From: Neolewinella lacunae
Lineage (GTDB): Bacteria > Bacteroidota > Bacteroidia > Chitinophagales > Saprospiraceae
Assembly (NCBI RefSeq): GCF_014349155.1
Contig: NZ_JACSIT010000142.1
Span: 8,663 to 72,662 of the forward strand
Direction: 5' to 3'
DNA length: 64,000 nt
The translations under genes and the position numbers were made by a program. This document shows, one piece after another, positions 1 to 64,000 of the stretch. How positions within the stretch are numbered: the stretch's first letter is position 1; every line of letters begins with the position of its first letter. Under the pieces are notes generated by a model. The model was not told the DNA's origin. It was given only the letters and a program-made list of their open reading frames with translations, and ran no database searches.

Positions 1-1005
1 GGCAACAACCTCATTGAAGCCGCAGAAGTGTTGCAAGAAAACCACTACTACCCCTTTGGCATGGAGATGCAAGGGGGCTGGCTGGCGGAGCCGGGCGTGG
101 AGCAGCGGTATGGGTATAATGGGAAGGAGTTGAATGAGGAAGTGGGGTGGCATGATTATGGGGCGCGGTGGTATGATGCGGCGGTGGGAAGATGGGCAAA
201 CATAGACCCGCTATCGGAAATGATGTATAGCTGGAGTCCGTACAATTACGTATACAATAATCCCATTTCTTATATTGACCCGCTTGGTCTTTCACCGTAT
301 AAATATAACTGGGAAACTCAGCAGTATGAAAACTCAAAAGGTAAAAAAGTCAACTGGGAAACGGTATACGGTTCTACTCGACAAACTTCGACCTTGGATG
401 TATTCATTTACAATGATCAAAATGCGAATACTAGACTAACTACTAAAAATTTAGTTAGCTTTGTCAATGAGGTTAGCTCCATTATGAATAAGAATGGAAT
501 AAGTGAAAATGTGAACTACACTTTGTTAAAAGACCTTACTTATGTTAGCTCTTTTGCTAGTCATAGAGATAAAGTTCTATTCTTAGCGCTCACTAATCGG
601 ATGTTCGGTACAAAAGAAGGGGCTACTAAACTTACGCCTACAGGTAACATTGGATTTTATAGTATATTAGAAACGGGAAGAGAGATTTTTCATACCGGAG
701 TTGATGTAGATAAATTTAGAGTGGGACAAGGTGGCGCTACTGATCCAAATTTCAGAGGCTGGTGGGGTTCAGAAATTAAGAATCTTGCATACGCTGGAGC
801 ACATGAGTTATTTCATCAGTTGGATATTCATTCACGAATGGCCATACCTGGAAATATGAGTAGCTATCCTTTTAATGATGGGGGGCACTATAATGGCAAT
901 ATAAACATTTTGAACAGTGGAGGAGCACCTGGAACAGACGACTCACGCCTAATGCTTCCAGAAGGGGTCAGACGTCGCATTCTTGAATACCTAAATTACA
1001 GATAA
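1..1005 (+). CDS. Rhs-family protein, 3' part, with putative metallopeptidase toxin tip (5'-truncated by window edge)
   Basis: The reading frame is already open at base 1, so the gene starts outside the window. The first ~97 codons are a typical Bacteroidota Rhs-associated core: YYPFGMEM, RYGYNGKE, YDYGAR-like (HDYGARWYD), and the terminal DPLGL that precedes variable tips. The remaining ~235 residues are unrelated to the core and clearly AT-richer than the window, as expected for an exchangeable toxin tip. The tip carries AHELFHQLD around codons 267-275, an HExxH zinc-peptidase signature. Family knowledge: Rhs shells encapsulate and release C-terminal toxins used in competition. Inference: this tip is a zinc-dependent protease toxin, and the next gene, which overlaps by 1 base, is its immunity protein. 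The toxin family was not recognised. Confidence 0.8.
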   Translation, partial: GNNLIEAAEVLQENHYYPFGMEMQGGWLAEPGVEQRYGYNGKELNEEVGWHDYGARWYDAAVGRWANIDPLSEMMYSWSPYNYVYNNPISYIDPLGLSPYKYNWETQQYENSKGKKVNWETVYGSTRQTSTLDVFIYNDQNANTRLTTKNLVSFVNEVSSIMNKNGISENVNYTLLKDLTYVSSFASHRDKVLFLALTNRMFGTKEGATKLTPTGNIGFYSILETGREIFHTGVDVDKFRVGQGGATDPNFRGWWGSEIKNLAYAGAHELFHQLDIHSRMAIPGNMSSYPFNDGGHYNGNINILNSGGAPGTDDSRLMLPEGVRRRILEYLNYR

Positions 1006-1592
1006 TGAAAGATTTTATATGGATCTTAGTCTCTACTACCTGTCTTATCTTATGTTCATCTTGCGGCGATACGCACTCAGACCATCAAGAGACAAACGAT
1101 AGTAGTACAATTAAAATGACTGTTGAAAAACGGCATGGAGAGTTGTTTGCTAATATCACAAATAACTCCCAAGATGGGTACATCACAACATTGACGAAAG
1201 ATGGCGAACTCGATTACAATGGGATTTACGCATACGATAGTTTGTTCTGCGCGACGGGAGAGATAAGACTTTCGTCCATAACTGACGTTTTTAACCTTAA
1301 GCTAGACACTATATTAAGCGGCGAAGTAAAGGAATACAAGCTGTCACTCTTCACGCCATTCATTGCTGAGGTGCTTGACTCAACATCAATTTACACATTT
1401 AAATTCTGGAGAAGTGGCTTTCCTAATTCAATAGTCAACAAGTTTATTGTCTCTGCTAGAGGCACAGACGGAAAACACAAGTTTGCGCATATAGCTACTA
1501 AAACTAAGCGCCCAAATGAGGGGCAATATCCACCCGTTGCAACAGATCTCTCCGTGTGTCGTGTATTGGTGCCTGTTGAAAGTCCAAACTAA
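1005..1592 (+). CDS. Small lipoprotein, candidate immunity protein to the Rhs tip
   Basis: This 195-residue protein starts with a hydrophobic segment ending in LILCSSCGDTH, a good lipobox with the Cys at about residue 20, so it should be lipid-anchored in the envelope. The start codon overlaps the stop codon of the Rhs gene (TAATG), which implies translational coupling. The body is AT-rich like the toxin tip, suggesting that both were acquired together. No domain is recognised; it has a beta-rich, polar look. The position immediately after a polymorphic toxin tip is the classic place for an immunity gene, and a periplasmic or outer-membrane lipoprotein would suit a toxin acting in the envelope. 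This role is inferred from context only. Confidence 0.65.
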   Translation: MKDFIWILVSTTCLILCSSCGDTHSDHQETNDSSTIKMTVEKRHGELFANITNNSQDGYITTLTKDGELDYNGIYAYDSLFCATGEIRLSSITDVFNLKLDTILSGEVKEYKLSLFTPFIAEVLDSTSIYTFKFWRSGFPNSIVNKFIVSARGTDGKHKFAHIATKTKRPNEGQYPPVATDLSVCRVLVPVESPN

Positions 1593-1676
1593 ATTTGTTG
1601 TATTGATCCGCCCTAAGATCGGCGCGAACGCAGTGGGTAATGTGGATAAAGTTTGCACGTTCGAGTTATTACAATT

Positions 1677-1770
1677 CACGCCTCCCCAAAATCCTCCAAT
1701 CTTAAAACCCAACAAATCCTAATTCAGACAAAAAACCAGCGGCAATCCACCCGCCCATTTTGTCTGAATT
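1677..1770. repeat. Inverted/direct repeat with CTAATTCAGACAAAA motif
   Basis: A perfect 13-base inverted repeat pairs 1721-1733 (AATTCAGACAAAA) with 1758-1770 across a 24-base loop. The preceding AATCCTCCAATCTTAAAA tract has a partial mirror after the right arm. The left arm (1677-1733, 57 bases) recurs almost identically at 2193-2249, directly after the displaced Rhs fragment. From memory, similar TTGTCTGAATTxGGATTT repeats are common in Bacteroidota gaps, but I cannot verify this here. Confidence 0.75.
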
Positions 1771-1816
1771 GGGATTTTGTAGATTTGAGGATGGGGAAGA
1801 TGGATAGCGTTTTTAG

Positions 1817-2190
1817 GCATCTACGCATCATTCCTCCGACCCCAGCAACATTGAATCAGCCAACAAAATCACCTCCACCCCCAATATCCCCCCTACCCCC
1901 ACCGTTTCCCAAGCAAAAACCCAAATCGTGCTCGAAGCCAACTTCCAGGTACAACCCGGGGCCACCTTCACGGCCGACATCGTCCCCTGCGCGGGCGGTG
2001 CCGCCTGGCAGTACGAATATTTCCTGCAAGACCACTTGGGCAACAACCGCGTCCTCTTTGCCGACGAGAACGGCAACAACCTCATTGAAGCCACAGAAGT
2101 GTTGCAAGAAAACCATTACTACCCCTTTGGCATGGAGATGCGCGGGGGCTGGCTGGCGGAGCCGGGCGTGGAGCAGCGGTATGGGTATAA
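1817..2190 (+). pseudogene. Displaced Rhs core fragment (orphan, truncated)
   Basis: An open frame runs from 1817 with no good start. It encodes VLEANFQVQPGATFTADIVP followed by the Rhs-core segment YFLQDHLGNNRVLFADENGN and HYYPFGMEM. Bases 2072-2190 repeat bases 1-119 with only a handful of mismatches. The homology stops abruptly inside RYGY, exactly where the 2193-2249 copy of the AATTCAGACAAAA repeat begins, so the frame then reads into repeat sequence and ends at 2221. It looks like a remnant of an earlier Rhs 3' end left after tip replacement, or an orphan core usable for recombination. It is unlikely to be functional protein. Confidence 0.7.
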
Positions 2191-2192
2191 GC

Positions 2193-2249
2193 CACGCCTC
2201 CCCCAAATCCTCCAATCTTAAAATCCAAGAAATCCTAATTCAGACAAAA
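2193..2249 (+). repeat. Second copy of AATTCAGACAAAA repeat
   Basis: This 57-base stretch is a near-identical direct copy of 1677-1733 with about four differences. It forms the breakpoint of the Rhs fragment at 2190 and ends five bases before the stop codon of the convergent gene at 2254. Confidence 0.75.
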
Positions 2250-2253
2250 TACC

Positions 2254-3534
2254 CTACGTCTTCCGCTTCTTCTTCTTAGCCGCCGGAAAAAGAATATTAT
2301 TGAGGATCAGGCGGTAACCCGGACTGTTCGGATGCAAACTAAGGTCGGTTTCGGGGTCATTCACCAGGTGGCGGTAATCCGCGGGGTCGTGGCCAGCGTA
2401 AAAACTGAAAAAGCCTTCTCCAAAGTTGCCGTGGAGGTAACGGGCCTCGTCGGCCGGTTTGTTTTCGCCCAGGATGAGGACGCTTGATTTAATCGTCGAT
2501 TTCCGGAAAGCCGTCGTTTGCCCCATAAAACCCTTCACCGTTTTGTTGTGGTTCTGGGTCAGCATGGTAGGGACGGGATCCCACTTCGCACTGTACTCAA
2601 AAAGGGTAAAGTAATCCTGGTCCTGCGAAACATTGCGGGGGTTGTGGTCAATGTCGCTGAATTCGTATTCCAGGGGGTTGCGCTGCAGTTTAAAATTCTC
2701 AAAGGCAAAGGTGCGGCTGAAGTCGAGCTTTTCCTGGGCGTTGGGGTCAATCGCATCGCCATCGTAGTAGGGTGCGCAAATGTCTACCCCGTCTGCCGCC
2801 AGGGCAATGTCGTAACTGTCCGTCGCCGAACACATCGCAAACATGAAGCCGCCGCCACCCACGAATTCCCGGACTTTTTTCACCACCGCCAACTTCAGCT
2901 GGCTCACCTTTTCAAAGCCGTTGCGGGCGGCCGTTTCCTCCAGGTAGTCGACCTGCCGGCGGTACCAGTCGGCCGTATGAAAGCTGCGGTAAAAGCGCCC
3001 GTGTTGCCCGGTAAAATCCTCGTGGTGGAGGTGCAGCCAGTCGAATTCCGCCAGGCGGTCCTTCAGCACTTCGTCGTCGTAAACGGTCTCGTAGGGAATT
3101 TCCGCGTAGGTCAGCACCAGGGTTACGGCATCGTCCCAGGGCTGGACTTTCGAGCCCTCCCGAAAATTAAATTCGGGGGTATAAACGGCAATTTTTGGGG
3201 CCTTTTCGAGCTTCATCGCATCCATATTGCGCTCTGGATCGGCAATTTCGGCCAAAATGGCGTTGAATTGCGCGTCGGGGATCACCTCGTATTTCACGCC
3301 CCGCGTCAGGCATTCCCGCTCAAAAGCGCGGCTGTGGGTAAACGCAAAACTGCCGCCGCGGTAGTTGAGCAGCCACCAGGCGTCGATCTCGTTGCTAAGC
3401 ACCCAGTACGCAATGCCGTAGGCCTTCAGGTGGTCACTCTGTTTGTCATCCATCGGGATGAGAATCGTCGAAGCGCGGGCCACCGTAGTGGCGCAAAGCA
3501 GCAGAAAAAGGATCGAAAGTTTACGCAATACCAT
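2254..3534 (-). CDS. Conserved secreted protein, Bacteroidota family (database name 'asparagine synthetase B' doubtful)
   Basis: The 426-residue product begins with a signal peptide (LFLLLCATTVARAS) followed by ILIPMDDKQSDHLKAYGIAY and LLNYRGGSF. These motifs belong to a family widespread in Bacteroidota. To my recollection such sequences are often labelled asparagine synthetase B, but I see neither the N-terminal Cys nucleophile nor the ATP-pyrophosphatase loop of that enzyme, so the name is probably wrong. The middle contains EFVGGGGFMFAMCSATDSYD, which resembles the strand-nucleophile elbow of class I glutamine amidotransferase-like (ThuA/DJ-1-type) folds; this is a suggestion only. The C-terminus is lysine-rich (AAKKKKRKT). 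It acts outside the cytoplasm; substrate unknown. Confidence 0.7.
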   Translation of the reverse strand: MVLRKLSILFLLLCATTVARASTILIPMDDKQSDHLKAYGIAYWVLSNEIDAWWLLNYRGGSFAFTHSRAFERECLTRGVKYEVIPDAQFNAILAEIADPERNMDAMKLEKAPKIAVYTPEFNFREGSKVQPWDDAVTLVLTYAEIPYETVYDDEVLKDRLAEFDWLHLHHEDFTGQHGRFYRSFHTADWYRRQVDYLEETAARNGFEKVSQLKLAVVKKVREFVGGGGFMFAMCSATDSYDIALAADGVDICAPYYDGDAIDPNAQEKLDFSRTFAFENFKLQRNPLEYEFSDIDHNPRNVSQDQDYFTLFEYSAKWDPVPTMLTQNHNKTVKGFMGQTTAFRKSTIKSSVLILGENKPADEARYLHGNFGEGFFSFYAGHDPADYRHLVNDPETDLSLHPNSPGYRLILNNILFPAAKKKKRKT

Positions 3535-3619
3535 GTCGTCAGGGGGGCTTAGCTTGAATTGAAGTCAGTGGGTGTATAACGCCAAAAGCGGGCAAATAGG
3601 TGTGCGCAGTGGGCAACTC

Positions 3620-3749
3620 GGGCGCGGCCGCAGGTGCCGTGGAAGTCGAAAGGCCATGCAAGTCACCGGCCAGCTCCTCTTCGTCCCCTTGCTCCTCGTC
3701 CCAACTCCACCCTTCGGGGGGCCGGGGGGGAGCACCTGCGTCCGCGCCT
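3620..3749. repeat. Inverted pair of the GC-rich NotI-type element
   Basis: A plus-strand copy of GGGCGCGGCCGCAGGTGC lies at 3620-3637 and a diverged minus-strand copy (GCACCTGCGTCCGCGCCT) at 3732-3749, enclosing about 94 bases. The right copy carries the longer left flank of the family, a CCACCCTTCGGGGGG hairpin followed by a G7 run. The pair looks like a small element with inverted ends, or two independent insertions in one gap between divergent genes. Confidence 0.8.
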
Positions 3750-3756
3750 AAAACAA

Positions 3757-3788
3757 TTTGTATTGCTCCGGAAAAATACCTACATTTG
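3757..3788 (+). promoter_or_regulatory. Bacteroidota sigma-A type promoter
   Basis: TTTG at 3757-3760 is separated by 20 bases from TACATTTG at 3781-3788, a perfect match to the Bacteroidota -7 consensus TAnnTTTG. Transcription would start near 3795, 21 bases before the ATG at 3816. The -33 box lies only 7 bases from the repeat at 3732-3749. Confidence 0.75.
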
Positions 3789-3815
3789 TCAGCATAATCG
3801 CTACGCCCGCTACGC

Positions 3816-4508
3816 ATGAAGAAGCAAAAGGTAAACCGGAAGTACAATTTTCCCGACGCCGACCTCTACCAGATGTGCACCGACGCCATCCGGCTGGCCC
3901 AGCGCGACCTGGAACACTTTAAGGATTACGACTACGACGCGCACCGCCTCAAAGGCTTCCTGACCCGCTGCCAGAAGTTCATTGACGTGCCCGACGACGA
4001 CGAGCTGCTCGGCGACCAAATGGTGGTGACCGACAAAAAATACGAGGCCGCCGAAAAAGTCCGCCACGCCATCCGCTCCGTCATGACCCGCGTCCGCCTC
4101 CAATTCAGCAACCGCACCGGCCGCTACCGCAAATTCGGCACCGCCAAAATTGGGGATATGACCGACGCCCAACTCCTCTTCTGCGGCCGCCGCGTCATCC
4201 GCGTAGCCCGCGCCCAGTGGGATTTCCTGGCCGAAACCGGTCTCAACGAAGGCCACCTCGAAAAACTCTCCAAAGCCTGCCACGCCTTCGAACTGGCCAT
4301 GAACATCCAACAAGATAAAGTCGCCGACCGCGACATCGCCGTCGAAAACCGCATCGACATCGGCAACCTCCTCTACGAAGAACTCATCAAAGTCTGCGAC
4401 ATCGGCAAAGACATCTGGGCCGAAACCGACCGCACCCGCTACGACGCCTACTGCATCTACGACTCCAACAACGAACAGAAAATCATTGCCAAGCGGGGGA
4501 AGGAGTGA
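3816..4508 (+). CDS. Conserved hypothetical helical protein
   Basis: The 230-residue soluble protein has no signal peptide or membrane segment. It is rich in charged and aromatic residues and is predicted to be mostly helical, with repeated stretches such as YQMCTDAIRLAQRDLEHF and YEAAEKVRHAIRSVMTR. I recognise no catalytic motif. It has its own promoter (3757-3788) and ends four bases inside a heptamer repeat tract. The ATG at 3816 is preceded by a short 5' leader. I believe similar proteins occur in other Bacteroidota, but the function is unknown. Confidence 0.7.
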   Translation: MKKQKVNRKYNFPDADLYQMCTDAIRLAQRDLEHFKDYDYDAHRLKGFLTRCQKFIDVPDDDELLGDQMVVTDKKYEAAEKVRHAIRSVMTRVRLQFSNRTGRYRKFGTAKIGDMTDAQLLFCGRRVIRVARAQWDFLAETGLNEGHLEKLSKACHAFELAMNIQQDKVADRDIAVENRIDIGNLLYEELIKVCDIGKDIWAETDRTRYDAYCIYDSNNEQKIIAKRGKE

Positions 4509-5130
4509 ATGAATGCGTGAATGATTGAATGCGTGACCGCCGTAGGCAGCAGCGTAGTTAATGCGCTGCCGCACGGGACAGCTGCCGCACGGGACAGCTG
4601 CCGCACGGGAGAGACTGCATACCCCTGCTGAGGTCCAGACGTTCTACGTCGCAGCAATGCCCTTATCTTAGTCCATCTTCGTGTCCTTAGTGGTTCAAAA
4701 AAGGAAGAGAAGCGCCCAAAAACCTCCGTGAGGTCCAGACATTCTACGTCGCAGCTGCCCCAGCCCGGTTCCGGACGTCCCGTCCGGCAAAGCTTTTTTA
4801 GCCCATGGAGTTGCCTGGAGTTGGAGCATGGAGTGGCATGGAGTTTTTTCAGGTCAAGACGTTCTACGTCGCAGCAAAAACACTCATGCGCCCCTCAACG
4901 TGAAACGTCTCGACCTCACGTCGCAGCAATGCCCTTATCTTAGTCCATCTTCGTGTCCTTAGTGGTTCAAAAAAGGAAGCGAAGCGCCCAAAAACGCCCT
5001 TCCCTCGACGTGAAACGTCTCGACCTCACTCCCCGTTAAATCTCTCGACCTCGGTCAAAACATCTCCCCTCTTGCGAAGCAAATGTTAAATTCTACATGT
5101 TGACCGCCGTAGGCAGCAGCGCAGCTAATT
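4505..5130. repeat. Intergenic repeat cluster (heptamers, GCTGCCGCACGGGA, 78-base direct repeat)
   Basis: No gene is seen in this gap. It holds GAATGCGTGAATG-type heptamers (4505-4532), a GACCGCCGTAGGCAGCAGCG block (4531-4550) and three GCTGCCGCACGGGA units (4564-4613). A 78-base direct repeat lies at 4646-4723 and 4918-4995 with one mismatch, containing CTTAGTGGTTCAAAAAAGGA. There are three copies of AGACGTTCTACGTCGCAG or its ATTC variant (4637, 4737, 4857) and two copies of GTGAAACGTCTCGACCTCAC (4900, 5011). Another GACCGCCGTAGGCAGCAGCG block lies at 5102-5121, 14 bases before the next gene. Confidence 0.85.
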
Positions 5131-5134
5131 GTAA

Positions 5135-6559
5135 ATGTTAAATTTAATTGCCCTCGTCATCCTAACCACCCTCCTCACCGAGCTCGCCGCCCGCCGCAAC
5201 TACCTGCCCTACTGGGTAAGCCGCAAGGTGCTGCACGTCGTTGCCGTGGGGGCGTGTGCGCTGGCGACGCTGTCCATGGCCCGGCCTGTGCTGATCGGCA
5301 TCGTGGCGGGGGCGGAGTTGGTCTTGCTCGGGCTTATCCTGTCCAACCAACTCATGCGGGAAGAATCGGGCCGCCGCGCCTGGGGGATCGTATGGTTTCC
5401 TCTGGCCTTTTTGCTGCTGCTCCTGGCGGTACCGGACCCGGAAATGGTGTGCTTCGCCATGCTCGTACTGGCCCTCTGTGATCCGGCGGCGACGGTGGCG
5501 GGCAAGTTGCTGGCCCGGCGGACGTATGCCCTGACCGGCGACCCCAAATCCTTACCCGGCAACCTGGCCTTTTTGCTCGTCTTCCTGGCGTTGGCGGCTT
5601 TTTTCCCCGGCGCGTGGGAGGGGATTTCCTGGCCAGCCCTCCTCGGGATAGGCCTGGTACTGGCCACGGGCGAAGCCCTCGGCTCGCGGGGGCTCGATAA
5701 CCTGATCGTCCCGCTCTTCGTCGCTTTTCTGCTCACCACTTTGGGCGCTGCCCCGGAGTTGGAGCGGACTTTCCTCCTGCTCCTAGCCCTAGCTGTTCCT
5801 TTCTGTTATGTACTGGTTGCCCGGCGGAGCCTGACCCCGGGGGGTGCGCTGACGGCGGCCTTACTGGGCCTGGTGGTGGCGCTGTCTCTGGGCACCGTCT
5901 GGTTATTGCCGCTGTTCGTTTTCCTGGGCAGCAGCAGCTTGCTCGGCCGTTTGTTCCCCAGCCAAAGTGCCGCTGGCGACGCCAAGCAAAAAAGGCCGCG
6001 CGACGCCACCCAGGTAATGGCCAACGGCGGCGTCTACGGCGGACTGGCCCTGCTGGCTGGCTGGAATCCCCCCTGGCTGGGCGGGGCTGCAGACGTCCTC
6101 CCCTACTGCCTGCTGGTGGCCATGGCTATTGCTACGGCCGACACCTGGTCGTCCGAGCTGGGGCAGTATTTTCGGCGGCCTACCTACGACTTGCTCCGCC
6201 GCCAGCGGGTGCCTCCGGGGCTGAGCGGAGGCGTCAGTTGGGCGGGCAGCGCCGCTGGCTTGGCGGGAGCCCTCTTTCTGAGCGGCAGCTGCGGCTGGCT
6301 TCACCCCGGCATCACCCCCGCAGGCTACGCCGGCATCGCCCTGGCCGGTTTCCTGGGAATGCTGCTCGATAGCGCCCTCGGCAGCCGCTGGCAAGCGAAG
6401 TACGTCCACCCCGGCCCCACCGCCGTATCCGATACCCCCGGGCCCAGCCCCCAGCTCCTCTCCGGCTTCCCCTGGATGACGAATGACCTGGTCAATTTTT
6501 TAGCGATTCTGCTGGGGGTTTGCCTCTTCGCTGCTGCGTTGCTGTTGTTGGGGAGCTAG
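5135..6559 (+). CDS. Fused phytol kinase-like / DUF92 (phytyl-phosphate kinase-like) membrane protein
   Basis: The 474-residue protein is almost entirely membrane helices. The N-terminal ~210 residues resemble the dolichol/phytol kinase (SEC59/VTE5) family: YWVSRKVLHVVAVGA holds the RK-x-x-H motif, followed by DPAATVAGKL and later LDNLIVPLFVAF. From ~residue 225 a DUF92 (TMEM19/VTE6) domain begins with LTPGGALTAALLG and shows ANGGVYGGLALLAG, TADTWSSELGQ and GLSGGVSWAGS. Family knowledge: VTE5 phosphorylates phytol and VTE6 phosphorylates phytyl phosphate to the diphosphate. A fusion would make an isoprenyl alcohol salvage kinase giving the diphosphate directly. Its real substrate in this organism (phytol, farnesol, geranylgeraniol) is unknown. 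The gene follows a repeat cluster and no promoter is clear. Confidence 0.8.
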   Translation: MLNLIALVILTTLLTELAARRNYLPYWVSRKVLHVVAVGACALATLSMARPVLIGIVAGAELVLLGLILSNQLMREESGRRAWGIVWFPLAFLLLLLAVPDPEMVCFAMLVLALCDPAATVAGKLLARRTYALTGDPKSLPGNLAFLLVFLALAAFFPGAWEGISWPALLGIGLVLATGEALGSRGLDNLIVPLFVAFLLTTLGAAPELERTFLLLLALAVPFCYVLVARRSLTPGGALTAALLGLVVALSLGTVWLLPLFVFLGSSSLLGRLFPSQSAAGDAKQKRPRDATQVMANGGVYGGLALLAGWNPPWLGGAADVLPYCLLVAMAIATADTWSSELGQYFRRPTYDLLRRQRVPPGLSGGVSWAGSAAGLAGALFLSGSCGWLHPGITPAGYAGIALAGFLGMLLDSALGSRWQAKYVHPGPTAVSDTPGPSPQLLSGFPWMTNDLVNFLAILLGVCLFAAALLLLGS

Positions 6560-6570
6560 CCTCTACTAAT

Positions 6571-6962
6571 GCGTGAATGCGTGAATGAGGGAATGGGCTG
6601 CCGCAAGCGACTTGGACGATAATTCAATTATTCAGTTATTAGCTTCGCTGCTGCCTGCCGAGGTCGCGCCTTTACTCCTTTTCATCTTTACACCCTTACT
6701 CCTGCCTGTTCGCTGCCGGGGGTGTTCGGGCCCTCAGCCGGAGGATGTTCGGGTGGGGACACCCTCAACCGGGAAATCCGAGCCGAGGGTGTTTTGCCGA
6801 AAAATCCAAGCCGGGCGTGTTCGGGTGGGGACACCCTCAGCCGGACCTTTACGGGCCGGAGACACCCTCCTCAGCCAAGGGGCTATTACGTGCGGCAGCC
6901 TATCCCGTGCGGCAGCCCATTCACGCATTCACGCATTCACTCATTCGCTCATTCGCTCACTC
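6571..6962. repeat. Composite inverted-repeat element containing GTTCGGGTGGGGACACCCTC repeats
   Basis: The gap before the sulfurtransferase gene is bounded by inverted arms. GCGTGAATGCGTGAATG at 6571-6587 pairs perfectly with 6918-6934, and GGGCTGCCGC at 6596-6605 pairs with 6909-6918. The interior carries two direct copies of GTTCGGGTGGGGACACCCTC (6747-6766 and 6819-6838), each followed by a CCGG-containing tail. The same block order, inverted arms of heptamers plus GCxGCCGCACGGG units, recurs at 11343-11815. The open frame through this region (from 6585) is an artefact of the repeats. Confidence 0.85.
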
Positions 6963-7775
6963 ATGCCCCTAATCTCCGCCCCCGACCTCTCCGCCCTCCT
7001 CGGCCAGGCCGATTTGCTGTTGCTGGACTGCCGGCACGACCTCTACCACCCCGCCGCCGGTCGGCAGGCGCACGCGGAGGCCCACCTGCCGGGTGCCCAC
7101 TTTCTCCACGCCGATGAAGACCTCTCCGGCCCCATCATCCCCGGGGAAACGGGGCGCCACCCCCTGCCTGACCCCGCCGTATTCCGGGCCTTAATGGGCA
7201 GCCTCGGCCTGCGCCCCGAACACACTGTGGTGGCCTACGACGATAAAGGCGGAGGCATCGCCGCCCGCGCCTGGTGGCTGCTGCGCGCGCTGGGCCACGA
7301 AAAAGTAATGGTCCTCGACGGCGGCTACCCCGCCTGGGTAGCGGCGGGCTTGCCCACCGATGCCAATCCCGTCAACCGGCCCGGAGGAGCGCCCCCGTCT
7401 CACCTCGCTCCCCATTACCAACTAAGCACCTGCGACCGCGCCCAAGTAGCCACCCTGCCCGCCGATTTTCTCTTAATCGACTCCCGCACCGCCCCCCGCT
7501 ACCGCGGCGAAGAGGAAGACGTGGACCCCATCGCGGGCCATATCCCCGGTGCCATCAACCTGCCCTGGCCCGAAAACCTGCAGGACGGCCGCTTTAAGTC
7601 GCGCGAGGCACTAAAAATCCGCTTCGCCGACCTGCGCGACGAAGCGGACCATAATGTTTTTTACTGCGGCTCCGGCGTCACCGCCTGCCACAATATCCTG
7701 GCGTACTACTACGCTTTTGGCGAAATGCCCGCCCTTTACCCCGGTAGCTGGAGCGAGTGGATTACGCCTGCCTAA
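6963..7775 (+). CDS. Thiosulfate/3-mercaptopyruvate sulfurtransferase (two rhodanese domains)
   Basis: From the ATG at 6963 the product is 270 residues, the normal length for this family. The open frame extends upstream only through repeat sequence. The N-terminal inactive rhodanese domain holds LLLDCRHDLYHP and PGAHFLH. The C-terminal domain holds LLIDSRTAPRY, IPGAINLPW and the active loop YCGSGVTACHN, with the catalytic Cys near residue 238. The CGSGVTA form is typical of mercaptopyruvate-type enzymes. It transfers sulfane sulfur from thiosulfate or 3-mercaptopyruvate to an acceptor such as cyanide or a thiol, in the cytoplasm. It ends tail-to-tail with the next gene, the two overlapping by 4 bases. 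Confidence 0.9.
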   Translation: MPLISAPDLSALLGQADLLLLDCRHDLYHPAAGRQAHAEAHLPGAHFLHADEDLSGPIIPGETGRHPLPDPAVFRALMGSLGLRPEHTVVAYDDKGGGIAARAWWLLRALGHEKVMVLDGGYPAWVAAGLPTDANPVNRPGGAPPSHLAPHYQLSTCDRAQVATLPADFLLIDSRTAPRYRGEEEDVDPIAGHIPGAINLPWPENLQDGRFKSREALKIRFADLRDEADHNVFYCGSGVTACHNILAYYYAFGEMPALYPGSWSEWITPA

Positions 7776-8677
7776 AACAAAGGGCTAGGATAAACGCCCT
7801 GATCGACCAGCAGCGCGAAGGCTTTCTGGACCTCCGGTTTGTCTTCCTGGTAGGTGACGCCGTACCAACGGTCGTCGGATACGAGCACCTTCACCTCGGC
7901 CGCGCCGCTTTTGATCATGCCATCCACCAGCTCGGGGATGAGGTATTCGGCGCGGGGGTTCCCCTGGTTGGCTACGGCAAATTCCTGGAAACCGCTTAGG
8001 ATGTCGTCGAAAATGGCGGGGTGGAAGCCCCAGAAATTCATCGATACCACGGCGTCGTCGGCCAGGTGGTAGCGGTGTCCGTCTTCGCCCAGGTAGGTGA
8101 CGCCATCGTCGGTTCCCCGCTCAATCTTGAGGCGCTCGTTAACGTCCTGCAACAAGAAATCGGGAGAGACCACCGTGACGCCTCGGTTGACGGTGCCGTG
8201 GTCGGAAAGGGTGCGGTGGAGGACGTAGCCGACCATGCTGAACAATTTCGGGCTGGCCTCGGCCACCAGAAAAGAAGCCATTTGCTGGAAGGCTTTGATG
8301 CCGTAGTAGTCGTCGGCATTGATGACCGCAAAGGGCTCATGGGTAACTTCCTTGGCCACCAGCATGGCGTGGGTGGTGCCCCAGGGTTTTTCGCGCTTGG
8401 TGTGGTCTACGCCCTCCGGAACGTAGCTGTCCATACCCTGGAAAGCGTAGGCCACCTCGATCTGGTCACCAAACTTGCCGTCAAATTTTTCGCGGAAGGG
8501 CGCTTCAATGTCTTTGCGGATGACGAAGACGACCTTGCCGAAGCCGGCGCGGATGGCGTCGTAAATGGAGTATTCGATGATGCCCTCTTCGCTGGGGCCG
8601 ACGCCGTCAATTTGCTTGAGGCCGCCGTAGCGGCTGCCCATACCGGCGGCGAGGATTACTAAGGTAGGTTTGGTCAC
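7772..8677 (-). CDS. Sugar nucleotidyltransferase (NTP_transferase family)
   Basis: The protein (301 residues) opens with LVILAAGMGSRYGGLKQID, the nucleotide-binding signature LAAGxGxR...K of sugar-1-phosphate nucleotidyltransferases. It continues with EKPWGTTHAML and the metal-binding VINADDYYG. Such enzymes make NDP-sugars from NTP and sugar-1-phosphate; the exact sugar cannot be told. The start used is GTG at 8677, which gives the motif a normal N-terminal position; no upstream ATG is in frame. Its 3' end overlaps that of the sulfurtransferase gene by 4 bases on the other strand, so there is no room for a terminator. Confidence 0.85.
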   Translation of the reverse strand: MTKPTLVILAAGMGSRYGGLKQIDGVGPSEEGIIEYSIYDAIRAGFGKVVFVIRKDIEAPFREKFDGKFGDQIEVAYAFQGMDSYVPEGVDHTKREKPWGTTHAMLVAKEVTHEPFAVINADDYYGIKAFQQMASFLVAEASPKLFSMVGYVLHRTLSDHGTVNRGVTVVSPDFLLQDVNERLKIERGTDDGVTYLGEDGHRYHLADDAVVSMNFWGFHPAIFDDILSGFQEFAVANQGNPRAEYLIPELVDGMIKSGAAEVKVLVSDDRWYGVTYQEDKPEVQKAFALLVDQGVYPSPLF

Positions 8678-8786
8678 GGTACAATGGTTTTGCCGCTAAA
8701 GTAATCATGCCGGGGCGGACTCCACCGACTTCCCGGCCCGAATGTGGATTTTTTTGCTTCCCCCGCGCTCGCCAGCTTGGTTGCCT

Positions 8787-8804
8787 GCACCTGCGGCCGC
8801 GCCC
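8787..8804 (-). repeat. GC-rich NotI-type element copy
   Basis: GCACCTGCGGCCGCGCCC is a perfect minus-strand copy of the family core. It sits in the gap between two minus-strand genes, right after the terminator-like hairpin of the upstream gene. Confidence 0.85.
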
Positions 8805-8805
8805 C

Positions 8806-8826
8806 GTAAAAAGGCGCTCAGCCTTT
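8806..8826 (-). terminator. Hairpin plus T-run overlapping a stop codon
   Basis: On the minus strand AAAGGC-TGAGC-GCCTTTTT forms a six-base stem followed by T residues. The TGA loop is the stop codon of the gene ending at 8818. This fits a compact intrinsic terminator. Confidence 0.55.
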
Positions 8827-9480
8827 CTTTTTTGCCGCCGCCCGGAATTGCGCAGCCCGCCGCTGCGCCCGCGCGTAGGCCAGCCCGTAGATGAGGGCCA
8901 GCAAGACCAGCCCGCCCACAAAAGCCGTGGCCGAGGCCAGCTGAAAGCCCGGCGTGAGCGCGGGATAAAAGTGACGGATGAAGAGCAGATCGAGCGTGAT
9001 GATGGCTGCCGTCAGCAGCATACAAAGCAGGAAAATGGCACGCCCGGCCTGCAAGGTCTTCTTCTGCTGGCTGAAAAAAATGGTCCGCAAAAAGCGAAAA
9101 GGCAGCGGCCGGTAAGGATCGATGCGGATGAGCTCGCCGATTACGTGGCTGGCCACCGGGTGCTGCCCCAGCCGGTAGGCACTCACTCCTTTGGTAAACA
9201 GCAGGTGCTGGAAAACGTCGCCCTCCACCCCTGCCACCGCAGTGATGTTGTGGCGGATGCAGGCATTGATCACCAGGTCCACCATCAGTAAATGCTGCCG
9301 GTAAGCCCCCGTGGCGAAGAGGGCATTGGCGTAGTGTACCGTCAGTTCGAAGTATTCGTACACCTCCAGCCGGCCAATTTCCGCCTCCTTTTCCTCGTAC
9401 AGCCGGATGGTGCGGTGGTAGTCGCGGGGATCGACGTCACGTAATTGGCGGTAGAGTTGAGATTGGGGATGGCCGGGCAT
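8818..9480 (-). CDS. Hypothetical membrane protein with two C-terminal TM helices
   Basis: With the ATG at 9480 the product is 220 residues; a TTG at 9498 would add six. Residues ~1-130 are soluble and helical, with a TPR-like look (LTVHYANALFATGAYRQHLL). Two hydrophobic helices follow near residues 140-160 and 175-200 (AIFLLCMLLTAAIITLDLLF and ATAFVGGLVLLALIYGLAYA), and the tail is basic (AAAKKKG). No known domain is recognised. A TATCTTTA sequence just upstream resembles a -7 box. The function is unknown. Confidence 0.65.
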   Translation of the reverse strand: MPGHPQSQLYRQLRDVDPRDYHRTIRLYEEKEAEIGRLEVYEYFELTVHYANALFATGAYRQHLLMVDLVINACIRHNITAVAGVEGDVFQHLLFTKGVSAYRLGQHPVASHVIGELIRIDPYRPLPFRFLRTIFFSQQKKTLQAGRAIFLLCMLLTAAIITLDLLFIRHFYPALTPGFQLASATAFVGGLVLLALIYGLAYARAQRRAAQFRAAAKKKG

Positions 9481-9607
9481 ATTGGCGCGCTTGGTCAATG
9501 GGAACGGGAGACTTTAAAGATACGCATCGGGCAAATTGTTGTGCGCTGGAGCCTGCTTTTTTGTCGCCTCCCCCCCGAAAAATTTTGTTGCGAAGAGGTA
9601 TGGGGCG

Positions 9608-9644
9608 GGGCGCGGCCGCAGGTGCCGGGGGAGATCGCCCCCGG
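9608..9644 (+). repeat. GC-rich NotI-type element followed by hairpin
   Basis: A perfect core copy at 9608-9625 runs directly into CCGGGGG-AGATCG-CCCCCGG (9625-9644), a seven-base perfect stem. The remaining gap (9499-9815, between divergent genes) shows no gene. Confidence 0.8.
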
Positions 9645-9815
9645 GGAAGAGCGGGGGAAAGTGGCCTGGGCGGAGAAATTTAACGGCCCGACTGGGGGAG
9701 AAGCCCGATCTTGAGGGCGCTCTGAACCTGGGGCGTGTACGGTGGGTTGACCCCGGAGGGAACGATTTTGCCCGCTACCCGGGTGTTTTTACTTACCACC
9801 TATCCTTTAGCCGTA

Positions 9816-11342
9816 ATGCTGTTAGACCGCGTCATCGAATTGGGCCTGGGGGCCGCTGAAAAGTTCCCCCGTCGTCGCCGGCCACCCTGGCCCGCCCAGC
9901 AACGCACCCTGCGTAAGCTGCTGAAAAAAGCCCGTAAGACCGTATTTGGCCGGGCCTACGACTTCACGGGCATCCTGGCGGCGGAAGACCCCGTGGCGGC
10001 TTTTCAGCAAAACGTGCCCGTCGTTGATTACAACGCCATGTTCGACCCCTGGTGGCGCCGCGTCTACGAAGGCAAAGAGAACATCACCTGGCCGGGGGCT
10101 GCCGAGTACTTCGCCCTCAGCAGCGGCACGAGCAACGCCAATACCAAGTACATCCCCGTTACCGAAGCCACCATCCGGTCTTTGGCCAAGGGCGGCTTCC
10201 GGATGTTCTCCAGCTTCCCCGATTATCCGCTCTCCCAAGACGTCTACTCCACCTCCTGGCTCGCCATCGGTGGAACGACCCACCTGGACGTCGATAAGGG
10301 CCGGCGCTTCGGCTACCTCAGCGGCATCAACGCCCGCGAGCAACCCATCTGGGCCCGCCGCTTCTATAAGCCCGGCCGCCGCATCGCCAGCATTGAAAAC
10401 TTCGATGAGCGCCTGGAGGAAATCGCCCGTCACGCACCGGAGTGGAACATCGGCATCATCGTCGGCATCCCCCACTGGGTACAACTCACCCTGGAGCGCA
10501 TCGTCGAGATGCACCAACTCGATAACATCGCCCAGATTTGGCCCGAGCTGGAACTGTTCGTCAGCGGCGGCGTCGCCTACCAACCCTACGTAAAAAGCTT
10601 CACCCGCCTCATCGGTCACCCCATTCGCTACATGGATACCTACCTGGCCAGCGAAGGAATGTTTGCCTTCCAGCGCAGTGCCGACGCGCAGGGGATGCAG
10701 ATGCTACTGGATAACGGCATCTTTTACGAGTTTCTCCCCTTCAACGAAAGCAATTTCGACGAAGACGGCAACCCCCGCCCCGGTGCAAGCGCCCTTACGC
10801 TCAACCAGGTTGAGGCCGGTCAGGAATACGCCCTGGTCACCACCTCCTGCAGCGGAGCCTGGCGCTACGTCATCGGCGATACCATCCGCTTTCTCGACGT
10901 CGAACAGGCCATCATCCAGATCAGCGGCCGCACCAAGCACTACATCAACCTGGTCAGCGAACACCTGACGGTCGATAACATGAACGCCGGCGTCGCCGCC
11001 GTCGAGGAAGCACTCGACGTCCGCGTCCCCGAATACACCATCATCCCCGTCAAAGAAGACCAGTACATCGCCCACGAATGGTACCTCGGCACCAATGACC
11101 CGCTCGACGCCGCCGCCGCCACCGCCGTGCTCGATGCCGCCCTCGGCCGCGTCAACGACGACTACCATTCCGAACGCCAAACCGCCCTCCAGATCAAAGT
11201 AACCGTCGTCCCCCTCCAGCGCTTCTACGAATGGCAACGCCGCGGCGGGCAGGTCAACGGACAAAGCAAGATCCCCCGCGTGCTCAAAGGGGAGCCCAAG
11301 GCGCGCTGGCTTGAGCTGTTGGGGGAAGGGTTGAAGGGTTGA
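9816..11342 (+). CDS. GH3-family (auxin-responsive promoter family) acyl-adenylating protein
   Basis: Starting at the ATG at 9816 (MLLDRVIELG) the product is 508 residues, the usual GH3 size. Visible family motifs are KTVFGRAYDF near the N-terminus, the ATP-binding FALSSGTSNANTKYIPV (SSGT-S signature), ASEGMFAFQ, YEFLPF, and the C-terminal SGRTKHYINLVSEHL hinge. Plant GH3 enzymes adenylate acyl acids such as jasmonate or IAA and conjugate them to amino acids. Bacteroidota homologues are common but their substrates are unknown. No obvious partner is adjacent, and the gene ends in a repeat-filled gap. Confidence 0.85.
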   Translation: MLLDRVIELGLGAAEKFPRRRRPPWPAQQRTLRKLLKKARKTVFGRAYDFTGILAAEDPVAAFQQNVPVVDYNAMFDPWWRRVYEGKENITWPGAAEYFALSSGTSNANTKYIPVTEATIRSLAKGGFRMFSSFPDYPLSQDVYSTSWLAIGGTTHLDVDKGRRFGYLSGINAREQPIWARRFYKPGRRIASIENFDERLEEIARHAPEWNIGIIVGIPHWVQLTLERIVEMHQLDNIAQIWPELELFVSGGVAYQPYVKSFTRLIGHPIRYMDTYLASEGMFAFQRSADAQGMQMLLDNGIFYEFLPFNESNFDEDGNPRPGASALTLNQVEAGQEYALVTTSCSGAWRYVIGDTIRFLDVEQAIIQISGRTKHYINLVSEHLTVDNMNAGVAAVEEALDVRVPEYTIIPVKEDQYIAHEWYLGTNDPLDAAAATAVLDAALGRVNDDYHSERQTALQIKVTVVPLQRFYEWQRRGGQVNGQSKIPRVLKGEPKARWLELLGEGLKG

Positions 11343-11815
11343 ATAATGGAATAAACGAATAAATGACCGCCGTAGGCAGCAGCGCAGCTCATAAGCTACC
11401 GCACGGGACACGCTACCGCACGGGACACGCTACCGCACGGGTCACGCTACCGCACATGAAGCACCCCGGTTGAGGGTGTCCCCACCCGAACGACCCCGCT
11501 GCACGAAACAAGCAAGGGTGACCAAGCAAATAAGTGACCGCCGATAGACAGCAGCGCAGGAACAGCATTCTGGAAAATGCTGTTCCTCCCAAAACACCTA
11601 GGTTTCAATACAGAAAATCGAAAAACCCTTGACGGTCAATTCCTTACCTCAAAATTTGCCACTAAAACAACCAGCAAAAATTATCTTATTGCACCAAACT
11701 TGCCTTGCATCCACCAGCGCCCATTAGCTACGCTGCTGCCCCCGGCGGTCACTCCTGCCTGCCTCGTGCGGTAGCCCATTCACTCATTCACTCATTCGCT
11801 CATTCACTCATTAAA
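11343..11815. repeat. Second composite inverted-repeat element with internal hairpins
   Basis: GACCGCCGTAGGCAGCAGCG at 11365-11384 pairs with its imperfect mirror at 11727-11750. CTACCGCACGGGACACG-type units (11395-11455) mirror GTGCGGTAGCCC at 11767, and TCATTCAC heptamers end at 11815. Inside are an inverted copy of the GTTCGGGTGGGGACACCCTC family (11465-11491) and a perfect 11-base hairpin, GGAACAGCATT (11559-11569) with AATGCTGTTCC (11576-11586). About 110 bases of AT-rich sequence (11587-11700) show no convincing gene. Confidence 0.85.
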
Positions 11816-14800
11816 AAAGCCCATCCACCCACCGCCAGGGCAACCACCCCTCCAGCGCCAGCCGGAAGCTGAGCCGGTTTAGCACGTTGCCGTTTTGGTC
11901 CAGCAGGTTTCGGGTGGTGGGGTCGGCAACGAGGGGGAGGTAGAACCCCATCCGCCCTGCGGCCGCCGTAATCGAAACCCCGCCTACCCAGCTGAAGATG
12001 CCCTGCTGCGGCTCCACGCTCGTTGCCTTGAAACTGTAGTAACCCGCGTCAAGGAAAAGCCCCAGGGGCAGGGGGCGGAAGGGAAGATCCGCATCCACGT
12101 TGAGCGCTACCAGGAAGTCGTTGCTCCGCCCAAAAACGAAGGCTGGCCCGATCGGTGCCCGAAAGCCGCCCTGCCGCTGTTCCAACTGCTGGCCCGGCCA
12201 GCTGCTTTGGCTGGCGTTGAGGCTGCGACCGAAGTAGAGGTCGTCGTAGCGGTAGTCGCTTATGCCATTATCCACCAGCGCCAGGGCGGAAGCCGGGTAG
12301 GTGGCCCGCTCGCGCAGGTCGTTCACCAAAAAGTAGCCCCCGTAGAGGCGGTAGCGCAAAAAGCGGTCGGCTTCGTACTGGTAGCCGCCCCGGAAGCTGG
12401 CGTCCAGCCGCAGGTGGCTGGCCTCGAAACTGCTGCTCACGCTCGCGTCGCGGTCTTTGTATTCCAGGGCGACGGACCACTCCGTGGGCCGCAGTTCCCG
12501 GTCGCGGCGCTGCGTATAACCCAGGCGGTAAAAGCGGTTGCCCTGTCGCTGGGTGCCCACGGGTTGCGGACTGTTCTCAAAGCGGGGGCGGTCTTGGCGC
12601 AGGTCGATGATTTGGATAAAAAGGCGGCGTTCGCGGCCCGTGATCGGAGGGTCAGCGAAGAAGACTTCGGCCTTCAGGGCGTGGCGTTGGTAGGCGTAGG
12701 CCTGGTCGGTTTGGGGCAGCGTGAAGTCGCTGAAACGTTGCGTGCCCAGGCTCAGTAAAACTTGTTGGATACCGGGCGTTGGGCGCAGCAGGCGGTAGCG
12801 CGCGCCGGCCATCCCCGCCAGCTCGCTGCTGCGGGTACCGTAGAGCGGGGCCAGGATCCACTCCAGGCGGCGGGGCTCAAGTGTCCGGTTGTGCAGGGCC
12901 AGGCCGGCCAGCAAGCCATCGTGGGCGTTGTAGCCCAGCAGGGGGGAAACAAACAGTTGCTTTGCGTCCGTACGTTCCGCGCTGGTCCCGGGTTTCAATT
13001 GCCAGCTTTTGCCGCCGCGCTGGTTGTTGTGCGTGTACAAATCCAGGGGATTACCGGCCGGGGGCAGGAGTACGGATCGGGCATCGCCGGTAGCCAGGGT
13101 GCGCTGCTGGGGGTGGAGGCGGACGGTATCCAGGGAGCCGGAGGGGCTGCTGATTTGCGCGGTCGCAGGTGCCAGGCGCGGTCCGCGGTGCGCAAGGGAA
13201 GTCGTGCCCGCCTTAGTCCTTGGCCCCACGCGCCAGTCGCTGGTAGCCGTTGAAGTCAGCGCCGCCGCAAACCAGGGGCCAAAGTCTTCGCCCAATTCTT
13301 CCGCCAGGACCGCAAAAAAATCTTCCGGCCCGGGGTGGCGAAACTGCCAGCGCTGGTAGTACGCCCGCACGGCGGCGTCGAGTCGCTCCGTCCCCACGTA
13401 GGCCGCCAGTTCGTGGAGGGCCAGACTGGGCTTGCTGTAAGCCCCCACGCCGTAGTTGAGGTAAGAGAGGCTGTCGGAGCGGGTGTCCGGGGCCTGGTCT
13501 TTGCCCTGCCGCGCCAGAAAGTGGTAACCGAGGCGGTTCAGGTCGATGGCACCGAAGAGGGGCAAGGTGTACGAGCGGTCGGGGTAATACCCGGCCATGT
13601 AGCGTTGCTCGTAGTAGGAATTGACGCCTTCGTCAAGCCAGGGGTGGTCGCGTTCGTTACTGGCCAAAATGCCGTAAAACCAGTTGTGGCCAACTTCGTG
13701 GGCCAGCACTTCATCCAGCGCAGCGGCGTCTTCGCTCAGGCCAATGACGGTGATCATGGGGTACTCCATTCCACCGCCCGCGCTGAGGGCCGATTGCAGC
13801 CCCGTCACCTGGGGGTAGGGGTAAGGACCGATGTGCTGATGGTAAAATCGCGTGGCCCGTTTCAGGTAGTCGGTCGCTTCCCGCCAGAGTCCGGCCTGGC
13901 TCTCGGTGAAGAAAGCCCAGACGTCGGTCGTCCCCGGCTGCTCCCCCTTGGGGGGTTGGGGGGCCAACGAACTCCCCCCTTTGGGGGGTCGGGGGGGAGC
14001 ACCTGCGGCCGCGCCCACCTCCGAAAGCCGCAAGGTATCGTGCAGCACCTTGAAGCGCTTATCGGCAAACCAGGCGAAGTCGTGCACGTTTTCGGCCAGG
14101 TAAGTCAGGGTCTTGCGCGTGGTGGCCGAGGGCGGAAAGGGCTCGCGGACGTAGCCCTCGGAAAGGTCCGTGCGTTGCGCCAGGGCCGCCCGGTCAGTAG
14201 CCGCTTTTTCCAGTAGCCAGGTCCGTTCCGCCGCCTCCTGCAGTACACCGGTGGCCCCAACGACGTAATTTTCAGGCAGCGTGATTTGTACCCGGAAACT
14301 ACCGAACTCACTGAAAAATTCCCCCTGGTCGAGGTAAGGCAGCGGGTGCCAGCCCGCCCGGTCGTAAACGGCGGGCTTGGGGTACCACTGGCTGATTTGG
14401 TAGCTCTCGCCCACGTGGCCGAGGCGGGAAAAAGACGCGGGAATTTGGACGCGAAACGGCGTTTCCAGTACCACCACACCCCCGGGCACCAGGGGCGAGG
14501 GCAGTTGCAGCAAGAGGAGGTCGGGGGAATCTCCAAACGTGTATTCGGCCGCTACGCCATCCACCGTGAAGCGGAGGCTATCCAGCGTCCCCCGCTCTGC
14601 CGCAGACGCAAAGTGGAAGTCCGTTTGCCCATTGCGCAGTTGCTGCCGGGCGAAGGCTGATGCGTCGGAACCATAAGCCCGCGGCCAGCAGTGCAGCCAG
14701 ATCTCCCGCAAAGTATCGCCCGAATGGTTGGTATACGTCAGGCGAAGCTGGGCCGAAAGTTGGTGACGGACGTCATCCAGCGCAACCGAAATGTCGTAAT

Positions 14801-14912
14801 CCACCCGCTGCTGGAAATAAGTATTCGCCTGGGCGGTCAAGAGACCGGGCAGCGCGCTGAAGCAGAAGAACAGAGTCACGAGGGCAGTCGGCAACGAATG
14901 GGGTGCTTTCAT
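11811..14912 (-). CDS. Large M1-family metallopeptidase with probable C-terminal beta-barrel region
   Basis: Starting at the ATG at 14912 the product is about 1033 residues with a signal peptide (ALVTLFFCFSALPGLLTAQA). The zinc site is LAHEVGHNWFYG near residue 403, with the third ligand in WLDEGVNSYYEQ about 20 residues on, the gluzincin HExxH-x18-E pattern of M1 aminopeptidases. The N-terminal ~300 residues fit the M1 beta-domain. The C-terminal half (from ~residue 660) alternates hydrophobic and polar residues and ends in RWVDGLF, resembling an outer-membrane barrel, so the protease may be surface anchored. Two GC-rich repeat elements lie inside the gene in frame: residues ~299-325 (GAAAGAPPRPPKGG) just before the catalytic domain, and ~580-586. 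Both look like tolerated linkers. Confidence 0.88.
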   Translation of the reverse strand: MKAPHSLPTALVTLFFCFSALPGLLTAQANTYFQQRVDYDISVALDDVRHQLSAQLRLTYTNHSGDTLREIWLHCWPRAYGSDASAFARQQLRNGQTDFHFASAAERGTLDSLRFTVDGVAAEYTFGDSPDLLLLQLPSPLVPGGVVVLETPFRVQIPASFSRLGHVGESYQISQWYPKPAVYDRAGWHPLPYLDQGEFFSEFGSFRVQITLPENYVVGATGVLQEAAERTWLLEKAATDRAALAQRTDLSEGYVREPFPPSATTRKTLTYLAENVHDFAWFADKRFKVLHDTLRLSEVGAAAGAPPRPPKGGSSLAPQPPKGEQPGTTDVWAFFTESQAGLWREATDYLKRATRFYHQHIGPYPYPQVTGLQSALSAGGGMEYPMITVIGLSEDAAALDEVLAHEVGHNWFYGILASNERDHPWLDEGVNSYYEQRYMAGYYPDRSYTLPLFGAIDLNRLGYHFLARQGKDQAPDTRSDSLSYLNYGVGAYSKPSLALHELAAYVGTERLDAAVRAYYQRWQFRHPGPEDFFAVLAEELGEDFGPWFAAALTSTATSDWRVGPRTKAGTTSLAHRGPRLAPATAQISSPSGSLDTVRLHPQQRTLATGDARSVLLPPAGNPLDLYTHNNQRGGKSWQLKPGTSAERTDAKQLFVSPLLGYNAHDGLLAGLALHNRTLEPRRLEWILAPLYGTRSSELAGMAGARYRLLRPTPGIQQVLLSLGTQRFSDFTLPQTDQAYAYQRHALKAEVFFADPPITGRERRLFIQIIDLRQDRPRFENSPQPVGTQRQGNRFYRLGYTQRRDRELRPTEWSVALEYKDRDASVSSSFEASHLRLDASFRGGYQYEADRFLRYRLYGGYFLVNDLRERATYPASALALVDNGISDYRYDDLYFGRSLNASQSSWPGQQLEQRQGGFRAPIGPAFVFGRSNDFLVALNVDADLPFRPLPLGLFLDAGYYSFKATSVEPQQGIFSWVGGVSITAAAGRMGFYLPLVADPTTRNLLDQNGNVLNRLSFRLALEGWLPWRWVDGLF
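13155..13172 (+). repeat. Intragenic copy of the GC-rich element (diverged)
   Basis: GCGCGGTCGCAGGTGC with flanking bases matches the family core with one substitution in the NotI-like centre. It is read on the minus strand within the M1 peptidase gene as LAPATAQ, a low-complexity linker. Confidence 0.65.
13939..14016 (-). repeat. Intragenic long form of the GC-rich element
   Basis: The perfect core at 13999-14016 is preceded by two palindromes, CCCCCTTGGGGGG and CCCCCCTTTGGGGGG, and a G7 run. Within the M1 peptidase gene this is translated in frame as GAAAGAPPRPPKGG and QPPKGEQPG. The same long form occurs in gaps at 35116-35159 and, degraded, at 3708-3749. Confidence 0.85.
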
Positions 14913-14935
14913 CGGCTGGTTGGGTTGGAGGGGAC

Positions 14936-14961
14936 AATTCAGTAATTGGTGCCACTGAATT
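14936..14961. promoter_or_regulatory. Inverted repeat upstream of M1 peptidase gene
   Basis: AATTCAGT (14936-14943) and ACTGAATT (14954-14961) form a perfect 8-base inverted repeat with a 10-base spacer, 24 bases upstream of the start codon. It could be an operator or a 5'-leader hairpin. Confidence 0.35.
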
Positions 14962-15001
14962 TTGACCACCGGCGGAGGTCGCTACCTGTTACACCGCAGA
15001 T

Positions 15002-15427
15002 TTATTGTTTTTGGAGCAACTTAGTGGCATTGTAAATATCCACCACAAAACGCCCCAGTATTTCCCCCACTTTGTCTTGATTGTCGCGTATCCATTTGCG
15101 GACTTCCACATCCTGAATTTTTATCTGCATCGATATTTCTTCTGCTTCCTCCGCTTGTCCGCTCAACCGCCGGGCCAATTCCGCCTTTTCATCCCAAGTC
15201 AATTCAACGGGTGCTTGACTCCATTCAACTTCATCAAAATCCGGATCGTAAGCGATGTCTCCATCATCGTAGAAGATGTTCTGTTCTGGCACCACTATCC
15301 CATGTTCGGCCAGGATCAAGGCGTCAACGGCCTTGACCTGAACATCTTGCAAGTCTTTTATCGCAACACCCTGCAAGCTTTTATTGCTCCTGGCAAGTGC
15401 TATGGCCTCTTCAATGTTCATCTTCAT
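15002..15427 (-). CDS. Candidate antitoxin of unusual type paired with BrnT
   Basis: From the ATG at 15427 (another at 15421) the product is ~141 residues. It overlaps the 3' end of the brnT-like gene by 17 bases, the tight coupling usual for toxin-antitoxin pairs. It is acidic, with IFYDDGDIAYDPDFDEVEW in the middle and a helical C-terminus (VRKWIRDNQDKVGEILGRFV). It does not look like classical BrnA, which is shorter (~90 residues) with a ribbon-helix-helix DNA-binding part. Inference: a non-canonical antitoxin whose acidic centre may mimic RNA or mask the basic toxin. Function is assigned by context only. Confidence 0.6.
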   Translation of the reverse strand: MKMNIEEAIALARSNKSLQGVAIKDLQDVQVKAVDALILAEHGIVVPEQNIFYDDGDIAYDPDFDEVEWSQAPVELTWDEKAELARRLSGQAEEAEEISMQIKIQDVEVRKWIRDNQDKVGEILGRFVVDIYNATKLLQKQ

Positions 15428-15716
15428 CCTGCGACTGTTTAGATAAATTATGCTCAAGATAGGATTTTGCCTCCTTGTTGCTCGCACTCCTTGCTGAGAT
15501 AATCCTGACCACGGTTGATCGCATGGTGTAAACCAGTGCGATTAATACTCTGCTTAACGTTTTACCAATGATCAATATCCGCAATTCCGACCCAAAGGTT
15601 CCTCGAAATTCGAGCGCATTTTTATCCTCAAACACCTCTTTAGCCTTTTCAAAGCCAATGGAATGCTTTTCGAGATTCGACTGGTTTCTATTTTCGTCCC
15701 ATTCGAATTGTGGCAT
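15411..15716 (-). CDS. brnT: BrnT-family ribonuclease toxin
   Basis: The 101-residue protein matches the BrnT pattern well: FEWDENRNQSNLEKHSIGFE at the N-terminus, VFEDKNALEF, then a central strand pair, and VRIISARSASNKEAKSYLEH, the conserved R-x-ISAR-A-x-x-E block. BrnT is a RelE-like RNase that inhibits translation and is normally neutralised by BrnA encoded just downstream. Here the downstream partner is an unrelated-looking ~141-residue protein. The start at 15716 is only 28 bases from the stop of the next upstream gene, so the pair may be partly read-through transcribed. Confidence 0.85.
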   Translation of the reverse strand: MPQFEWDENRNQSNLEKHSIGFEKAKEVFEDKNALEFRGTFGSELRILIIGKTLSRVLIALVYTMRSTVVRIISARSASNKEAKSYLEHNLSKQSQDEDEH

Positions 15717-15744
15717 GGGTTAAGTTTTTAGGCGTGCTACCCTT

Positions 15745-16791
15745 CTACTCAAAAAACTTATCGTACCCGTCGCTTTTGCCCCGGGTTTGCGCGTCTTTTT
15801 CGCGGCGGGGGATTTCGTCCAGGTTCAAAGTTTCGTCGGTGCTGCTATTGGTTTTGGCTTTCCCTTCGGTATTGAGGTGGCCGCCAGTGAGGAGGAGTTC
15901 GCTTTTGCGTTCCCATTCCTCGAGCATGCGCAGGCCTTCGTCGGCAAAAACGCCGTTCTGGAGGTCTACCGAAGACATGAAGTCTTTGCTGAGTTCCATC
16001 ATCCGTTCCATTTCGCCGACTTTATTGGCCACGTCATCGGCAATGTGTTCCATGGCCGCGTCGAACATGGCGCGTTGGTCGGGGTCGCCGTTGATGATAG
16101 ACATGGCCGACTTCATGGCGCCGTGGCTGGCGCGGATGGCCTTGCGTTCTTCGATCTTGATGGCGACCTGGTCGCGGGTATCTTCGAGCAATACCTCGGA
16201 GGTCTGGTGCATGCGGTTGAGGACGCGGTTGAGGACGTCCATCTTGGCCAGCAGGACATTGTATTTCTCGTTGCTTTCGCGCAGGCGGGCGGCGCGGCGG
16301 CTGGAGAGGATCATCTGTTGGTTTTTGCCCGTTTCCTGGGCGAGTTTGGCCAGCTTGAGCTGCTTCTGGATTTCCGATTCGTTGGTCTCTACCAGGGTTT
16401 TCAGGTGGCGCACCTGCCCGCGCAGTACACCGATCTGCTTACGCATTTCCACCAGGTTGTTCTCCAGCTCTTCGATGTAGCTTTTGAGGATGCCGATGGG
16501 GTCGATGTTGACAAAAACACCGGTGATCTTCCGCATCGCACCTTTGTAGAGGTAGCTCAGCAGGGTGCGGGTACGGGGGTCAACGAAGGCGAAAACCACC
16601 GTAGCCAATACGGCCAAGCTGACCACCAGGCCAATGGTAGTGGCGATGAAGCTGCTGAGTAAGGTCCAGAAAGTCGACACCAAAAAGGCACCGCCCGCCA
16701 GCAGGAGAACCAGAAAAAAAAGGCCAGTGATGCCTTCGGGGCGCTTCCAGAAGGATTTTTTTGCCAGTGCTTCAGTGGGAAAATCGGCCAT
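15745..16791 (-). CDS. Membrane-anchored long coiled-coil protein, PspA/ESCRT-III-like (tentative)
   Basis: The 348-residue protein begins with two close membrane helices (residues ~20-70: GLFFLVLLLAGGAFLVSTF and GLVVSLAVLATVVFAFVD). A long coiled coil starts at DPIGILKSYIEELENNLVEM (~residue 97) and runs to about residue 285. The DP-x-x-x-L-x-x-x-I-x-E-x-E-x-x-L opening, an A-R-rich middle (SSRRAARLRESNEKY) and the closing FDAAMEHIADDVANKVGEME are reminiscent of PspA/Vipp1/Snf7 helices, but PspA lacks such TM anchors. The tail is polar and disordered. The upstream gene encodes another coiled coil, so the two probably form a complex. The role, perhaps membrane stress, is inferred. Confidence 0.6.
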   Translation of the reverse strand: MADFPTEALAKKSFWKRPEGITGLFFLVLLLAGGAFLVSTFWTLLSSFIATTIGLVVSLAVLATVVFAFVDPRTRTLLSYLYKGAMRKITGVFVNIDPIGILKSYIEELENNLVEMRKQIGVLRGQVRHLKTLVETNESEIQKQLKLAKLAQETGKNQQMILSSRRAARLRESNEKYNVLLAKMDVLNRVLNRMHQTSEVLLEDTRDQVAIKIEERKAIRASHGAMKSAMSIINGDPDQRAMFDAAMEHIADDVANKVGEMERMMELSKDFMSSVDLQNGVFADEGLRMLEEWERKSELLLTGGHLNTEGKAKTNSSTDETLNLDEIPRREKDAQTRGKSDGYDKFFE

Positions 16792-16846
16792 GGGTCTTAC
16801 GTTGCGGAATAAAAAACGGGCGGAAAAAGACGGCGACGGGTCCGCT

Positions 16847-17398
16847 TTAGCCGAGGACGCGCGTGATGTCTGCTACGTCTTCCCGAATGGCGGCGGTGAT
16901 GATGTCGAGAGCGTCGTCGAATCCCTTTTGGTTCATAACGGCTTTGTCCTTGGCAGAGTTGATGAGCTGATCGGCCGAAGCGATTTCCTGCTTCGCTTTT
17001 TCTACCTCTGCCTGGAGTTGCTCAATTTTAGCTTCCCAGTTGGCAATTTTTTTCTTCAGTTCGCCGGTTTGCTTGGCCTTGCCCTCCACATTGCTCATGA
17101 GGTGCTTTTCCATGCTGTTCAGGAATTTCGACTTCTCATCCTGGAGCACTTCCGTGTAGTACTTGGCGGTCTTGATCAGTTTTTCCAGCGTCAGCCCTAC
17201 GGTGCTGCCCGTCGAAAAGGCCGAACGGATGGCCGTATCGTGGTCGATGCCGAGTTCTTCCAGTTTGGCTACGGACTGCTTGAACTCAAGGTAATCGAAC
17301 CCTTCCAGGTTTTTATCCTCCAGGGCTTTCATGAGTACGTTGGCGAAGCGATCGTCGTCGTGGGACATAGTATTAAAGGCTCTGCTTAAATTGGACAT
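16847..17398 (-). CDS. Hypothetical coiled-coil protein, partner of the next gene
   Basis: The product is 183 residues (173 if the ATG at 17368 is used). It has an N-terminal globular helical part (EGFDYLEFKQSVAKLEELG) and a continuous coiled coil from ~residue 100 (KQTGELKKKIANWEAKIEQL onward). It ends in an amphipathic segment, DDALDIITAAIREDV. No signal peptide is present. It lies 55 bases upstream of the membrane-anchored coiled-coil gene on the same strand and is probably its operon partner. A perfect -7 box (17424-17431) precedes it. Family and function are not recognised. Confidence 0.65.
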   Translation of the reverse strand: MSNLSRAFNTMSHDDDRFANVLMKALEDKNLEGFDYLEFKQSVAKLEELGIDHDTAIRSAFSTGSTVGLTLEKLIKTAKYYTEVLQDEKSKFLNSMEKHLMSNVEGKAKQTGELKKKIANWEAKIEQLQAEVEKAKQEIASADQLINSAKDKAVMNQKGFDDALDIITAAIREDVADITRVLG

Positions 17399-17423
17399 GG
17401 TGTAGTAACGTTCGTAGTCCTGG

Positions 17424-17431
17424 CAAATGTA
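17424..17431 (-). promoter_or_regulatory. Bacteroidota -7 box (TACATTTG)
   Basis: On the minus strand TACATTTG matches TAnnTTTG exactly and lies 26 bases upstream of the ATG at 17398. No good TTG -33 box is found 19-20 bases upstream, so confidence is moderate. Confidence 0.45.
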
Positions 17432-17527
17432 CGGGCCACGGGGCGGACTTCCGACTTTTACCGCCCATGGCTAGACCAGCCCCGGAGACAAATCGACGGA
17501 TCCGCGCTGGGCGGCCCGGGCGGTCCC

Positions 17528-19498
17528 TTAATCTTCCACCACCCTTCCCCGCCAACGGACGATGCCGTAAAGCAAAACCAGCCCCAGAGCCATCAGGCCC
17601 AGGCAAAGCACCCAGCCTCCGCCGAAGAGGGTGGACAGGAAACCCATGGTGATGGCCATCGCGCCTACCGTCAGGGCGTAAGGCAGTTGGGTCCGGACGT
17701 GATCGATGTGGTTGCAGTCCGAGGCCAAACTCGAGAGGATGGTCGTATCCGAAATTGGGGAGCAGTGATCGCCCAGCACGCTGGCGGCCAGGACAATGGA
17801 AATGACGTTGTAGAGCAGACGGTGGGCCTCTTCGGCCTCCCAGCCATTGGCGGTGGCTACTGCCCAGGTGAGGGGGATGGCGATGGGATAGAGAATGGCC
17901 ATGGTGCTCCAGCTCGACCCCGTACTGAAGCTGATCAGGGCGGCCAGTACAAAGACGATGGGGGGCAAAAAGTAAGGGTTCAGGCTCCCCCCCAGCAGGT
18001 CCACCAGGAAATCTGCAGTGTGCAGGTCTTCCGTTGTGATGGCCAGGGCCCAGGCCAGGGTAAGTATCATGATGGCCGAGAACATGGCCTTGAAACCCGA
18101 AGTCAGGCTGCCCATCGTTTGCTCAATGTTCATGATGCGCTGCCCGAGGGTAAGGAGAATGGCAACAACTACGCCGCTGATCGATGCCCAGAGCAGGGCT
18201 ACGTAGCTATCTGCCGCGCCGATGACGGTGCCGAGTTTCCCGAAAAAGCTGCCGTCCATGGCCGCCCAGGTGGCCCCCCAGCCATCCGAAGCAGGAGGGT
18301 TCTCCAGCCCGCCGTACACCGAGGCCAGCCCCGTATCGAGAAGCCCGATGATGGTCATGACCACCACCGTGAGTACGGGAAAAATCGCATTGCGGGCCCG
18401 TAGCGGAGCACCTTTTACGGGGCTGAGGTCTTCGGTTTCCACCACTTCTTCCGCCTCCGTGCTGGTGGCTTTCACCTGGCCGGTGCTGCGCGCACGTCGT
18501 TCGGCGGTGAACATGGTACCAAAATCACGCCGCGTGGCTATGAGGAAAAGCATAAAGCCCAACGTAAATACCGGGTAGTAGCTGTACTTGAGGCTTTCCA
18601 GAAAAACGGCGTAGGGCGTCTGGTCTTCCAGCCCTACCACGCCTTTGATGCCATCGCCAATGTAGCCCAGCTCCGCCCCGATCCAGGTGGTAATAAAGGC
18701 AATGGAGGCCACGGGCGCGGCCGTAGAATCCACGAGGTAAGCCAGTTTTTCGCGGCTGATCTGGAAACGATCGGTGACCGAACGCATCGTATTCCCCACG
18801 ATGAGCGTGTTGGCGTAATCGTCAAAAAAAATGCCCACCCCGAGCAACCAGGTGATGAACTGGGCGGATTTGGGCGTGCGCGCGTACTTCGTCAGGCGCT
18901 CCACTACTCCGGCCATCCCGCCGTTGCGGCTGATGATGGCCACCATGCCCCCCACCAGCAGGCTGAAGACGATGATGGCCAGGTGCCCGCCGTCGTTCAA
19001 AGCCTCCACAACGTAGTGCTCCACGGAATAAAGCAAGGCCTTGATGATGCCGAGAAAACCTTCAAAGCGCAGTCCGCCCGCCAGAAAAGCGCCCACCCAT
19101 ACGCCAGCGAACAGGGAAATGAGCACCTCCCGAAACACCAGGGCCAGGCCGATGGCAATCAGCGGAGGCAAAATCGAGAGCCACAGCGGAATGCGCCGCA
19201 GCCGCTCAGGGCCACTACCCACTCCGCCGCTCAGGTGATACAAAGCGCTGTTGCCGCCGGATTTCACCAGGTGCAAACCCGGTTCGATCATCACGTACTT
19301 GCGGCCATTCTGGTCCGTCAGCGCAACGGTGTCGCCATTGATCGTGACCACCCCCGCCGTAGCGGGAAAGGCCAGCCCATCCTGGGTAAACTCCAGCCGG
19401 GGCAGCCAATCTGCCGCATCCTCCTGGGCCATTAATGGCGATATGCCGAGCAGCAGACCAATAAATAAGGTTAACGCAGTAAACTTTGGGTGGGACAT
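17528..19498 (-). CDS. NhaC-family Na+/H+ antiporter with periplasmic N-terminal extension
   Basis: The 656-residue protein has a signal-like first helix, a ~75-residue beta-rich extracytoplasmic segment (TINGDTVALTDQNGRKYVMI) and then about a dozen membrane helices. NhaC-superfamily hallmarks are GIFFDDYANTLIVGNTMRSV, LVDSTAAPVASIAFITTWIG, FSTGSSWSTMAILYPIAIPL and GDHCSPISDTTILSSLASDC. It should exchange Na+ for H+ across the inner membrane, supporting pH and sodium homeostasis as expected in a marine bacterium. The gene stands alone; the next genes on either side belong to other functions. Substrate could also be an organic acid, as some NhaC relatives carry malate or lactate. Confidence 0.88.
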   Translation of the reverse strand: MSHPKFTALTLFIGLLLGISPLMAQEDAADWLPRLEFTQDGLAFPATAGVVTINGDTVALTDQNGRKYVMIEPGLHLVKSGGNSALYHLSGGVGSGPERLRRIPLWLSILPPLIAIGLALVFREVLISLFAGVWVGAFLAGGLRFEGFLGIIKALLYSVEHYVVEALNDGGHLAIIVFSLLVGGMVAIISRNGGMAGVVERLTKYARTPKSAQFITWLLGVGIFFDDYANTLIVGNTMRSVTDRFQISREKLAYLVDSTAAPVASIAFITTWIGAELGYIGDGIKGVVGLEDQTPYAVFLESLKYSYYPVFTLGFMLFLIATRRDFGTMFTAERRARSTGQVKATSTEAEEVVETEDLSPVKGAPLRARNAIFPVLTVVVMTIIGLLDTGLASVYGGLENPPASDGWGATWAAMDGSFFGKLGTVIGAADSYVALLWASISGVVVAILLTLGQRIMNIEQTMGSLTSGFKAMFSAIMILTLAWALAITTEDLHTADFLVDLLGGSLNPYFLPPIVFVLAALISFSTGSSWSTMAILYPIAIPLTWAVATANGWEAEEAHRLLYNVISIVLAASVLGDHCSPISDTTILSSLASDCNHIDHVRTQLPYALTVGAMAITMGFLSTLFGGGWVLCLGLMALGLVLLYGIVRWRGRVVED

Positions 19499-19601
19499 AG
19501 CGTAAGGTTAATCGTGGCAATATAGGGACTCGCAGTGATGTATCGTTGCACTACCCCTGGTCACCGCAGCAGTTGGCCCCAAGCCCTCCACGTTTGTCCG
19601 C

Positions 19602-21911
19602 ATGAAAAGCACGATTGTACTCCCGCCTCCGCCCCGTTTCATTCCTTTCGCCTGGCCCGGTTGGCGGGTGGTACGAAAGTTCTTTCCTCTGCTGGCAGCC
19701 CTTTTGGGGGCGGTTCCGGCCACCGGACAGCTTACGCCGCTGATTCCCGCTTACCCGCCGGTCAGCACCACGGGAGGGCGCGACCTCCCCCTGGCCTGGT
19801 TTGGCGGCCTCAACAGTCCGCAACCCCAGCTGGCTGACCTCGACGGCGACGGCACCGACGACCTCTTCGTTTTCGACCGAGCCGGCAACATCGCCCTGGC
19901 CCTCCGAGGGCTGGGCGGCGACCGCTACGACGAAGCACCCGCCCTGACCGCCCACTTCCCCCCCGAGATCACCAACTGGATGATGCTGCGCGATTACAAC
20001 CACGACGACGTGCCCGACATCTTCACCTACGCCGCAGCCGTGGATGGCATTGCCGTATACCGGGGCCACCGCCGCAGTGATGGCCTGTTGGGCTTTACCC
20101 TCGTCGACTTCGGCGACCCCTTACCCCAACTTTACTTTCCTTTTTCGGGAGTCCGTACCCCCGTCTTCGTTTCCAGCATTGACTACCCCGCCGTGGAGGA
20201 CGTTGACTTTGATGGCGACCTCGATATCCTCACCTTCGCCGTTGCGGGGGGCCACGTTGAATACTACCGCAACGTAGCCGTGGAACGAGGCTTCGGGGCC
20301 GATACCCTCATCTACACCCTCGAAGACCAGTGCTGGGGCGGCTTCTTTGAAAGCGGACTGACCACGGCCCTGGACCTGGCAGACCGCCCGGACGCCTGCT
20401 CCGACGGCTTACTGGGCAGCGGACGACCCCGTCACTCAGGCTCCACCATGCTGGCCCTCGATTACGACGGCAACGGCCGGACGGACCTGATGCTGGGCGA
20501 TATTTCCTTCGATGCCCTGGTGCTGGCCCTCAATACCGGCACCCGCGATCAAGCCTGGATCACCAGCCAGGACTCCGTCTGGAACACCAACGGCGTGGCC
20601 GTCAACATCAACTCTTTTCCCGCCGCCTTCCACCTCGATGCGGACCAGGACGGCGCGCGCGACCTCATCGTCTCTCCCTCCATCATCCTCAACGGCGAGG
20701 ACGTCAACGTCACCTGGCTCTACCGCAACGTGGGCAGCGACGCCGCCCCCGACTTCCGCTTCCAGACCCGGCGTTTCCTCATTGAAGATATGATCGACTT
20801 CGGCACCTCCGCCAACGTCTCCGTCTTTGATGCCGACGGCGATGGCCGCCCCGATCTCGTCATCGGTAACAACAACGCCTACACAGGCACCAACCTGCTT
20901 TCCAGCCAGCTCCGCCTCTTCCGCAACGACGGCGCGGGGGGATTTACCCTGGCCGATGGCGACTACCTCGGGCTCACCGCCTTCATGAGCACCACCTGGG
21001 CCTTCGCGCCAGCCTTCGGCGACTTAGACGGTGACGGCGACGACGACGTAGTGCTCGGCGAACGCAGTGGCAGGTTGATCTACGGCGAAAACACGGCCGG
21101 CCAGGGCAACCCCGCCACCTTCGCGCCCCTGCAATTCGAGTGGCAAGACATCGATGCCGGGCAGTTCTCCAAGCCTTTTCTGGCCGACCTCGACCGCGAC
21201 GGCCGTACCGACCTGCTGGTGGGCGGCTTCGATGGCCGCATCCGCTTCTACCGCAACGTCGGTTCGCGAACCAACCCCGTTTTCAACCCCGACCCCACCG
21301 CACCGGGCAATATGCTCCAACTCGGGGGCATCAATACCAACGCCCCGGGGGTCAGCACGGGCCACCCCAACCCCTGGGTTCTGCAGTACCGCGACCACAC
21401 CCTGGTACTGAGCGGCAACCGCAGCGGTACCATTGAGGCCTACCGCTTTGGCGTTGATACCGCCCACACCGCGCCGTTTAAGCTGCTCACCAAAGCCATC
21501 GGGGGGCTGGATGTAGGTACTTTTTCCAACCCCGGCCTGGCGGATTTTGACGGCGATGGCCTGCTCGACCTCGTTTTGGGCAACGAGCGGGGCGGCGTTA
21601 GTTTTTACCGCACTGCGCTGGCCGAAGAGTTTGCCGTGGGCCTCTTTGCGGCGGAGCCCCCCAGCTTTGACTTCCAGGTTTTTCCGAATCCCGCAGTAGA
21701 TGTGCTTACCCTCTCCGGGTGGCCGGCGGGCGGCGTTGCCACGCTGGAGCTGCTCGACGTCACCGGCCGGCTCCTGCAACGTACCACCCTGCCCAACGCC
21801 AGCGGCAACGATTTCCTGCGCTGGCCCCTGGGCGGATACCCACCCGGCGTCTACCTCGTACGGGCCAGTGGCCCTGCCGGGGTGGCCTTGCGGCGGGTGG
21901 TAGTTCGATAG
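19602..21911 (+). CDS. Secreted FG-GAP/VCBS repeat protein with T9SS sorting domain
   Basis: The 769-residue protein has a signal peptide ending near ATGQL. It carries many calcium-binding FG-GAP/VCBS motifs of the form DxDGDGxxD (DLDGDGTDDLFVFD, DYDGNGRTDLMLGD, DADGDGRPDLVIGN, DLDGDGDDDVVLGE, DLDRDGRTDLLVGG, DFDGDGLLDLVLGN), making a beta-propeller. The last ~75 residues are a type A T9SS C-terminal domain beginning FQVFPNPAVDVLTLSG and ending YPPGVYLVRASG-VVVR. It should be exported through the type IX system to the cell surface or medium. Its stop codon lies at the edge of an AGTTCAT hairpin repeat. Confidence 0.88.
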   Translation: MKSTIVLPPPPRFIPFAWPGWRVVRKFFPLLAALLGAVPATGQLTPLIPAYPPVSTTGGRDLPLAWFGGLNSPQPQLADLDGDGTDDLFVFDRAGNIALALRGLGGDRYDEAPALTAHFPPEITNWMMLRDYNHDDVPDIFTYAAAVDGIAVYRGHRRSDGLLGFTLVDFGDPLPQLYFPFSGVRTPVFVSSIDYPAVEDVDFDGDLDILTFAVAGGHVEYYRNVAVERGFGADTLIYTLEDQCWGGFFESGLTTALDLADRPDACSDGLLGSGRPRHSGSTMLALDYDGNGRTDLMLGDISFDALVLALNTGTRDQAWITSQDSVWNTNGVAVNINSFPAAFHLDADQDGARDLIVSPSIILNGEDVNVTWLYRNVGSDAAPDFRFQTRRFLIEDMIDFGTSANVSVFDADGDGRPDLVIGNNNAYTGTNLLSSQLRLFRNDGAGGFTLADGDYLGLTAFMSTTWAFAPAFGDLDGDGDDDVVLGERSGRLIYGENTAGQGNPATFAPLQFEWQDIDAGQFSKPFLADLDRDGRTDLLVGGFDGRIRFYRNVGSRTNPVFNPDPTAPGNMLQLGGINTNAPGVSTGHPNPWVLQYRDHTLVLSGNRSGTIEAYRFGVDTAHTAPFKLLTKAIGGLDVGTFSNPGLADFDGDGLLDLVLGNERGGVSFYRTALAEEFAVGLFAAEPPSFDFQVFPNPAVDVLTLSGWPAGGVATLELLDVTGRLLQRTTLPNASGNDFLRWPLGGYPPGVYLVRASGPAGVALRRVVVR

Positions 21912-21990
21912 TTCAGTAGTTCATAGTTCATAGTTCATAGTTCATAGTTCAGTAGTTGATAGGGAAACTAACGACTAGTGAACTATCGAC
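21909..21990 (+). repeat. AGTTCAT heptamer hairpin after stop codon
   Basis: Tandem AGTTCAT/AGTTCAG units follow the stop codon. GATAGTTCAGTAG at 21908-21920 pairs, with one mismatch, with CTAGTGAACTATC at 21976-21988. This is one of five such tracts in the window and may serve as a terminator or mRNA 3' stabiliser. Confidence 0.7.
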
Positions 21991-22022
21991 TAACTTTACC
22001 GGGTAAAAGCCAGCACATCACC

Positions 22023-22823
22023 ATGCAAAAAATAACGGAACAAGCGGGCCCTTACCGGCATCTGGAGCGGCAGACTACGGAAGAACTCCTGACGAACATC
22101 AACCGCGAGGACCAGAAAGTGGCGTTGGCGGTAGAGCGGTGCATTCCGGCACTGACGGCGCTGGTGGAAGATATTGTCCCCCGGATGCAACGCGGCGGGC
22201 GCATCTTTTACACGGGCGCGGGCACGAGTGGCCGGCTGGGCGTGCTGGACGCGAGTGAGTGTCCGCCCACCTTCGGGGTGCCGCCCGGGTGGGTCGTTGG
22301 CCTGATTGCGGGTGGAGACCGGGCCCTGCGCCATCCCGTGGAAGCCGCTGAAGACGCCACCGACCGGGGTTGGCAGGACCTGGAAGCCCACGGCATTAAC
22401 GACCGCGACATCCTCATCGGCATCGCCGCATCGGGCACCACGCCCTACGTCATCGGCGGATTGCGCGCGGCGCGGGAACGGGGCATCCTTACCGCCTGCA
22501 TCACCTGCAACCCCGGCGCACCCGTCACGGAGCACGCCGACCACCCCATCGTCGCCGTAGTTGGCCCGGAAGTCGTCACGGGCAGCACGCGCATGAAGTC
22601 CGGCACCGCCCAGAAACTGATCCTCAACATGATCTCCACCGCTACCATGATCCGCCTCGGCCGCGTCAAAGACAACCGGATGGTGGACATGCAGCTCTCC
22701 AACGCCAAACTCGTGGACCGCGGCACCAAAATGATCGTCGAGAGCCTGGGCATCGACTACGCCGAGGCCGAACGCCGTTTGCTGCTCAGAGGGAGCGTCC
22801 GGGCCGTTCTCGAAGCCGGATAG
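22023..22823 (+). CDS. murQ: N-acetylmuramic acid 6-phosphate etherase
   Basis: From the ATG at 22023 (MQKITEQAG) the product is 266 residues, close to the Bacteroidota MurQ length. SIS-domain signatures are clear: FYTGAGTSGRLGVLDASECP, GLIAGGDRAL, GIAASGTTPYVIG, TGSTRMKSGTAQKLILNMIS. MurQ cleaves the lactyl ether of MurNAc-6-phosphate to give GlcNAc-6-phosphate and D-lactate, recycling cell-wall sugars in the cytoplasm. The expected kinase partner is not adjacent. The protein stops unusually soon after AVLEAG, and the stop codon abuts a GC-rich element (22823-22841), so the native C-terminal tail may have been trimmed by that insertion. Confidence 0.93.
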   Translation: MQKITEQAGPYRHLERQTTEELLTNINREDQKVALAVERCIPALTALVEDIVPRMQRGGRIFYTGAGTSGRLGVLDASECPPTFGVPPGWVVGLIAGGDRALRHPVEAAEDATDRGWQDLEAHGINDRDILIGIAASGTTPYVIGGLRAARERGILTACITCNPGAPVTEHADHPIVAVVGPEVVTGSTRMKSGTAQKLILNMISTATMIRLGRVKDNRMVDMQLSNAKLVDRGTKMIVESLGIDYAEAERRLLLRGSVRAVLEAG

Positions 22824-22841
22824 GGCGCGGCCGCAGGATGC
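22823..22841 (+). repeat. GC-rich NotI-type element abutting murQ stop
   Basis: GGGCGCGGCCGCAGGATGC is the family core with one inserted base. Its first G is the last base of the murQ stop codon, TAG. Confidence 0.8.
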
Positions 22842-22880
22842 CGGGGGGTGGACCAAAGCGCAAAGTAAGTCCCCTTTCGA

Positions 22881-22952
22881 GTTCGGTAGTTTTGTAGTTG
22901 GGTAGTGGACAATACCGTACTACCGAACTACAGTACTACAAAACTACCGAAC
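22881..22952. repeat. Perfect 18-base stem hairpin of the heptamer family
   Basis: GTTCGGTAGTTTTGTAGT (22881-22898) pairs perfectly with 22935-22952 around a 36-base loop. It lies between murQ and the haemoglobin gene and may terminate or stabilise the murQ transcript. Confidence 0.8.
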
Positions 22953-23045
22953 TACAGCACTACATTCCTGCCTTCCAAAATCCGTTGGAGACCAATTAGT
23001 GGTGATTATCGCCAAGGCCTCAACCTCACATTCAATTACTTCCCC

Positions 23046-23420
23046 GTGCCCGACCTGACCACCCGCCAAGACATCGATAAACTGTTGGCCGACTTCTACG
23101 CCCTGGCCATGGCCGACGCTGGCATTGGCCATTTCTTTACCGAGGTCGTCGCACTGAACCTGGAAACCCACCTGCCCGTGATCGGCAATTTCTGGGAGTC
23201 CGTCCTCCTCGGCCAGCCCGTGTACCGGGGCAACCCTATGCTGATCCACCTGGAGCTGGCCGCCAGGGCTCCGCTTACTACAGTCCACTTCGAACGCTGG
23301 CTGGCGCTGTGGCGGCAGTGCGTGCACACCAGCTTTGCCGGGGAACGGGCTACCCTGGCCATCGACCGCGCCGAGCAAATCGCCCGGCTCATGCTACTGA
23401 AAATCGAGCAGGGACACTGA
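23046..23420 (+). CDS. Group III truncated haemoglobin
   Basis: The open frame runs from 22905 but its first ~35 codons are repeat sequence. The GTG at 23046 (VPDLTTRQDIDKLLADFYAL) gives a 124-residue protein, normal for this family. Group III truncated haemoglobin features are LLADFYALAMADAGIGHFF, LPVIGNFWESVLLG, and LIHLELAARAPLTTVHFERW with the proximal His in that region. It is a small cytoplasmic haem protein likely handling O2, NO or sulfide. The start is not certain because no strong ribosome site is visible. It ends before a GC-rich element at 23467. Confidence 0.8.
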   Translation: MPDLTTRQDIDKLLADFYALAMADAGIGHFFTEVVALNLETHLPVIGNFWESVLLGQPVYRGNPMLIHLELAARAPLTTVHFERWLALWRQCVHTSFAGERATLAIDRAEQIARLMLLKIEQGH

Positions 23421-23466
23421 TAGCACCTGCTCCGGCGGGGGCCTTGCGCTTAAAAAGACTTGCCAT

Positions 23467-23484
23467 GCACCTGCGGCCGCGCCC
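23467..23484 (-). repeat. GC-rich NotI-type element copy
   Basis: A perfect minus-strand core copy lies 47 bases after the haemoglobin gene. A TATCTTTA box about 35 bases further on may belong to the next gene's promoter. Confidence 0.85.
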
Positions 23485-23617
23485 CACAAGAAATACGGCA
23501 CCGCAATATGCCCCTTGCGTATCTTTAACAACAAGCGTTAAATTCCCATTAAAGACCGGGGCGGGCACTAAACACTGGCCAGGCATGCGCGTCTTTTGTA
23601 AACCAAACCAGCAAACG

Positions 23618-24151
23618 ATGATCCGACTACTCCCCGCTCTCGCCCTTCTTCTCCTGCTTTTTTCCAGCTGTGGGCCCCGCCTTAGTCCCCTCACCCAGCG
23701 CCTGATCGACGACCAGAACTGGAGCGAAGACGAACTGAAAAGAATCCAGTTTTACCTTTCCGAAGACCTGGTGCTGACGCGCGAACTGCGCAACGGCAAC
23801 TCCGAAATCCGCAACGGGCAGGTCAAAATCGTTGATGGCCGCGAAGTGGAACAGATGGTGTTTAAGCGCAACACCCCAGGCGTTTTCGTATTCAGCCCCA
23901 AGACCCAGCGCATGGGCATCAGTTTTGAACGCAACGACGAAGACTTCCTCGTCTTCGGCCCCAACCCCAAGGCCGGCGACCGCTACACCCTGCTGGCCAG
24001 CGACTGGAACCGCAACAGCGGTACGGTCACCTACGCCGGCAAAACCTGGCGCGTCAACAGCAGCGATGCCTACGCCAGCCTCCTCATCCCCCTCAAACGC
24101 CTGCGGGATAATGACGTCTCGGGCCGCGTGGTGGGCGGGAGGAAGTTGTAG
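23618..24151 (+). CDS. Hypothetical lipoprotein
   Basis: The frame is open further upstream, but the ATG at 23618 places a standard lipoprotein signal (LPALALLLLLFSSCGPRLS) at the N-terminus with the lipidated Cys at residue ~18. The mature ~160 residues are mostly beta-strand and charged (RNGNSEIRNGQVKIVDGREV, RYTLLASDWNRNSGTVTYAG). No domain is recognised. The ending SGRVVGGRKL runs into a heptamer hairpin whose left arm includes the TAG stop. Likely localised to the outer-membrane inner leaflet or periplasm; the function is unknown. Confidence 0.75.
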   Translation: MIRLLPALALLLLLFSSCGPRLSPLTQRLIDDQNWSEDELKRIQFYLSEDLVLTRELRNGNSEIRNGQVKIVDGREVEQMVFKRNTPGVFVFSPKTQRMGISFERNDEDFLVFGPNPKAGDRYTLLASDWNRNSGTVTYAGKTWRVNSSDAYASLLIPLKRLRDNDVSGRVVGGRKL

Positions 24152-24228
24152 TTCATAGTTCATAGTTCAAAGTTCACTAGTGAACCACCGACTACAATAC
24201 TACTGAACTACTAAACTATGAACTACAA
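24146..24228. repeat. Heptamer hairpin embedding a stop codon
   Basis: TTGTAGTTCATAGTT (24146-24160) pairs perfectly with AACTATGAACTACAA (24214-24228). The stop codon of the lipoprotein gene (24149-24151) is inside the left arm. Confidence 0.8.
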
Positions 24229-24278
24229 GACTCTCCGTACCTTGCTGCCGCGTTTGCGCAAAAAAAACACACTCACTA

Positions 24279-25199
24279 ATGAAGACTTTTCGCTTTTCCA
24301 TCCTTCTTCCTTCGCTTTTGCTCCTGCTGACCTGCTTCGCCTGCGGCGGCGGCGCGGGAGAAGGCACCGACGCGACGGCGGCAACCGACACTACGGCAAT
24401 GACTCCAACTACCTTCGGGGGCCTGGCCCTCTACACCCTGCGGGATACCCTGGCGGCTGACCCCCGCGGCGTACTCAAGGCAGTGGCCGACCTGGGCTAC
24501 GCCTACGTGGAATCTGCGGGCTACCAGGACGGCAAATTCTACGGCATGAGCCCCACGGAATTCCGCGACTACCTCGCCGAGGTGGGCCTCAAACCCATCA
24601 GCTCGCACAACAGCGGCATCACCGTGGAAAATCTTGACTCCACGATCGCCCACGTCAAGGCCGCCGGCTTCGAGTACCTCGTCATCCCGGTCCCCCCGAT
24701 GGGCGCTTTCGCCTTCGACCCCGCCACGCGGACCCTGAGCATGAAGCAGGACATGGAAACGGTGATGAACAACATCAACATGATCGCCAAAAAGACGGCG
24801 GCGGCGGGCCTCAAGTGCCTCTACCACAACCACGATTTTGAGTTCAAGCCCGACGCCAATGGCGTGGTGCCGATGGATTACTTCATCGAAAACTCCAACC
24901 CCGACGAACTGAACTTCCAGCTCGACCTCTACTGGGTGGCAAAAGCCGGTGCGGACCCCCTCGACTACTTTGCCAAAGCTCCCGGCCGTTTCAAAGCCTG
25001 GCACGTAAAGGACATGGACGCCGAAGGCCGCTTCGCCCCCGTGGGTACTGGCAGCATCGACTTCAGCCGCATCCTGGCCCAGAAAGAGCAGTCGGGCATG
25101 GAATTCTACCTGGTGGAACAAGACATGACCTTCGACCAAAGCCCGATGGAGGCTATTGCCATCAGCCACGAAGGCCTCAAAAAAATCGGCTTTGAGTAG
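24279..25199 (+). CDS. Sugar phosphate isomerase/epimerase-like lipoprotein (TIM barrel)
   Basis: The 306-residue protein has a lipobox (LLLTCFACGGG) and a short Thr/Ala-rich linker. A xylose-isomerase-like TIM barrel follows: LALYTLRDTLAADPRGVLKA, GYAYVESAGY, KPISSHNSG, LVIPVPPMG, CLYHNHDFEF, LDLYWVAKAG, FKAWHVKDMD and the closing LVEQDM. The E, D, H and E residues that bind the metal in this superfamily are in their usual strand ends (ESAGY, YHNHDFEF, QLDLYW, HVKDMD). It probably acts on a keto-sugar or inositol-type substrate in the periplasm. No sugar operon surrounds it, and a strong terminator follows. Confidence 0.85.
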   Translation: MKTFRFSILLPSLLLLLTCFACGGGAGEGTDATAATDTTAMTPTTFGGLALYTLRDTLAADPRGVLKAVADLGYAYVESAGYQDGKFYGMSPTEFRDYLAEVGLKPISSHNSGITVENLDSTIAHVKAAGFEYLVIPVPPMGAFAFDPATRTLSMKQDMETVMNNINMIAKKTAAAGLKCLYHNHDFEFKPDANGVVPMDYFIENSNPDELNFQLDLYWVAKAGADPLDYFAKAPGRFKAWHVKDMDAEGRFAPVGTGSIDFSRILAQKEQSGMEFYLVEQDMTFDQSPMEAIAISHEGLKKIGFE

Positions 25200-25212
25200 A
25201 CGATAGCGCACC

Positions 25213-25230
25213 GGGCGCGGTCGCAGGTGC
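25213..25230 (+). repeat. GC-rich element copy contributing to a terminator
   Basis: GGGCGCGGTCGCAGGTGC, one substitution from consensus, ends with GGTGC that continues directly into the left arm of the terminator at 25227-25284. Confidence 0.8.
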
Positions 25231-25284
25231 CGGGGGAAGCGGAACGGCAAAGTCCGTCGTGATCTTCCCCCGGCACTTTTTTTT
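25227..25284 (+). terminator. Strong intrinsic terminator
   Basis: GTGCCGGGGGAAG (25227-25239) pairs perfectly with CTTCCCCCGGCAC (25264-25276), 13 base pairs, followed at once by eight T residues (25277-25284). The loop holds a small ACGG/CCGT sub-hairpin. It ends the isomerase-like gene transcript. Confidence 0.9.
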
Positions 25285-25379
25285 GCGGGAATGCGACCAA
25301 CTCCGCCCGCAAACCGACCAACTAAAGAACCAGCAGCGCTGCTTAAGCGTACTCCATTATCCAAGCGCCTCCATCTGCT

Positions 25380-26048
25380 ATGATTCCATTGACTATTCTC
25401 AGCGTCGTATTATTGGTTGCCGTCATGTTGCTTTTGCGCACCTGGTCGGCCAATCGCATGCCCGGCAAAAAGCAACGGGCGCGCGCCGTACGGGAGTTGA
25501 AAGAAGAGATGGACACCTGGACGGCCGAGCTCGTCCCCCTGAACAAAGAAGAGCTGGACCTTTTCAGCCTCGCTCAGGATAAGCAGGTGGTAAAAACCGG
25601 TGCGGGTGCTTCGGCCAAGGGCACCTTTACCACCATCTTCCACGAACCGGTAGTGAGCTACAGTTACCGCCGCTACCTCGGCAAACAGGTCAATGAACTC
25701 CTCTACGCCCGCACCGCCGAACACGATTATGTGTACTGGACGGAAAACGGCAAAACCACGCTGGAGATTGACGACCAGCCCGTAGGCTCCATCGATAAGG
25801 GCGTCTTACTCGGTGCGCGCACGGGCAAACCCCTGGCCCAGATTGCAGGTCAGGCGCGGGAAAACTACCTGCCCATCAGCGTCGGCAACCGCGAGGTGGG
25901 CTCCCTGACGGCAGGGAAAGCTTCCAAGGCCGACCCCCTGGGGCAACGGGCTTTCGAGTTTATCCCCAAAGACCTCAACGACAAAGAAGAGCAACTCCTG
26001 ATGAGCCTGGCTACACTGGAACTGGTGCGGCGCAGCTTGCCGGCTTAA
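25380..26048 (+). CDS. Hypothetical membrane-anchored protein
   Basis: The 222-residue product begins with one membrane helix (IPLTILSVVLLVAVMLLL) followed by a positively charged stretch, so the rest is probably cytoplasmic. The soluble part is beta-rich with YWTENGKTTLEIDDQPVGSI and ISVGNREVGSLTAGK, and ends in a helix, EEQLLMSLATLELVRRSL. It resembles Bacteroidota proteins of unknown function that hold a Tubby/scramblase-like sheet, but this is only an impression. It is followed 27 bases later by the sulfotransferase gene, which may share its transcript. Confidence 0.65.
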   Translation: MIPLTILSVVLLVAVMLLLRTWSANRMPGKKQRARAVRELKEEMDTWTAELVPLNKEELDLFSLAQDKQVVKTGAGASAKGTFTTIFHEPVVSYSYRRYLGKQVNELLYARTAEHDYVYWTENGKTTLEIDDQPVGSIDKGVLLGARTGKPLAQIAGQARENYLPISVGNREVGSLTAGKASKADPLGQRAFEFIPKDLNDKEEQLLMSLATLELVRRSLPA

Positions 26049-26075
26049 TGGTCTTTTAGCCCGACCACTTTCACT

Positions 26076-26765
26076 ATGCCCATTTTCATCTCCTCGCCCG
26101 TCCGCCGCTCGGGCACCACGCTCCTCCAGCGCCTCTGCTCCGCCACCGGCGAAGCCATCATCTTCGGCGAAACGGCCGCCAATGACCTGGCTCAGGCCGG
26201 GCAACTCTTTCAGTACAAACAACAGATGGCTCCGCACCACCAGCAGTGGCGCGACCAGATCCTGGAACGCGTGGTGGCGGGAGACGTCAACCACTGGATC
26301 CCCGATCTACTGCCCCGCACCGATACGTACCTGGACCTGCACGCAGGGGCACTAAAGGCCCTCTGTGCTGGCTTCGCAGCCGCCGCCCAGGAGTACGGCC
26401 GCCGCGAGTGGGGCGTGAAGTTTCCCGAATGGCATCCGGCAAGCCTCGTCTTCTGGCAACACTTCCTCCCCGACGCCAAAGTAATGTACGTGGTGCGCGA
26501 CTACGAGGAATGCCTCGCCTCCGCCCGCAAGCTGGACATGATCCAAACGGACCAAGACCAGGCCCTGTTCCACCACAACTACCATCAGCACCTGGCCCTG
26601 GCCCGGCAGCACCTGTTGCCCGAGCGCACCTACTTCCTCGATTACGCAGCCCTTTGTGACGCACGCGCGCCGGAGGAACTTCGCAAAATCGCCGCCTTCC
26701 TGGGGCTGGGGGAATTGCCCGAATCCGTGCTGGCCGTCCGGGTAGGGGATTATCCTAGTTCATAG
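26076..26765 (+). CDS. Sulfotransferase-family protein, possibly C-terminally shortened
   Basis: The 229-residue protein starts with PIFISSPVRRSGTTLLQRL, the PAPS 5'-phosphosulfate-binding loop of sulfotransferases. The 3'-phosphate-binding motif is in VMYVVRDYEECLASARKLDM. The product would transfer sulfate from PAPS to a carbohydrate, lipid or other hydroxyl group. Family members are often 250-320 residues. Here the last codons (DYPSS) and the stop at 26763-26765 come from the AGTTCAT repeat tract, so the original 3' end may have been replaced by repeat sequence. Substrate is unknown. Confidence 0.8.
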   Translation: MPIFISSPVRRSGTTLLQRLCSATGEAIIFGETAANDLAQAGQLFQYKQQMAPHHQQWRDQILERVVAGDVNHWIPDLLPRTDTYLDLHAGALKALCAGFAAAAQEYGRREWGVKFPEWHPASLVFWQHFLPDAKVMYVVRDYEECLASARKLDMIQTDQDQALFHHNYHQHLALARQHLLPERTYFLDYAALCDARAPEELRKIAAFLGLGELPESVLAVRVGDYPSS

Positions 26766-26826
26766 TCTAGTAGTTCATAGTCTAGTAGTCGGTGGTTTAC
26801 TAATGAACTATGAACTATGAACTACT
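26756..26826. repeat. Heptamer hairpin embedding the sulfotransferase stop codon
   Basis: AGTAGTTCATAGT (26769-26781) pairs perfectly with ACTATGAACTACT (26814-26826). The preceding TAGTTCATAGT provides the stop codon of the upstream gene. Confidence 0.8.
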
Positions 26827-26843
26827 CCCCCCGCCCAACGGCA

Positions 26844-26873
26844 AAGAGCCCCCGGCCGCAGCCAGGAGCTCTT
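26844..26873 (-). terminator. Possible terminator hairpin for icd
   Basis: AAGAGC (26844-26849) and GCTCTT (26868-26873) bracket a GC-rich loop, downstream of the icd stop codon on the minus strand. The stem is short, so this is tentative. Confidence 0.4.
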
Positions 26874-26935
26874 CTAATTACTGCTTGTAAACCAGCTCAG
26901 GTTCGGGCAGCACTTTCCTTGCGGGGGCAAGTGGA

Positions 26936-28165
26936 TTACATGTTAGCGATGATTTCGTCGCCAAATTCGCTGCACTTCAGCAGGGTGGCACCTTCCATGA
27001 GGCGTTCGAAATCGTAGGTGACCCGTTTTTTGGCGATGGCACCGTTGAGGCCTTTGATGATGAGGTCGGCGGCTTTCGTCCAGCCCAGGTAGCGGAACAT
27101 CATTTCGCCGGAGAGGATGACGGAGCTGGGGTTCACTTTATCCTGGCCGGCGTACTTGGGGGCGGTGCCGTGGGTGGCCTCGAAGATGGAGACCCCGGTG
27201 CTGTAGTTGATGTTGGCGCCGGGAGCGATGCCAATGCCACCAACCTGGGCGGCGAGGGCGTCGGAGATGTAGTCGCCGTTGAGGTTCAGAGTGGCAATGA
27301 CGCTGTACTCCTTCGGGCGGAGGATGATCTGCTGGAGCATGGCGTCGGCGATGACGTCTTTAACGATGATCTGCTTACCCGCTTCGGTGGTGATGACGTG
27401 CCAGGGGCCGCCGTCGAGCTCTTCTCCACCAAACTCCTGGGCCGCACACTCGTAGCCCCAGTCGCGGAAGGCGCCTTCGGTGTACTTCATGATATTGCCC
27501 TTGTGTACGATGGTTACGCTGTCTTTGTCGTTATCAATGGCGTACTGGATGGCCGCACGAACCAGGCGGTGGGTACCTTCCTGGCTAACGGGCTTAATGC
27601 CGATGCCGGTGGTTTCGGGGAAGCGGACTTTGGCGTAGCGATCGGGGTAATTCTCCTTGAGCCAGTCCAGAAAGGCGGCATTTTCGGGGGTACCTTCGGC
27701 GAATTCAATGCCGGCGTAGATGTCCTCGGTATTCTCCCGGAAGATGATCATGTCCACTTCCTCGGGGTGTTTCACGGGGCTGGGGACGCCATCGAAGTAC
27801 TGCACCGGGCGTACGCAGGCGTAGAGGTCGAGCTGCTGCCGCAGGGCGACGTTGAGGGAGCGGATACCACCGCCAACGGGGGTCGTCAGGGGCCCTTTGA
27901 TGGCCACGAGGTATTCCTCGATGGCGTCGAGGGTGGCCTGGGGGAGCCATTCTCCGGTCGTGTCCATGGCCTTCTGCCCCGCCAGCACTTCCTTCCAGAC
28001 GATGGATTTTTCTCCGTTGTAGGCCTTTGCAACGGCTGCTTCGAGCACCCGGCTGGCGGCCGCCCAGATGTCGGGGCCAATACCGTCGCCTTCAATGAAG
28101 GGCAGGATGGGGTCGTTAGGAACTTGAAGTTTGCCGTTCGCAATGCTTATTTTGGATCCACTCAT
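26936..28165 (-). CDS. icd: Isocitrate dehydrogenase (NADP+)
   Basis: The 409-residue protein matches bacterial Icd in length and motifs: [13 protein letters not shown] near the N-terminus, [20 protein letters not shown] with the phosphorylatable/substrate-binding Ser, [31 protein letters not shown] and a C-terminal NADP-site region with [20 protein letters not shown]. It oxidatively decarboxylates isocitrate to 2-oxoglutarate in the TCA cycle. It is monocistronic: a good Bacteroidota promoter sits at 28222-28251 and no same-strand gene follows closely. It is probably active and housekeeping. Confidence 0.96.
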
Positions 28166-28215
28166 GGCTGGTGCCTGATTTTGTTGATGATGAGAAGGGC
28201 GCTGGGCCCGGTAAA

Positions 28216-28251
28216 GGCGGGCAAAAATAACAAAATTTGCCCGCCCGACAA
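28216..28251 (-). promoter_or_regulatory. icd promoter embedded in a perfect hairpin
   Basis: On the minus strand TTG (28249-28251), a 19-base spacer and TATTTTTG (28222-28229) match the Bacteroidota consensus. The -7 box lies within a perfect 10-base inverted repeat, GGCGGGCAAA (28216-28225) with TTTGCCCGCC (28236-28245), which could act as operator. Transcription would start near 28215, 50 bases before the ATG. The rest of the gap to 28639 shows nothing convincing. Confidence 0.65.
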
Positions 28252-28639
28252 GTGGGACAAGCTCCCAGCGGAGGGGAAAGGTAAGATTTGGACTACTTTC
28301 TCCTTTTCAGCCCGCCACAATCTTCCCAATACCTTTCTGGTGGGCAAAAGGACAAGTCCGTTCCGCCACCAGCGAAGCAGCGCTTCGGGGCATTTTTGCG
28401 TTTCGATACCCCGCCCCCCCGGTGCGTTTAAACCCAAAACTATTGCAAATTCGGCTGCTTTCCTCCCCGGTGGACCATTCGGGCGCTGCATCCAACTACT
28501 GTCCCCCTTCCAACGGACAATTTCTTTGCGATTGCCGTGGTTACCTACCCGGTAGCGCCCGCAAGGATTGTCCGGGTTTTATCCAGGCCTGCCATCCTTT
28601 TCGCAGGCCACTGAAGTTTCTATCCCCCCGAACCTCGCC

Positions 28640-29680
28640 ATGAAAATCATTAACGTTGCCGCCTGGCTGATTACCATTGGCTTGTTGCTGACCCTCATCG
28701 TGGTAGGCAAAAATTTTCTGGTACCCATCTTTATGGCCTTGGTGGTCTGGTATCTAGTCAATGCCCTCAACGACCAGTTCCGGAAAATCCCCCTCTTCGG
28801 CAAGCACCTGCCCAATGCCTTTACCCTGGGCATGTCTTTGCTCTTCATCGGCCTTGCCCTTTGGGCGCTGGGGGATACCATCGTGGTTACCATCCAGGGT
28901 TTTGTGGTCGATAGCCAAAAGTACATCCCCCGGATCGACGCCCAGATTGCCCGCGTTTACGCCACCTTCCGCCCCGACGGCATCCCGCCCACGATTGATG
29001 GCCTTCGCCTCGACGAACAGTTGTGGACTTACTCGGCGGCGCTCCTAAACGGACTGACGAACTTCGCCAAAAGCCTGCTGCTGGTCTTGCTCTATGCCCT
29101 GTTTTTCCTCATTGAGCAGCAAGCTTTTGGCAAAAAGATGAGCGCATTGGGCCTCGACCTCCGCGAATCCAACCGCCTTTCCCACACGTTGCAAGAGATC
29201 AACACCGCCATGCGCACCTACCTGGGGGTAAAGACTTTTACCAGCATCCTCACGGCGGTGCTCAGCTGGATTGTTTTTTTCTTCGTTGGAGTGGATTACG
29301 CCATCTTCTGGGCCTTCCTCATTTTCTTGTTTAACTATATCCCGACCGTAGGGTCCATCACCGCAACCCTCCTGCCCGGCTTATTAGCGCTTGTGCAGTT
29401 TGACACCCTGACGCCTTTCCTGGTCATCGTCATTGGCGTATCGGCCATTCAGGTACTGGTAGGCAATATCCTTGAACCCCGTTTGATGGGGGATATTCTC
29501 AACATCAGTCCGCTCGTAGTCGTGATTTCCCTCATCCTCTGGTCCATTCTCTGGGGCATTGTGGGGATGTTGCTCAGCGTGCCGATCACGGTGGCCATCA
29601 TCATCGTCTGCGCCCAGTTCCCCGCTACGCGCAGCGTCGCCATTTTACTGAGCAGGGATGGGGATGTGAAGCGGGATTAG
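28640..29680 (+). CDS. AI-2E family transporter (PerM/TqsA-like)
   Basis: With the ATG at 28640 the product is 346 residues with the family layout. Two N-terminal helix pairs (FLVPIFMALVVWYLVNAL, AFTLGMSLLFIGLALWALGD) are followed by a periplasmic helical segment and then a C-terminal block containing LFNYIPTVGSITATLLPGL and ILEPRLMGDILNISPLVVVI, the most conserved family motifs. Members export autoinducer-2 or act as Na+/H+ or other antiporters, so the substrate is open. The stop is followed by a 160-base heptamer repeat. Confidence 0.88.
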   Translation: MKIINVAAWLITIGLLLTLIVVGKNFLVPIFMALVVWYLVNALNDQFRKIPLFGKHLPNAFTLGMSLLFIGLALWALGDTIVVTIQGFVVDSQKYIPRIDAQIARVYATFRPDGIPPTIDGLRLDEQLWTYSAALLNGLTNFAKSLLLVLLYALFFLIEQQAFGKKMSALGLDLRESNRLSHTLQEINTAMRTYLGVKTFTSILTAVLSWIVFFFVGVDYAIFWAFLIFLFNYIPTVGSITATLLPGLLALVQFDTLTPFLVIVIGVSAIQVLVGNILEPRLMGDILNISPLVVVISLILWSILWGIVGMLLSVPITVAIIIVCAQFPATRSVAILLSRDGDVKRD

Positions 29681-29683
29681 TGC

Positions 29684-29846
29684 TGTAGTTCAGTAGTGTT
29701 GTAGTTCAGTAGTTCAGTAGTTCAATAGTATTGTAGTTCAGTAGTTCAGTAGTTCAGTAGTTCAGTAGTATTGTAGTTTAGTGGTGTAGTAGTTTGCTGG
29801 TAACGTATGAACTATGAACTATGAACTATGAACTATGAACTATGAA
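29684..29846. repeat. Longest heptamer repeat tract (AGTTCAG / ATGAACT)
   Basis: Plus-sense AGTTCAG units with GTAGT spacers (29684-29785) are followed by five tandem ATGAACT units (29807-29843), able to fold as alternative hairpins. It fills the gap between convergent genes and may act as a bidirectional terminator. Confidence 0.75.
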
Positions 29847-29851
29847 CCAAC

Positions 29852-30451
29852 CTACTCCGGCATCGGCCAACCATAGTGTTGCCAATCGGCCAGGTAATCC
29901 ACGTCAGAAAGGGGGGGGAGCTGTTTTACGCTCAGGCCTGCGGCGGCGGCCCTGGCGAGGGTGGTGGGTAAGACCTCGGTAGTGCTCCAGGCCATGTTTT
30001 TGAACAATTCCGGAGCGGGTTGCCGCAAGCCCAGTAGGGTATAGCCGCCGTCCAGGGCTGGCCCGATGACGAGGTCGTGGTCTTGCAAGGCGGCGAAAGC
30101 CGTTTCGAGGTAGGCCGTGGTGATGCCGGGGCAATCGCTGCCGATGATGATGGCCCGGTGGTGGCCGGCGGCGAAGACTTCTGCGAAGGCGTTTTCCATG
30201 CGTTCTCCCAGGCCAGGACCGTGCTGGAGGCGCTTGTGAAAATCGGTTTCGGGCCATTTGTCGCCCACGGTGATTTCGCTGGAATAGTAGAGGTAGCGTT
30301 CGGCGTTGGCCAGGCCCAGGGCTTGCTGCCGCGTCCAGTCGGTCAGAACGTGGTACATTTTCAGGGCCATTTCATTGCCTACTTCGGCGGCCAGGCGGGT
30401 CTTCGTTTGGCCTGGAATGGGGTTTTTGATGAACAGAATCAGGGCGGGCAT
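29852..30451 (-). CDS. TIGR04282/DUF2064-type glycosyltransferase-like protein
   Basis: From the ATG at 30451 (MPALILFIKNPIPGQTKTRL) the product is 199 residues, typical for this nucleotide-sugar-transferase-fold family. Motifs are KTRLA near the N-terminus, IIIGSDCPGITTAYLETAF, and DLVIGPALDGGYTLLGL. Some database models call it an arsenosugar biosynthesis glycosyltransferase, a label drawn from one context. No ars genes are present here, so I would keep the function general. The frame upstream of the ATG is read-through, and a GC-rich element at 30558 separates it from the next gene. Confidence 0.8.
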   Translation of the reverse strand: MPALILFIKNPIPGQTKTRLAAEVGNEMALKMYHVLTDWTRQQALGLANAERYLYYSSEITVGDKWPETDFHKRLQHGPGLGERMENAFAEVFAAGHHRAIIIGSDCPGITTAYLETAFAALQDHDLVIGPALDGGYTLLGLRQPAPELFKNMAWSTTEVLPTTLARAAAAGLSVKQLPPLSDVDYLADWQHYGWPMPE

Positions 30452-30557
30452 ACGGCAGGAGGGGCTTGAGTGCCTGCAAGGTACGCTGTGGCGGGGAGTA
30501 TCGGTTTCCGGCGGGAGCTGGCGCTGGGGCGTCCCCCCGCTCCTTGTCCGCGAGCGT

Positions 30558-30575
30558 GCACCTGCGACCGCGCCC
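30558..30575 (-). repeat. GC-rich element copy next to a stop codon
   Basis: GCACCTGCGACCGCGCCC is one base from consensus. It lies one base beyond the stop codon of the glycosyltransferase gene ending at 30577. Confidence 0.8.
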
Positions 30576-30576
30576 G

Positions 30577-31491
30577 CTACGTGCCGTGCTCCCGGCTGGT
30601 GAGTTGTTGCCACCAGCGGAGTTTGAGCAGATCGAGGGCATAGAGGCCAGGCCGGGTGGTATGCGTGAGGTAGTGCCGCAGCCCCGCTTCGGGGCAGTGG
30701 GCCAGCAGGCGGGTGAGGCGGGGGTAGCGGTCGGCGAAATCGGTCAGGCGCGTACGCAGGCGAAAGTCCCGGAGGCCTTCGGGATGCAGCGTTTGGTTGC
30801 GCAGGCGGTGGAGGTTGGCCAGGGCCTCCTGCTGTTTGCTGAGAAAAACCGCTGCTGGCTCCAGGCCCAGGTGAACGACGGGGTTGGGCACCGCCAGCAG
30901 GGGCAGGCCGTGGCGTTGGAGTTGCTGGCCCCAGAGGGTGTCTTCGTGGCCGTAGCCGCTGAAATCCTCCGGAAAAGGGTAAGCCAGCAACAGGTCGCGG
31001 CTGGCCAGAAAATTGTTGGAGTGGAAATTTTGCCAGTCGGTCGGGTCAACGCGGCTTTCCCGCCGGGTGCCGTACCACCAGTGCAGGTGCAAGCGAAAAT
31101 CCTGCGGCGGCCCGGGCGCGTAGCGGCGGCCACCTACCACAACGAGACGGTCCTGGTCATGAAGTGGTACAGCGTGGATTTTCTGCAGGTAGTTGGCCAG
31201 GAAGCGGGGCGGCAGGCCAGCGTCGGCATCCAACAGCAAAACGTAGGGGTTTTTGGCGTCCTGTACCAGACGGTTGCGAATGGCGGCGCGGCCGAGGTTT
31301 TCGGTCAGCTCCCGGTAGCGGAGGGCGGTATTTTCCCGGAGGATGTCTTTGCCCCAGTCGCCGTCGTCCGGGCTGGCATCGTCGTACACCAGCAATTCAA
31401 TGCCCGCCGCTAACGCGTTGGCCTCGCGCAGCAGGGCTTCCACCAGTGGGCGAACGTCGTAGCGGTAAACCGGCAGGCAAACGGAGATCAT
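30577..31491 (-). CDS. Family 2 glycosyltransferase
   Basis: The ATG at 31491 gives MISVCLPVYRYDVRPLVEAL, the normal GT2 N-terminus, and a 304-residue product. GT-A motifs are LLVYDDASPDD, GRAAIRNRLVQDA, the DxD-like LLLDADAGLPP, and FSGYGHEDTLWGQQL in place of the usual ED acid/base motif. It probably adds a sugar to a surface glycan or lipid. The start overlaps the stop of the upstream gene (ATGA), implying an operon with the zincin-like gene at 31488-32144. There are no membrane helices. Confidence 0.88.
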   Translation of the reverse strand: MISVCLPVYRYDVRPLVEALLREANALAAGIELLVYDDASPDDGDWGKDILRENTALRYRELTENLGRAAIRNRLVQDAKNPYVLLLDADAGLPPRFLANYLQKIHAVPLHDQDRLVVVGGRRYAPGPPQDFRLHLHWWYGTRRESRVDPTDWQNFHSNNFLASRDLLLAYPFPEDFSGYGHEDTLWGQQLQRHGLPLLAVPNPVVHLGLEPAAVFLSKQQEALANLHRLRNQTLHPEGLRDFRLRTRLTDFADRYPRLTRLLAHCPEAGLRHYLTHTTRPGLYALDLLKLRWWQQLTSREHGT

Positions 31492-32144
31492 CCCCCAAAG
31501 GTAGGGTGTGGAGCGGCAGCCAGCACCTCCCGCAGGAAGGGGTAATAGTAGGGCAGCACCTCCGGCCCCCGCCCGGGCACCCACTGGGCGGGGTAACCGC
31601 TGGCCAGGCGGAAGGCGTCTTCGATCAGGTCGGCCTGCTGTTCGTAGTTGAAACTTTCCAGGCCTGCCGCCCGCCGCAAAGGTTCCAGGCCACCGTAATT
31701 GTAGCCCATGGCCGAACGCTGCGCCGCCAAGGCCCGGGGGATGTACGCTGCACCCCGGTGAGTGTATTGCCAGACGTGTACCATCTCGTGCACCAGGGTA
31801 GGATCCGCCATCGGGCCCCAACTGTTGATGGTGAAAAAACTGACGTAGCAAAAATTCCCCCAGCGCGGCCCCACCCAGGCGTGCTCGTCAATGCGCACCA
31901 GGTCGTAAGGAACGGCATCCCCGAAAAACGGACGGAGCCGGGCAATTTCCCCCGTCGTCAGCGGGCGGATACGCCAGCCCAGGGTGTTGGTGCTGGCTTC
32001 CCACAGGTCGAAAAAGCCCAGCAGATCAAGGAGGGCAAAGAGCCACTCCCGCCGCCGCCCACCCGCCCAGGCCGCCCGCAGGCGACGGCGGCGCAGCGGT
32101 GCAAAGCGGTAAACGAGCTGGAGGCGACGGAAAAAGTACGGCAA
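31488..32144 (-). CDS. Zincin-like protein with HEMVHVWQ motif
   Basis: The 218-residue protein is very rich in Arg and Trp at the N-terminus. It contains TLVHEMVHVWQYTHRG (~residues 115-130), an HExxH motif, with a downstream Glu/Asp-bearing helix (FNYEQQADLIEDAF) that could supply the third ligand. This resembles the HExxHxxQ core seen in DUF4157-like proteins, although overall similarity is unclear. The only in-frame start at the N-terminus is TTG (32144). It is translationally coupled (ATGA) to the following GT2 gene. A catalytic role is possible but unproven. Confidence 0.65.
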   Translation of the reverse strand: MPYFFRRLQLVYRFAPLRRRRLRAAWAGGRRREWLFALLDLLGFFDLWEASTNTLGWRIRPLTTGEIARLRPFFGDAVPYDLVRIDEHAWVGPRWGNFCYVSFFTINSWGPMADPTLVHEMVHVWQYTHRGAAYIPRALAAQRSAMGYNYGGLEPLRRAAGLESFNYEQQADLIEDAFRLASGYPAQWVPGRGPEVLPYYYPFLREVLAAAPHPTFGG

Positions 32145-32282
32145 GAAGTGGTGTGCTTGGCCCTTGTAAACCGGTAGCCCGGCTCCAGGGTTTTGGGGCG
32201 TGCGGAGCTCCGCAGAATCGTAGGCTGGCGGGGTGGTTCAGAGCAGCCGCCCTACCTTAGCATTTCTCAAAACCGATTCCCC

Positions 32283-33155
32283 TTGCTTGCCCCTTCCGAA
32301 CTCATCCTCCGCCCCAACGGCAGCCTATACCACCTCGACCTGCTCCCCGGCCAAGTGGCCGAAACCATCATTACCGTCGGCGACCCCGAGCGGGTGCGGG
32401 CCGTTTCCGACCGCTTTGACCGGGTGGAGCTGCGGGTGGAGGCCCGGGAGTTCGTCACCCACACGGGAACGCTGGATGGCCGCCGCCTCACCGTCGTTTC
32501 CACGGGCATTGGCACCGATAATGTCGACATCGTCTTTAATGAACTCGACGCGCTTTTCAACGTAGACCTGGCCCGGCGGGAGATCAAAAGCGAACTTACC
32601 CGCCTCACGTTCGTCCGCCTGGGCACCAGCGGGGCTTTCCAGCCCGACTTGCCCCTCGACAGTTTTTTGCTCTCCACAGCCGCCCTGGCGATGGATGGCT
32701 TGCTGCCGTTTTATCTCCACCAAGGCAGCCCTGACCCGGCCGCCATCAGCCTGTACGAGCACCTGGAAGACGCAGGCGTACGCTTGCCCGTGCCCGTTTT
32801 GATCGTCCGGCCAGACCTGCCTCCGGCCTTCGCGGCGACGGGACTGCCTACGGGCATGACCCTCACGGCGGCGGGTTTTTACGCTCCGCAGGGACGCAGC
32901 ATCCGCCTGGCCTCGGGCCTCTCTCCCCGCCTCCTGGAGGCGCTGCGTACCTGGCAAGACGAGGAGCTGCGCCTGACGAACATCGAGATGGAAACCGCCG
33001 GTATTTACGGACTGGCTACCGCCCTGGGTCACCGTGCCGTTTCCCTCTCCGCCCTCCTGGCCAACCGCGCCGCCGGCACCTTCAGCCGCCAGCCCGCCAA
33101 GACCGTTGATGCCCTCATCAGCAAAGGCCTGGAGCTGATCTTACAGGACACCTAG
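32283..33155 (+). CDS. Nucleoside phosphorylase (uridine phosphorylase-like)
   Basis: The frame is open from 32193, but the family N-terminus (SELILRPNGSLYHLDLLPGQ) begins right after a TTG at 32283, giving about 290 residues. PNP/UDP superfamily motifs are ITVGDPERV, VVSTGIGTDNVDI, RLGTSGAFQPDL and NIEMETAGIYGLA, the last holding the ribose-binding Glu-Met-Glu. It should phosphorolyse a nucleoside to base and ribose-1-phosphate. Start choice is uncertain; a TACCTTAG box at 32251 could be a -7 element. Base specificity cannot be told. Confidence 0.85.
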   Translation: MLAPSELILRPNGSLYHLDLLPGQVAETIITVGDPERVRAVSDRFDRVELRVEAREFVTHTGTLDGRRLTVVSTGIGTDNVDIVFNELDALFNVDLARREIKSELTRLTFVRLGTSGAFQPDLPLDSFLLSTAALAMDGLLPFYLHQGSPDPAAISLYEHLEDAGVRLPVPVLIVRPDLPPAFAATGLPTGMTLTAAGFYAPQGRSIRLASGLSPRLLEALRTWQDEELRLTNIEMETAGIYGLATALGHRAVSLSALLANRAAGTFSRQPAKTVDALISKGLELILQDT

Positions 33156-33229
33156 GCCCGGAAGAGCCGACAATTTTTAGCGCTACCGTACGTTTTCTAT
33201 TGGACTAGTCCGGATTGAAAGCTTACATC

Positions 33230-33676
33230 ATGCGTTTCTTATTCCTTTCCCTCTGTTGCCTGTGCTTCGTAGCTCCTTCCTTAAGCGGGCAGGAAGCGCA
33301 CGCCGCCCTGACCAACTACATTAACGAATACAACGCTGACCACGCCATGTGCGACTGGATCCGCGTGGAGCACGCCCCCGTTTCCCTGCGCATCAACGAA
33401 CGGGAAGAACTCGAAGCATTCGTGGCCAATGGTAAGGAGCTGCGCATCATTCTACAGCGGGATAAGGCGGATGAACTGGACCATCTCTTTCCCCTCCACA
33501 TCACCAACGCAACCGTCGTTTTTGCGGGGGAAACCATTTTGGTTCTCGACGACGACAGCGCCCTCTACGTGGCCCTGACCATTTCGGCAGCGCCCCGCCT
33601 GCCCGATCTGGAACACGCCACGCCCGTGGTCTTCACGGGTTACGGACTGGGGCAGCACTGGTCGGGCAACCAATAA
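33230..33676 (+). CDS. Hypothetical secreted protein
   Basis: From the ATG at 33230 the product is 148 residues with a clear signal peptide (FLFLSLCCLCFVAPSLSGQE). The mature part contains one Cys (HAMCDWIRVEH) and a beta-rich C-terminus (TIPLV-like stretches VVFAGETILVLDDDSALYVA). No domain is recognised. A TTG start at 33215 would add five residues and weaken the signal peptide. It stands alone between the phosphorylase and TspO-like genes. Confidence 0.65.
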   Translation: MRFLFLSLCCLCFVAPSLSGQEAHAALTNYINEYNADHAMCDWIRVEHAPVSLRINEREELEAFVANGKELRIILQRDKADELDHLFPLHITNATVVFAGETILVLDDDSALYVALTISAAPRLPDLEHATPVVFTGYGLGQHWSGNQ

Positions 33677-33781
33677 GGTCGCGCCCTGGCACGATAGAAC
33701 ATGCGGGCAACGGTGGTGGTTAGCAATGGTGAATGCCAACAGGTACACCGCTCCACCTGCCACTGGCACAAACCCGCACCC

Positions 33782-34540
33782 ATGTCACACTCCACTTCCC
33801 GTTACCTTGCCCTCGGCGCCATGCTCATCATGCTGGCCCTCTATGGCCTTACTTCCGCTGGCTGGTTTGGCCCCAACCCCGTGGGCAGTACCTCCAACGA
33901 CGTTGATCCGCTCATCATTCCGCCCCCCTACGCTTTTGCGATCTGGGGACCGATCTACCTGGGGCTGATCGTCTTTCCCATCTTCCAGCTCTTCAAGCGG
34001 CGGGATGGGCACCCCGCCTGGATTCCGTTGCGGCAGTGGTTTGCGGCCAACGTGGTGGCCAACGGCGTCTGGTTGGTCTTTGCTTCCTACGATTGGCAGT
34101 GGCTTACGGTCCTCGTGATCGTGTTCATGCTCTTTTCGCTGTTCCGCATCAATCAATTGCTGGGCCGTATTGCGGCGGCGGGTGCCCCCTATAATTACTG
34201 GGTGGAATGGCTGGTATTCAGCCTCTATTTCGCCTGGGTGACCTTGGCCACGGTGCTGAACGTTTCGGCTGCGCTGGCTTTTTACGACTGGCAGGGCTTT
34301 GGCCTCGCGGCGGTGAACTGGACGGTTATTATGATCATCATTGCCGCGCTGATTGCCGGCTACACGAGCTACGTGTTCCGGGATGCGGCCTACGCCGCAG
34401 TGGTGGTCTGGGCCTTCGTTGCGCTCGCCACCCGCCACTGGGAGGGCATTCCTACGCTGGGCTTCCTGGCGGCAGCGGTAGCCGTAACTTTTGTGGGCAT
34501 GGGGGCCTGGAACTTTAGCCGAGCGCGGCGACTGGCTTAA
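33782..34540 (+). CDS. TspO/MBR-related membrane protein
   Basis: From the ATG at 33782 the product is 252 residues with about seven membrane helices. The segment IPPPYAFAIWGPIYLGLIVF matches the PP-x-x-FxxxWxxxY motif of TspO/tryptophan-rich sensory proteins, and Trp is frequent throughout. Classical TspO has five helices and ~160 residues, so this belongs to a longer branch. TspO proteins bind porphyrins and sterol-like ligands; the role here is unknown. It ends opposite the ribosomal L19 gene with a shared hairpin between them. Confidence 0.75.
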   Translation: MSHSTSRYLALGAMLIMLALYGLTSAGWFGPNPVGSTSNDVDPLIIPPPYAFAIWGPIYLGLIVFPIFQLFKRRDGHPAWIPLRQWFAANVVANGVWLVFASYDWQWLTVLVIVFMLFSLFRINQLLGRIAAAGAPYNYWVEWLVFSLYFAWVTLATVLNVSAALAFYDWQGFGLAAVNWTVIMIIIAALIAGYTSYVFRDAAYAAVVVWAFVALATRHWEGIPTLGFLAAAVAVTFVGMGAWNFSRARRLA

Positions 34541-34605
34541 ACGGACGGTGCTTCAAAAGAAACACTCCGGGAGGCTCGTTTTCCCGGCCACGCGAGGCCA
34601 ACGTA

Positions 34606-34643
34606 AGAAGCCCAACTGCCTGGGCGGGGGCAATTGGGCTTCT
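34606..34643. terminator. Hairpin between convergent genes (rplS / TspO-like)
   Basis: AGAAGCCCAACTGC (34606-34619) pairs with GCAATTGGGCTTCT (34630-34643) with one mismatch in 14. It sits 26 bases beyond the rplS stop and can serve both strands. Confidence 0.65.
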
Positions 34644-34668
34644 GGGAAGAAAATCCAGGGACCTTCTT

Positions 34669-35019
34669 TTAGTTAATGCGGCGCTCCTTGATGCGGGCCT
34701 TTTTGCCAACGCGGTCGCGGAGGTAGAACAGGCGGCTACGACGCACCTTGCCGTGCTTGACGATGGAGATGCCAGCGATGTTGGGGGAGGACATTGGGAA
34801 GATCCGCTCTACGCCAATGCTGTTGGAAATTTTGCGAACGGTGAAGGTTTTGGTAAGACCTTCACCCTTGATCTGGATGACGTCACCCCGGAACTGCTGG
34901 ATCCGGGACTTATCGCCTTCAACAATTTTATAGTCGACGATGATGGTATCGCCGGCGCGAAAAGCCGGGAATTCGGGCTTTTTGCTGATCTGCTCGTGGA
35001 TAAAGGAAATAGCGTCCAT
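34669..35019 (-). CDS. rplS: 50S ribosomal protein L19
   Basis: From the ATG at 35019 the product is 116 residues, the standard L19 size. Family signatures are FRAGDTIIVDYKIVEGDKSR, QQFRGDVIQIKG, FTVRKISNSIGVERIFPM and the basic HGKVRRSRLFYLRDRVGKKA near the end. It sits at the 30S-50S interface. A TTG start at 35028 would add three residues and is less likely. A strong Bacteroidota promoter lies 37 bases upstream, so it is transcribed alone rather than with trmD as in many bacteria. Confidence 0.97.
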   Translation of the reverse strand: MDAISFIHEQISKKPEFPAFRAGDTIIVDYKIVEGDKSRIQQFRGDVIQIKGEGLTKTFTVRKISNSIGVERIFPMSSPNIAGISIVKHGKVRRSRLFYLRDRVGKKARIKERRIN

Positions 35020-35055
35020 GGCTAACAAATTTTAGACTCGCTTTCTTGCGGCCCG

Positions 35056-35086
35056 CAAAGGTAAATCTTTCCCGGGAAATACACAA
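35056..35086 (-). promoter_or_regulatory. rplS promoter
   Basis: On the minus strand TTG (35084-35086), a 20-base spacer and TACCTTTG (35056-35063) match the Bacteroidota consensus exactly. Transcription should start near 35049, 30 bases before the ATG. Confidence 0.8.
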
Positions 35087-35115
35087 GCGCTTTTTGCATT
35101 GCTCCTTATCCTGAC

Positions 35116-35159
35116 TCCCCCCGTTGGGGGGCCGGGGGGGAGCACCTGCGGCCGCGCCC
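35116..35159 (-). repeat. Long-form GC-rich element in gap
   Basis: CCCCCC-GTT-GGGGGG (35117-35131) and a G7 run precede the perfect core at 35142-35159. It lies between the divergent rplS and DUF427 genes. Confidence 0.85.
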
Positions 35160-35293
35160 AACCAACGGAGGCCGTTTTGGGCGTACATGATGTGTCGGAA
35201 AACGACGAATTCCCCTCCCCTGCGGCCCATCTTGCCCGCTGCGAGAACCCAAGTGCCGCGTCTGCGTTTGAATGGACGAACAGAAGAAAAACA

Positions 35294-35584
35294 ATGATGC
35301 AAGCCAGTTGGAATGGTCATCTCGTGGCCGAAAGTGACGATACGGTGGTGGTGGAAGGCAACCACTACTTCCCGTTGGAGAGCGTGCAGCAAGACTACCT
35401 GCGGCCCAGCACCACCACCACCTACTGCGGCTGGAAGGGCGAGTGCAGCTACTATCACCTGGTGGTGGATGGTCAGGAAAACCCCGATGCCGTGTGGCAG
35501 TACGCCGATCCTTTCCCCGCCGCCGAAAAAATCCGCGACCGGGTAGCCTTCTGGAAAGGCGTCACCGTAAGTGAGCGAACATGA
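35294..35584 (+). CDS. DUF427 domain protein
   Basis: The ATG at 35294 (MMQASWNGHLVAESDDTVVV) gives 96 residues, the usual DUF427 length; the frame upstream is repeat sequence. Conserved features are the WNG-x-x-AES start, NHYFPLESV, TTYCGWKGECSYYHLVVDG and WQYADPFPAAEKIRDRVAFW. It is a small beta-barrel protein of unknown biochemistry. Its stop overlaps the start of egtB (ATGA), so it belongs to the ergothioneine-type operon, suggesting a thiol or redox role or a chaperoning function for that pathway (inference). Confidence 0.88.
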   Translation: MMQASWNGHLVAESDDTVVVEGNHYFPLESVQQDYLRPSTTTTYCGWKGECSYYHLVVDGQENPDAVWQYADPFPAAEKIRDRVAFWKGVTVSERT

Positions 35585-36870
35585 CCAGGCAAATACCCGA
35601 AACTGCTTCCCTGCAAGCCCATTTCAGCGCCGTGCGCCGCCAGAGTGTGGCCCTCTGCCAGCCCCTCCGGCCGGAGGACTACGTGGTGCAGCCGCACCCC
35701 GACGTGAGTCCGCCGAAGTGGCACCTAGGCCACGTCACCTGGTTCTTCGAAAATTTTGTTTTGGCCGAATTTGTGGAAGGCTACGTGCGCTTCGACGAGC
35801 GCCTGAACTGGTTTTTCAACAGTTATTACGAGAGCCAGGGGCCGCGTATCCTGCGCAGCAGCCGCGGCAACATGACCCGGCCCGAACTGGCTACGGTACT
35901 GGCCTACCGCGAGCACGTTGATGCAGCCGTGCTGGAGTTGCTGGGCAGCGATCACCCGGCCCTGGACCAGATCAGCGAACTCATCGTGTTGGGCATCCAC
36001 CACGAGCAACAGCACCAGGAGTTGCTGGTAACGGACATCAAATACATCCTCGGCACCAACCCGCTTTATCCCGCTTACGGGGGCGCGGCCGCAGGTGCCG
36101 GGCCCGTTGAAGGGCGAGGGACGCCAGCGCCAGCTTTCCACACCATCGCGGGCGGGTTGCACACGATTGGCCACCGGGGACCGGGCTTTTGCTGGGACAA
36201 TGAGCTGGGCGTTCACCAAGTCTACCTGGATGACTTTCAGCTGGCAAAGAGCCTGGTTACCAACGGCGAGTACCTGGATTTCATGGCAGACCGGGGCTAC
36301 GAACGCTTCGAGCTCTGGCAAATGGAGGGCATCGAGTGGGCACGCGGCCTGGATGTAAAAGCGCCGTTGTACTGGAACCAGGATGCGGAAGGCAACTGGT
36401 TTCACTACCAGCTGCGCGGCGGCTTGCAGGTGGTGGACCCGGCCCAGCCCGCTACCCACCTCAGCTGGTACGAAGCCGATGCCTTCGCCCGATGGGCCGG
36501 GTGCCGCCTGCCCACTGAATTTGAGTGGGAGGTGGCTTGCCGCCAGCTGGACCCCGAAGTACACGCAGGGCAAAATTGGTCGGATGCCGGCCAGCTGCAC
36601 CCCCAAGCGCCCGCAAAAGATGAGTCCCAGCTGCTGGGCACGGTCTGGGAATGGACCAACTCCGCCTACCTCCCCTACCCCCGCTACCCCCGCCCCGAGG
36701 GAGCCTTGGGAGAGTACAATGGCAAATTCATGATCAACCAAATGGTCTTGCGGGGTGGCAGTTGTGCTACGCCCCAGAGCCACATCCGCCCCACTTACCG
36801 CAATTTTTTCCAGGCCGATAAGCGCTGGCAGTTTACCGGTCTGCGCCTGGCCAAAGACGCACCGCTTTAA
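35581..36870 (+). CDS. egtB: Ergothioneine biosynthesis sulfoxide synthase EgtB-like
   Basis: The 429-residue protein has an N-terminal DinB-like domain with the iron ligands in PPKWHLGHVTWFF (His48/His51 region) and GIHHEQQHQEL (~residue 138-142). A C-terminal formylglycine-generating-enzyme (FGE-sulfatase) domain includes FCWDNELGVHQVYLDDFQLA, WYEADAFARWAGCRLPTEFE, VWEWTNSAYLPYPRY and VLRGGSCATP. EgtB joins trimethylhistidine (hercynine) to a cysteine donor with O2. The GC-rich element at 36081-36098 encodes GGAAAGAG (~residues 167-174) exactly in the interdomain linker. It is overlapped by DUF427 upstream and followed by egtD after 6 bases. Confidence 0.93.
   Translation: MTRQIPETASLQAHFSAVRRQSVALCQPLRPEDYVVQPHPDVSPPKWHLGHVTWFFENFVLAEFVEGYVRFDERLNWFFNSYYESQGPRILRSSRGNMTRPELATVLAYREHVDAAVLELLGSDHPALDQISELIVLGIHHEQQHQELLVTDIKYILGTNPLYPAYGGAAAGAGPVEGRGTPAPAFHTIAGGLHTIGHRGPGFCWDNELGVHQVYLDDFQLAKSLVTNGEYLDFMADRGYERFELWQMEGIEWARGLDVKAPLYWNQDAEGNWFHYQLRGGLQVVDPAQPATHLSWYEADAFARWAGCRLPTEFEWEVACRQLDPEVHAGQNWSDAGQLHPQAPAKDESQLLGTVWEWTNSAYLPYPRYPRPEGALGEYNGKFMINQMVLRGGSCATPQSHIRPTYRNFFQADKRWQFTGLRLAKDAPL
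36081..36098 (+). repeat. Intragenic GC-rich element in egtB
   Basis: A perfect copy of GGGCGCGGCCGCAGGTGC is read in frame as an Ala/Gly linker between the DinB and FGE domains of EgtB. Confidence 0.9.
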
Positions 36871-36876
36871 GCCCCC

Positions 36877-37845
36877 ATGCCAAAAACAATTCCCGTGCCC
36901 ACCCTTTCCCCCTTTGCCGCCGAAGTCATCGAAGGCCTGAGCGAGCAGCCCAAGCGCCTTTCCAGCAAGTGGTTTTACGACGAGCGCGGCGACGCCCTCT
37001 TCCAGGCCATCATGGCGATGCCGGAGTACTACCTGACCGACTGTGAGCGGGAAATTTTCCAGCGGAGTGGTCCGGCCCTGCTGTCCATCATTGCTGGCCG
37101 CCCCTTCGACCTGATCGAACTGGGCGCCGGCGACGGTTCCAAGACCCAACACCTGATCGAGCAGTTCCTGGCGGCGGGTGCGCGTTTTGTGTACCGGCCG
37201 ATCGACATCAGCGCCAACGCCATTGATTTGCTGGGTGACCTGATCCACCACCGCTGGCCCTTGCTGCCTTTCGAGCCCATCCAGGCCGATTACTTTACGG
37301 CCCTCAACCGCCTGGGCCAAAGCAAGACCGATCACCTGCGGCTGGTGCTCTTCCCCGGGGCCAACATTGGCAACTTCAACCGGGCCGAAGCCGAGAAATT
37401 CCTTCGCCACCTGCGCAGCTTCCTCCGGCCGGGCGACCTGCTGCTGACGGGCTTCGACCTGAAGAAAGACCCCGCCACCATCCTGGCCGCATACAATGAC
37501 CCGGCCGGGCACACTGCCGCGTTCAACCTCAACCTCCTGGCGCGCATCAACCGCGAGCTGGGGGCCGACTTCCAACTCAGCGCCTGGAAACACTGGGAAA
37601 CCTACGACCCCGCCGGCGGAGCGGCGCGCAGCTTTCTGGTGGCCGACGGGCCGCAGACGGTTCACTTGCCCGACCTGGACCATTCCATCACCTTCGAAGC
37701 CTACGAAGCCATCTGCGTAGAAATCAGCCAGAAGTACAGCCGCGAAGAAATCCGCGCCCTGGCCGCCGCAGCGGGCTATACTTTCGTTCAGAACCTGGAA
37801 GACTCCCGGGGCTGGTTTGCCGATAGCGTCTGGAGGGTAAGCTAG
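36877..37845 (+). CDS. egtD: L-histidine N-alpha-methyltransferase
   Basis: The 322-residue protein matches EgtD: LSSKWFYDERGDALFQAIMA, MPEYYLTDCEREIF, the SAM motif IELGAGDGSKTQHLIEQFL, YRPIDISANAIDLL, LVLFPGANIGNFNRAEAEKF and FDLKKDPATILAAYND. It methylates histidine three times to hercynine, the substrate of EgtB. It is 6 bases downstream of egtB. No egtA, egtC or egtE homologue is in this window, so the C-S lyase step must be encoded elsewhere. Its stop codon is inside a 20-base inverted repeat. Confidence 0.94.
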   Translation: MPKTIPVPTLSPFAAEVIEGLSEQPKRLSSKWFYDERGDALFQAIMAMPEYYLTDCEREIFQRSGPALLSIIAGRPFDLIELGAGDGSKTQHLIEQFLAAGARFVYRPIDISANAIDLLGDLIHHRWPLLPFEPIQADYFTALNRLGQSKTDHLRLVLFPGANIGNFNRAEAEKFLRHLRSFLRPGDLLLTGFDLKKDPATILAAYNDPAGHTAAFNLNLLARINRELGADFQLSAWKHWETYDPAGGAARSFLVADGPQTVHLPDLDHSITFEAYEAICVEISQKYSREEIRALAAAAGYTFVQNLEDSRGWFADSVWRVS

Positions 37846-37937
37846 TGGGCCAACCTGCAAGTCCTGTTACACCCAGCTCTAGCCAGCGCGGCGCTGACGT
37901 CGACTTAATAGAACGATACTTACAGGTTGGCCCACTA
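37843..37937. repeat. 20-base inverted repeat flanking 55 bases, starting at egtD stop
   Basis: TAGTGGGCCAACCTGCAAGT (37843-37862) pairs with ACTTACAGGTTGGCCCACTA (37918-37937) with one mismatch. The TAG is the egtD stop codon. The interior contains a CAGCGCGGCGCTG palindrome. It could be a large terminator hairpin or a tiny mobile element. Confidence 0.75.
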
Positions 37938-37998
37938 AGCGCTTGTCTTAAAGAACGGCGGGCTGAATTTTTTCTGGCGGCAATAATTTCTTTGGCGG

Positions 37999-38030
37999 TT
38001 TGCAATAAGGAAAATTATTACTTACCTTAG
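37999..38030 (+). promoter_or_regulatory. Promoter of the CBS-domain gene
   Basis: TTTG (37999-38002), a 20-base spacer and TACCTTAG (38023-38030, seven of eight to the -7 consensus). Transcription would start near 38037, 27 bases before the ATG. Confidence 0.65.
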
Positions 38031-38063
38031 ACGCACCCCGAAGGACCGCAAAAGATTCAACCT

Positions 38064-38486
38064 ATGATGAATGAAGAAGTCCGCACCGTTATGTCTACCG
38101 CCGTCACCACCGTCTCGCCCGAGCAGACGGTGAACGACGTTCTTGCGATCATGGAACGCAAGCGCCTCCAACAGTTGCCCGTAGTGGAAAATGGTAAGCT
38201 GGTGGGCCTCATTACCTCCTTCGACCTGTGGAAAAACTGCCGCAACAACCCCGATTGTGCCGGGGATAAGGTCCGGGACGTGATGACCACCAACGTCGTC
38301 CGCCTCGCCCCGAAAGACAAGGTAGGTACGGCCGCAGAGTTGTTCATGGACCGCCGGTTCAAGACCCTGCCCGTAGTTAACCTGGCCGGCGAATTGAAGG
38401 GGGTAGTTACTGCCTTTGACATCATCCGCTACAGCTTCAAGAAGGAGTACCCCGAGCCCATTCTTTACGCCGACCGCCTGGTCTAG
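38064..38486 (+). CDS. Two-CBS-domain protein
   Basis: The 140-residue cytoplasmic protein is a tandem CBS (Bateman) module. The first unit is VRTVMSTAVTTVSPEQTVND with LQQLPVVENGKLVGLITSFD, and the second VRDVMTTNVVRLAPKDKVGT with FKTLPVVNLAGELKGVVTAF. Bateman modules bind adenosyl nucleotides (AMP, ATP, SAM) and regulate partner enzymes or channels. No catalytic domain is attached, and none of the neighbours is an obvious target. It has its own promoter. Confidence 0.9.
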   Translation: MMNEEVRTVMSTAVTTVSPEQTVNDVLAIMERKRLQQLPVVENGKLVGLITSFDLWKNCRNNPDCAGDKVRDVMTTNVVRLAPKDKVGTAAELFMDRRFKTLPVVNLAGELKGVVTAFDIIRYSFKKEYPEPILYADRLV

Positions 38487-38651
38487 TGGGCCTCGCAGGG
38501 AGATGGGTTGGTGCTGGCCGGAGTTTGCTTTGGCAGGGGGATAAGTGCGTGCACTGCGGATTCACCGCCTGATAAACCGTTTCAGCGGATAATTCTTTTC
38601 GCTGGCAGCCGGGAGGATTTTCTTTGGTCTCCGTACCAAAACATCATCGCC

Positions 38652-39995
38652 ATGTCGCGCAGGTTCCTCTTCTACCTCCTGTTCTCTCTCTCATTTTCGG
38701 CTTTTCCCCTTTTCGCGCAGTTAGGCCCAGTTCCCACGCTGCGCTCCGAGGAGTTAAATGATTCGGTAGCATTTACGGGCATCGTTGCTGATGATTTCGG
38801 GGATGGTTCGCCGGCCGTTTGGAAAGAAGTGACCAATGGGCAGGCTTCCGGTCGGTGGCGGGAGTGGTACCCCAACGGCCACCTCCGCTACCGGGCCCAG
38901 TGGTCGGCCGGCCTGGGCAATGGCAAATGGGAATACTTTTACCCCAATGGCCAGCTGCGGGTTGAACTGGTGTACGAAAACGATCTCCCCACGGGTCTCA
39001 GCCGGACCTATCACCCCAACGGGGCGCTTGCCGAAGAGGCGGCCTACCTGCGGGGCAAATTACACGGCCAACTCAGCCGCTACGACCAAAATGGTACGCC
39101 CACCGCCACGGAGTACTACCAGAATGGCGAACGCGTCATCAACGAACCCATTCTTTTCCTGCCCGGCCTGATCACTACTCCGGAGAACAACGAATGGAAA
39201 ATCACCTTTACGCCCGACGGGAATACCCTCTACTTCTGCCGCCGCGCCGCCGGGACCGTGGCCCAGAAAATATACACTTCTACCAAGACCAACGGTACCT
39301 GGGGCGTACCCAGCATCGCGCCATTTTCCACGGCGACGGACGAGGCACCCTTCATCAGCGCCGACGGTGAGCGCTTCTACTTCGCCAGCTTCCGGCCCAT
39401 CCCCGGGCGGCCCACCACGGCGAAAATTGATATGAACCTCTGGGTGATGCAGAAAACCCCCGGCGGCTGGTCGGCCCCCACTCCCCTTCCCCCTTCTATC
39501 AACAAGATTATGGCGGCCACTACGTCCTGGCCCGAAAACTACGAGACCTGCCCCACCGAAGACTCCGCAGGCAACCTCTATTATTGGTCTAAGGGCAGCA
39601 ACGAAAGGGGCACCAATATTTTCGTGGCCCCGCGGCTGCCCGATGGCACCCTCGCGCCTCCAACGGAACTTCCCGCCCCCATCAACTCCCCGGGCTATGA
39701 CCTGGGGGCAGTGGTATCCCCCGACGGCAAATACCTCATCTTCGCTTCTTCCGATCGCCCCGACACCTTCGGCGGTGAAGACCTCTACTACGCCCGGCGC
39801 ACGCCCGGTGGCTGGTCGGCCCCCAAAAGCCTGGGCCCCGTCATCAACTCCGGCCACTACGAAAGCAGCCCTGCCTTTTCCCCCGACGGCAAATACCTCT
39901 ACTTCAGCAGCGACCGGGGGGAAGGCCGCAGTGCCGACGGAGAACGCATCTGGAACATTTACTATCTGGAGACCGCCTCCATCCCCGTCGATTGA
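38652..39995 (+). CDS. Secreted MORN/YwqK-repeat plus PD40 beta-propeller protein
   Basis: From the ATG at 38652 the product is 447 residues with a signal peptide (FSLSFSAFPLFAQ). Residues ~60-170 hold repeats of the YPNGxLRxxxxWxxGxxxGxW type (WREWYPNGHLRYRAQWSAGL, WEYFYPNGQLRVELVYEND), the MORN-like YwqK antitoxin-type module. The remainder has TolB/PD40 propeller blades (FTPDGNTLYFCRR, ISADGERFYFASF, VSPDGKYLIFASSDRPDTFG, FSPDGKYLYFSSDRGEG). It is probably a periplasmic or surface binding protein; the function is unknown. It ends four bases from the convergent LytTR gene, without a terminator. Confidence 0.8.
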   Translation: MSRRFLFYLLFSLSFSAFPLFAQLGPVPTLRSEELNDSVAFTGIVADDFGDGSPAVWKEVTNGQASGRWREWYPNGHLRYRAQWSAGLGNGKWEYFYPNGQLRVELVYENDLPTGLSRTYHPNGALAEEAAYLRGKLHGQLSRYDQNGTPTATEYYQNGERVINEPILFLPGLITTPENNEWKITFTPDGNTLYFCRRAAGTVAQKIYTSTKTNGTWGVPSIAPFSTATDEAPFISADGERFYFASFRPIPGRPTTAKIDMNLWVMQKTPGGWSAPTPLPPSINKIMAATTSWPENYETCPTEDSAGNLYYWSKGSNERGTNIFVAPRLPDGTLAPPTELPAPINSPGYDLGAVVSPDGKYLIFASSDRPDTFGGEDLYYARRTPGGWSAPKSLGPVINSGHYESSPAFSPDGKYLYFSSDRGEGRSADGERIWNIYYLETASIPVD

Positions 39996-39999
39996 AAGC

Positions 40000-40719
40000 C
40001 TAAAGCATCAGTCGCCGTATTTCCCCGAGGTAGGCGTCGCTGACACGCACCCGCGTCGCGTTTCCCAGGCGCAGGTGCCAATAGCGACCGCTGCGTTCCA
40101 ATTCGCTGGCGTGGTCCAGGTTCACCAAATGGGAACGGTGCACCCGCAAAAATTGCCTTGGATTCAGTTTGCGCTCCAGATCACTGATGCCCGATCCCGC
40201 CAGGAGGGTTTCTTTGGCCAGGTGAACTTTGCAGTAATCGCCGTAAGCATCAATGGAGAGAATGTCTTCCACCCGCACCAGCACCCGGCGTTGCCCCTTG
40301 TGCAGGATGACCTTGGCGGGAAAGTCGGCGGCCTTGCCCAGCAGACTTTCGGTCAGGTTGGCCACGGAATTTACGTGCTCCAGGCGAGCAATGGACGCCT
40401 GGAAGCGGGCCCGGCCGATGGGTTTGAGCAAGTAGTCCAACGCATGCACCTCAAAGGCGCGCAGCGCATAGTCGTCGTAGGCCGTAGAAAAAATCACCTG
40501 CGGCAGTTCGTTCAAGCGGGTAAGTACCTCAAAGCCGTTGCACCCGGGCAGCTGCACGTCCAAAAACAGCAAATCAGGACGCCGCTCGTTGATGACTTCT
40601 ACGGCTGCAGGGCCGTCAGCGGCTTCGCCCACAATCCGAAAACCGGGCAGCTCCCCGAGGTACTGCCGCAGCAACTGCCGCGCATCGGCTTCATCATCGA
40701 TCAAGACTACCTCGGTCAT
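40000..40719 (-). CDS. LytTR-family response regulator
   Basis: The 239-residue protein has a receiver domain (VVLIDDEADARQLLRQYL, acceptor Asp in LLFLDVQLPGCNGFEVL, LKPIGRARF) and a C-terminal LytTR DNA-binding domain (EDILSIDAYGDYCKVHL, LNPRQFLRVHRSHLVNLDHA). It is regulated by phosphorylation from the histidine kinase whose gene overlaps its start by 4 bases. LytTR regulators bind imperfect direct repeats in promoters. Targets are unknown; an M23 peptidase gene lies just upstream on the same strand. Confidence 0.93.
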   Translation of the reverse strand: MTEVVLIDDEADARQLLRQYLGELPGFRIVGEAADGPAAVEVINERRPDLLFLDVQLPGCNGFEVLTRLNELPQVIFSTAYDDYALRAFEVHALDYLLKPIGRARFQASIARLEHVNSVANLTESLLGKAADFPAKVILHKGQRRVLVRVEDILSIDAYGDYCKVHLAKETLLAGSGISDLERKLNPRQFLRVHRSHLVNLDHASELERSGRYWHLRLGNATRVRVSDAYLGEIRRLML

Positions 40720-41858
40720 TGGAGCAGTTTTTTTTCCGTTGCCCGGTGAAAGGACACTGCAGGCAGCCCCTCTGCAGCAGTGGCCACGGAGATGCGAAAG
40801 CTGACGCCCAGGCCGCTGGGGGAAAGGTTGGCCAGGTGTAAGTCAGTTCCGTACATCCTTTGCAGGCGCAGGCGGGTATTGGCCAGCCCGAGGCCCCGGG
40901 TAAAAATTTTTTCGCGGTCTTCCGCGGCCAGCCCCACTCCGGTGTCCCGGATCTCGAAGGCCAGGAGTTCCCCCTCCCAGCTCACCCGGACGCTCAGTTC
41001 CCCTGCCCCAACCTGCGGCCCCAGGCCGTGGGTCACGGCGTTTTCCACCAAGGGTTGCAGCAACATGGGCGCAATCGGGTAGCGGTCCACGCCTTCAGCG
41101 ATGGCCCAGACAGTGCGAATTTTTTCTTTAAACCTCGCCTCAATCAGGTCCAGGTACGCCCGGATAAAAGCCAGTTCCTCCCCCACCGTGGTGTATTCCC
41201 GCTGCGAGGCCTTATTCTGGTACCTAAAGAGGTCCGATAGTTTGATGACCAGCTCCCGGGTCCGTTCGTTTTCGGGCGGGATGGAGGCGTTGATGGTATT
41301 GAAAAGATTGTGCAAAAAGTGGGGGTTGAGCTGGGCCTTCAGGGCCGTCAGCTGGCTTTGCAGCGCGGCTTCACGCAAGTCTGCCTTTTCGGCCATTTCC
41401 CCCTGCAGCCGCCGCTGAAAAACGTAAGCGTGCATCAGGCCGAACTGCAACAGGTAAAATAAAGCGTCCATATAGAGGAGCCAGATGACGTTGCGGCCAC
41501 CGAAAATATTGACCCACCCAAAGTATCCTTTCACGCGTATGACCAGCCAGTAGGACATCAACACGAAAAAGGGAAGATAAAGCAGGTGCAAGAGGCCGGT
41601 TTTCCAGCCCGCCCAGTGGGGGTAGCGCAGGAGGACCAGGTAGGCGATGGGTAGCGTGAGCAGCAAGTTGGCCATAAATTTGGCGCCCGAGCTGGCCCAG
41701 AACTCTTCGGAATTCAACCAGGCTGCGTGCCCATTGGCCACTCCTCCGTAGGAAATCCAGGATACCGTGTGCAGCACCAGTGAAGAAAGGCCGTAGAAGG
41801 CCAAGAAAGCCAGTACTTCTTTCCGCTTTATCCACCATGGCGCGCCAGCGTTCTTCAT
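40716..41858 (-). CDS. LytS-type sensor histidine kinase
   Basis: The best start is the ATG at 41858 (MKNAGAPWWIKRKEVLAFLA), giving 380 residues. Upstream in-frame sequence back to 42011 crosses a GC-rich element and is probably not translated. Four membrane helices (~residues 12-150) are followed by a His_kinase domain with the phospho-acceptor in LNPHFLHNLFNTINASI. The ATPase has MLLQPLVENAVTHGL, IRDTGVG and GLGLANTRLRLQRMYG. It overlaps the response-regulator gene by ATGA. The signal sensed is unknown. Confidence 0.92.
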   Translation of the reverse strand: MKNAGAPWWIKRKEVLAFLAFYGLSSLVLHTVSWISYGGVANGHAAWLNSEEFWASSGAKFMANLLLTLPIAYLVLLRYPHWAGWKTGLLHLLYLPFFVLMSYWLVIRVKGYFGWVNIFGGRNVIWLLYMDALFYLLQFGLMHAYVFQRRLQGEMAEKADLREAALQSQLTALKAQLNPHFLHNLFNTINASIPPENERTRELVIKLSDLFRYQNKASQREYTTVGEELAFIRAYLDLIEARFKEKIRTVWAIAEGVDRYPIAPMLLQPLVENAVTHGLGPQVGAGELSVRVSWEGELLAFEIRDTGVGLAAEDREKIFTRGLGLANTRLRLQRMYGTDLHLANLSPSGLGVSFRISVATAAEGLPAVSFHRATEKKLLQ

Positions 41859-41948
41859 CCGCGAAAAATAAGGCAATTTCCGGGCAGGGAAGCACAGCAA
41901 GGCCACGCTTTTCGAGGGATCCGTTCTCAGTCCGTCGAATTCGTTGAC

Positions 41949-41966
41949 GGGCGCGGCCGCAGGTGC
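41949..41966 (+). repeat. GC-rich element upstream of the LytS gene
   Basis: A perfect core copy lies 91 bases upstream of the kinase start, in the gap (41859-42055) after the M23 peptidase gene. If a longer kinase start were used, this copy would encode APAAAP. Confidence 0.85.
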
Positions 41967-42055
41967 AATGCCGGTTGAAAGCGCAAAGGAGGTCGCAGTC
42001 CGGGAAGCCAACGGGCCCCGAAGGATTCAACAGTCGTCAGTCAATAACCACTTGC

Positions 42056-42958
42056 CTAAAACCGCAGGTATTCCACGGGGTCCAGTACCTTACCGTTGTG
42101 CCAGACCTCGAAGTGGAGGTGGGGCCCCGAGGAGAGCTTGCCCGTATTGCCAATGATGGCGATGGCTTCGCCGGCTTTCACCTGGTCGCCCACCTTTTTG
42201 AGGAGCTGGGAGTTGTGCTTGTAGAAAGTGATCAGGTTATTGTCGTGTTGAATGCCGATGACGTTGCCGTTCGAGCTGGTGTATTCACTGATGAACACAA
42301 TCCCATCGCGGCTGGCTTTGATGGCCGTGTTTTGCGGTGCGAGAATGTCTACGCCCAGGTGGTCTTCGCTGGGGTTGAAGCCAGCGCTGATCTCCCCCGT
42401 TACGGGCGCTACCATAAACAATTGCGCCAGGGGAACTTCCGCACTGCCCGGGGTGGGAACCAGCCCAGAGGGGCCGCGGCTGCTCTGCCCTACCCGCTCC
42501 AGGGCCATTTCCCGGCGCAGGCGAATCTCCGCCTCCGAGGGAGGAACGGGCTTCGTGGAAAGGGTATCTACCTGGCCGCCTTCGCCCTCTACGTCGGCAC
42601 TGGTCACTACCTCGCCATGAATGTTGCGGCGCATCGTTTCGATCATGAGGGCCTGCGACTCCAGCTGCGCGCCCATGTCTTGCAGCATGTCTTCCATCTG
42701 GTTAATTTCTTGCCGCTGCACTACGTCACCGTAACCCGGGATGTACTTCCGCAAGGGAGTAAAAGCCACCAGCAAAAAGACCGCTACGGCCACCAAAAAC
42801 AGCAGCGAGGAAATGGCCACGTAGAGGTTAAGCGGGGTCAGGTTGTAGGAACCAATTTCGCGGAAACTCTTCACGTCCCGGACCACGAGCTGGTACTCGT
42901 CCTTACTCGTCGTACGGAAGCGTTGCCACCAGTTCTGTTTGCCTTGTAGTTCTTCCAT
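42056..42958 (-). CDS. M23 family metallopeptidase, membrane anchored
   Basis: From the ATG at 42958 the product is 300 residues. A cytoplasmic N-terminus precedes one membrane helix (LYVAISSLLFLVAVAVFLLV). A coiled segment (QEINQMEDMLQDMGAQLESQ) and a C-terminal LytM/M23 domain follow: SEDHLGVDILAPQNTAIKAS with the H-x3-D zinc ligands, and GPHLHFEVWHNG with the HLH motif. It should cut peptidoglycan cross-bridges or activate amidases in the periplasm. It is divergent from porW across a 217-base gap. Confidence 0.9.
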   Translation of the reverse strand: MEELQGKQNWWQRFRTTSKDEYQLVVRDVKSFREIGSYNLTPLNLYVAISSLLFLVAVAVFLLVAFTPLRKYIPGYGDVVQRQEINQMEDMLQDMGAQLESQALMIETMRRNIHGEVVTSADVEGEGGQVDTLSTKPVPPSEAEIRLRREMALERVGQSSRGPSGLVPTPGSAEVPLAQLFMVAPVTGEISAGFNPSEDHLGVDILAPQNTAIKASRDGIVFISEYTSSNGNVIGIQHDNNLITFYKHNSQLLKKVGDQVKAGEAIAIIGNTGKLSSGPHLHFEVWHNGKVLDPVEYLRF

Positions 42959-43045
42959 GCGGAAGGTCTTGATTTTTAGTATTAATGCCACACTTCGGGC
43001 GGGGTGCCGAGCGTTCAGGGTGGAAGGTAGATTCCTGGTTTCCCG

Positions 43046-43053
43046 TACCTTTG
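43046..43053 (+). promoter_or_regulatory. Candidate -7 box upstream of porW
   Basis: TACCTTTG matches TAnnTTTG exactly, 122 bases before the porW ATG. No clear TTG lies 19-20 bases upstream, so this is tentative. Confidence 0.4.
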
Positions 43054-43175
43054 CGCTGCTTTTTCCCCATCCTGGCGAAGTGCAAATATAAGCCTCCAGG
43101 GTTTGCCCCCGTCCCAACTCCTCACCCCGGGGTATTCCCCACCCCGCCGTAGTGTGAGCCCAAAGTCATCACATC

Positions 43176-46169
43176 TTGAAGCATTTAACGCGCTTTTTCC
43201 TTCTTCTATTGGCCTTTCAGGTGCTCGTTTCCAGTTGTTCCTCCACCAAGCGGCGGGACGAGCAAGGCCCCATGGCCAAGCTCTGGCACAACATGAACTC
43301 CCACTACAACGGCTACTTCAACGCCGAGGAACTCATGGCCGCCACCCTCCTGACCCTGGAGGAGCAGCACGTGGACAACTACACGCAGCGCCTGAAGATG
43401 TTTCCCTTTCTGGAGGTGGAAAACACGAGCTCCGTCAACGGCGACCTCGATAAGGCCATCGAAAAGGTTGCCCTGGTGGTCAAGAAGCACCCCTACAGCA
43501 ACTGGGTGGACGATAGCTACCTCCTCATCGGGCAAGCCCAGCTCATCAAACAGGATTACGAAAGTGCCGAAAAGACCTTCCGCTTCCTGGTCAACGAGTT
43601 TCGCCCCCGCCCCCAGCGCAAAAAGAGTAAAGCCCGCAAGGGAGCGGCCGAACCCGAGGAAGACGCTTTCGTCAGCCGCCGCGACGTAGAAACCAACCCC
43701 GAACAGGAACGCAAAGAGCGCCTCCGCGCCCGGGAAGATGCCCGCAAGGAGAAGGAAAAAATCCGCCGCCAGCAAGAGAAAGAACGCAAAGCCGAAAACA
43801 AACGCCGGGAGAAGGAACGCAAAGCACGCATCAAGGCCCGCAAGCGCGGCATCAAACTGGCCCCCATCGTGCGCGACACCACCGGACTGCGCAACGAACC
43901 CGAAGAAGAACCCGCAGCGGAAGAAGAAGCACTGGGCCCGGTGGGGATGATCTCCATCTTCAGCAAAGCCGCAGACTTGGGCACGGGCACGGAAGCCTAC
44001 GGCAAAAAGCCCGACAGCTACCTGATCAAGCACCGCCCCGCCTTTCAGGAAGGTCGCCTCTGGCTCGCCTGGTCTTTGATCAAACGGGATAATTTCGACC
44101 AGGCCCAGATCATCCTGGAAGACCTCCGGGCGGACCGGGGGACCTTCCCCGACGTCCGCCGCAAGGCCATGGCCGTCCAGGCCTACCTGTATCTGGAGCA
44201 AAACAACCCAGAACAGGCCATCCCCTACCTCGAAGAAGCGGCAGAGGTTGCCGAAGAGCGCAACGAACGCGCCCGCTTCCACTACATTGCGGGCCAACTC
44301 CAACAGGAGCTCGGCCAGCCCGCCGGTGCCGCTGCCGCTTTCGAAAAAGCCATCGCCGCCAAGCCCGCCTACGAGCTGGAGCTGGGAGCCCGGCTTAATC
44401 TCGCCCAAAACGAATTCCTCAGTGGTTCCGGCTCCGCAGCTGAGGCCATCAAGAAGCTGGAACGGATGGCCAAGGAGGAAAAGAACCTGCCCTACGAAAG
44501 CCAGATCCTCTTTTCCATCGCTGCCCTCGCCCTGCGCAGCGGCGATGCGGCCACCGGGGCTGCTTACCTGCAACGCGCCCTGGCCAGCGCCAGCGCCGGA
44601 CCCATCCAGCAACTGGAAGCCTACAAGATGCTGGGCGACCTCGCCTACGCTGACGGCGACTACCTGCCCGCCAAGCTGTACTACGACTCCACCCTCACGG
44701 TAATGGGGAAAACGGACGAGCGCTACGCCCCCTTGGCCAGCCGCCGCGACCAACTCACGGGCATCGCCGGCTACCTGCAAGACATCCAGCTCAAGGATAG
44801 CCTCCTGCGCATCGGCACCCTGCCCGTTGCCCAGCGGGATAAGTGGGCCAAAGACCTCTTCGAGGCCCGCCGCGCCGCCGCTGCCGCGCCGGTTAATCCC
44901 GTAGCCAGTGCGGGCCAGCGCGGCAACCTGGCCAGTAACTCGGTGGGGGCCAGCGACTTTTTCGCCTACAACCCTTCCGCCGTCAAAAAAGGCAAACGCG
45001 ACTTCGAGCGCCGCTGGGGTGAGCGCAACCTGGAGGACAACTGGCGCCGCAGCCAACGCACCGACGCGGGCCTTTTTGAAGCGGAGGGCGACGGCACCCA
45101 AGGCGACCCCAGCGCCGAGGAGGTATCGATGATCACCGAAGACGAAATTAAGGGTATTCTGCAAGGCATCCCGACCGAAGAGACGGCGCAGACGACCATG
45201 CGCATCCAGCTCGCCGAAAACTGGTTTAACCTGGGTCGCGAGTACCGCGATAAGCTGGAGAACAACGACAAGGCCCTCGAAGCCTTCGCGACCCTCAACG
45301 AGCGCTACCCCGCCGCCAACGCCGAAGCCGAAAGCTGGTACTACCAATTCCTCATTCACCGGGAAATGGGCAACGCCACCAAGGCCGCCGAATTTGCCAA
45401 GCTGCTCTCCGGCAAGTACCGGGGTTCAAAGTTTGATCAACTCGCCAACGACCCCACCTACGCCAGTACCCTGCTGGCCAAGGAAGACCAACTCATGCGC
45501 GACTACGAGGTGGCTTACGCTGCCTTCGAACGCGGGGAATACCAGCTAGCCTTCGATCTGGCCGCCAAGGGCCGGGGAACCCTCCTGGGGCAGCACCCCC
45601 TCAAACCACGCTACGCCCTCCTGCTGGCCATGGCCACCGGCAACCTGCAAGGTCGCCCGGCCTACATCGCCGAACTCCGCCAGGTGGTGGCCCAGTTCGA
45701 TAATACCCCCGAGCAAACCCGCGCCAAGGAAATTCTCCGCCTTCTGGGAGAAACCGGTTCCTCCATCCCCGGCCAGGCCAACGTCAGCATCGGCGGCGGC
45801 TTTAAGGAGTCCATGAAGGAGGCCCACTACCTCATCATTGTATTCGATAAGGAGGATACCGACCTGAACGCCGCCAAAGTGGCCGTCTCCGAGTTCAACA
45901 ACAAGTACTACAAGCTCGATCGCTTGCGGGTTACCAACGTTTACTTAGGTGACAACAACAGTACGCCCGTCCTCGTCTTGCGTAAGTACCTCACCGGCAC
46001 CGAGGCCATGCAGTATTTCCAGACGGCCAGGGAAAAAGAACAGGAGTTCCTCGACGCTGGCAAGTACAGCTACGATCTCTTCGCCGTTTCCCAGAGCAAC
46101 TACCGCGAAGTCCTTAAGGCCCGCTCCATCGAAGACTACAAGCCTTGGTTCCGGGAGAATTATGAGTAA
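43176..46169 (+). CDS. porW: T9SS lipoprotein of the PorW/SprE family (TPR)
   Basis: The 997-residue protein has a lipobox (LLLLAFQVLVSSCSSTKRR) and the family N-terminus WHNMNSHYNGYFNAEELMAA. TPR-like helical repeats follow (DKAIEKVALVVKKHPYSNWV, SYLLIGQAQLIKQDYESAEK, IPYLEEAAEVAEERNERARF). A highly charged Lys/Arg/Glu segment interrupts at ~residues 148-250. The C-terminus has YLIIVFDKEDTDLNAAKVAV and FLDAGKYSYDLFAVSQSNYR, typical of SprE/PorW. These periplasmic outer-membrane lipoproteins bridge the T9SS core ring and the translocon and are required for secretion and gliding. It supports a functional T9SS serving the two CTD proteins in this window. Confidence 0.88.
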   Translation: MKHLTRFFLLLLAFQVLVSSCSSTKRRDEQGPMAKLWHNMNSHYNGYFNAEELMAATLLTLEEQHVDNYTQRLKMFPFLEVENTSSVNGDLDKAIEKVALVVKKHPYSNWVDDSYLLIGQAQLIKQDYESAEKTFRFLVNEFRPRPQRKKSKARKGAAEPEEDAFVSRRDVETNPEQERKERLRAREDARKEKEKIRRQQEKERKAENKRREKERKARIKARKRGIKLAPIVRDTTGLRNEPEEEPAAEEEALGPVGMISIFSKAADLGTGTEAYGKKPDSYLIKHRPAFQEGRLWLAWSLIKRDNFDQAQIILEDLRADRGTFPDVRRKAMAVQAYLYLEQNNPEQAIPYLEEAAEVAEERNERARFHYIAGQLQQELGQPAGAAAAFEKAIAAKPAYELELGARLNLAQNEFLSGSGSAAEAIKKLERMAKEEKNLPYESQILFSIAALALRSGDAATGAAYLQRALASASAGPIQQLEAYKMLGDLAYADGDYLPAKLYYDSTLTVMGKTDERYAPLASRRDQLTGIAGYLQDIQLKDSLLRIGTLPVAQRDKWAKDLFEARRAAAAAPVNPVASAGQRGNLASNSVGASDFFAYNPSAVKKGKRDFERRWGERNLEDNWRRSQRTDAGLFEAEGDGTQGDPSAEEVSMITEDEIKGILQGIPTEETAQTTMRIQLAENWFNLGREYRDKLENNDKALEAFATLNERYPAANAEAESWYYQFLIHREMGNATKAAEFAKLLSGKYRGSKFDQLANDPTYASTLLAKEDQLMRDYEVAYAAFERGEYQLAFDLAAKGRGTLLGQHPLKPRYALLLAMATGNLQGRPAYIAELRQVVAQFDNTPEQTRAKEILRLLGETGSSIPGQANVSIGGGFKESMKEAHYLIIVFDKEDTDLNAAKVAVSEFNNKYYKLDRLRVTNVYLGDNNSTPVLVLRKYLTGTEAMQYFQTAREKEQEFLDAGKYSYDLFAVSQSNYREVLKARSIEDYKPWFRENYE

Positions 46170-47196
46170 GGGCCGCTTGGGCGCTCCTCCACCGGGCGAA
46201 GGCCCCAGCTCCTTTCGCACCCTGCTCTGTGTCCTGGATTGGGGCCTGGGCCACGCCTCCCGCAGTCTGGCCCTGGCCGGAGAACTGGAGGCGGCTGGCG
46301 ATAAGGTATTCTTTGCATCCTGCGGCAGCGCCCTGCGTTTTCTGGAAAAGGAGCGCCCGGGCACGCCGGTATACGAACTGCCCGCTTACGGCGTCAGTTA
46401 CCCCACCGAAAATATGCCCCTGAACGTAGCGCTGCAGGCACCGCGCTGGCTGCGTACCGTGTGGCGCGAACGCCGGCAGACTGCCCGCCTGGTGCGTACG
46501 CTGGGCATCGACCGCATCATCTCTGATTCCCGCTTCGGCTGCTACGTTCCCGGCGTCCCTTCTATCCTGCTCACCCACCAGCTGCACCCGATTTTTAACT
46601 TCGCCCCCCTCTCGGGGCTTTACACCCGCTACCTGCAACGGTTCAGCGAGTTTTGGGTGCCGGACAGCGCCGACCAGCGCCTGAGCGGGCGCCTTTCCGA
46701 CGCCTGCGGCTACGAGAAGGTGCGCTACATTGGCCCCCTCAGCCGGCTGCACTTTCCGTCCACGCCGCCGCCCAAAACCTGGCGTACTTTCAGTTTGCTC
46801 AGCGGGCCCGAGCCCATGCGCACCCGCCTGGAGGCCATCCTGCTGGGACAATTGGCCAGCCTTCCGGGACCGCATTTGCTGGTCCGGGGCATCCCCACTG
46901 CCGACCGGGTACGGAGCACCGCCAACGTCACCATCCACGATTTTGCCAACCGCGCTTTCCTGGAACAACACCTGCCCGCAGCCGAGTTCATCATCTGCCG
47001 CCCGGGCTACAGCACCTTGCTCGACCTCGATCGCCTGCCCGGCCGCCAGTGCATTTTCATCCCTACCCCCGGGCAGACCGAGCAGGAGTTTTTGGCGCGG
47101 ACGCAGGTGCAAAGGGGGGACGCAATAGCCGCGTTCGCCCAATCGGCCGTAGATCTCGCCTCCGTAGTGGGTTATACGCCCCCATTCGGAGCATAA
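46162..47196 (+). CDS. Glycosyltransferase, MurG-like (GT-B) family
   Basis: From the ATG at 46162 (MSKGRLGAPPPGEG) the product is 344 residues. It overlaps the porW stop by 8 bases, so the two are translated together. Motifs are LLCVLDWGLGHASRSLALAG (N-terminal GT-B loop), IISDSRFGCYVPGVPSILLT, and the C-terminal acceptor-donor region FIICRPGYSTLLDL with FIPTPGQTEQEFLA. This matches the Bacteroidota glyco_trans_1_3-type family. Substrate is unknown. Coupling to a T9SS gene suggests a role in surface glycans to which T9SS cargo may be attached, by inference only. Confidence 0.82.
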   Translation: MSKGRLGAPPPGEGPSSFRTLLCVLDWGLGHASRSLALAGELEAAGDKVFFASCGSALRFLEKERPGTPVYELPAYGVSYPTENMPLNVALQAPRWLRTVWRERRQTARLVRTLGIDRIISDSRFGCYVPGVPSILLTHQLHPIFNFAPLSGLYTRYLQRFSEFWVPDSADQRLSGRLSDACGYEKVRYIGPLSRLHFPSTPPPKTWRTFSLLSGPEPMRTRLEAILLGQLASLPGPHLLVRGIPTADRVRSTANVTIHDFANRAFLEQHLPAAEFIICRPGYSTLLDLDRLPGRQCIFIPTPGQTEQEFLARTQVQRGDAIAAFAQSAVDLASVVGYTPPFGA

Positions 47197-47220
47197 AATA
47201 CTGCGCAGCGAAACTCCCGA

Positions 47221-47269
47221 TTGAGGACATCCCCCCGAAACGTGGACATTCGGGGGGGGACACCCTCAA
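47221..47269. terminator. Hairpin of the GGGGACACCCTC repeat family between convergent genes
   Basis: TTGAGGACATCCCCCCGAA (47221-47239) pairs imperfectly with TTCGGGGGGGACACCCTCAA, ending at 47269. It lies between the glycosyltransferase and M23 peptidase stops and belongs to the repeat family seen at 6747, 6819 and 11465. Confidence 0.65.
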
Positions 47270-47280
47270 GCTGACCCTAA

Positions 47281-49002
47281 TCAGCGGCGGAAGCGGCGTT
47301 CCCAGCGCAGGGTGTTGCCCCGGCTGTCGTCGGCAGTGAGGACGAAAAGGTGCTCTCCTGGGCCGGGGTCCTGGGTGTTGAAGCTGTAGTTGAGGCGATT
47401 GCTTTTGGCTTCGTGTTCCAGCAGCACCCATTTCCCGTCGATCGTTCCGCGGTAATGCAGTTGGCCGCCCCGCACGTTGTCTTTCAGTTGCAGGCTGAAG
47501 CCCACCGCACGGCGGAGGTCGGTGTTGAAATACTCGATGTCCACCCAGGGCGGGATGGTATCCAGAAACAGGGCGTAGTCGCCGAAGGTAGAAATGTCGG
47601 CCCGCATTCGGCCGTCTTCCTCCCATTCGCCGCCGTGGCTTTGGTAGTTGCCTGCATCGTCGCACTGCCCCAGGTAGACGTGGGCGCGCAGGGCTTCGGG
47701 TACGGGTACGCGGGGTCGCAGGTGGAGGGTGGCTTGGCCGTGCAGGGGGGTAAGGGGGGAATGAATTTGGTGGACGTCACTGAGGTGCCCCGCCGAGGTA
47801 TCCGGCAGGCGGGCGTAGCGGAAATAGCAGTCGCGGTACAGCGCCTTAGGGCCGAGGTAGAGCCGGAAGTCGCCGTTTTCGATGAGGCTGGGTTCACCGG
47901 CGGGCAGGAAATACTGGTGCGGGCGGGGAGGAACCGGGCTGGTGTTGGGTTGGAAGACCACGGTGAAGGAGAGTTCAGCAAGGTTGCCGGCGTAGTCCAG
48001 CACCCGCATCCGGATGGACTGGGGTTGGCCGGGACGCAGCTGGAGGCTCCCGTCCAAAGCCCCCAGGCGGGTGGTGTCACTGCTGAACAGCGCCTCGGGG
48101 GTAAGCGCCCAGAAGCGATGGTACCAGGATTGGTTGGCTACCCAGTCGGCGTAGTCGGTCATCGCATTGAGGTAGCGTGTCCGGTCGTAGGGGATGCGGT
48201 TGAAGGCGAACTGGTGGACCAGCACGCTGTCGGCCAGCAGCTCCCCGGCGTAAATGCCGTTCCAGTTCGGTAGGCCGTTCTGCCGGTCGTAGGCCTTGAG
48301 ACTCAGTCCGATCCGGGGCGCGTGTACCACCACCGTATCGGATAAAGTATAGCGATTGTCGGGGAGTTCGGTGGGTTCCAGCGTTTGGGTACGTTGTTCG
48401 TGCCTGCTGCTGTCCAGCTCGTAGATGCGCAGGTTGCGGATCTGGGGTGCCCGCGTATCGGCGATGGGAAAGCCGAGGGAAAAGGGGTTGAGGGGTACGT
48501 CTTCCGCAATTTCCCGGATTTCGAAGTGCAGGTGGGGTCCGAAGCTGAATCCCCGGTTGCCGACCTCCCCGATCTGGTCGCCCAGTCGCACGGGAAAGGC
48601 CGTACTGTCGAAGCGCAAATCCTGGGCAAATTCCTCCTCCGCAAACTGCCGGGCGCGGACGGTGTCGAGCAGGTCCTGGCGGAATGCTTCCAGGTGGGCG
48701 TACACGCTGCGACGGCCATCGGGGTGATCCACGTAAATCGCCTGCCCATAGCCGCCGGCACTGACGGAGATGCGGCTGACGAAACCATCGGCCACGCAGT
48801 ACACCGGCGTACCCACCGCCCCCCGGAAATCGAGCCCACCGTGAAAATGGTTGCTCCGCAATTCACCGAAGGTTCCCGTAATGAGCAATGGCCCCCGCAG
48901 CGGTGGCGCGTAAGTCGTCTGGGCACCTAGTCCGGCCCCTAGTAAAAGCAGGAAAAATAAAAGTGCGCGCAAGAGTGAAAATGGAAGAATGGCAATCAAC
49001 AA
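47281..49002 (-). CDS. Secreted M23 peptidase with long C-terminal region
   Basis: The 573-residue protein has a signal peptide (LLRALLFFLLLLGAGLGAQ). An N-terminal M23 domain follows with SNHFHGGLDFRGAVGTPVYC and FGPHLHFEIREIAEDVPLNP (zinc ligands H-x3-D and HLH). After ~residue 190 comes a ~380-residue beta-rich region with Ig-like strands (IGLSLKAYDRQNGLPNW, IRMRVLDYAGNLAELSFTVV), perhaps for anchoring. It likely cleaves peptidoglycan or a related polymer in the envelope. No ATG starts the frame; the TTG at 49002 is used by default. The following coiled-coil gene is 26 bases upstream on the same strand. Confidence 0.85.
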   Translation of the reverse strand: MLIAILPFSLLRALLFFLLLLGAGLGAQTTYAPPLRGPLLITGTFGELRSNHFHGGLDFRGAVGTPVYCVADGFVSRISVSAGGYGQAIYVDHPDGRRSVYAHLEAFRQDLLDTVRARQFAEEEFAQDLRFDSTAFPVRLGDQIGEVGNRGFSFGPHLHFEIREIAEDVPLNPFSLGFPIADTRAPQIRNLRIYELDSSRHEQRTQTLEPTELPDNRYTLSDTVVVHAPRIGLSLKAYDRQNGLPNWNGIYAGELLADSVLVHQFAFNRIPYDRTRYLNAMTDYADWVANQSWYHRFWALTPEALFSSDTTRLGALDGSLQLRPGQPQSIRMRVLDYAGNLAELSFTVVFQPNTSPVPPRPHQYFLPAGEPSLIENGDFRLYLGPKALYRDCYFRYARLPDTSAGHLSDVHQIHSPLTPLHGQATLHLRPRVPVPEALRAHVYLGQCDDAGNYQSHGGEWEEDGRMRADISTFGDYALFLDTIPPWVDIEYFNTDLRRAVGFSLQLKDNVRGGQLHYRGTIDGKWVLLEHEAKSNRLNYSFNTQDPGPGEHLFVLTADDSRGNTLRWERRFRR

Positions 49003-49028
49003 CTAAGAGAGAAGGTTCGCCCCTGCGC

Positions 49029-49970
49029 TTAGCGCAACTGGACGTTGGCTGCGCCGAGCATGCCCAGGTCAGTAAAAATCTGTGCCCGGTAGAAACCGCC
49101 GGCCAGCTTTTGGTCCAGCTCGTGGGTAAAGCTGATGCGTTGATTTTTCTCCACGTTTACGTCCCGTCCCTCCAGAGCGATCAGGTCCATGGCCGCACCG
49201 TTGACGATGACCTTGGCCCGCACGGGGTTTTCGGAAACGACGGGGGTGCCGGACTGGTCGGTGAGCACCAGATAGATGGGCCGTACTCCGAGGAATTCGT
49301 TGGGGACATCCGTCAGATCGAAACTTACGTTGAGGCGGCGGATGCGGCTGGCGTCGGCGGTGACTTTGTCGCCCTTGCCTTTGAAGAGATCGACCTGAAT
49401 GGCGGTGGCTTTAAAGGCTCCGAGGGTCATTTTTTCAATTTCGGCTTCCATGCTTTTGGTCATGGTTTCCAGGTTATCGGCCTTTTTCTCCAGGTTGTAG
49501 TTGGCCGTTTTGGCGTCACTGAGGTCTTGGCGGAGGGTAACGTTGGCGCGGCGCAATTCCTGGTTCTCTGCGGTGAGTTCGGCCAGGCTGGTTTCGAGGC
49601 TGGCGCGGGTATTGATGAGGTCTTCGATCTGGAGGCGCATCTGGTAGGCTACGGCGTTGTCGTTTTTACGCGATTTCTGGGCCTGCCGCATGTCGTAGAG
49701 GGCGCGTTTGGCGGTTTCCTGGGCTTCGGTGAGCTGTCCGCGCAAGGCTTCGTTGTCCGCTGCTGCTGATTCGTAGGCGATCCCGATGCTGTCTACCTGG
49801 GCCTCAAGCCGGTCGCGAAGCAGGGCCAGTTGGTCCACTTCCGCGCTGATTTCGGTATTTTGGCTTTGCAGGTCTCCGGCGGCGCTGTTGCGACTGATGC
49901 CCCAAAACAAAGCGATGAGGAAAAGCAGGCCAAGGATGGCGGCCAGGATGGTGAGCGAGCGATTGTTCAT
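49029..49970 (-). CDS. Membrane-anchored coiled-coil protein
   Basis: From the ATG at 49970 (MNNRSLTILAAILGLLFLIA) the product is 313 residues: one N-terminal membrane helix, then a coiled coil from ~residue 35 to 190 (LEAQVDSIGIAYESAAADNE, LRQDLSDAKTANYNLEKKAD). A C-terminal beta-rich domain (KVTADASRIRRLNVSFDLTD, SGTPVVSENPVRAKVIVNG) resembles periplasmic domains of Bacteroidota cell-envelope proteins. It is upstream of the M23 peptidase on the same strand, 26 bases apart, so it may localise or activate it, like EnvC/NlpD-type helpers (inference). Confidence 0.7.
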   Translation of the reverse strand: MNNRSLTILAAILGLLFLIALFWGISRNSAAGDLQSQNTEISAEVDQLALLRDRLEAQVDSIGIAYESAAADNEALRGQLTEAQETAKRALYDMRQAQKSRKNDNAVAYQMRLQIEDLINTRASLETSLAELTAENQELRRANVTLRQDLSDAKTANYNLEKKADNLETMTKSMEAEIEKMTLGAFKATAIQVDLFKGKGDKVTADASRIRRLNVSFDLTDVPNEFLGVRPIYLVLTDQSGTPVVSENPVRAKVIVNGAAMDLIALEGRDVNVEKNQRISFTHELDQKLAGGFYRAQIFTDLGMLGAANVQLR

Positions 49971-50090
49971 TTGCAGCAGGATGGTTTTCTCCGGTAAAGA
50001 ACGCAAAAAGCCGGGGATTTGCTCAAAGTACCGCAACAATATCCCCGAAGATGCTTGAATCGGGAGTGGATGCGGACCCGCCCACGCCGC

Positions 50091-51176
50091 CTAAAGCCAG
50101 CCACGCCGCCGGAAAAGGTAGAGCATCCCCACAATGGCCAAGCCCATTACGCCCAGCAAAACGAAGTAACCGTAGCGGGTATTGAGCTCGGGCATATTGA
50201 TAAAATTCATGCCGTAGATGCCCGCCAAAAAGCTCAGGGGGATGAAGATGGTCGAGACGATCGTCAGGGTCTGCATCACGCTGTTCATCCGGAAGCTGAT
50301 CTCACTGACGTAGAGGTCGTAAAGACCGTTGGTTACGTCGCGGTAGGTTTCCACTAAGTCGGTGACCTGAATGACGTGGTCGCGCAAGTCGCGGACGAAC
50401 AGCTGGGTGTCTTCAGAAATGAGGTAGTGGTTGCTGTCGCCGAAGTTGCCCACCATTTCCCGCAGCGGGCTGGTGCTCTTGCGCATGGTCAGCAGCGAAA
50501 GGCGCAGGTCGTGGATGGAGGACTTGGTCTGGACTTCGGGGCGTTTGAGGATGTTGTCTTCGAGGGCATCGAGGGCTTCCTCGATTTGGTCGAGGACGGT
50601 AAAGTAGCGGTCTACGACATTATCCACCAGGGCGTAGGCCAGGTAATCTGCTCCCCGGCTGCGGATGCGCCCGGAGGCAATTTCCAGTCGGTGGCGCACC
50701 GGGGCGAAGAGGTCACCCGCGTCTTCCTGGAAGGTGACGACAGTATTGTCCGTCAGGTAAATGGAAACCTGCTCGGTGCTGAGTTGCCGCGTTGCGGAGT
50801 CGAAGGCAAAGGCTTTGAGCTGGAGGAAAACGCCCTTTTCGTAGCTTTCCATCTTGGGCCGCTGCTGCACATCAGCCACATCTTCCAGGGCCAGGGGGTG
50901 CATGCCGAAGCGGCTGCCCAACTCGCCCACCAGTTCGGTTTGGTGCAGGCCGCGCATATCGTACCAGTCGATTTTCCCAGGGGCGGTGTCCGCCGGAATT
51001 TCGTTGATGGTGGTGGCACAGTTGTACGCCTCGGCATCGTAGCTCGTCAGGTGTACGTGCACATCCTCCATCTGCCGCCGGCCAGTGTAGAAGATGGTCC
51101 CCGGCGGGGCACCCGTAACTTTGCGGGGCAGGCCCACTTTTTCATCGCGGGACCGGAGCAGCCTGGTAATTCTCAT
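50091..51176 (-). CDS. corA: CorA-family magnesium/cobalt transporter
   Basis: From the ATG at 51176 the product is 361 residues with the CorA layout: an N-terminal cytoplasmic alpha/beta domain (WYDMRGLHQTELVGELGSRF), a long stalk helix (DALEDNILKRPEVQ, RDVTNGLYDLYVSE) and two C-terminal membrane helices. The signature is LAGIYGMNFINMPELN, the GMN motif with a MPEL loop. The final RRRGWL is typical. It transports Mg2+ (or Co2+/Zn2+) across the inner membrane as a pentamer. A TACTTTTG -7-like box is at 51248. Confidence 0.94.
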   Translation of the reverse strand: MRITRLLRSRDEKVGLPRKVTGAPPGTIFYTGRRQMEDVHVHLTSYDAEAYNCATTINEIPADTAPGKIDWYDMRGLHQTELVGELGSRFGMHPLALEDVADVQQRPKMESYEKGVFLQLKAFAFDSATRQLSTEQVSIYLTDNTVVTFQEDAGDLFAPVRHRLEIASGRIRSRGADYLAYALVDNVVDRYFTVLDQIEEALDALEDNILKRPEVQTKSSIHDLRLSLLTMRKSTSPLREMVGNFGDSNHYLISEDTQLFVRDLRDHVIQVTDLVETYRDVTNGLYDLYVSEISFRMNSVMQTLTIVSTIFIPLSFLAGIYGMNFINMPELNTRYGYFVLLGVMGLAIVGMLYLFRRRGWL

Positions 51177-51247
51177 ACTACGGAGTATGTGCTGGAGAGG
51201 GCGCAGGCAAATGGCCCGCCCCTTCCTTTTCGTGGGCAATTTGGCCC

Positions 51248-51255
51248 CAAAAGTA
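51248..51255 (-). promoter_or_regulatory. Candidate -7 box for corA
   Basis: On the minus strand TACTTTTG matches TAnnTTTG exactly, 72 bases upstream of the corA ATG. The -33 box is not clear. Confidence 0.4.
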
Positions 51256-51386
51256 GGGGACAGTGATTATACGATCCGCCCTTACCCCGTGTTCGTACGC
51301 GCAAGCTTTCATTTTCTCACCTTATTCCCGGCCACCCTTTCGCCGGGAGGGGCAGCACCGTGGCTATCCCCTCCCGGCTCAGGGAT

Positions 51387-54300
51387 TTACTCTTTCACCA
51401 GGCGGCCAGCACCGCTCTCGGCACCAGCTCCTACCCGGTAATGGTACACGCCTGCGGGTAAGGTACGGAGATCAAGGCGGAAGGACTGGTTGCCCGCCGG
51501 GAGCACTTGCTGGCGCTGGATGACGGGGCGGCCCAAGGCATCGAAGACCGTCAGCGATACCCTTTCCGTAGCAGGCAGGACGAAGCGGATATCGGCGTAC
51601 TCCACCGCCGGGTTGGGGGCGGCCGGAAGAAGCAGGAAGCGGGGCAGCGTTTCCGTCGCCAGCTGAATGGATGGGGTGAGGCGACGCCAGTCCGCATCGT
51701 AGGCCGCACTGCCAAAACCAGGGGTGGTAGTGAAGGACAGCGGCAACTCGCCGGGGGTGTAGTCCGTCCCGACACGCACGGCTACTTCAACGATCCCGGC
51801 ACCTGCGTTCAGCGCCCAGGATGCGCCGGTGTTGCTGTACCAGCTCAAACGGGCCTCGCCCCGCTCCAGAAGACGCGTACCTACCTGCAAATCAGGCAAA
51901 TCTGCGCTTGCAACGGAGACGATTTCAATGCCCGCTGCCGCCCGCAGCAGCCCTTGGAAAGACACCAGGGCGGTATTTTCGGGCAGACGCAGACGCAGCA
52001 GATAGGTCTCGCCAGCGGTGGGCGCGGCGGGCCAGCTCAGTTCGAGCGGCAAGTCCCCGACGCTGCGTGCCAGGTCGGCATCGCTGAGCAAATCACCGGT
52101 CTTCATGCCGGTAAACATCACCAGGGTGTCGCTGGAAAGCATAATCTCCGCACGGCGCGGGGCGGGGAAGACGTTGTCGCGGTTCCAGTCGGCGGGGAAT
52201 GTGTGGTGGTCGGGGACGAAAGTCCAGGGGCCGCAGCCGGGGATTTCATCGAGGTCCCCGATGAGGATGCGCTGCATCAGGTAGAGGTCCAGGTTGGTGA
52301 ACGACTGGCTGCAATTCATGTCGGCGGCAACCACCTGCAAGGGCGAGGTGATCTGCGGCACCGGATGCCCCAGGAGGTAGCGCTGGGCCAGGAAAACCTC
52401 AAAGCTGGAGAGCCCGTTGCGGGGGTCACCCGCCCGCACGGGTTGCAGGTAGTACATCTGGCCCAGGTTCAGACCGGCCAGGGTAGAGGCCAGCCCGTTG
52501 GCGTCTTGGGGGAGGGTCAGCGTGTAGTTGCCACCCTCTTCGGAGAGTTCGTAATCGACGTTGTCAATCGCCTCATCGTCCATGTCGTAGGCCTGGGTGC
52601 TGATGTGGCCGAGCAGGTTTTCGGCTACGGTCACGAAGCCAGGCAGGTAGTTGGCGGGCAGGAGCGTCGGCACGCCGTTCTGGACTGAACTGATCTCCAG
52701 GCTTACGGGACTGTTGACGAGCTGGATATCGGTAGAGCCTACCGTATTGCCGAGGTTGAGGTGGATGAAGAAGAGCACTTCAATGTTGCCATTCAGGCTT
52801 ACCCCGGCCGTGCCGTTGGACACGAAGGAGAATGTCCGGTTCTGGGGGTTGAACTGCGGCAAGATGGCTCCGGCGGAGACGTGAGTGATGGTGGCCAGGC
52901 CCGGCTGGTCTAAGGCAAAAGTGCCCGCAATCGTCGCCAGGTTGCTCACCCCTTGCAGGGAGACGGGGATGCGGACGGAATTGCCCGCAAAACTGCTGGC
53001 TCCGCCAATGACTACCTGGACGTTGCTGGCGTTGGCCACCTGTACCGTCTGGCAGGCCGTATTGGGCCCGCAAGCGTTGGTCACCGTCAGGCAAACGTTG
53101 TAAGTGCCCGCCCCGGCGTAGGTGTGCTCAGGGTCGCGCAGGGTGGAAGTACCGCCGTCGCCGAAGGTCCAGGCGTAAGTCCCCGGCGAAGAAGCATTGG
53201 TGAAGCTCCGCACCAGGCTATTGCCCTGGGAGGTAAAAGCAACCGTGGGAATGGCCCCACTACCCCCCCCCGTCACGGCGCTGAAGGTCGTCTCCGTACA
53301 CCCCTCGGCGCTGAAGGCGCGCAGCATGTAGTCACCCGGCGGCGCGGCGATGTAAAGGGACTCAGTCACGTCGAGGAACTGGGCGGTGAGCGGACCGGAA
53401 ATCACCACGCGGAAGGGGCCCGTGCCGGCAATGAAATCCAGGTGGAAGCCGCTGCTGTCGCAGCTGTTGTCCACCCGCACATTGTAGAGATTGGCCGAGG
53501 AGGAGGTAATCCGCACCGTCTCCATATCCATGCACCCGAGGGCATCGGTTACTTTGATTTTGTATTCGCAGGGTGTCCGGTTGTTCAGTTCAAACTCACG
53601 CTCAGTGGTGGTAAACACCGTATCCGTGGTGTTGGTGCACAGGCGGGTGACTTCCACGGTGAAGGGCGGTACGCCACCGTTGATGTCGTTCCAGAGCTGG
53701 TTGAGCTGGTTGCACTCGTTGAAAATCAGCGCGGTTTCCAGGTCCAGGTCGCTGGTGGTGTTATTGATCGTAAACTGCCCGGTCTCGATGCAGCCCAGGC
53801 TGTCCGTCACAAAAACAGTGTAATTACCACTCAGCAGCCCGCCTTGGGTAAAGAGGGTATCGGAGGTTGTGATGCTGCCGTTGGTGGGCCCGGACCAGGT
53901 GATCTGGAAGGGGGCGCGGCCGCGGGTGATGTGGACGTTGAAGGAGCCGGGTTCGTTACAATCCCCGGAGCTGGATTCCAGATCGAACAGGTCGATTGGC
54001 GCAGGAAACACCGTTATGACGTCCATAACCATACAGCCAGCGGCGTCGGTGACGATGATTTTGTAGTCGCAGGGGGGCAGGTCGAACAGTTCAAAGCCAA
54101 CGTCGCCCGTCACAAATTCGGTCATCGTAGTCCCGTCGCAGAGCCGGATGACTTCTACGGAGAAAGGCCCGGTGCCGTTGAAGATGTCTACCCAGATTTG
54201 GTTGTACTGCCCGCACTCGTTATAGATGAGGGCGGCTTCCAACACCAGGTCGTTGGTGGTGGCGACGAGGGTGACGCTCTCCATTTCCGTGCAGCCGTTG

Positions 54301-57300
54301 GCGTCGGTGACCGTGAAGGTATAGGTTCCGGCGGGGGCATTGTTGATGGAAAGGGCGTTGCCATTTACGGTGTTGTTGCCCGACTGGGGTCCGGTATACG
54401 TCACCTGGAAAGGCGGGGTGCCCCGGGTGAAGCTGAGGTCAATCCGGCCGGGTTGGCCGCAGGGACCGCTGATGGGGGTGACGGTAAACAGTTCGGGTTC
54501 TCCGCCTTCCACCTCGGTGGTGGTCATTACCATACAGTCGTTGGCATCCACGACGATGATCTTGTAGGTGCACTCTTCCAGGTCCATCAACTCAAATTCC
54601 AGGCCATTCTGGGTGAAGGTGGTATCGGTCACGCCATCGCAGAGGCGGATGACGGTGATGGTGTAGGGGCCCTCGCCGCCGGAGATGTCGTTCCAGAGTT
54701 GATTGTACTGGCCGCAATCGTCGTTGATGAGGGCGGTCTGGAGTTCCAGGTCGCTGGGGATGTCTTCTACCACCACCACTTCGGTTTCGGTGCAGCCATT
54801 GCGGTCGGTGACCGTGACGGTGTAAGTTCCGGCGGGCAGGTCGGCGATGGTAGCCGTACCGGAAGGCGTGGTGAAGGTGCCAATCTGGGGGCCGGTGTAG
54901 CTGACGGTGTAGGGACCTTGGGCCGCCTCGTTCATCACCTGGATGACGATCTGCCCGGGCTGGCCGCAGATGCCGTCGGTCACCAGCGCATTGAAAAGTT
55001 GGTAGGGGAAGATGGTGACGACCTGCATGGTCATACAGCCATTGGCATCGGTCACCTTGATTTTGTAATCGCAGGGGATGATGTCTTCAATTTCGAAGCC
55101 AGCCGTATCGATCGTGATGGTGGCCTGGGTGCTGTCGCAGAGGCGAATGACCTCCACGGTGTAGGGGGCCTGGCCGCCTTCGATGTCGTTCCAGATTTGG
55201 TAGGGTACCCCACAGTCGTCGGTTACGACGCTGGAGATCACCTCCAGGCTACCGTCGTTGAGCAGCGTTACGGACTGGGTATCTTCACAGCCGTCGGCGT
55301 TGGTCAGTTGGAAAGTGTAGGTTCCGGCCGGCAGGTTGCGGACGCGGTGCATTTGGGAAGCCAGGTTGATGCTGCCGGAGACCGGGCCCGTCCAGGTGAT
55401 GAAGTAGGGAAATTCCCCGGCGGAAACTACCAGGTCAATGGCCCCCAGGCCGCCGCAGGCACCGTCGAGCGGAGTAAGGATGAGGATACCGGCGTTGGGA
55501 TCGACGTCAATCGTCACCGTTCGTACGCTTAGGCAGCCTCCGGCGTCGGTGGCCGTAATGGTGTAGGTGCAGTTGGGCAGGTCGTACAGCTCGAAGGTGT
55601 TGCCATTAAGGGTAAATGCCGTATCCCGTTCGCTGCACGGGGAGGTAACGGTAATGCCGTAGGGTCCTTCGCCGCCGTTGAAGATGGTGCGGATGTTGTC
55701 TTGTTGCCCACAGCCCAGCCCAAAGGAAAAAGATTGCTGCCCGGCATTGGACAGCCCGCCACTGACGGTCAGGTTATAGGTGGCCGTACAGCCGCTGAAA
55801 TCGGTAGCCCGGAAGGTGTAGGTGCCAGCGGGGAGGCTGAGGTTGGCCGTACCGTTACCGCCAATGGTGAGGGAGCCAGTGGCCGCTCCGGTGTACGTTA
55901 CGGTGTAATTGGGGATACCGCCACTGACGGAAAGGCGGAGGCTGGAGTTGTTTCCGTCGCAGGCCGCCGTCAGTTGTTCAACGAGCAGGTTGAGGCTGCC
56001 GCCGTTGTCGCCCACGAAAACGGTGATGACCTGATCGCAGCCGGCACCGTCCCAGATCGAGAAATTGTAGCTGCCGCTGCTCAGGCCGTTGATGACGGTG
56101 ATGGCCTGGCTGGTGTTTACCGTGCCTGCCACCGGACCGGTATAATTAATGGTGTAGGGCGGGGTACCGGCGCTGATCGTGACGCGGGCGGCACCGGGGG
56201 AAGCACAGTTGGCGGCGGTTGCGGAGACCTGGGCCTGGAGGTTTCCGGAGGCGATGGTGACGATCTGCTCGAACACACAGCCAAAAGCATCGGTCAGCGT
56301 GAAGGTGTACTGGCCAGCGGGCAGGCTGCGCACGCGGAAGTTGTAGCCATTGACGGTAGCGCCGCCGTTGACGGGGCCGCGGACCGTTACGTGGAAGGGC
56401 AGGGTACCGCTGCTGGCCCGCACTACGATTTCGCCCAGGTTGTCGTCGCAGCCAGCGGGTTCGCCCCAGACGTCGACGTCAAGGCCGCCGGAAGACTGCC
56501 CGACGGTAACCGTCCGGTTCAGACTACAACCCAGCAAATCAACAATGGTGATTTGGTAGACGCCGGGATTAAGGGGCCGGATGGTAAAGTTGCGGTTGGC
56601 AGTGGTGAGTACGGCATTGCTGGCACCGCTGACGTAAACGACGTAGGGAGCTACGCCGCCGTTGAGGGAAACGCCGATGCTGCCCTCCTGGCCACAGCCG
56701 GCATCGGTGGGGGTCAGGGTTCCGGTGAGGCCTCCGTTGCCCGAAGTAATGGTGAAGTTGAAGGTGATTTCACAGCCGTTGCTGTCTTCGATGACCGTCG
56801 TGTACGTTCCCGGAGGCAGGTCACTAAAGGTAAAAGTTCCCGTATAGCTGATGGCCGTCCGGCAAACGGGGCCAACGTAATGAGCGGTGTAGGTAGGGCT
56901 GCCACCGGTAACCTGAACGGTAATGCTGCCACTGGCCTGTCCACAACCCGTGTTCGTTTGGCTCAGGACCTGGTAGCTGAGGTCGCAGCTGGCCGTACAA
57001 TCTACGCGGAGGGAGTAATTGGAGACTGCGCCGTTGTAGCCGTCTACGACCACAACATAGGTACCCGCCGGCAGGTAGCGGACAATCTGTTCGGGGCTCA
57101 AACCGGGGTTCTGGCTGAACTGAAGGCAACTGCCCCGGTCACATTCCGAAAGCAAAAAGAGTTCGAGGTCGGCGCTTAGTCCCGTCAGGTCGATGGTAAC
57201 CAGGCCGGGCTCGGTGACGGTGAAGGTGTGGACAATTTCCGGACCGTTGTTTTCAACGTTCAGGGTGGGGCCACAGCTGTAGGCGCTCACGTCGTCATTG

Positions 57301-59216
57301 CCACCGGCGTTGGTGCCGTTGTAGGTAACGCCGCAGGTGAGGGGGACGCGATCGCTGCAATCCAGATATCCGCAGCTGAGTTCCAGGCGGTAGTTTCCTC
57401 CGGGCCCGGCGAAAGGGGCGTCTACGACGATGTAGTAAGTTCCGTTGGGGGCGTCTTCCAGGACGATGCCTTCGTTGTTGGTCTGGGTATTCGAGGTGGT
57501 ACTGTAGCCGACGACCTGGTAGTTGTTGCAGTCGCCGCGCAGCAGGAAGATGTCCATATTAAGGCCGGGCGTCATGATTTCGAGGCCAATCTGAATATCG
57601 CCGGCAGAAGTTTTCTGGAAGGTGTAGACGCGGTCGGGGCCCTGCATGAGGACGCCGGTTGCACCGGGGTAACTGGTGAGTTGGTTGCCCGCGCCGACGG
57701 TAGTTTCGTTGGGCAGGTAATCGCCGCAGGAAATTACGGTGGCTTCGGCGCACCAGCCGGAAACGCCGTTGCAGGGGCCGGGGGTGGTGGACTGTACGCC
57801 AGCGGCGGCGGCGAAGCAGGGGTTGATGTAAGTTTCGCCGTTGCAGCCGCAGACGAAGTTGATGGCTGAGCCGCAGTTATCCGGAGAAGTGATTTCGGTG
57901 GGGTCTACGCAGGCGGCGCTGCACGCGCCGGTGGTGTAGCTGCGGACGCCCGCTGCTTCGGCTGCGCAGGCACTGGCGTACTGTTCACCGTCGCAACCGC
58001 AAACGGGGGTATTCCCGCTGGGGCAATTGAGGGTGATGACGCCGGTGGCCAGGTTGGCGGAGGTACCGTTGCTGATGACGACAAGGCTGGGGTCGTAGCA
58101 GCTCAGATCTCCAGGCGAACAAAGGCCGGTGGTGTAGTTGACGACGCCGGCTGCTTCGGCGGTGCAGGCGTTGGGGTAGGTTACGCCGTTGAAACCACAG
58201 ACGGGGGCGTAAGCCGTGGGGCAGGTGGCGCTGGGATTCATGGCGGCGACGTCCAGTCCGGGGTTCCAGCAGGCACCTGGGGTATAGAAGGTAACGCCCG
58301 CCGCATCGGCAAAGCAACTGTTGAGGTAGGTGATGCCGTTTGCGCCGCAGACGGGGCTGACGGTAAAGGAGCAGCCGGCGTCGCTGACGAGGGGCATGCT
58401 GCTGGTGGCAACGCGGTGGGTTCCCATGTTGGCATTGAACAGGACAATGCTATCGATCACAACGCTGCCGTTGAGGAGGTCTTCAGCGCTCACGCCAGTG
58501 GCCAGGGGTAAGGCCAGGCGGGCGATGGAACCGTTGGCGGAGCGGTTCTCGCCACCGAGGTGGGTGGCGGAGAAGTTGAGTTCGTTGCGGGCACTGTCCA
58601 CCGTCATCCAATGGAGCAGGCTGTTGGTTCCGGTCTGGAGCCTTTCGGTCAGAATTTTTTCGGACAGCCGGGTGCTGGCGAAACTGCCACCGGGCAGGGT
58701 GGCCCGAAAACTGATGCCGTGGAAGGAGGGGAAAGCAGCGTTGCGGCCGGTGAGGGACACGTCCAAAAGCAAAAAACTGCCTTCCGCAGTGAGTTGGACG
58801 CCGGCGGGCAGCAGGCGCAGAAGGGCTTCGTAGTTTTCTGTCGTATCGGGCCGGACGTAGGGATCATCGCCGATCGCGCCGTTGCGGGTACGGTACTGGT
58901 TGCGGAGCAGAATGTTGAAATCCCGCGCAGCTACGCGGGCATCGCCATCGGCATCGGCGTGCGCGAAATTGACGCCGCCGGGGAAACTGTTCTCCCAGGG
59001 AGTTCCCATCGCCTGGCCGTACCAGGCGGTAGACGCGTGCGGGCGTTCTTCCCCTTTGGTGTTGAAGGCGTGGCCGAGGTAGAGAAAGTCTACGCCGTTC
59101 ACCACGCCGTTGTGGTTGGCATCACCCGGCCAGACCAACGTTTCCTGGGCCGTAAGGGGATGAGCAGGGAGAAAAGCAAGCGTAAAAAGCGCAAGTAGTG
59201 TAAACGTGTAGTGCAT
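51387..59216 (-). CDS. Giant T9SS-secreted adhesin: dockerin-like, Kazal, SprB-like repeats, PKD, cohesin, CTD
   Basis: The 2609-residue protein has a signal peptide and this order. Residues ~30-110 hold dockerin-like calcium loops (DANHNGVVNGVDFLYLGHAF). Four Kazal-type inhibitor domains (~281-480; CSFTVSPVCGANGITYLNSC and three relatives) follow, then two pre-peptidase-like sheets (~485-740). About 14 SprB-like repeats (~742-1975) of the form GxPPYxVxxxGP...GxYxxxVTDxxGC come next. A PKD domain (~1978-2062; YAWTFGDGGTSTLRDPEHTY) and a cohesin-like domain (~2068-2200) follow. Two dockerin-type repeats (~2259-2320) precede a type A T9SS CTD (FLLLPAAPNPAVEYADIRFV). Likely an adhesive surface fibre with protease-inhibitor modules; SprB is the gliding adhesin of Flavobacterium. 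The 442-base gap upstream (59217-59658) shows no gene. Confidence 0.88.
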   Translation of the reverse strand: MHYTFTLLALFTLAFLPAHPLTAQETLVWPGDANHNGVVNGVDFLYLGHAFNTKGEERPHASTAWYGQAMGTPWENSFPGGVNFAHADADGDARVAARDFNILLRNQYRTRNGAIGDDPYVRPDTTENYEALLRLLPAGVQLTAEGSFLLLDVSLTGRNAAFPSFHGISFRATLPGGSFASTRLSEKILTERLQTGTNSLLHWMTVDSARNELNFSATHLGGENRSANGSIARLALPLATGVSAEDLLNGSVVIDSIVLFNANMGTHRVATSSMPLVSDAGCSFTVSPVCGANGITYLNSCFADAAGVTFYTPGACWNPGLDVAAMNPSATCPTAYAPVCGFNGVTYPNACTAEAAGVVNYTTGLCSPGDLSCYDPSLVVISNGTSANLATGVITLNCPSGNTPVCGCDGEQYASACAAEAAGVRSYTTGACSAACVDPTEITSPDNCGSAINFVCGCNGETYINPCFAAAAGVQSTTPGPCNGVSGWCAEATVISCGDYLPNETTVGAGNQLTSYPGATGVLMQGPDRVYTFQKTSAGDIQIGLEIMTPGLNMDIFLLRGDCNNYQVVGYSTTSNTQTNNEGIVLEDAPNGTYYIVVDAPFAGPGGNYRLELSCGYLDCSDRVPLTCGVTYNGTNAGGNDDVSAYSCGPTLNVENNGPEIVHTFTVTEPGLVTIDLTGLSADLELFLLSECDRGSCLQFSQNPGLSPEQIVRYLPAGTYVVVVDGYNGAVSNYSLRVDCTASCDLSYQVLSQTNTGCGQASGSITVQVTGGSPTYTAHYVGPVCRTAISYTGTFTFSDLPPGTYTTVIEDSNGCEITFNFTITSGNGGLTGTLTPTDAGCGQEGSIGVSLNGGVAPYVVYVSGASNAVLTTANRNFTIRPLNPGVYQITIVDLLGCSLNRTVTVGQSSGGLDVDVWGEPAGCDDNLGEIVVRASSGTLPFHVTVRGPVNGGATVNGYNFRVRSLPAGQYTFTLTDAFGCVFEQIVTIASGNLQAQVSATAANCASPGAARVTISAGTPPYTINYTGPVAGTVNTSQAITVINGLSSGSYNFSIWDGAGCDQVITVFVGDNGGSLNLLVEQLTAACDGNNSSLRLSVSGGIPNYTVTYTGAATGSLTIGGNGTANLSLPAGTYTFRATDFSGCTATYNLTVSGGLSNAGQQSFSFGLGCGQQDNIRTIFNGGEGPYGITVTSPCSERDTAFTLNGNTFELYDLPNCTYTITATDAGGCLSVRTVTIDVDPNAGILILTPLDGACGGLGAIDLVVSAGEFPYFITWTGPVSGSINLASQMHRVRNLPAGTYTFQLTNADGCEDTQSVTLLNDGSLEVISSVVTDDCGVPYQIWNDIEGGQAPYTVEVIRLCDSTQATITIDTAGFEIEDIIPCDYKIKVTDANGCMTMQVVTIFPYQLFNALVTDGICGQPGQIVIQVMNEAAQGPYTVSYTGPQIGTFTTPSGTATIADLPAGTYTVTVTDRNGCTETEVVVVEDIPSDLELQTALINDDCGQYNQLWNDISGGEGPYTITVIRLCDGVTDTTFTQNGLEFELMDLEECTYKIIVVDANDCMVMTTTEVEGGEPELFTVTPISGPCGQPGRIDLSFTRGTPPFQVTYTGPQSGNNTVNGNALSINNAPAGTYTFTVTDANGCTEMESVTLVATTNDLVLEAALIYNECGQYNQIWVDIFNGTGPFSVEVIRLCDGTTMTEFVTGDVGFELFDLPPCDYKIIVTDAAGCMVMDVITVFPAPIDLFDLESSSGDCNEPGSFNVHITRGRAPFQITWSGPTNGSITTSDTLFTQGGLLSGNYTVFVTDSLGCIETGQFTINNTTSDLDLETALIFNECNQLNQLWNDINGGVPPFTVEVTRLCTNTTDTVFTTTEREFELNNRTPCEYKIKVTDALGCMDMETVRITSSSANLYNVRVDNSCDSSGFHLDFIAGTGPFRVVISGPLTAQFLDVTESLYIAAPPGDYMLRAFSAEGCTETTFSAVTGGGSGAIPTVAFTSQGNSLVRSFTNASSPGTYAWTFGDGGTSTLRDPEHTYAGAGTYNVCLTVTNACGPNTACQTVQVANASNVQVVIGGASSFAGNSVRIPVSLQGVSNLATIAGTFALDQPGLATITHVSAGAILPQFNPQNRTFSFVSNGTAGVSLNGNIEVLFFIHLNLGNTVGSTDIQLVNSPVSLEISSVQNGVPTLLPANYLPGFVTVAENLLGHISTQAYDMDDEAIDNVDYELSEEGGNYTLTLPQDANGLASTLAGLNLGQMYYLQPVRAGDPRNGLSSFEVFLAQRYLLGHPVPQITSPLQVVAADMNCSQSFTNLDLYLMQRILIGDLDEIPGCGPWTFVPDHHTFPADWNRDNVFPAPRRAEIMLSSDTLVMFTGMKTGDLLSDADLARSVGDLPLELSWPAAPTAGETYLLRLRLPENTALVSFQGLLRAAAGIEIVSVASADLPDLQVGTRLLERGEARLSWYSNTGASWALNAGAGIVEVAVRVGTDYTPGELPLSFTTTPGFGSAAYDADWRRLTPSIQLATETLPRFLLLPAAPNPAVEYADIRFVLPATERVSLTVFDALGRPVIQRQQVLPAGNQSFRLDLRTLPAGVYHYRVGAGAESGAGRLVKE

Positions 59217-59658
59217 AGCTCGGGATTATGGGAAAAATTGTGTCGTCCTTCATAGCTGGGGGCCAGGGAAAGGATCCAGAACCACCCGGTAAGTCAAAAA
59301 CAAAAAACGCTGCGATCGCTGGAGGGCACGTAGGGAAGCCGCTTCGGTGGTTGAGCCCCGCCGAAGGAGGTTGGTTTAACTTCACTTTACGCTCTCTACT
59401 AACGCAAATCTTCAAAAAACGAGGGCCGGGGTCTTGCGGCTCAGAAGATGGGACTACAGAACTTTCCAATAGTCACCTTCCGAACAGCGGAGCGTCGGAA
59501 CCACTCTAAAGCATAAAGATAAGCAAAAGCGGAAATGGAAAAGGTTAATTCTCCTCACATTAATCCTTTCCCGCATTCGTCGGTACCGGATACTCAAGCA
59601 AGTTACCTATTGACTTGTTCGGTTTATCTTGGCGGAATTATCCCTTAGCACCCCGATT
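59217..59658. other. Intergenic gap between divergent genes, no gene seen
   Basis: This stretch lies between the giant adhesin and the sugar dehydrogenase genes. Open frames through it have no recognisable product. It should hold both promoters: TATCTTGG at 59624-59631 is a seven-of-eight -7 match for the plus-strand gene; none is evident for the minus strand. Confidence 0.5.
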
Positions 59659-62600
59659 ATGCCGTTTCCTTCCTTCATTCGTTTTTCCCTGGTTTCGTTA
59701 CTGTTGGCGGGTCTTTTTCTGCTGCCGGGATGCGATTCTTCCCCGGCGGGTGGTTTTGAGGTCGTCTCGTTGCCGGCGGATGGTCCGGTGCTGGTGGTGG
59801 GTAGCCCGGAGCGTAGCTTACTGGAACGGATCAGGCAGGGCCTGCAGCAGGATACGCGGCTGGCGGCGTACCGGATGCTGGACGAAGACAGCCTTTTCCA
59901 GTACCGCAACCTCGTCTTGCAGCGGCCGTTGGCGGACAGCATGACGGCGCACCGGCGGACGGCGGTTGAGCGCTTCGTCCTGGCGGGCGGCCGCTTGCTG
60001 ATTGTGGACGAGCGGCCGGCGGTGCGGTACGCCTGGGATTGGTACGCGCGGATGATCGACAGCAGCCGCCAGGATCTGGCCGTGGGCCGGGGAGCGGTAT
60101 TGCACGTGAAGGACCAGAGCGCGCCGGTGGGGACGTTCTTCGCTCCTTCAACTTCCCTGGCACCTGCGGCCGCGCCCACCGGAAGTGCGGCGGCGCTGCG
60201 ACTGCCCCCGGCGGCACCAAAGGACGACCGTTTCCAGATTGAGGTGCTGGACAACGACATCTACGAGCCCATGGAAATGGAGGTATTGCCTACGGGCGGC
60301 GTGCTCTTTCTGGAGCGGCGCGGCAAGATGAAATTTTTCGACCGGGGCCAAACGAAGGTGGTCCACGACTTTGCGGTGTGCATTGAGGGCAACTACGAAG
60401 ACGGCCTCCACGGGCTGGCGCTCGACCCCGGCTACGGGCAGGACAATGACTACATTTACCTGTACTACAGTCCGGCGCCCTGCGACTCGACCGACCAGTT
60501 GCTTTCGCGTTTCCGTTTCCGGGACGGCGTGCTGGATACGGCCAGTGAGCAAGTGGTGCTGCGGGTGGCCGTGCAGCGCGAAACCTGTTGCCACTCCGGC
60601 GGAAGTGTGGAATTTGGTCCGGACGGCCTCCTGTACCTGAGCACGGGCGACAATACGAGCAGTAAGGAAAGCGATGGTTACAGTCCGCTCGACGAGCGCC
60701 CGGGGCGTGGCCCGTACGACGCCCAAAAATCCAGTGGCAACACCAATGATCTGCGGGGGAAGATCCTCCGCATCCGCCCCACGCCCGAGGGGGGCTATAC
60801 CATTCCGGAGGGCAACCTCTTTGCGGACGGCAAAGGCGGTAGGCCGGAGATTTACGCGATGGGCTGCCGCAACCCTTTCCGCATTGCGATTGACCCGTGG
60901 ACGAACTACCTCTACTGGGGGGACGTGGGGCCGGACGTGGGCCAGGACGGCCGCTACGGCCCGCAGAGCTACGACGAGTGGAACCAGGCCCGGGCGGCGG
61001 GCAATTTTGGCTGGCCCTATTTTGTGGGCAACAACTTTGCTTACCCCAGCCGCGACTTTGCCACCGACCAGGTTGGGGCGCTTTACGACCCTGCGCGGCC
61101 CATCAACGCCTCGCCGAACAACACGGGCGCGCGGGAGTTGCCGCCGGCCCAGCCCGCCTTTATTTGGTACCCCTACGGCCCGAGCAAGGAATTTCCCGTT
61201 CTGGGCCAGGGCAGCCGCTCGGCCATGGCCGGCCCTTTTTACGATCCGGCGCGCCTGGTGCCCATCACGAACAGCGCTCTGCCAGAGTACTACCATGGCA
61301 AGTGGTTCATTTACGAGTGGGCCCGCAGCTGGATTAAGGTGGTAACGCTGGACAGTGCGCGGCAAAACATTGTACAGATTGAGGACTTCCTGCCGGAGTT
61401 CCCGATCAGCAAGCCCATTGATTTTAAAATTGCCCCCGACGGCTCGATCTACCTGCTGGAGTACGGCAACGACTACTTTTTGAACAACCCCGACGCGCGG
61501 CTCGTCCGCATCAGCTACTCGGCCCGCAACCGTCCGCCCCTGGCCCAGCTGACGACCGACGAAACGGCCGGGGGCTTGCCCTTTCAACCGACGCTCAGTG
61601 CGGAAGGGAGCAGTGACCCGGATCCGGGTGACAGCCTGAGTTACCGCTGGTTCATCGACGGAGCTTTTCAGGGCGAAGGCATAAATTTCCAGCCCGTCTT
61701 GACGCAGCCGGGCAGCTACCTCGTCCGCCTGGAAGTGCGGGATGCGGAGGGCGGCACGGCGGAGGCGACGGTCAATCTGGCGGCGGGCAACGCACGGCCG
61801 GCGCTGGCCCTGGAGCTGGAGGGCAACCGTTCTTTCCTACTGCCGGGGCGTTCGCGGCTGCGCTACGCCGCCAAAGTGGAAGACCCCGAAGACCGCGCAG
61901 CGGGCAAGCTATCGCAAGACCGGGTATTGGTGAACGCTACCTGGATTGAAGACGAGGCGCTGGCGACGGGCCTGCGCCGCGGCGAACAGCAGTTGCCGAG
62001 TGGCAACCTGGCCTACGCCCGCGGAGCGGCGCTGATGGCGGCCTCCGACTGCTCCACCTGCCACAAAGAGCGGGAAGAAAACGTGGGGCCGCCCTACCTG
62101 AGGATTGCCGAGCGCTACGACGATGCGCCGGAGACGATTGCGCGCCTGGCGGGCAAGGTCATCAAAGGCGGCAACGGGGTGTGGGGCGAGCGGCTGATGT
62201 CGGCCCACCCCACCCTGAGCCCGGCGGAGGCGGAGACGATGGTGGGTTACATCCTGGCGCTCAACAACGGTGGCTTGCCAGTGGCGGGGCAGGTGAGCCC
62301 GGGTGCGGGCGCGGGCAGCTACGTGCTGGCAGCGAGCTACCGCGACGGGGGTGGCAAGAATACGCCACCACTGGTGGGACAAAAGACGGTGGTGCTGCGT
62401 GCGCCCTGGCTGGAGGCGGAGCGGGCCCACGATGGGCTTTACCGCGCCGGGGTTCCAGGCAGTGGGCAGCCGGGGGCTTTTCGCATCGTCACCTTCCGTC
62501 CGGGGGGCTGGCTGCGGCTGGCCGACATCCACCTGCTGGGCATCCGCCAGGTGACGGCCCACCTGCACGCCAATGCGCCGGGCGTACTGGAATTGCGCTA

Positions 62601-62823
62601 CGGCAGCCCCGAGGGACAAGTGCTGGCCAGCGCCACACCCGCGCCGACTCAGGGCTGGGACCAGCGCGACGCGGTAGCCCTCCGCCTCGGGCCGAGCGTG
62701 GATGCTTTGGCTCCGGGGGATCTTTACCTGGTTTGGAAGGGCGAAGGTGGCGTGGTGGCCGATGACATGGGGCACCACCGGCCGGGGGATTTGGGCTGGG
62801 TGGATGCGTTGGAGGTGAAGTGA
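59659..62823 (+). CDS. PQQ-type sugar dehydrogenase lipoprotein with ThuA-like, PKD and cytochrome c domains
   Basis: From the ATG at 59659 the product is 1054 residues with a lipobox (LLAGLFLLPGCDSS). Residues ~35-150 resemble a shortened ThuA-like domain (RRTAVERFVLAGGRLLIVDE, YAWDWYARMID). An Ala-rich linker encoded by a GC-rich element (60160-60177) follows. The six-bladed PQQ/sorbosone dehydrogenase domain (~190-620) has GLHGLALDPGYGQDNDYIYL, SGGSVEFGPDGLLYLSTGDN, LRGKILRIRP and AMGCRNPFRIAIDPWT. A PKD domain (~630-720) and a cytochrome c domain with CSTCH (~797-801) precede a C-terminal CBM6-like part. Family knowledge suggests periplasmic sugar oxidation with electrons passed to the fused haem. 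Confidence 0.88.
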   Translation: MPFPSFIRFSLVSLLLAGLFLLPGCDSSPAGGFEVVSLPADGPVLVVGSPERSLLERIRQGLQQDTRLAAYRMLDEDSLFQYRNLVLQRPLADSMTAHRRTAVERFVLAGGRLLIVDERPAVRYAWDWYARMIDSSRQDLAVGRGAVLHVKDQSAPVGTFFAPSTSLAPAAAPTGSAAALRLPPAAPKDDRFQIEVLDNDIYEPMEMEVLPTGGVLFLERRGKMKFFDRGQTKVVHDFAVCIEGNYEDGLHGLALDPGYGQDNDYIYLYYSPAPCDSTDQLLSRFRFRDGVLDTASEQVVLRVAVQRETCCHSGGSVEFGPDGLLYLSTGDNTSSKESDGYSPLDERPGRGPYDAQKSSGNTNDLRGKILRIRPTPEGGYTIPEGNLFADGKGGRPEIYAMGCRNPFRIAIDPWTNYLYWGDVGPDVGQDGRYGPQSYDEWNQARAAGNFGWPYFVGNNFAYPSRDFATDQVGALYDPARPINASPNNTGARELPPAQPAFIWYPYGPSKEFPVLGQGSRSAMAGPFYDPARLVPITNSALPEYYHGKWFIYEWARSWIKVVTLDSARQNIVQIEDFLPEFPISKPIDFKIAPDGSIYLLEYGNDYFLNNPDARLVRISYSARNRPPLAQLTTDETAGGLPFQPTLSAEGSSDPDPGDSLSYRWFIDGAFQGEGINFQPVLTQPGSYLVRLEVRDAEGGTAEATVNLAAGNARPALALELEGNRSFLLPGRSRLRYAAKVEDPEDRAAGKLSQDRVLVNATWIEDEALATGLRRGEQQLPSGNLAYARGAALMAASDCSTCHKEREENVGPPYLRIAERYDDAPETIARLAGKVIKGGNGVWGERLMSAHPTLSPAEAETMVGYILALNNGGLPVAGQVSPGAGAGSYVLAASYRDGGGKNTPPLVGQKTVVLRAPWLEAERAHDGLYRAGVPGSGQPGAFRIVTFRPGGWLRLADIHLLGIRQVTAHLHANAPGVLELRYGSPEGQVLASATPAPTQGWDQRDAVALRLGPSVDALAPGDLYLVWKGEGGVVADDMGHHRPGDLGWVDALEVK
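60160..60177 (-). repeat. Intragenic GC-rich element in the dehydrogenase gene
   Basis: A perfect minus-strand core copy is read on the plus strand in frame as APAAAP, between the ThuA-like and dehydrogenase domains. Confidence 0.9.
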
Positions 62824-62825
62824 GC

Positions 62826-63295
62826 GGGGCTGCTGCGCAGCTTTTTTTGAACCACTAAGTTTTATGGGCTGCTGCGCAGCTTGTTTTTGAACCACTAAGA
62901 ACACTAAGTCCACTAAGAAACACTAAGAAGACTTCGTTTTAGGGGGGCTGCTGCGCAGCTTTTTTTGAACCACTAAGAACACTAAGTCCACTAAGAAGAC
63001 TTGGTTTTTGGGGGGCTGCTGCGCAGCTTTTTTTGAACCACTAAGTTCACTAAGTTTAGGAGCCGCACTTGGTTGAGTCGCTATGCGGCGAAGTGCAGGC
63101 CAAGGTATTTTATCTCGCGGCGAACGCAGTCCCACTAAAGGTAATTCTTTGTGGAAGGGAAGCAGTCGCCGCACAGCGGCTCTACCATTCACCTTAGTGC
63201 CTCTTGTGTATTAGTGGTTCAAAAACGAAAGCGAAGCGTTGAAAAGTCTTAGCTCCTCTTCGTGTACTTAGTGGTTCAAAAACGAAAGCGAGGCT
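62826..63295. repeat. Tandem hairpin-T-run units and AACCACTAAG repeats
   Basis: Four copies of GCTGCTGCGCAGCTT (near 62829, 62870, 62948, 63017), each a five-base GC stem followed by a T-run, alternate with GAACCACTAAGAACACTAAG tracts. The inverted counterpart TTAGTGGTTCAAAAACGAAA occurs near 63211 and 63270, so the cluster is itself roughly palindromic. It follows the dehydrogenase stop at once and probably terminates that transcript several times over. No gene is seen between 62824 and 63271. Confidence 0.8.
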
Positions 63296-63439
63296 CCCCC
63301 TGCGGGCTACCTTTCTCCGCTGCAACAGCGGGAGCTTTACGAAGCCTTAGGCTATCCGGAGGGCATCGATAGGGAGGCGTACCGAGCACTGGAAGTGGCG
63401 AAAGTCCAAGAAGAAAATAATGAAAAAGAAGAAGATTAA
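63272..63439 (+). pseudogene. C-terminal remnant of an unidentified gene
   Basis: An open frame without a start runs from repeat sequence into YLSPLQQRELYEALGYPEGI and continues DREAYRALEVAKVQEENN to an acidic end (EKEED) and TAA at 63437-63439. The composition looks like a real protein tail, whereas the upstream part (WFKNESEAPP) is repeat-derived. It is probably the 3' end of a gene whose 5' part was removed by repeat-mediated rearrangement. Confidence 0.45.
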
Positions 63440-63469
63440 TGCGCCAAGCCTTCCCATCTGAAATAAATT

Positions 63470-63508
63470 ACGGGACATTTGGGGACATTACGAGACATTT
63501 GGGGACAT
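63470..63508 (+). repeat. 20-base-period direct repeat
   Basis: TACGGGACATTTGGGGACAT and TACGAGACATTTGGGGACAT are adjacent with one mismatch. They lie between the gene remnant and a CCACCAG/CTGGTGG hairpin (63560-63582). Confidence 0.75.
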
Positions 63509-63654
63509 CGATTTGGTGGTACCGCTTCATCCTCCTAATTTAGTTCCCGATGACAGACACCACCAGGTCTTTTTGCTGGTGGCCCGGTGCCGGAGTGGGA
63601 TAATGATGGTTAAATTTTTTCGTTAATAAGCGTTTTGTTTTCAAGTGCATTGCC

Positions 63655-63765
63655 ATGTTGTCTCTGGCTTTATTCTTTGCTGGCACACCAGTTGCGGCTA
63701 CTGGTGGCGGTGGGGGTGGAAGTTCCAGTCAACTAGGACCAGCTGGTCCGGTAATTGGGTGCTAA
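63655..63765 (+). CDS. Tiny glycine-rich exported peptide (start uncertain, possible -1 frameshift upstream)
   Basis: The ATG at 63655 opens a 36-residue frame, MLSLALFFAGTPVAATGGGG, that continues with a six-Gly run and ends in GPVIGC. Upstream in the same frame without a start lies KRFVFKCIA, which would complete a proper signal peptide. The ATG at 63606 (MVKFF) would join this frame if the T6 run at 63615-63620 were one base shorter. A perfect palindrome GGACCAGCTGGTCC (63736-63749) lies in the coding sequence. No family is recognised. It may be a small secreted peptide, or a decayed or phase-variable gene. Confidence 0.45.
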   Translation: MLSLALFFAGTPVAATGGGGGGSSSQLGPAGPVIGC

Positions 63766-63888
63766 ACCTGAACAGGCAACTGCTAGAAACCAGAAAGGCT
63801 ATCCGCTCACTTACCGTTCTTTATTCTAGTAGTTGCCCCTTTAGCGTCTCCTACTTAACACAAAGAACAGTCTCTAAAAAACCCAAGA

Positions 63889-64000
63889 ATGCACTTAAAA
63901 GCATTAACGATTATTTTTCTAGCTCTATCGCTACTGACATGCTCGGGCAACCAACCATTTGTGGACGACGCTCCGCACCAGTCCTTTAGCAATTACGAAA
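63889..64000 (+). CDS. Lipoprotein, 5' part (runs off the window)
   Basis: An ATG at 63889 opens a frame to the window end: MHLKALTIIFLALSLLTCSG, with a basic start, hydrophobic core and LLTC lipobox with the Cys at residue 18, then NQPFVDDAPHQSFSNYE. This is a convincing lipoprotein signal and the AT-rich codon use resembles the accessory module at 1-1592. The body is not visible, so no function is given. The gene is too short here to judge further. Confidence 0.6.
   Translation, partial: MHLKALTIIFLALSLLTCSGNQPFVDDAPHQSFSNYE

What the first reader, a model, noticed from the sequence alone, without database searches (positions are those of the whole stretch)
3620..60177. Dispersed 18-base GC-rich palindromic element (about 14 copies), four inside genes in frame
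Seen: cores matching GGGCGCGGCCGCAGGTGC on either strand at 3620, 3732, 8787, 9608, 13155, 13999, 22823, 23467, 25213, 30558, 35142, 36081, 41949 and 60160. Gap copies hug stop codons, promoters and terminators. Gene copies (M1 peptidase twice, egtB, PQQ dehydrogenase) are in frame and code Ala/Gly/Pro linkers, at a domain boundary in at least egtB and the dehydrogenase. A long form adds CCCCCCxTTGGGGGG and a G7 run. Known precedent: Rickettsia palindromic elements insert in frame into genes. Inference: this is a comparable, apparently undescribed element family in Bacteroidota, with an unknown mobilising enzyme.
Basis: partly seen in the sequence, partly recalled or inferred. Interest (0 to 1): 0.8.

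Follow-up and report, generated by a model that had tools for sequence, protein, structure and literature searches.

The report
Genus-wide DNA signal with species dialects
A marine bacterial genus carries an 18-letter DNA word up to hundreds of times per genome, spelled differently in different species and kept in place inside fast-changing gene segments, which looks like a "recognise my own DNA" tag.

Summary
The repeat is real and far larger than reported. The window (genus Neolewinella, Bacteroidota) has 17 copies with up to 3 mismatches (0.33 expected); the genome has 879 exact copies of GGGCGCGGNCGCAGGTGC, reversed control 0. It occurs in 18 of 20 other genus genomes and 0 of 127 outside. 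Position 9 is free, so it is no palindrome. Insertion explains few tested copies: in hypervariable linkers the fixed bases are 91-98% identical among the species that keep the word, flanks about 40-55%. Species use dialects, and G013 has its own dialect at sites where relatives have theirs. In one conserved protein the word differs from the relative by synonymous codons alone. Neighbours within 250 bp are inverted pairs, 11 of 11. RAYT transposases do not explain it. These are published marks of DNA uptake sequences (DUS/USS); my searches found none in Bacteroidota. Uptake is not shown, no convincing pilus ATPase was found, and viral contigs carry the word. A C-rich hairpin cassette (181 copies, own species only) is a separate, mobile-looking layer.

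The parts
3620..3637 (+). core, exact; intergenic; inverted pair with 3732
3732..3749 (-). core, 1 mismatch apart from position 9; long form with C-rich hairpin; intergenic
7426..7443 (-). core (T at position 9) inside rhodanese gene 6585-7775; at least 15 of 17 bases in 6 of 6 orthologues, no gap in the core
8787..8804 (-). core, exact; intergenic
9608..9625 (+). core, exact; intergenic
13155..13172 (+). core (TTGCGCGGTCGCAGGTGC) inside M1 peptidase gene 11811-14969; kept in the same linker in G002, G005, G018, and as the G013 dialect in G013; not in 9 other orthologues
13956..14016 (-). core (13999-14016) plus C-rich hairpin cassette inside M1 peptidase; 13 orthologues have gaps of 18-29 residues here
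22823..22840 (+). degenerate core (3 mismatches) overlapping the stop codon of gene 21978-22823
23467..23484 (-). core, exact; outside called genes
25213..25230 (+). core (T at position 9); intergenic
30558..30575 (-). core (T at position 9) near the 5' end of called ORF 29852-30613 (DUF2064); start codon uncertain
35099..35159 (-). core (35142-35159) plus C-rich hairpin cassette, just upstream of egtB, inside a called 161-residue ORF (35099-35584) that may not be real
36081..36098 (+). core, exact, in the DinB-FGE linker of egtB (35581-36870); G014 has an exact core in the same linker, G010 has its own motif there
41949..41966 (+). core, exact, near the 5' end of called histidine kinase ORF 40716-42011; start codon uncertain
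47093..47110 (+). core (TGGCGCGGACGCAGGTGC); outside called genes
53912..53929 (+). weak core (2 mismatches) in giant repeat protein 51387-59216; no gap in the 3 orthologues aligned
60160..60177 (-). core, exact, in a linker of GSDH-type dehydrogenase 59629-62823; kept in 5 of 9 orthologues, G013 dialect in a sixth

Best explanation
The 18-base word GGGCGCGGNCGCAGGTGC with its weaker downstream extension is a self-recognition signal read by a sequence-specific DNA-binding protein. Most likely it works like the DNA uptake sequences of Neisseria and Pasteurellaceae: competent cells take up DNA that carries their own dialect, recombination spreads and repairs the word, and so it accumulates, with near-perfect spelling, wherever the genome tolerates it (gaps between genes, terminator-like inverted pairs, variable protein linkers). 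Shown: number, spelling, dialects, upkeep in place at several sites. Inferred: that a protein reads it. Inferred and less certain: that the reading step is DNA uptake. A second, species-specific layer in this genome, a C-rich hairpin cassette placed between the core and its downstream box, is probably a small mobile or copied element that uses the core as its landing place.
For: (1) 879 exact copies, reversed control 0. Spelling is sharply peaked: 79, 26, 16, 20 hits with 0, 1, 2, 3 mismatches in 460 kb, against means of 0, 0.05, 0.15, 6.25 for 20 permuted cores and 0, 0, 1, 28 for the reversed core. (2) Kept in place: GSDH linker in the 6 of 10 genomes that carry the word, fixed bases 98% identical, position 9 40%, adjacent 30-nt flanks 39-54%; M1 site 13155 in 4 of 14, 91%, 17%, 41-54%. 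(3) In-place dialects: G013 has 663 copies of GGGCGCTGNCGCRGGTGC and 24 of the own dialect; it has T7 words at the M1 and GSDH sites (first two bases off) and, exactly, at the site matching own_C16:81986. The egtB linker of G010 holds the G010 motif, which has 299 copies in G010 and 0 in 20 others. (4) In a conserved protein (flanks 88% identical, no gap) G005 has the exact core and the own genome codes the same APAAAP with six different codons. (5) Pairs within 250 bp: 11 of 11 inverted; the one pair folded reaches -74 kcal/mol, z -10.8. (6) 49 of 79 perfect copies intergenic in a sequence called 82% coding. (7) ComEC in 21 of 21 genus genomes. (8) Published USS/DUS marks match: substitution not insertion, flanking segments, dialects, inverted pairs, permissive sites.
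Against: No uptake experiment exists. Type IV pilus/type II secretion ATPase (PF00437) hits, in 20 of 21 genomes, are short (at most about 84 of 370 positions) and at or below the cut-off of 24.9 bits (best 25.5 with neighbours), so the known uptake machine seems missing; ComEC is common outside the genus too (75 of 80 genomes) and proves little. An 18-base core is longer than the 9 to 12 bases that I recall for known DUS/USS. Contigs of a viral collection carry the word (7 exact copies in the fetched stretches of one 44.6 kb contig), whereas Neisseria DUS are reported absent from recently acquired genes (PMC2397512 abstract passage). Some genus members have few copies (G015: 50, 2, 1 of three dialects; G012: 33, 3, 58). 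In 95 of 210 orthologue comparisons the core was absent, 77 of them with a gap nearby, so insertion cannot be excluded there. The identities were computed among genomes chosen because they carry the word. For the synonymous case gain in G005 and loss in the own genome are not told apart. The A/T tract downstream is faint in the own genome.
Confidence: 0.52

Rival explanations
1. A chromosome-maintenance or self-protection word of the HIP1 or Chi kind: a nucleoid, repair or defence protein binds it, marking DNA as own; phages copy it to pass as own.
For: Same upkeep in place and dialects would follow. Viral contigs carry it: 25 of 87 viral copies have the downstream marks, against 20 of 79 perfect own copies and 92 of 5000 random own 40-mers. 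No convincing pilus ATPase.
Against: No strand bias along five contig stretches of the own genome, unlike Chi as I recall it. Not a palindrome, unlike HIP1. Inverted pairs and changing dialects are reported for uptake signals.
Confidence: 0.27
2. An insertion element: a RAYT/REP-like or Rickettsia-palindromic-like mobile repeat that jumps into genes in frame.
For: At M1 site 13999 all 13 orthologues have gaps of 18-29 residues. The C-rich cassette has 181 exact copies in this species and 0 in 20 relatives, and 26 of 26 hairpins in 460 kb lie within 60 nt of a core. Of 22 comparisons with well-aligned flanks and no core, 16 have a gap nearby.
Against: In-place dialects and synonymous change. 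Conservation drops steeply outside the 18 bases. RAYT not found in G018 with 429 copies; no clustering round 30 RAYT loci. Single copies do not fold (two tested). 10 of those 16 gaps are one residue long and 9 of the 16 are in one M1 loop.
Confidence: 0.12
3. A transcription-linked site, such as a terminator or regulator binding site.
For: The inverted pair folded forms a strong hairpin; most perfect copies lie between genes, and convergent gaps hold 18 of 62 intergenic copies with both neighbours called, against 18% of intergenic bases.
Against: 30 of 79 perfect copies lie inside called genes; only 11 neighbouring pairs within 250 bp among 121 cores.
Confidence: 0.07
4. A by-product of GC-rich composition or codon use.
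For: The sequence is 58-60% GC.
Against: 0.33 expected against 17 in the window; 0 for the reversed pattern genome-wide; 0 of 127 genomes outside the genus.
Confidence: 0.01

Closest known systems
DNA uptake sequences (DUS) of Neisseriaceae
   Same: Many dispersed copies, dialects between species, inverted pairs, permissive sites, conserved within diverged surroundings (PMC3630211 and PMC2397512, passages seen).
   Different: Different word, 18-base core, other phylum, no convincing pilus ATPase found, receptor unknown, one genome (G010) with a quite different word; viral contigs carry it.
Uptake signal sequences (USS) of Pasteurellaceae
   Same: Strict core plus weaker adjacent segments, arises by substitution not insertion, two types in one family (PMC1626085, passages and section 7 seen).
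   Different: USS core is 9 bp with two AT-rich segments; here 18 bp with a purine-rich and partly A/T-rich downstream stretch; more dialects within one genus.
HIP1 of cyanobacteria
   Same: Short word iterated through the genome, function unsettled (PMC4390886, passages seen).
   Different: HIP1 is an 8-base palindrome, the same in the described instances and tied to methyltransferases; here the word is asymmetric and changes between species.
REP/RAYT repeats and Rickettsia palindromic elements
   Same: Dispersed, often in inverted pairs (REP) or in frame in genes (RPE), as I recall them.
   Different: No hairpin in the two single copies folded, no RAYT link, and upkeep in place rather than insertion at several tested sites.

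Membership tests
DNA uptake sequence (DUS/USS) | many dispersed copies on both strands, genome-wide | tested here: met
   879 exact, 448/431
DNA uptake sequence (DUS/USS) | strict consensus, perfect copies outnumber one-mismatch copies | tested here: met
   79 against 26, 16, 20 in 460 kb
DNA uptake sequence (DUS/USS) | arises by substitution, not insertion | tested here: inconclusive
   In-place cases; with flanks at least 50% identical, 44 of 69 comparisons keep the core (38 without a gap), 3 are partial, 22 lack it (16 with a gap nearby). M1 site 13999 looks inserted
DNA uptake sequence (DUS/USS) | dialects differing between related species | tested here: met
DNA uptake sequence (DUS/USS) | weaker flanking AT-rich segments | tested here: inconclusive
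   Positions +19 to +40 weakly conserved; A/T tract visible in relatives, faint in own genome
DNA uptake sequence (DUS/USS) | inverted pairs, permissive sites | tested here: met
   11 of 11 pairs inverted, intergenic enrichment; linkers
DNA uptake sequence (DUS/USS) | competence genes | tested here: inconclusive
   ComEC in 21 of 21 genus genomes but in 75 of 80 of the whole set; DprA, ComF, ComEA not searched
DNA uptake sequence (DUS/USS) | type IV pilus machinery as in Neisseria and Haemophilus | tested here: not met
   PF00437 only short hits at or below the cut-off; other pilus genes not searched
DNA uptake sequence (DUS/USS) | scarce in foreign DNA | tested here: inconclusive
   viral-collection contigs carry it; chromosomal islands not tested
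DNA uptake sequence (DUS/USS) | tagged DNA is taken up preferentially | not testable with these tools
   needs cells
REP/RAYT | each copy folds into a hairpin | tested here: not met
   two single copies folded, z +1.5 and +2.2
REP/RAYT | RAYT gene present and flanked by the repeat | tested here: not met
Rickettsia palindromic element | in-frame insertion adding residues, palindromic | tested here: not met
   no palindrome; three of the sites tested are kept in orthologues; one site (13999) does add residues
HIP1 | 8-base palindrome constant across species | tested here: not met
HIP1 | matching orphan methyltransferase | not tested
   no search made

The most novel reading that the evidence does not exclude
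A DNA uptake (self-DNA) signal system in Bacteroidota that works without a type IV pilus, with an unknown outer-membrane reader that changes specificity quickly: species of one genus use at least six dialects, one of them a different word, with genomes re-spelled in place; phages carry the word, and one host species has a hairpin cassette that lands on it.
Probability: 0.42. Interest if true: 0.9.

Novelty: new variant of a known kind. Interest (0 to 1): 0.78.

Why it matters
Sequence-specific DNA uptake is firmly known in two proteobacterial groups (recalled; Campylobacter has a methylation-linked form, recalled). A third, independent case in another phylum, with many dialects inside one genus and no evident pilus motor, would let one ask how a reader and hundreds of genomic sites change together. 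It also gives a concrete handle on transformation in Bacteroidota, where the machinery reported for Riemerella includes essential proteins without homology to well-characterised transformation machinery (PMC8459023, abstract and passages seen). If it is not uptake, a strictly spelled, fast-evolving genome-wide word with an unknown reader is just as unexplained.

Tried and rejected
RAYT mobiliser: Y1_Tnp found in 20 of 21 genus genomes (own: 2), but none in G018, which has 429 copies (95% complete assembly); 22 cores with at most 3 mismatches in the 95 kb of 30 RAYT loci, no excess over the 141 in 460 kb of the own genome. Composition artefact: rejected. Chi-like strand bias: none seen. A pilus motor: only short PF00437 hits at or below the cut-off. 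Ten of the 15 ORFs called in 20 kb round ComEC in the own genome were scanned and show no other competence family. Other genera: no 10-mer of comparable strength in 40-100 kb each of eight genomes of other genera (G022, G023, G025, G040, G042, G043, G044, G047; top z 7.2); a small sample per genome. Paper searches that found no report: uptake sequence with Bacteroidetes (5 papers, none on the subject by title) or Bacteroidota (0), Lewinella with repeat and palindromic (1, unrelated by title) or natural competence (0), and four spellings of the core as letters (0). The library holds open-licence papers only, and most subscription journals are missing.

Limits of my counts: rows below 45% or above 95% identity, or not spanning the core by 12 residues, were dropped; the 210 comparisons at 37 query sites are reciprocal and not independent, and the M1 peptidase orthologues weigh heavily. 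Gene calls come from a simple script, not a gene finder. The G013-dialect pattern has a few reversed-control hits in four other genomes (G019 5, G003, G004 and G007 1 each).
Full report
What was checked. The core GGGCGCGGCCGCAGGTGC occurs at all 14 places named (9 exact), plus 7426, 47093 and 53912 (17 places with at most 3 mismatches; 0.33 expected). With position 9 free the genome has 879 exact copies and none of the reversed pattern. Of 148 genomes searched, 19 have it: the own genome and 18 of 20 others of the genus, and 0 of 127 outside.

Anatomy. In 460 kb of the own genome there are 79 perfect copies, 26 with one, 16 with two and 20 with three mismatches; 20 permuted cores give on average 0, 0.05, 0.15 and 6.25, and the reversed core 0, 0, 1 and 28. 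So the peak is at zero to two mismatches, and three-mismatch hits are mostly background. The left edge is sharp; to the right there are weaker conserved positions (A/G at +19, +20, G at +22, G/T at +26, +27, purines to about +40) ending in a box near GGAGCAAGG; 57 of 79 perfect copies have a box match of at least 7 of 9 within 110 nt, against about 21% of random stretches. The core has no stop codon in any of its six frames (read from the sequence). Among 57 coding copies with at most 2 mismatches it lies more often against the gene strand (38 against 19).

Where it sits. By a simple gene call, 49 of 79 perfect copies are intergenic although only 18% of the sequence is, and 30 are inside genes. 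All 11 neighbouring pairs within 250 bp are inverted, 8 of them facing each other; the one pair folded forms an almost perfect 92-nt hairpin (-74 kcal/mol, z -10.8), while the two single copies folded do not. Neighbours further apart also tend to alternate in direction (69 opposite, 36 same), which I cannot explain.

Kept in place. Orthologues of four window genes (five sites) were fetched and aligned by codon. In the GSDH-type dehydrogenase the linker is hypervariable, yet own, G002, G005, G014, G007 and G018 carry the core (98% identity at fixed positions; position 9 at 40%; nearest flanks 39-54%); G013 has its own dialect there with the first two bases off, and G008 GGGCGGGGCCACGGGTGC, one base from the GGGCGGGG dialect that dominates its genome; G012 and G016 lack it. 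M1 site 13155 is the same in own, G002, G005 and G018 (91%, 17%, 41-54%), with G013 again in dialect and 9 orthologues lacking it. These identities are among genomes chosen for carrying the word. At rhodanese site 7426 all 6 orthologues keep at least 15 of 17 bases with no gap in the core, though there the peptide TCDRAQ is itself largely conserved. In egtB only G014 has an exact core in the linker and G002 a partial one (13 of 17); the other six fetched with them score 7 to 12 of 17.

Dialects. A k-mer scan of 100-460 kb per genus genome and whole-genome pattern counts show that species spell the word differently. Exact counts of the GGGCGCGG, GGGCGCTG and GGGCGGGG types: own 879, 111, 3; G013 24, 663, 1; G017 14, 1, 294; G011 53, 2, 474; G004 7, 0, 222; G008 41, 3, 205; G005 352, 14, 286. 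G001, with none of the first type, has GGGCGGCGGAGCGCAGGT (the inner 11-mer 19 times in 200 kb); G006 has TTTTGCGCCGGAGCGCRGG (its inner 10-mer 11 times, the full motif 5 times in 100 kb); G010 has GGCTANCAAAGTAGCA 299 times, absent from 20 others. G012, G015, G016 and G020 have low counts of all three types. An M1 peptidase tree of 14 genomes (midpoint root) puts G004, G011, G006, G020, G012, G016 in one clade and own, G002, G013, G005, G018, G007, G014, G003 in the other; the GGGCGGGG type leads in G004, G011, G012, G016 and G020 of the first clade, but N. persica (G005) of the second is mixed, so the fit is not perfect.

Dialects in place. Besides the M1 and GSDH sites, G013 has an exact word of its dialect at the site orthologous to own_C16:81986. 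The G010 egtB linker contains the G010 motif. In G005 a conserved protein codes APAAAP with the exact core, and the own genome codes APAAAP with six different codons and no core. Independent insertions at the same place cannot easily give this; maintenance and re-spelling of a signal can.

What does not fit insertion, and what does. Over 210 orthologue comparisons at 37 query sites, the core (any of six spellings tried) was kept in 111, partial in 4 and absent in 95 (77 with a gap nearby); where flanks are at least 50% identical (69 comparisons) it was kept in 44 (38 without a gap), partial in 3 and absent in 22, of which 16 have a gap nearby. Of those 16 gaps 10 are one residue long and 9 are in one M1 loop. 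M1 site 13999 is a true gain or a hypervariable loop: the 13 orthologues have gaps of 18-29 residues opposite core plus C-rich hairpin; G002 has a core-like word (15 of 17) and G020 one on the other strand in the same loop. The cassette start CGCAGGTGCTCCCCCCC has 181 copies in the own genome and none in 20 relatives, and all 26 hairpins found in 460 kb lie within 60 nt of a core. So a mobile-looking cassette rides on the signal.

Function. The traits match those published for USS and DUS: anomalously strict consensus, substitution rather than insertion, flanking segments, dialects by clade, inverted pairs, conserved within permissive regions (PMC1626085 section 7 and passages, PMC3630211 passages, PMC2397512 passages). 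ComEC is present in all 21 genus genomes. Against: PF00437 shows only short hits at or below its cut-off, so no pilus motor is evident. Transformation with proteins unlike the known machinery is on record in the phylum: in Riemerella, ComEC, DprA, ComF, RecA and four proteins of unknown function were essential (PMC8459023, abstract and passages). Contigs of the viral collection carry the word (80 loci fetched of 83 stretches): seven exact copies in the fetched stretches of one 44.6 kb contig with a collagen-repeat protein, three in a 38.7 kb contig with a tape measure protein; their hosts are not known. Phages might gain from looking like host DNA, which a self-protection rival would also predict. 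I therefore hold the signal reading at about 0.9 and uptake as its purpose at about one half; the corrections made while checking this report against the calls did not change these odds.

Noticed in passing
window 13956-14016, 35099-35159, 3689-3749; genome-wide: C-rich hairpin cassette directly behind the core, 181 exact starts in this species only, not found away from a core in 460 kb (26 of 26); probably a separate mobile-looking element that targets the core.
   Followed up: partly
L330, L344, L359, L388, L393 (one 44.6 kb viral contig); L355, L358 (38.7 kb); L333, L327, L363, L380: Viral contigs carry the word, one at a density like that of the host chromosome (7 in 44.6 kb); similar contigs keep two sites.
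   Followed up: partly
own contigs C16, C19, C22, C30, window: Neighbouring cores more than 250 bp apart alternate in direction more often than not (69 opposite, 36 same).
   Followed up: no
M1 peptidase loop: window 13956-14016, L172, L177: The same protein loop holds core plus cassette in the own genome, a core-like word in G002 and a word on the other strand in G020.
   Followed up: no
window 21901-21962, 22913-22964, 24149-24232, 26753-26795, 29662-29847: Dispersed arrays of 7-8 bp units (TAGTTCA, GTAGTTCA), some in inverted orientation to each other.
   Followed up: no
window 4666-4717, 4938-4989, 62803-63055, 63247-63298: Repeat around CTTAGTGGTTCAAAAA, partly with GCTGCGCAGC, in both orientations.
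   Followed up: no
window 4502-4540, 6566-6604, 6898-6961, 11757-11812: 8-bp CATTCACT repeats, in inverted copies; near two of them GCTGCCGCACGGGACA tandem units.
   Followed up: no
window 1-119 and 2072-2190: Direct repeat of 119 bases, 97% identical.
   Followed up: no
L289-L293 (G017): Two other dispersed repeats: GTCGGCCGAC with TCGTCCGCCGACT, and clustered CGCGGCGAGACGCCACGAACC units.
   Followed up: no
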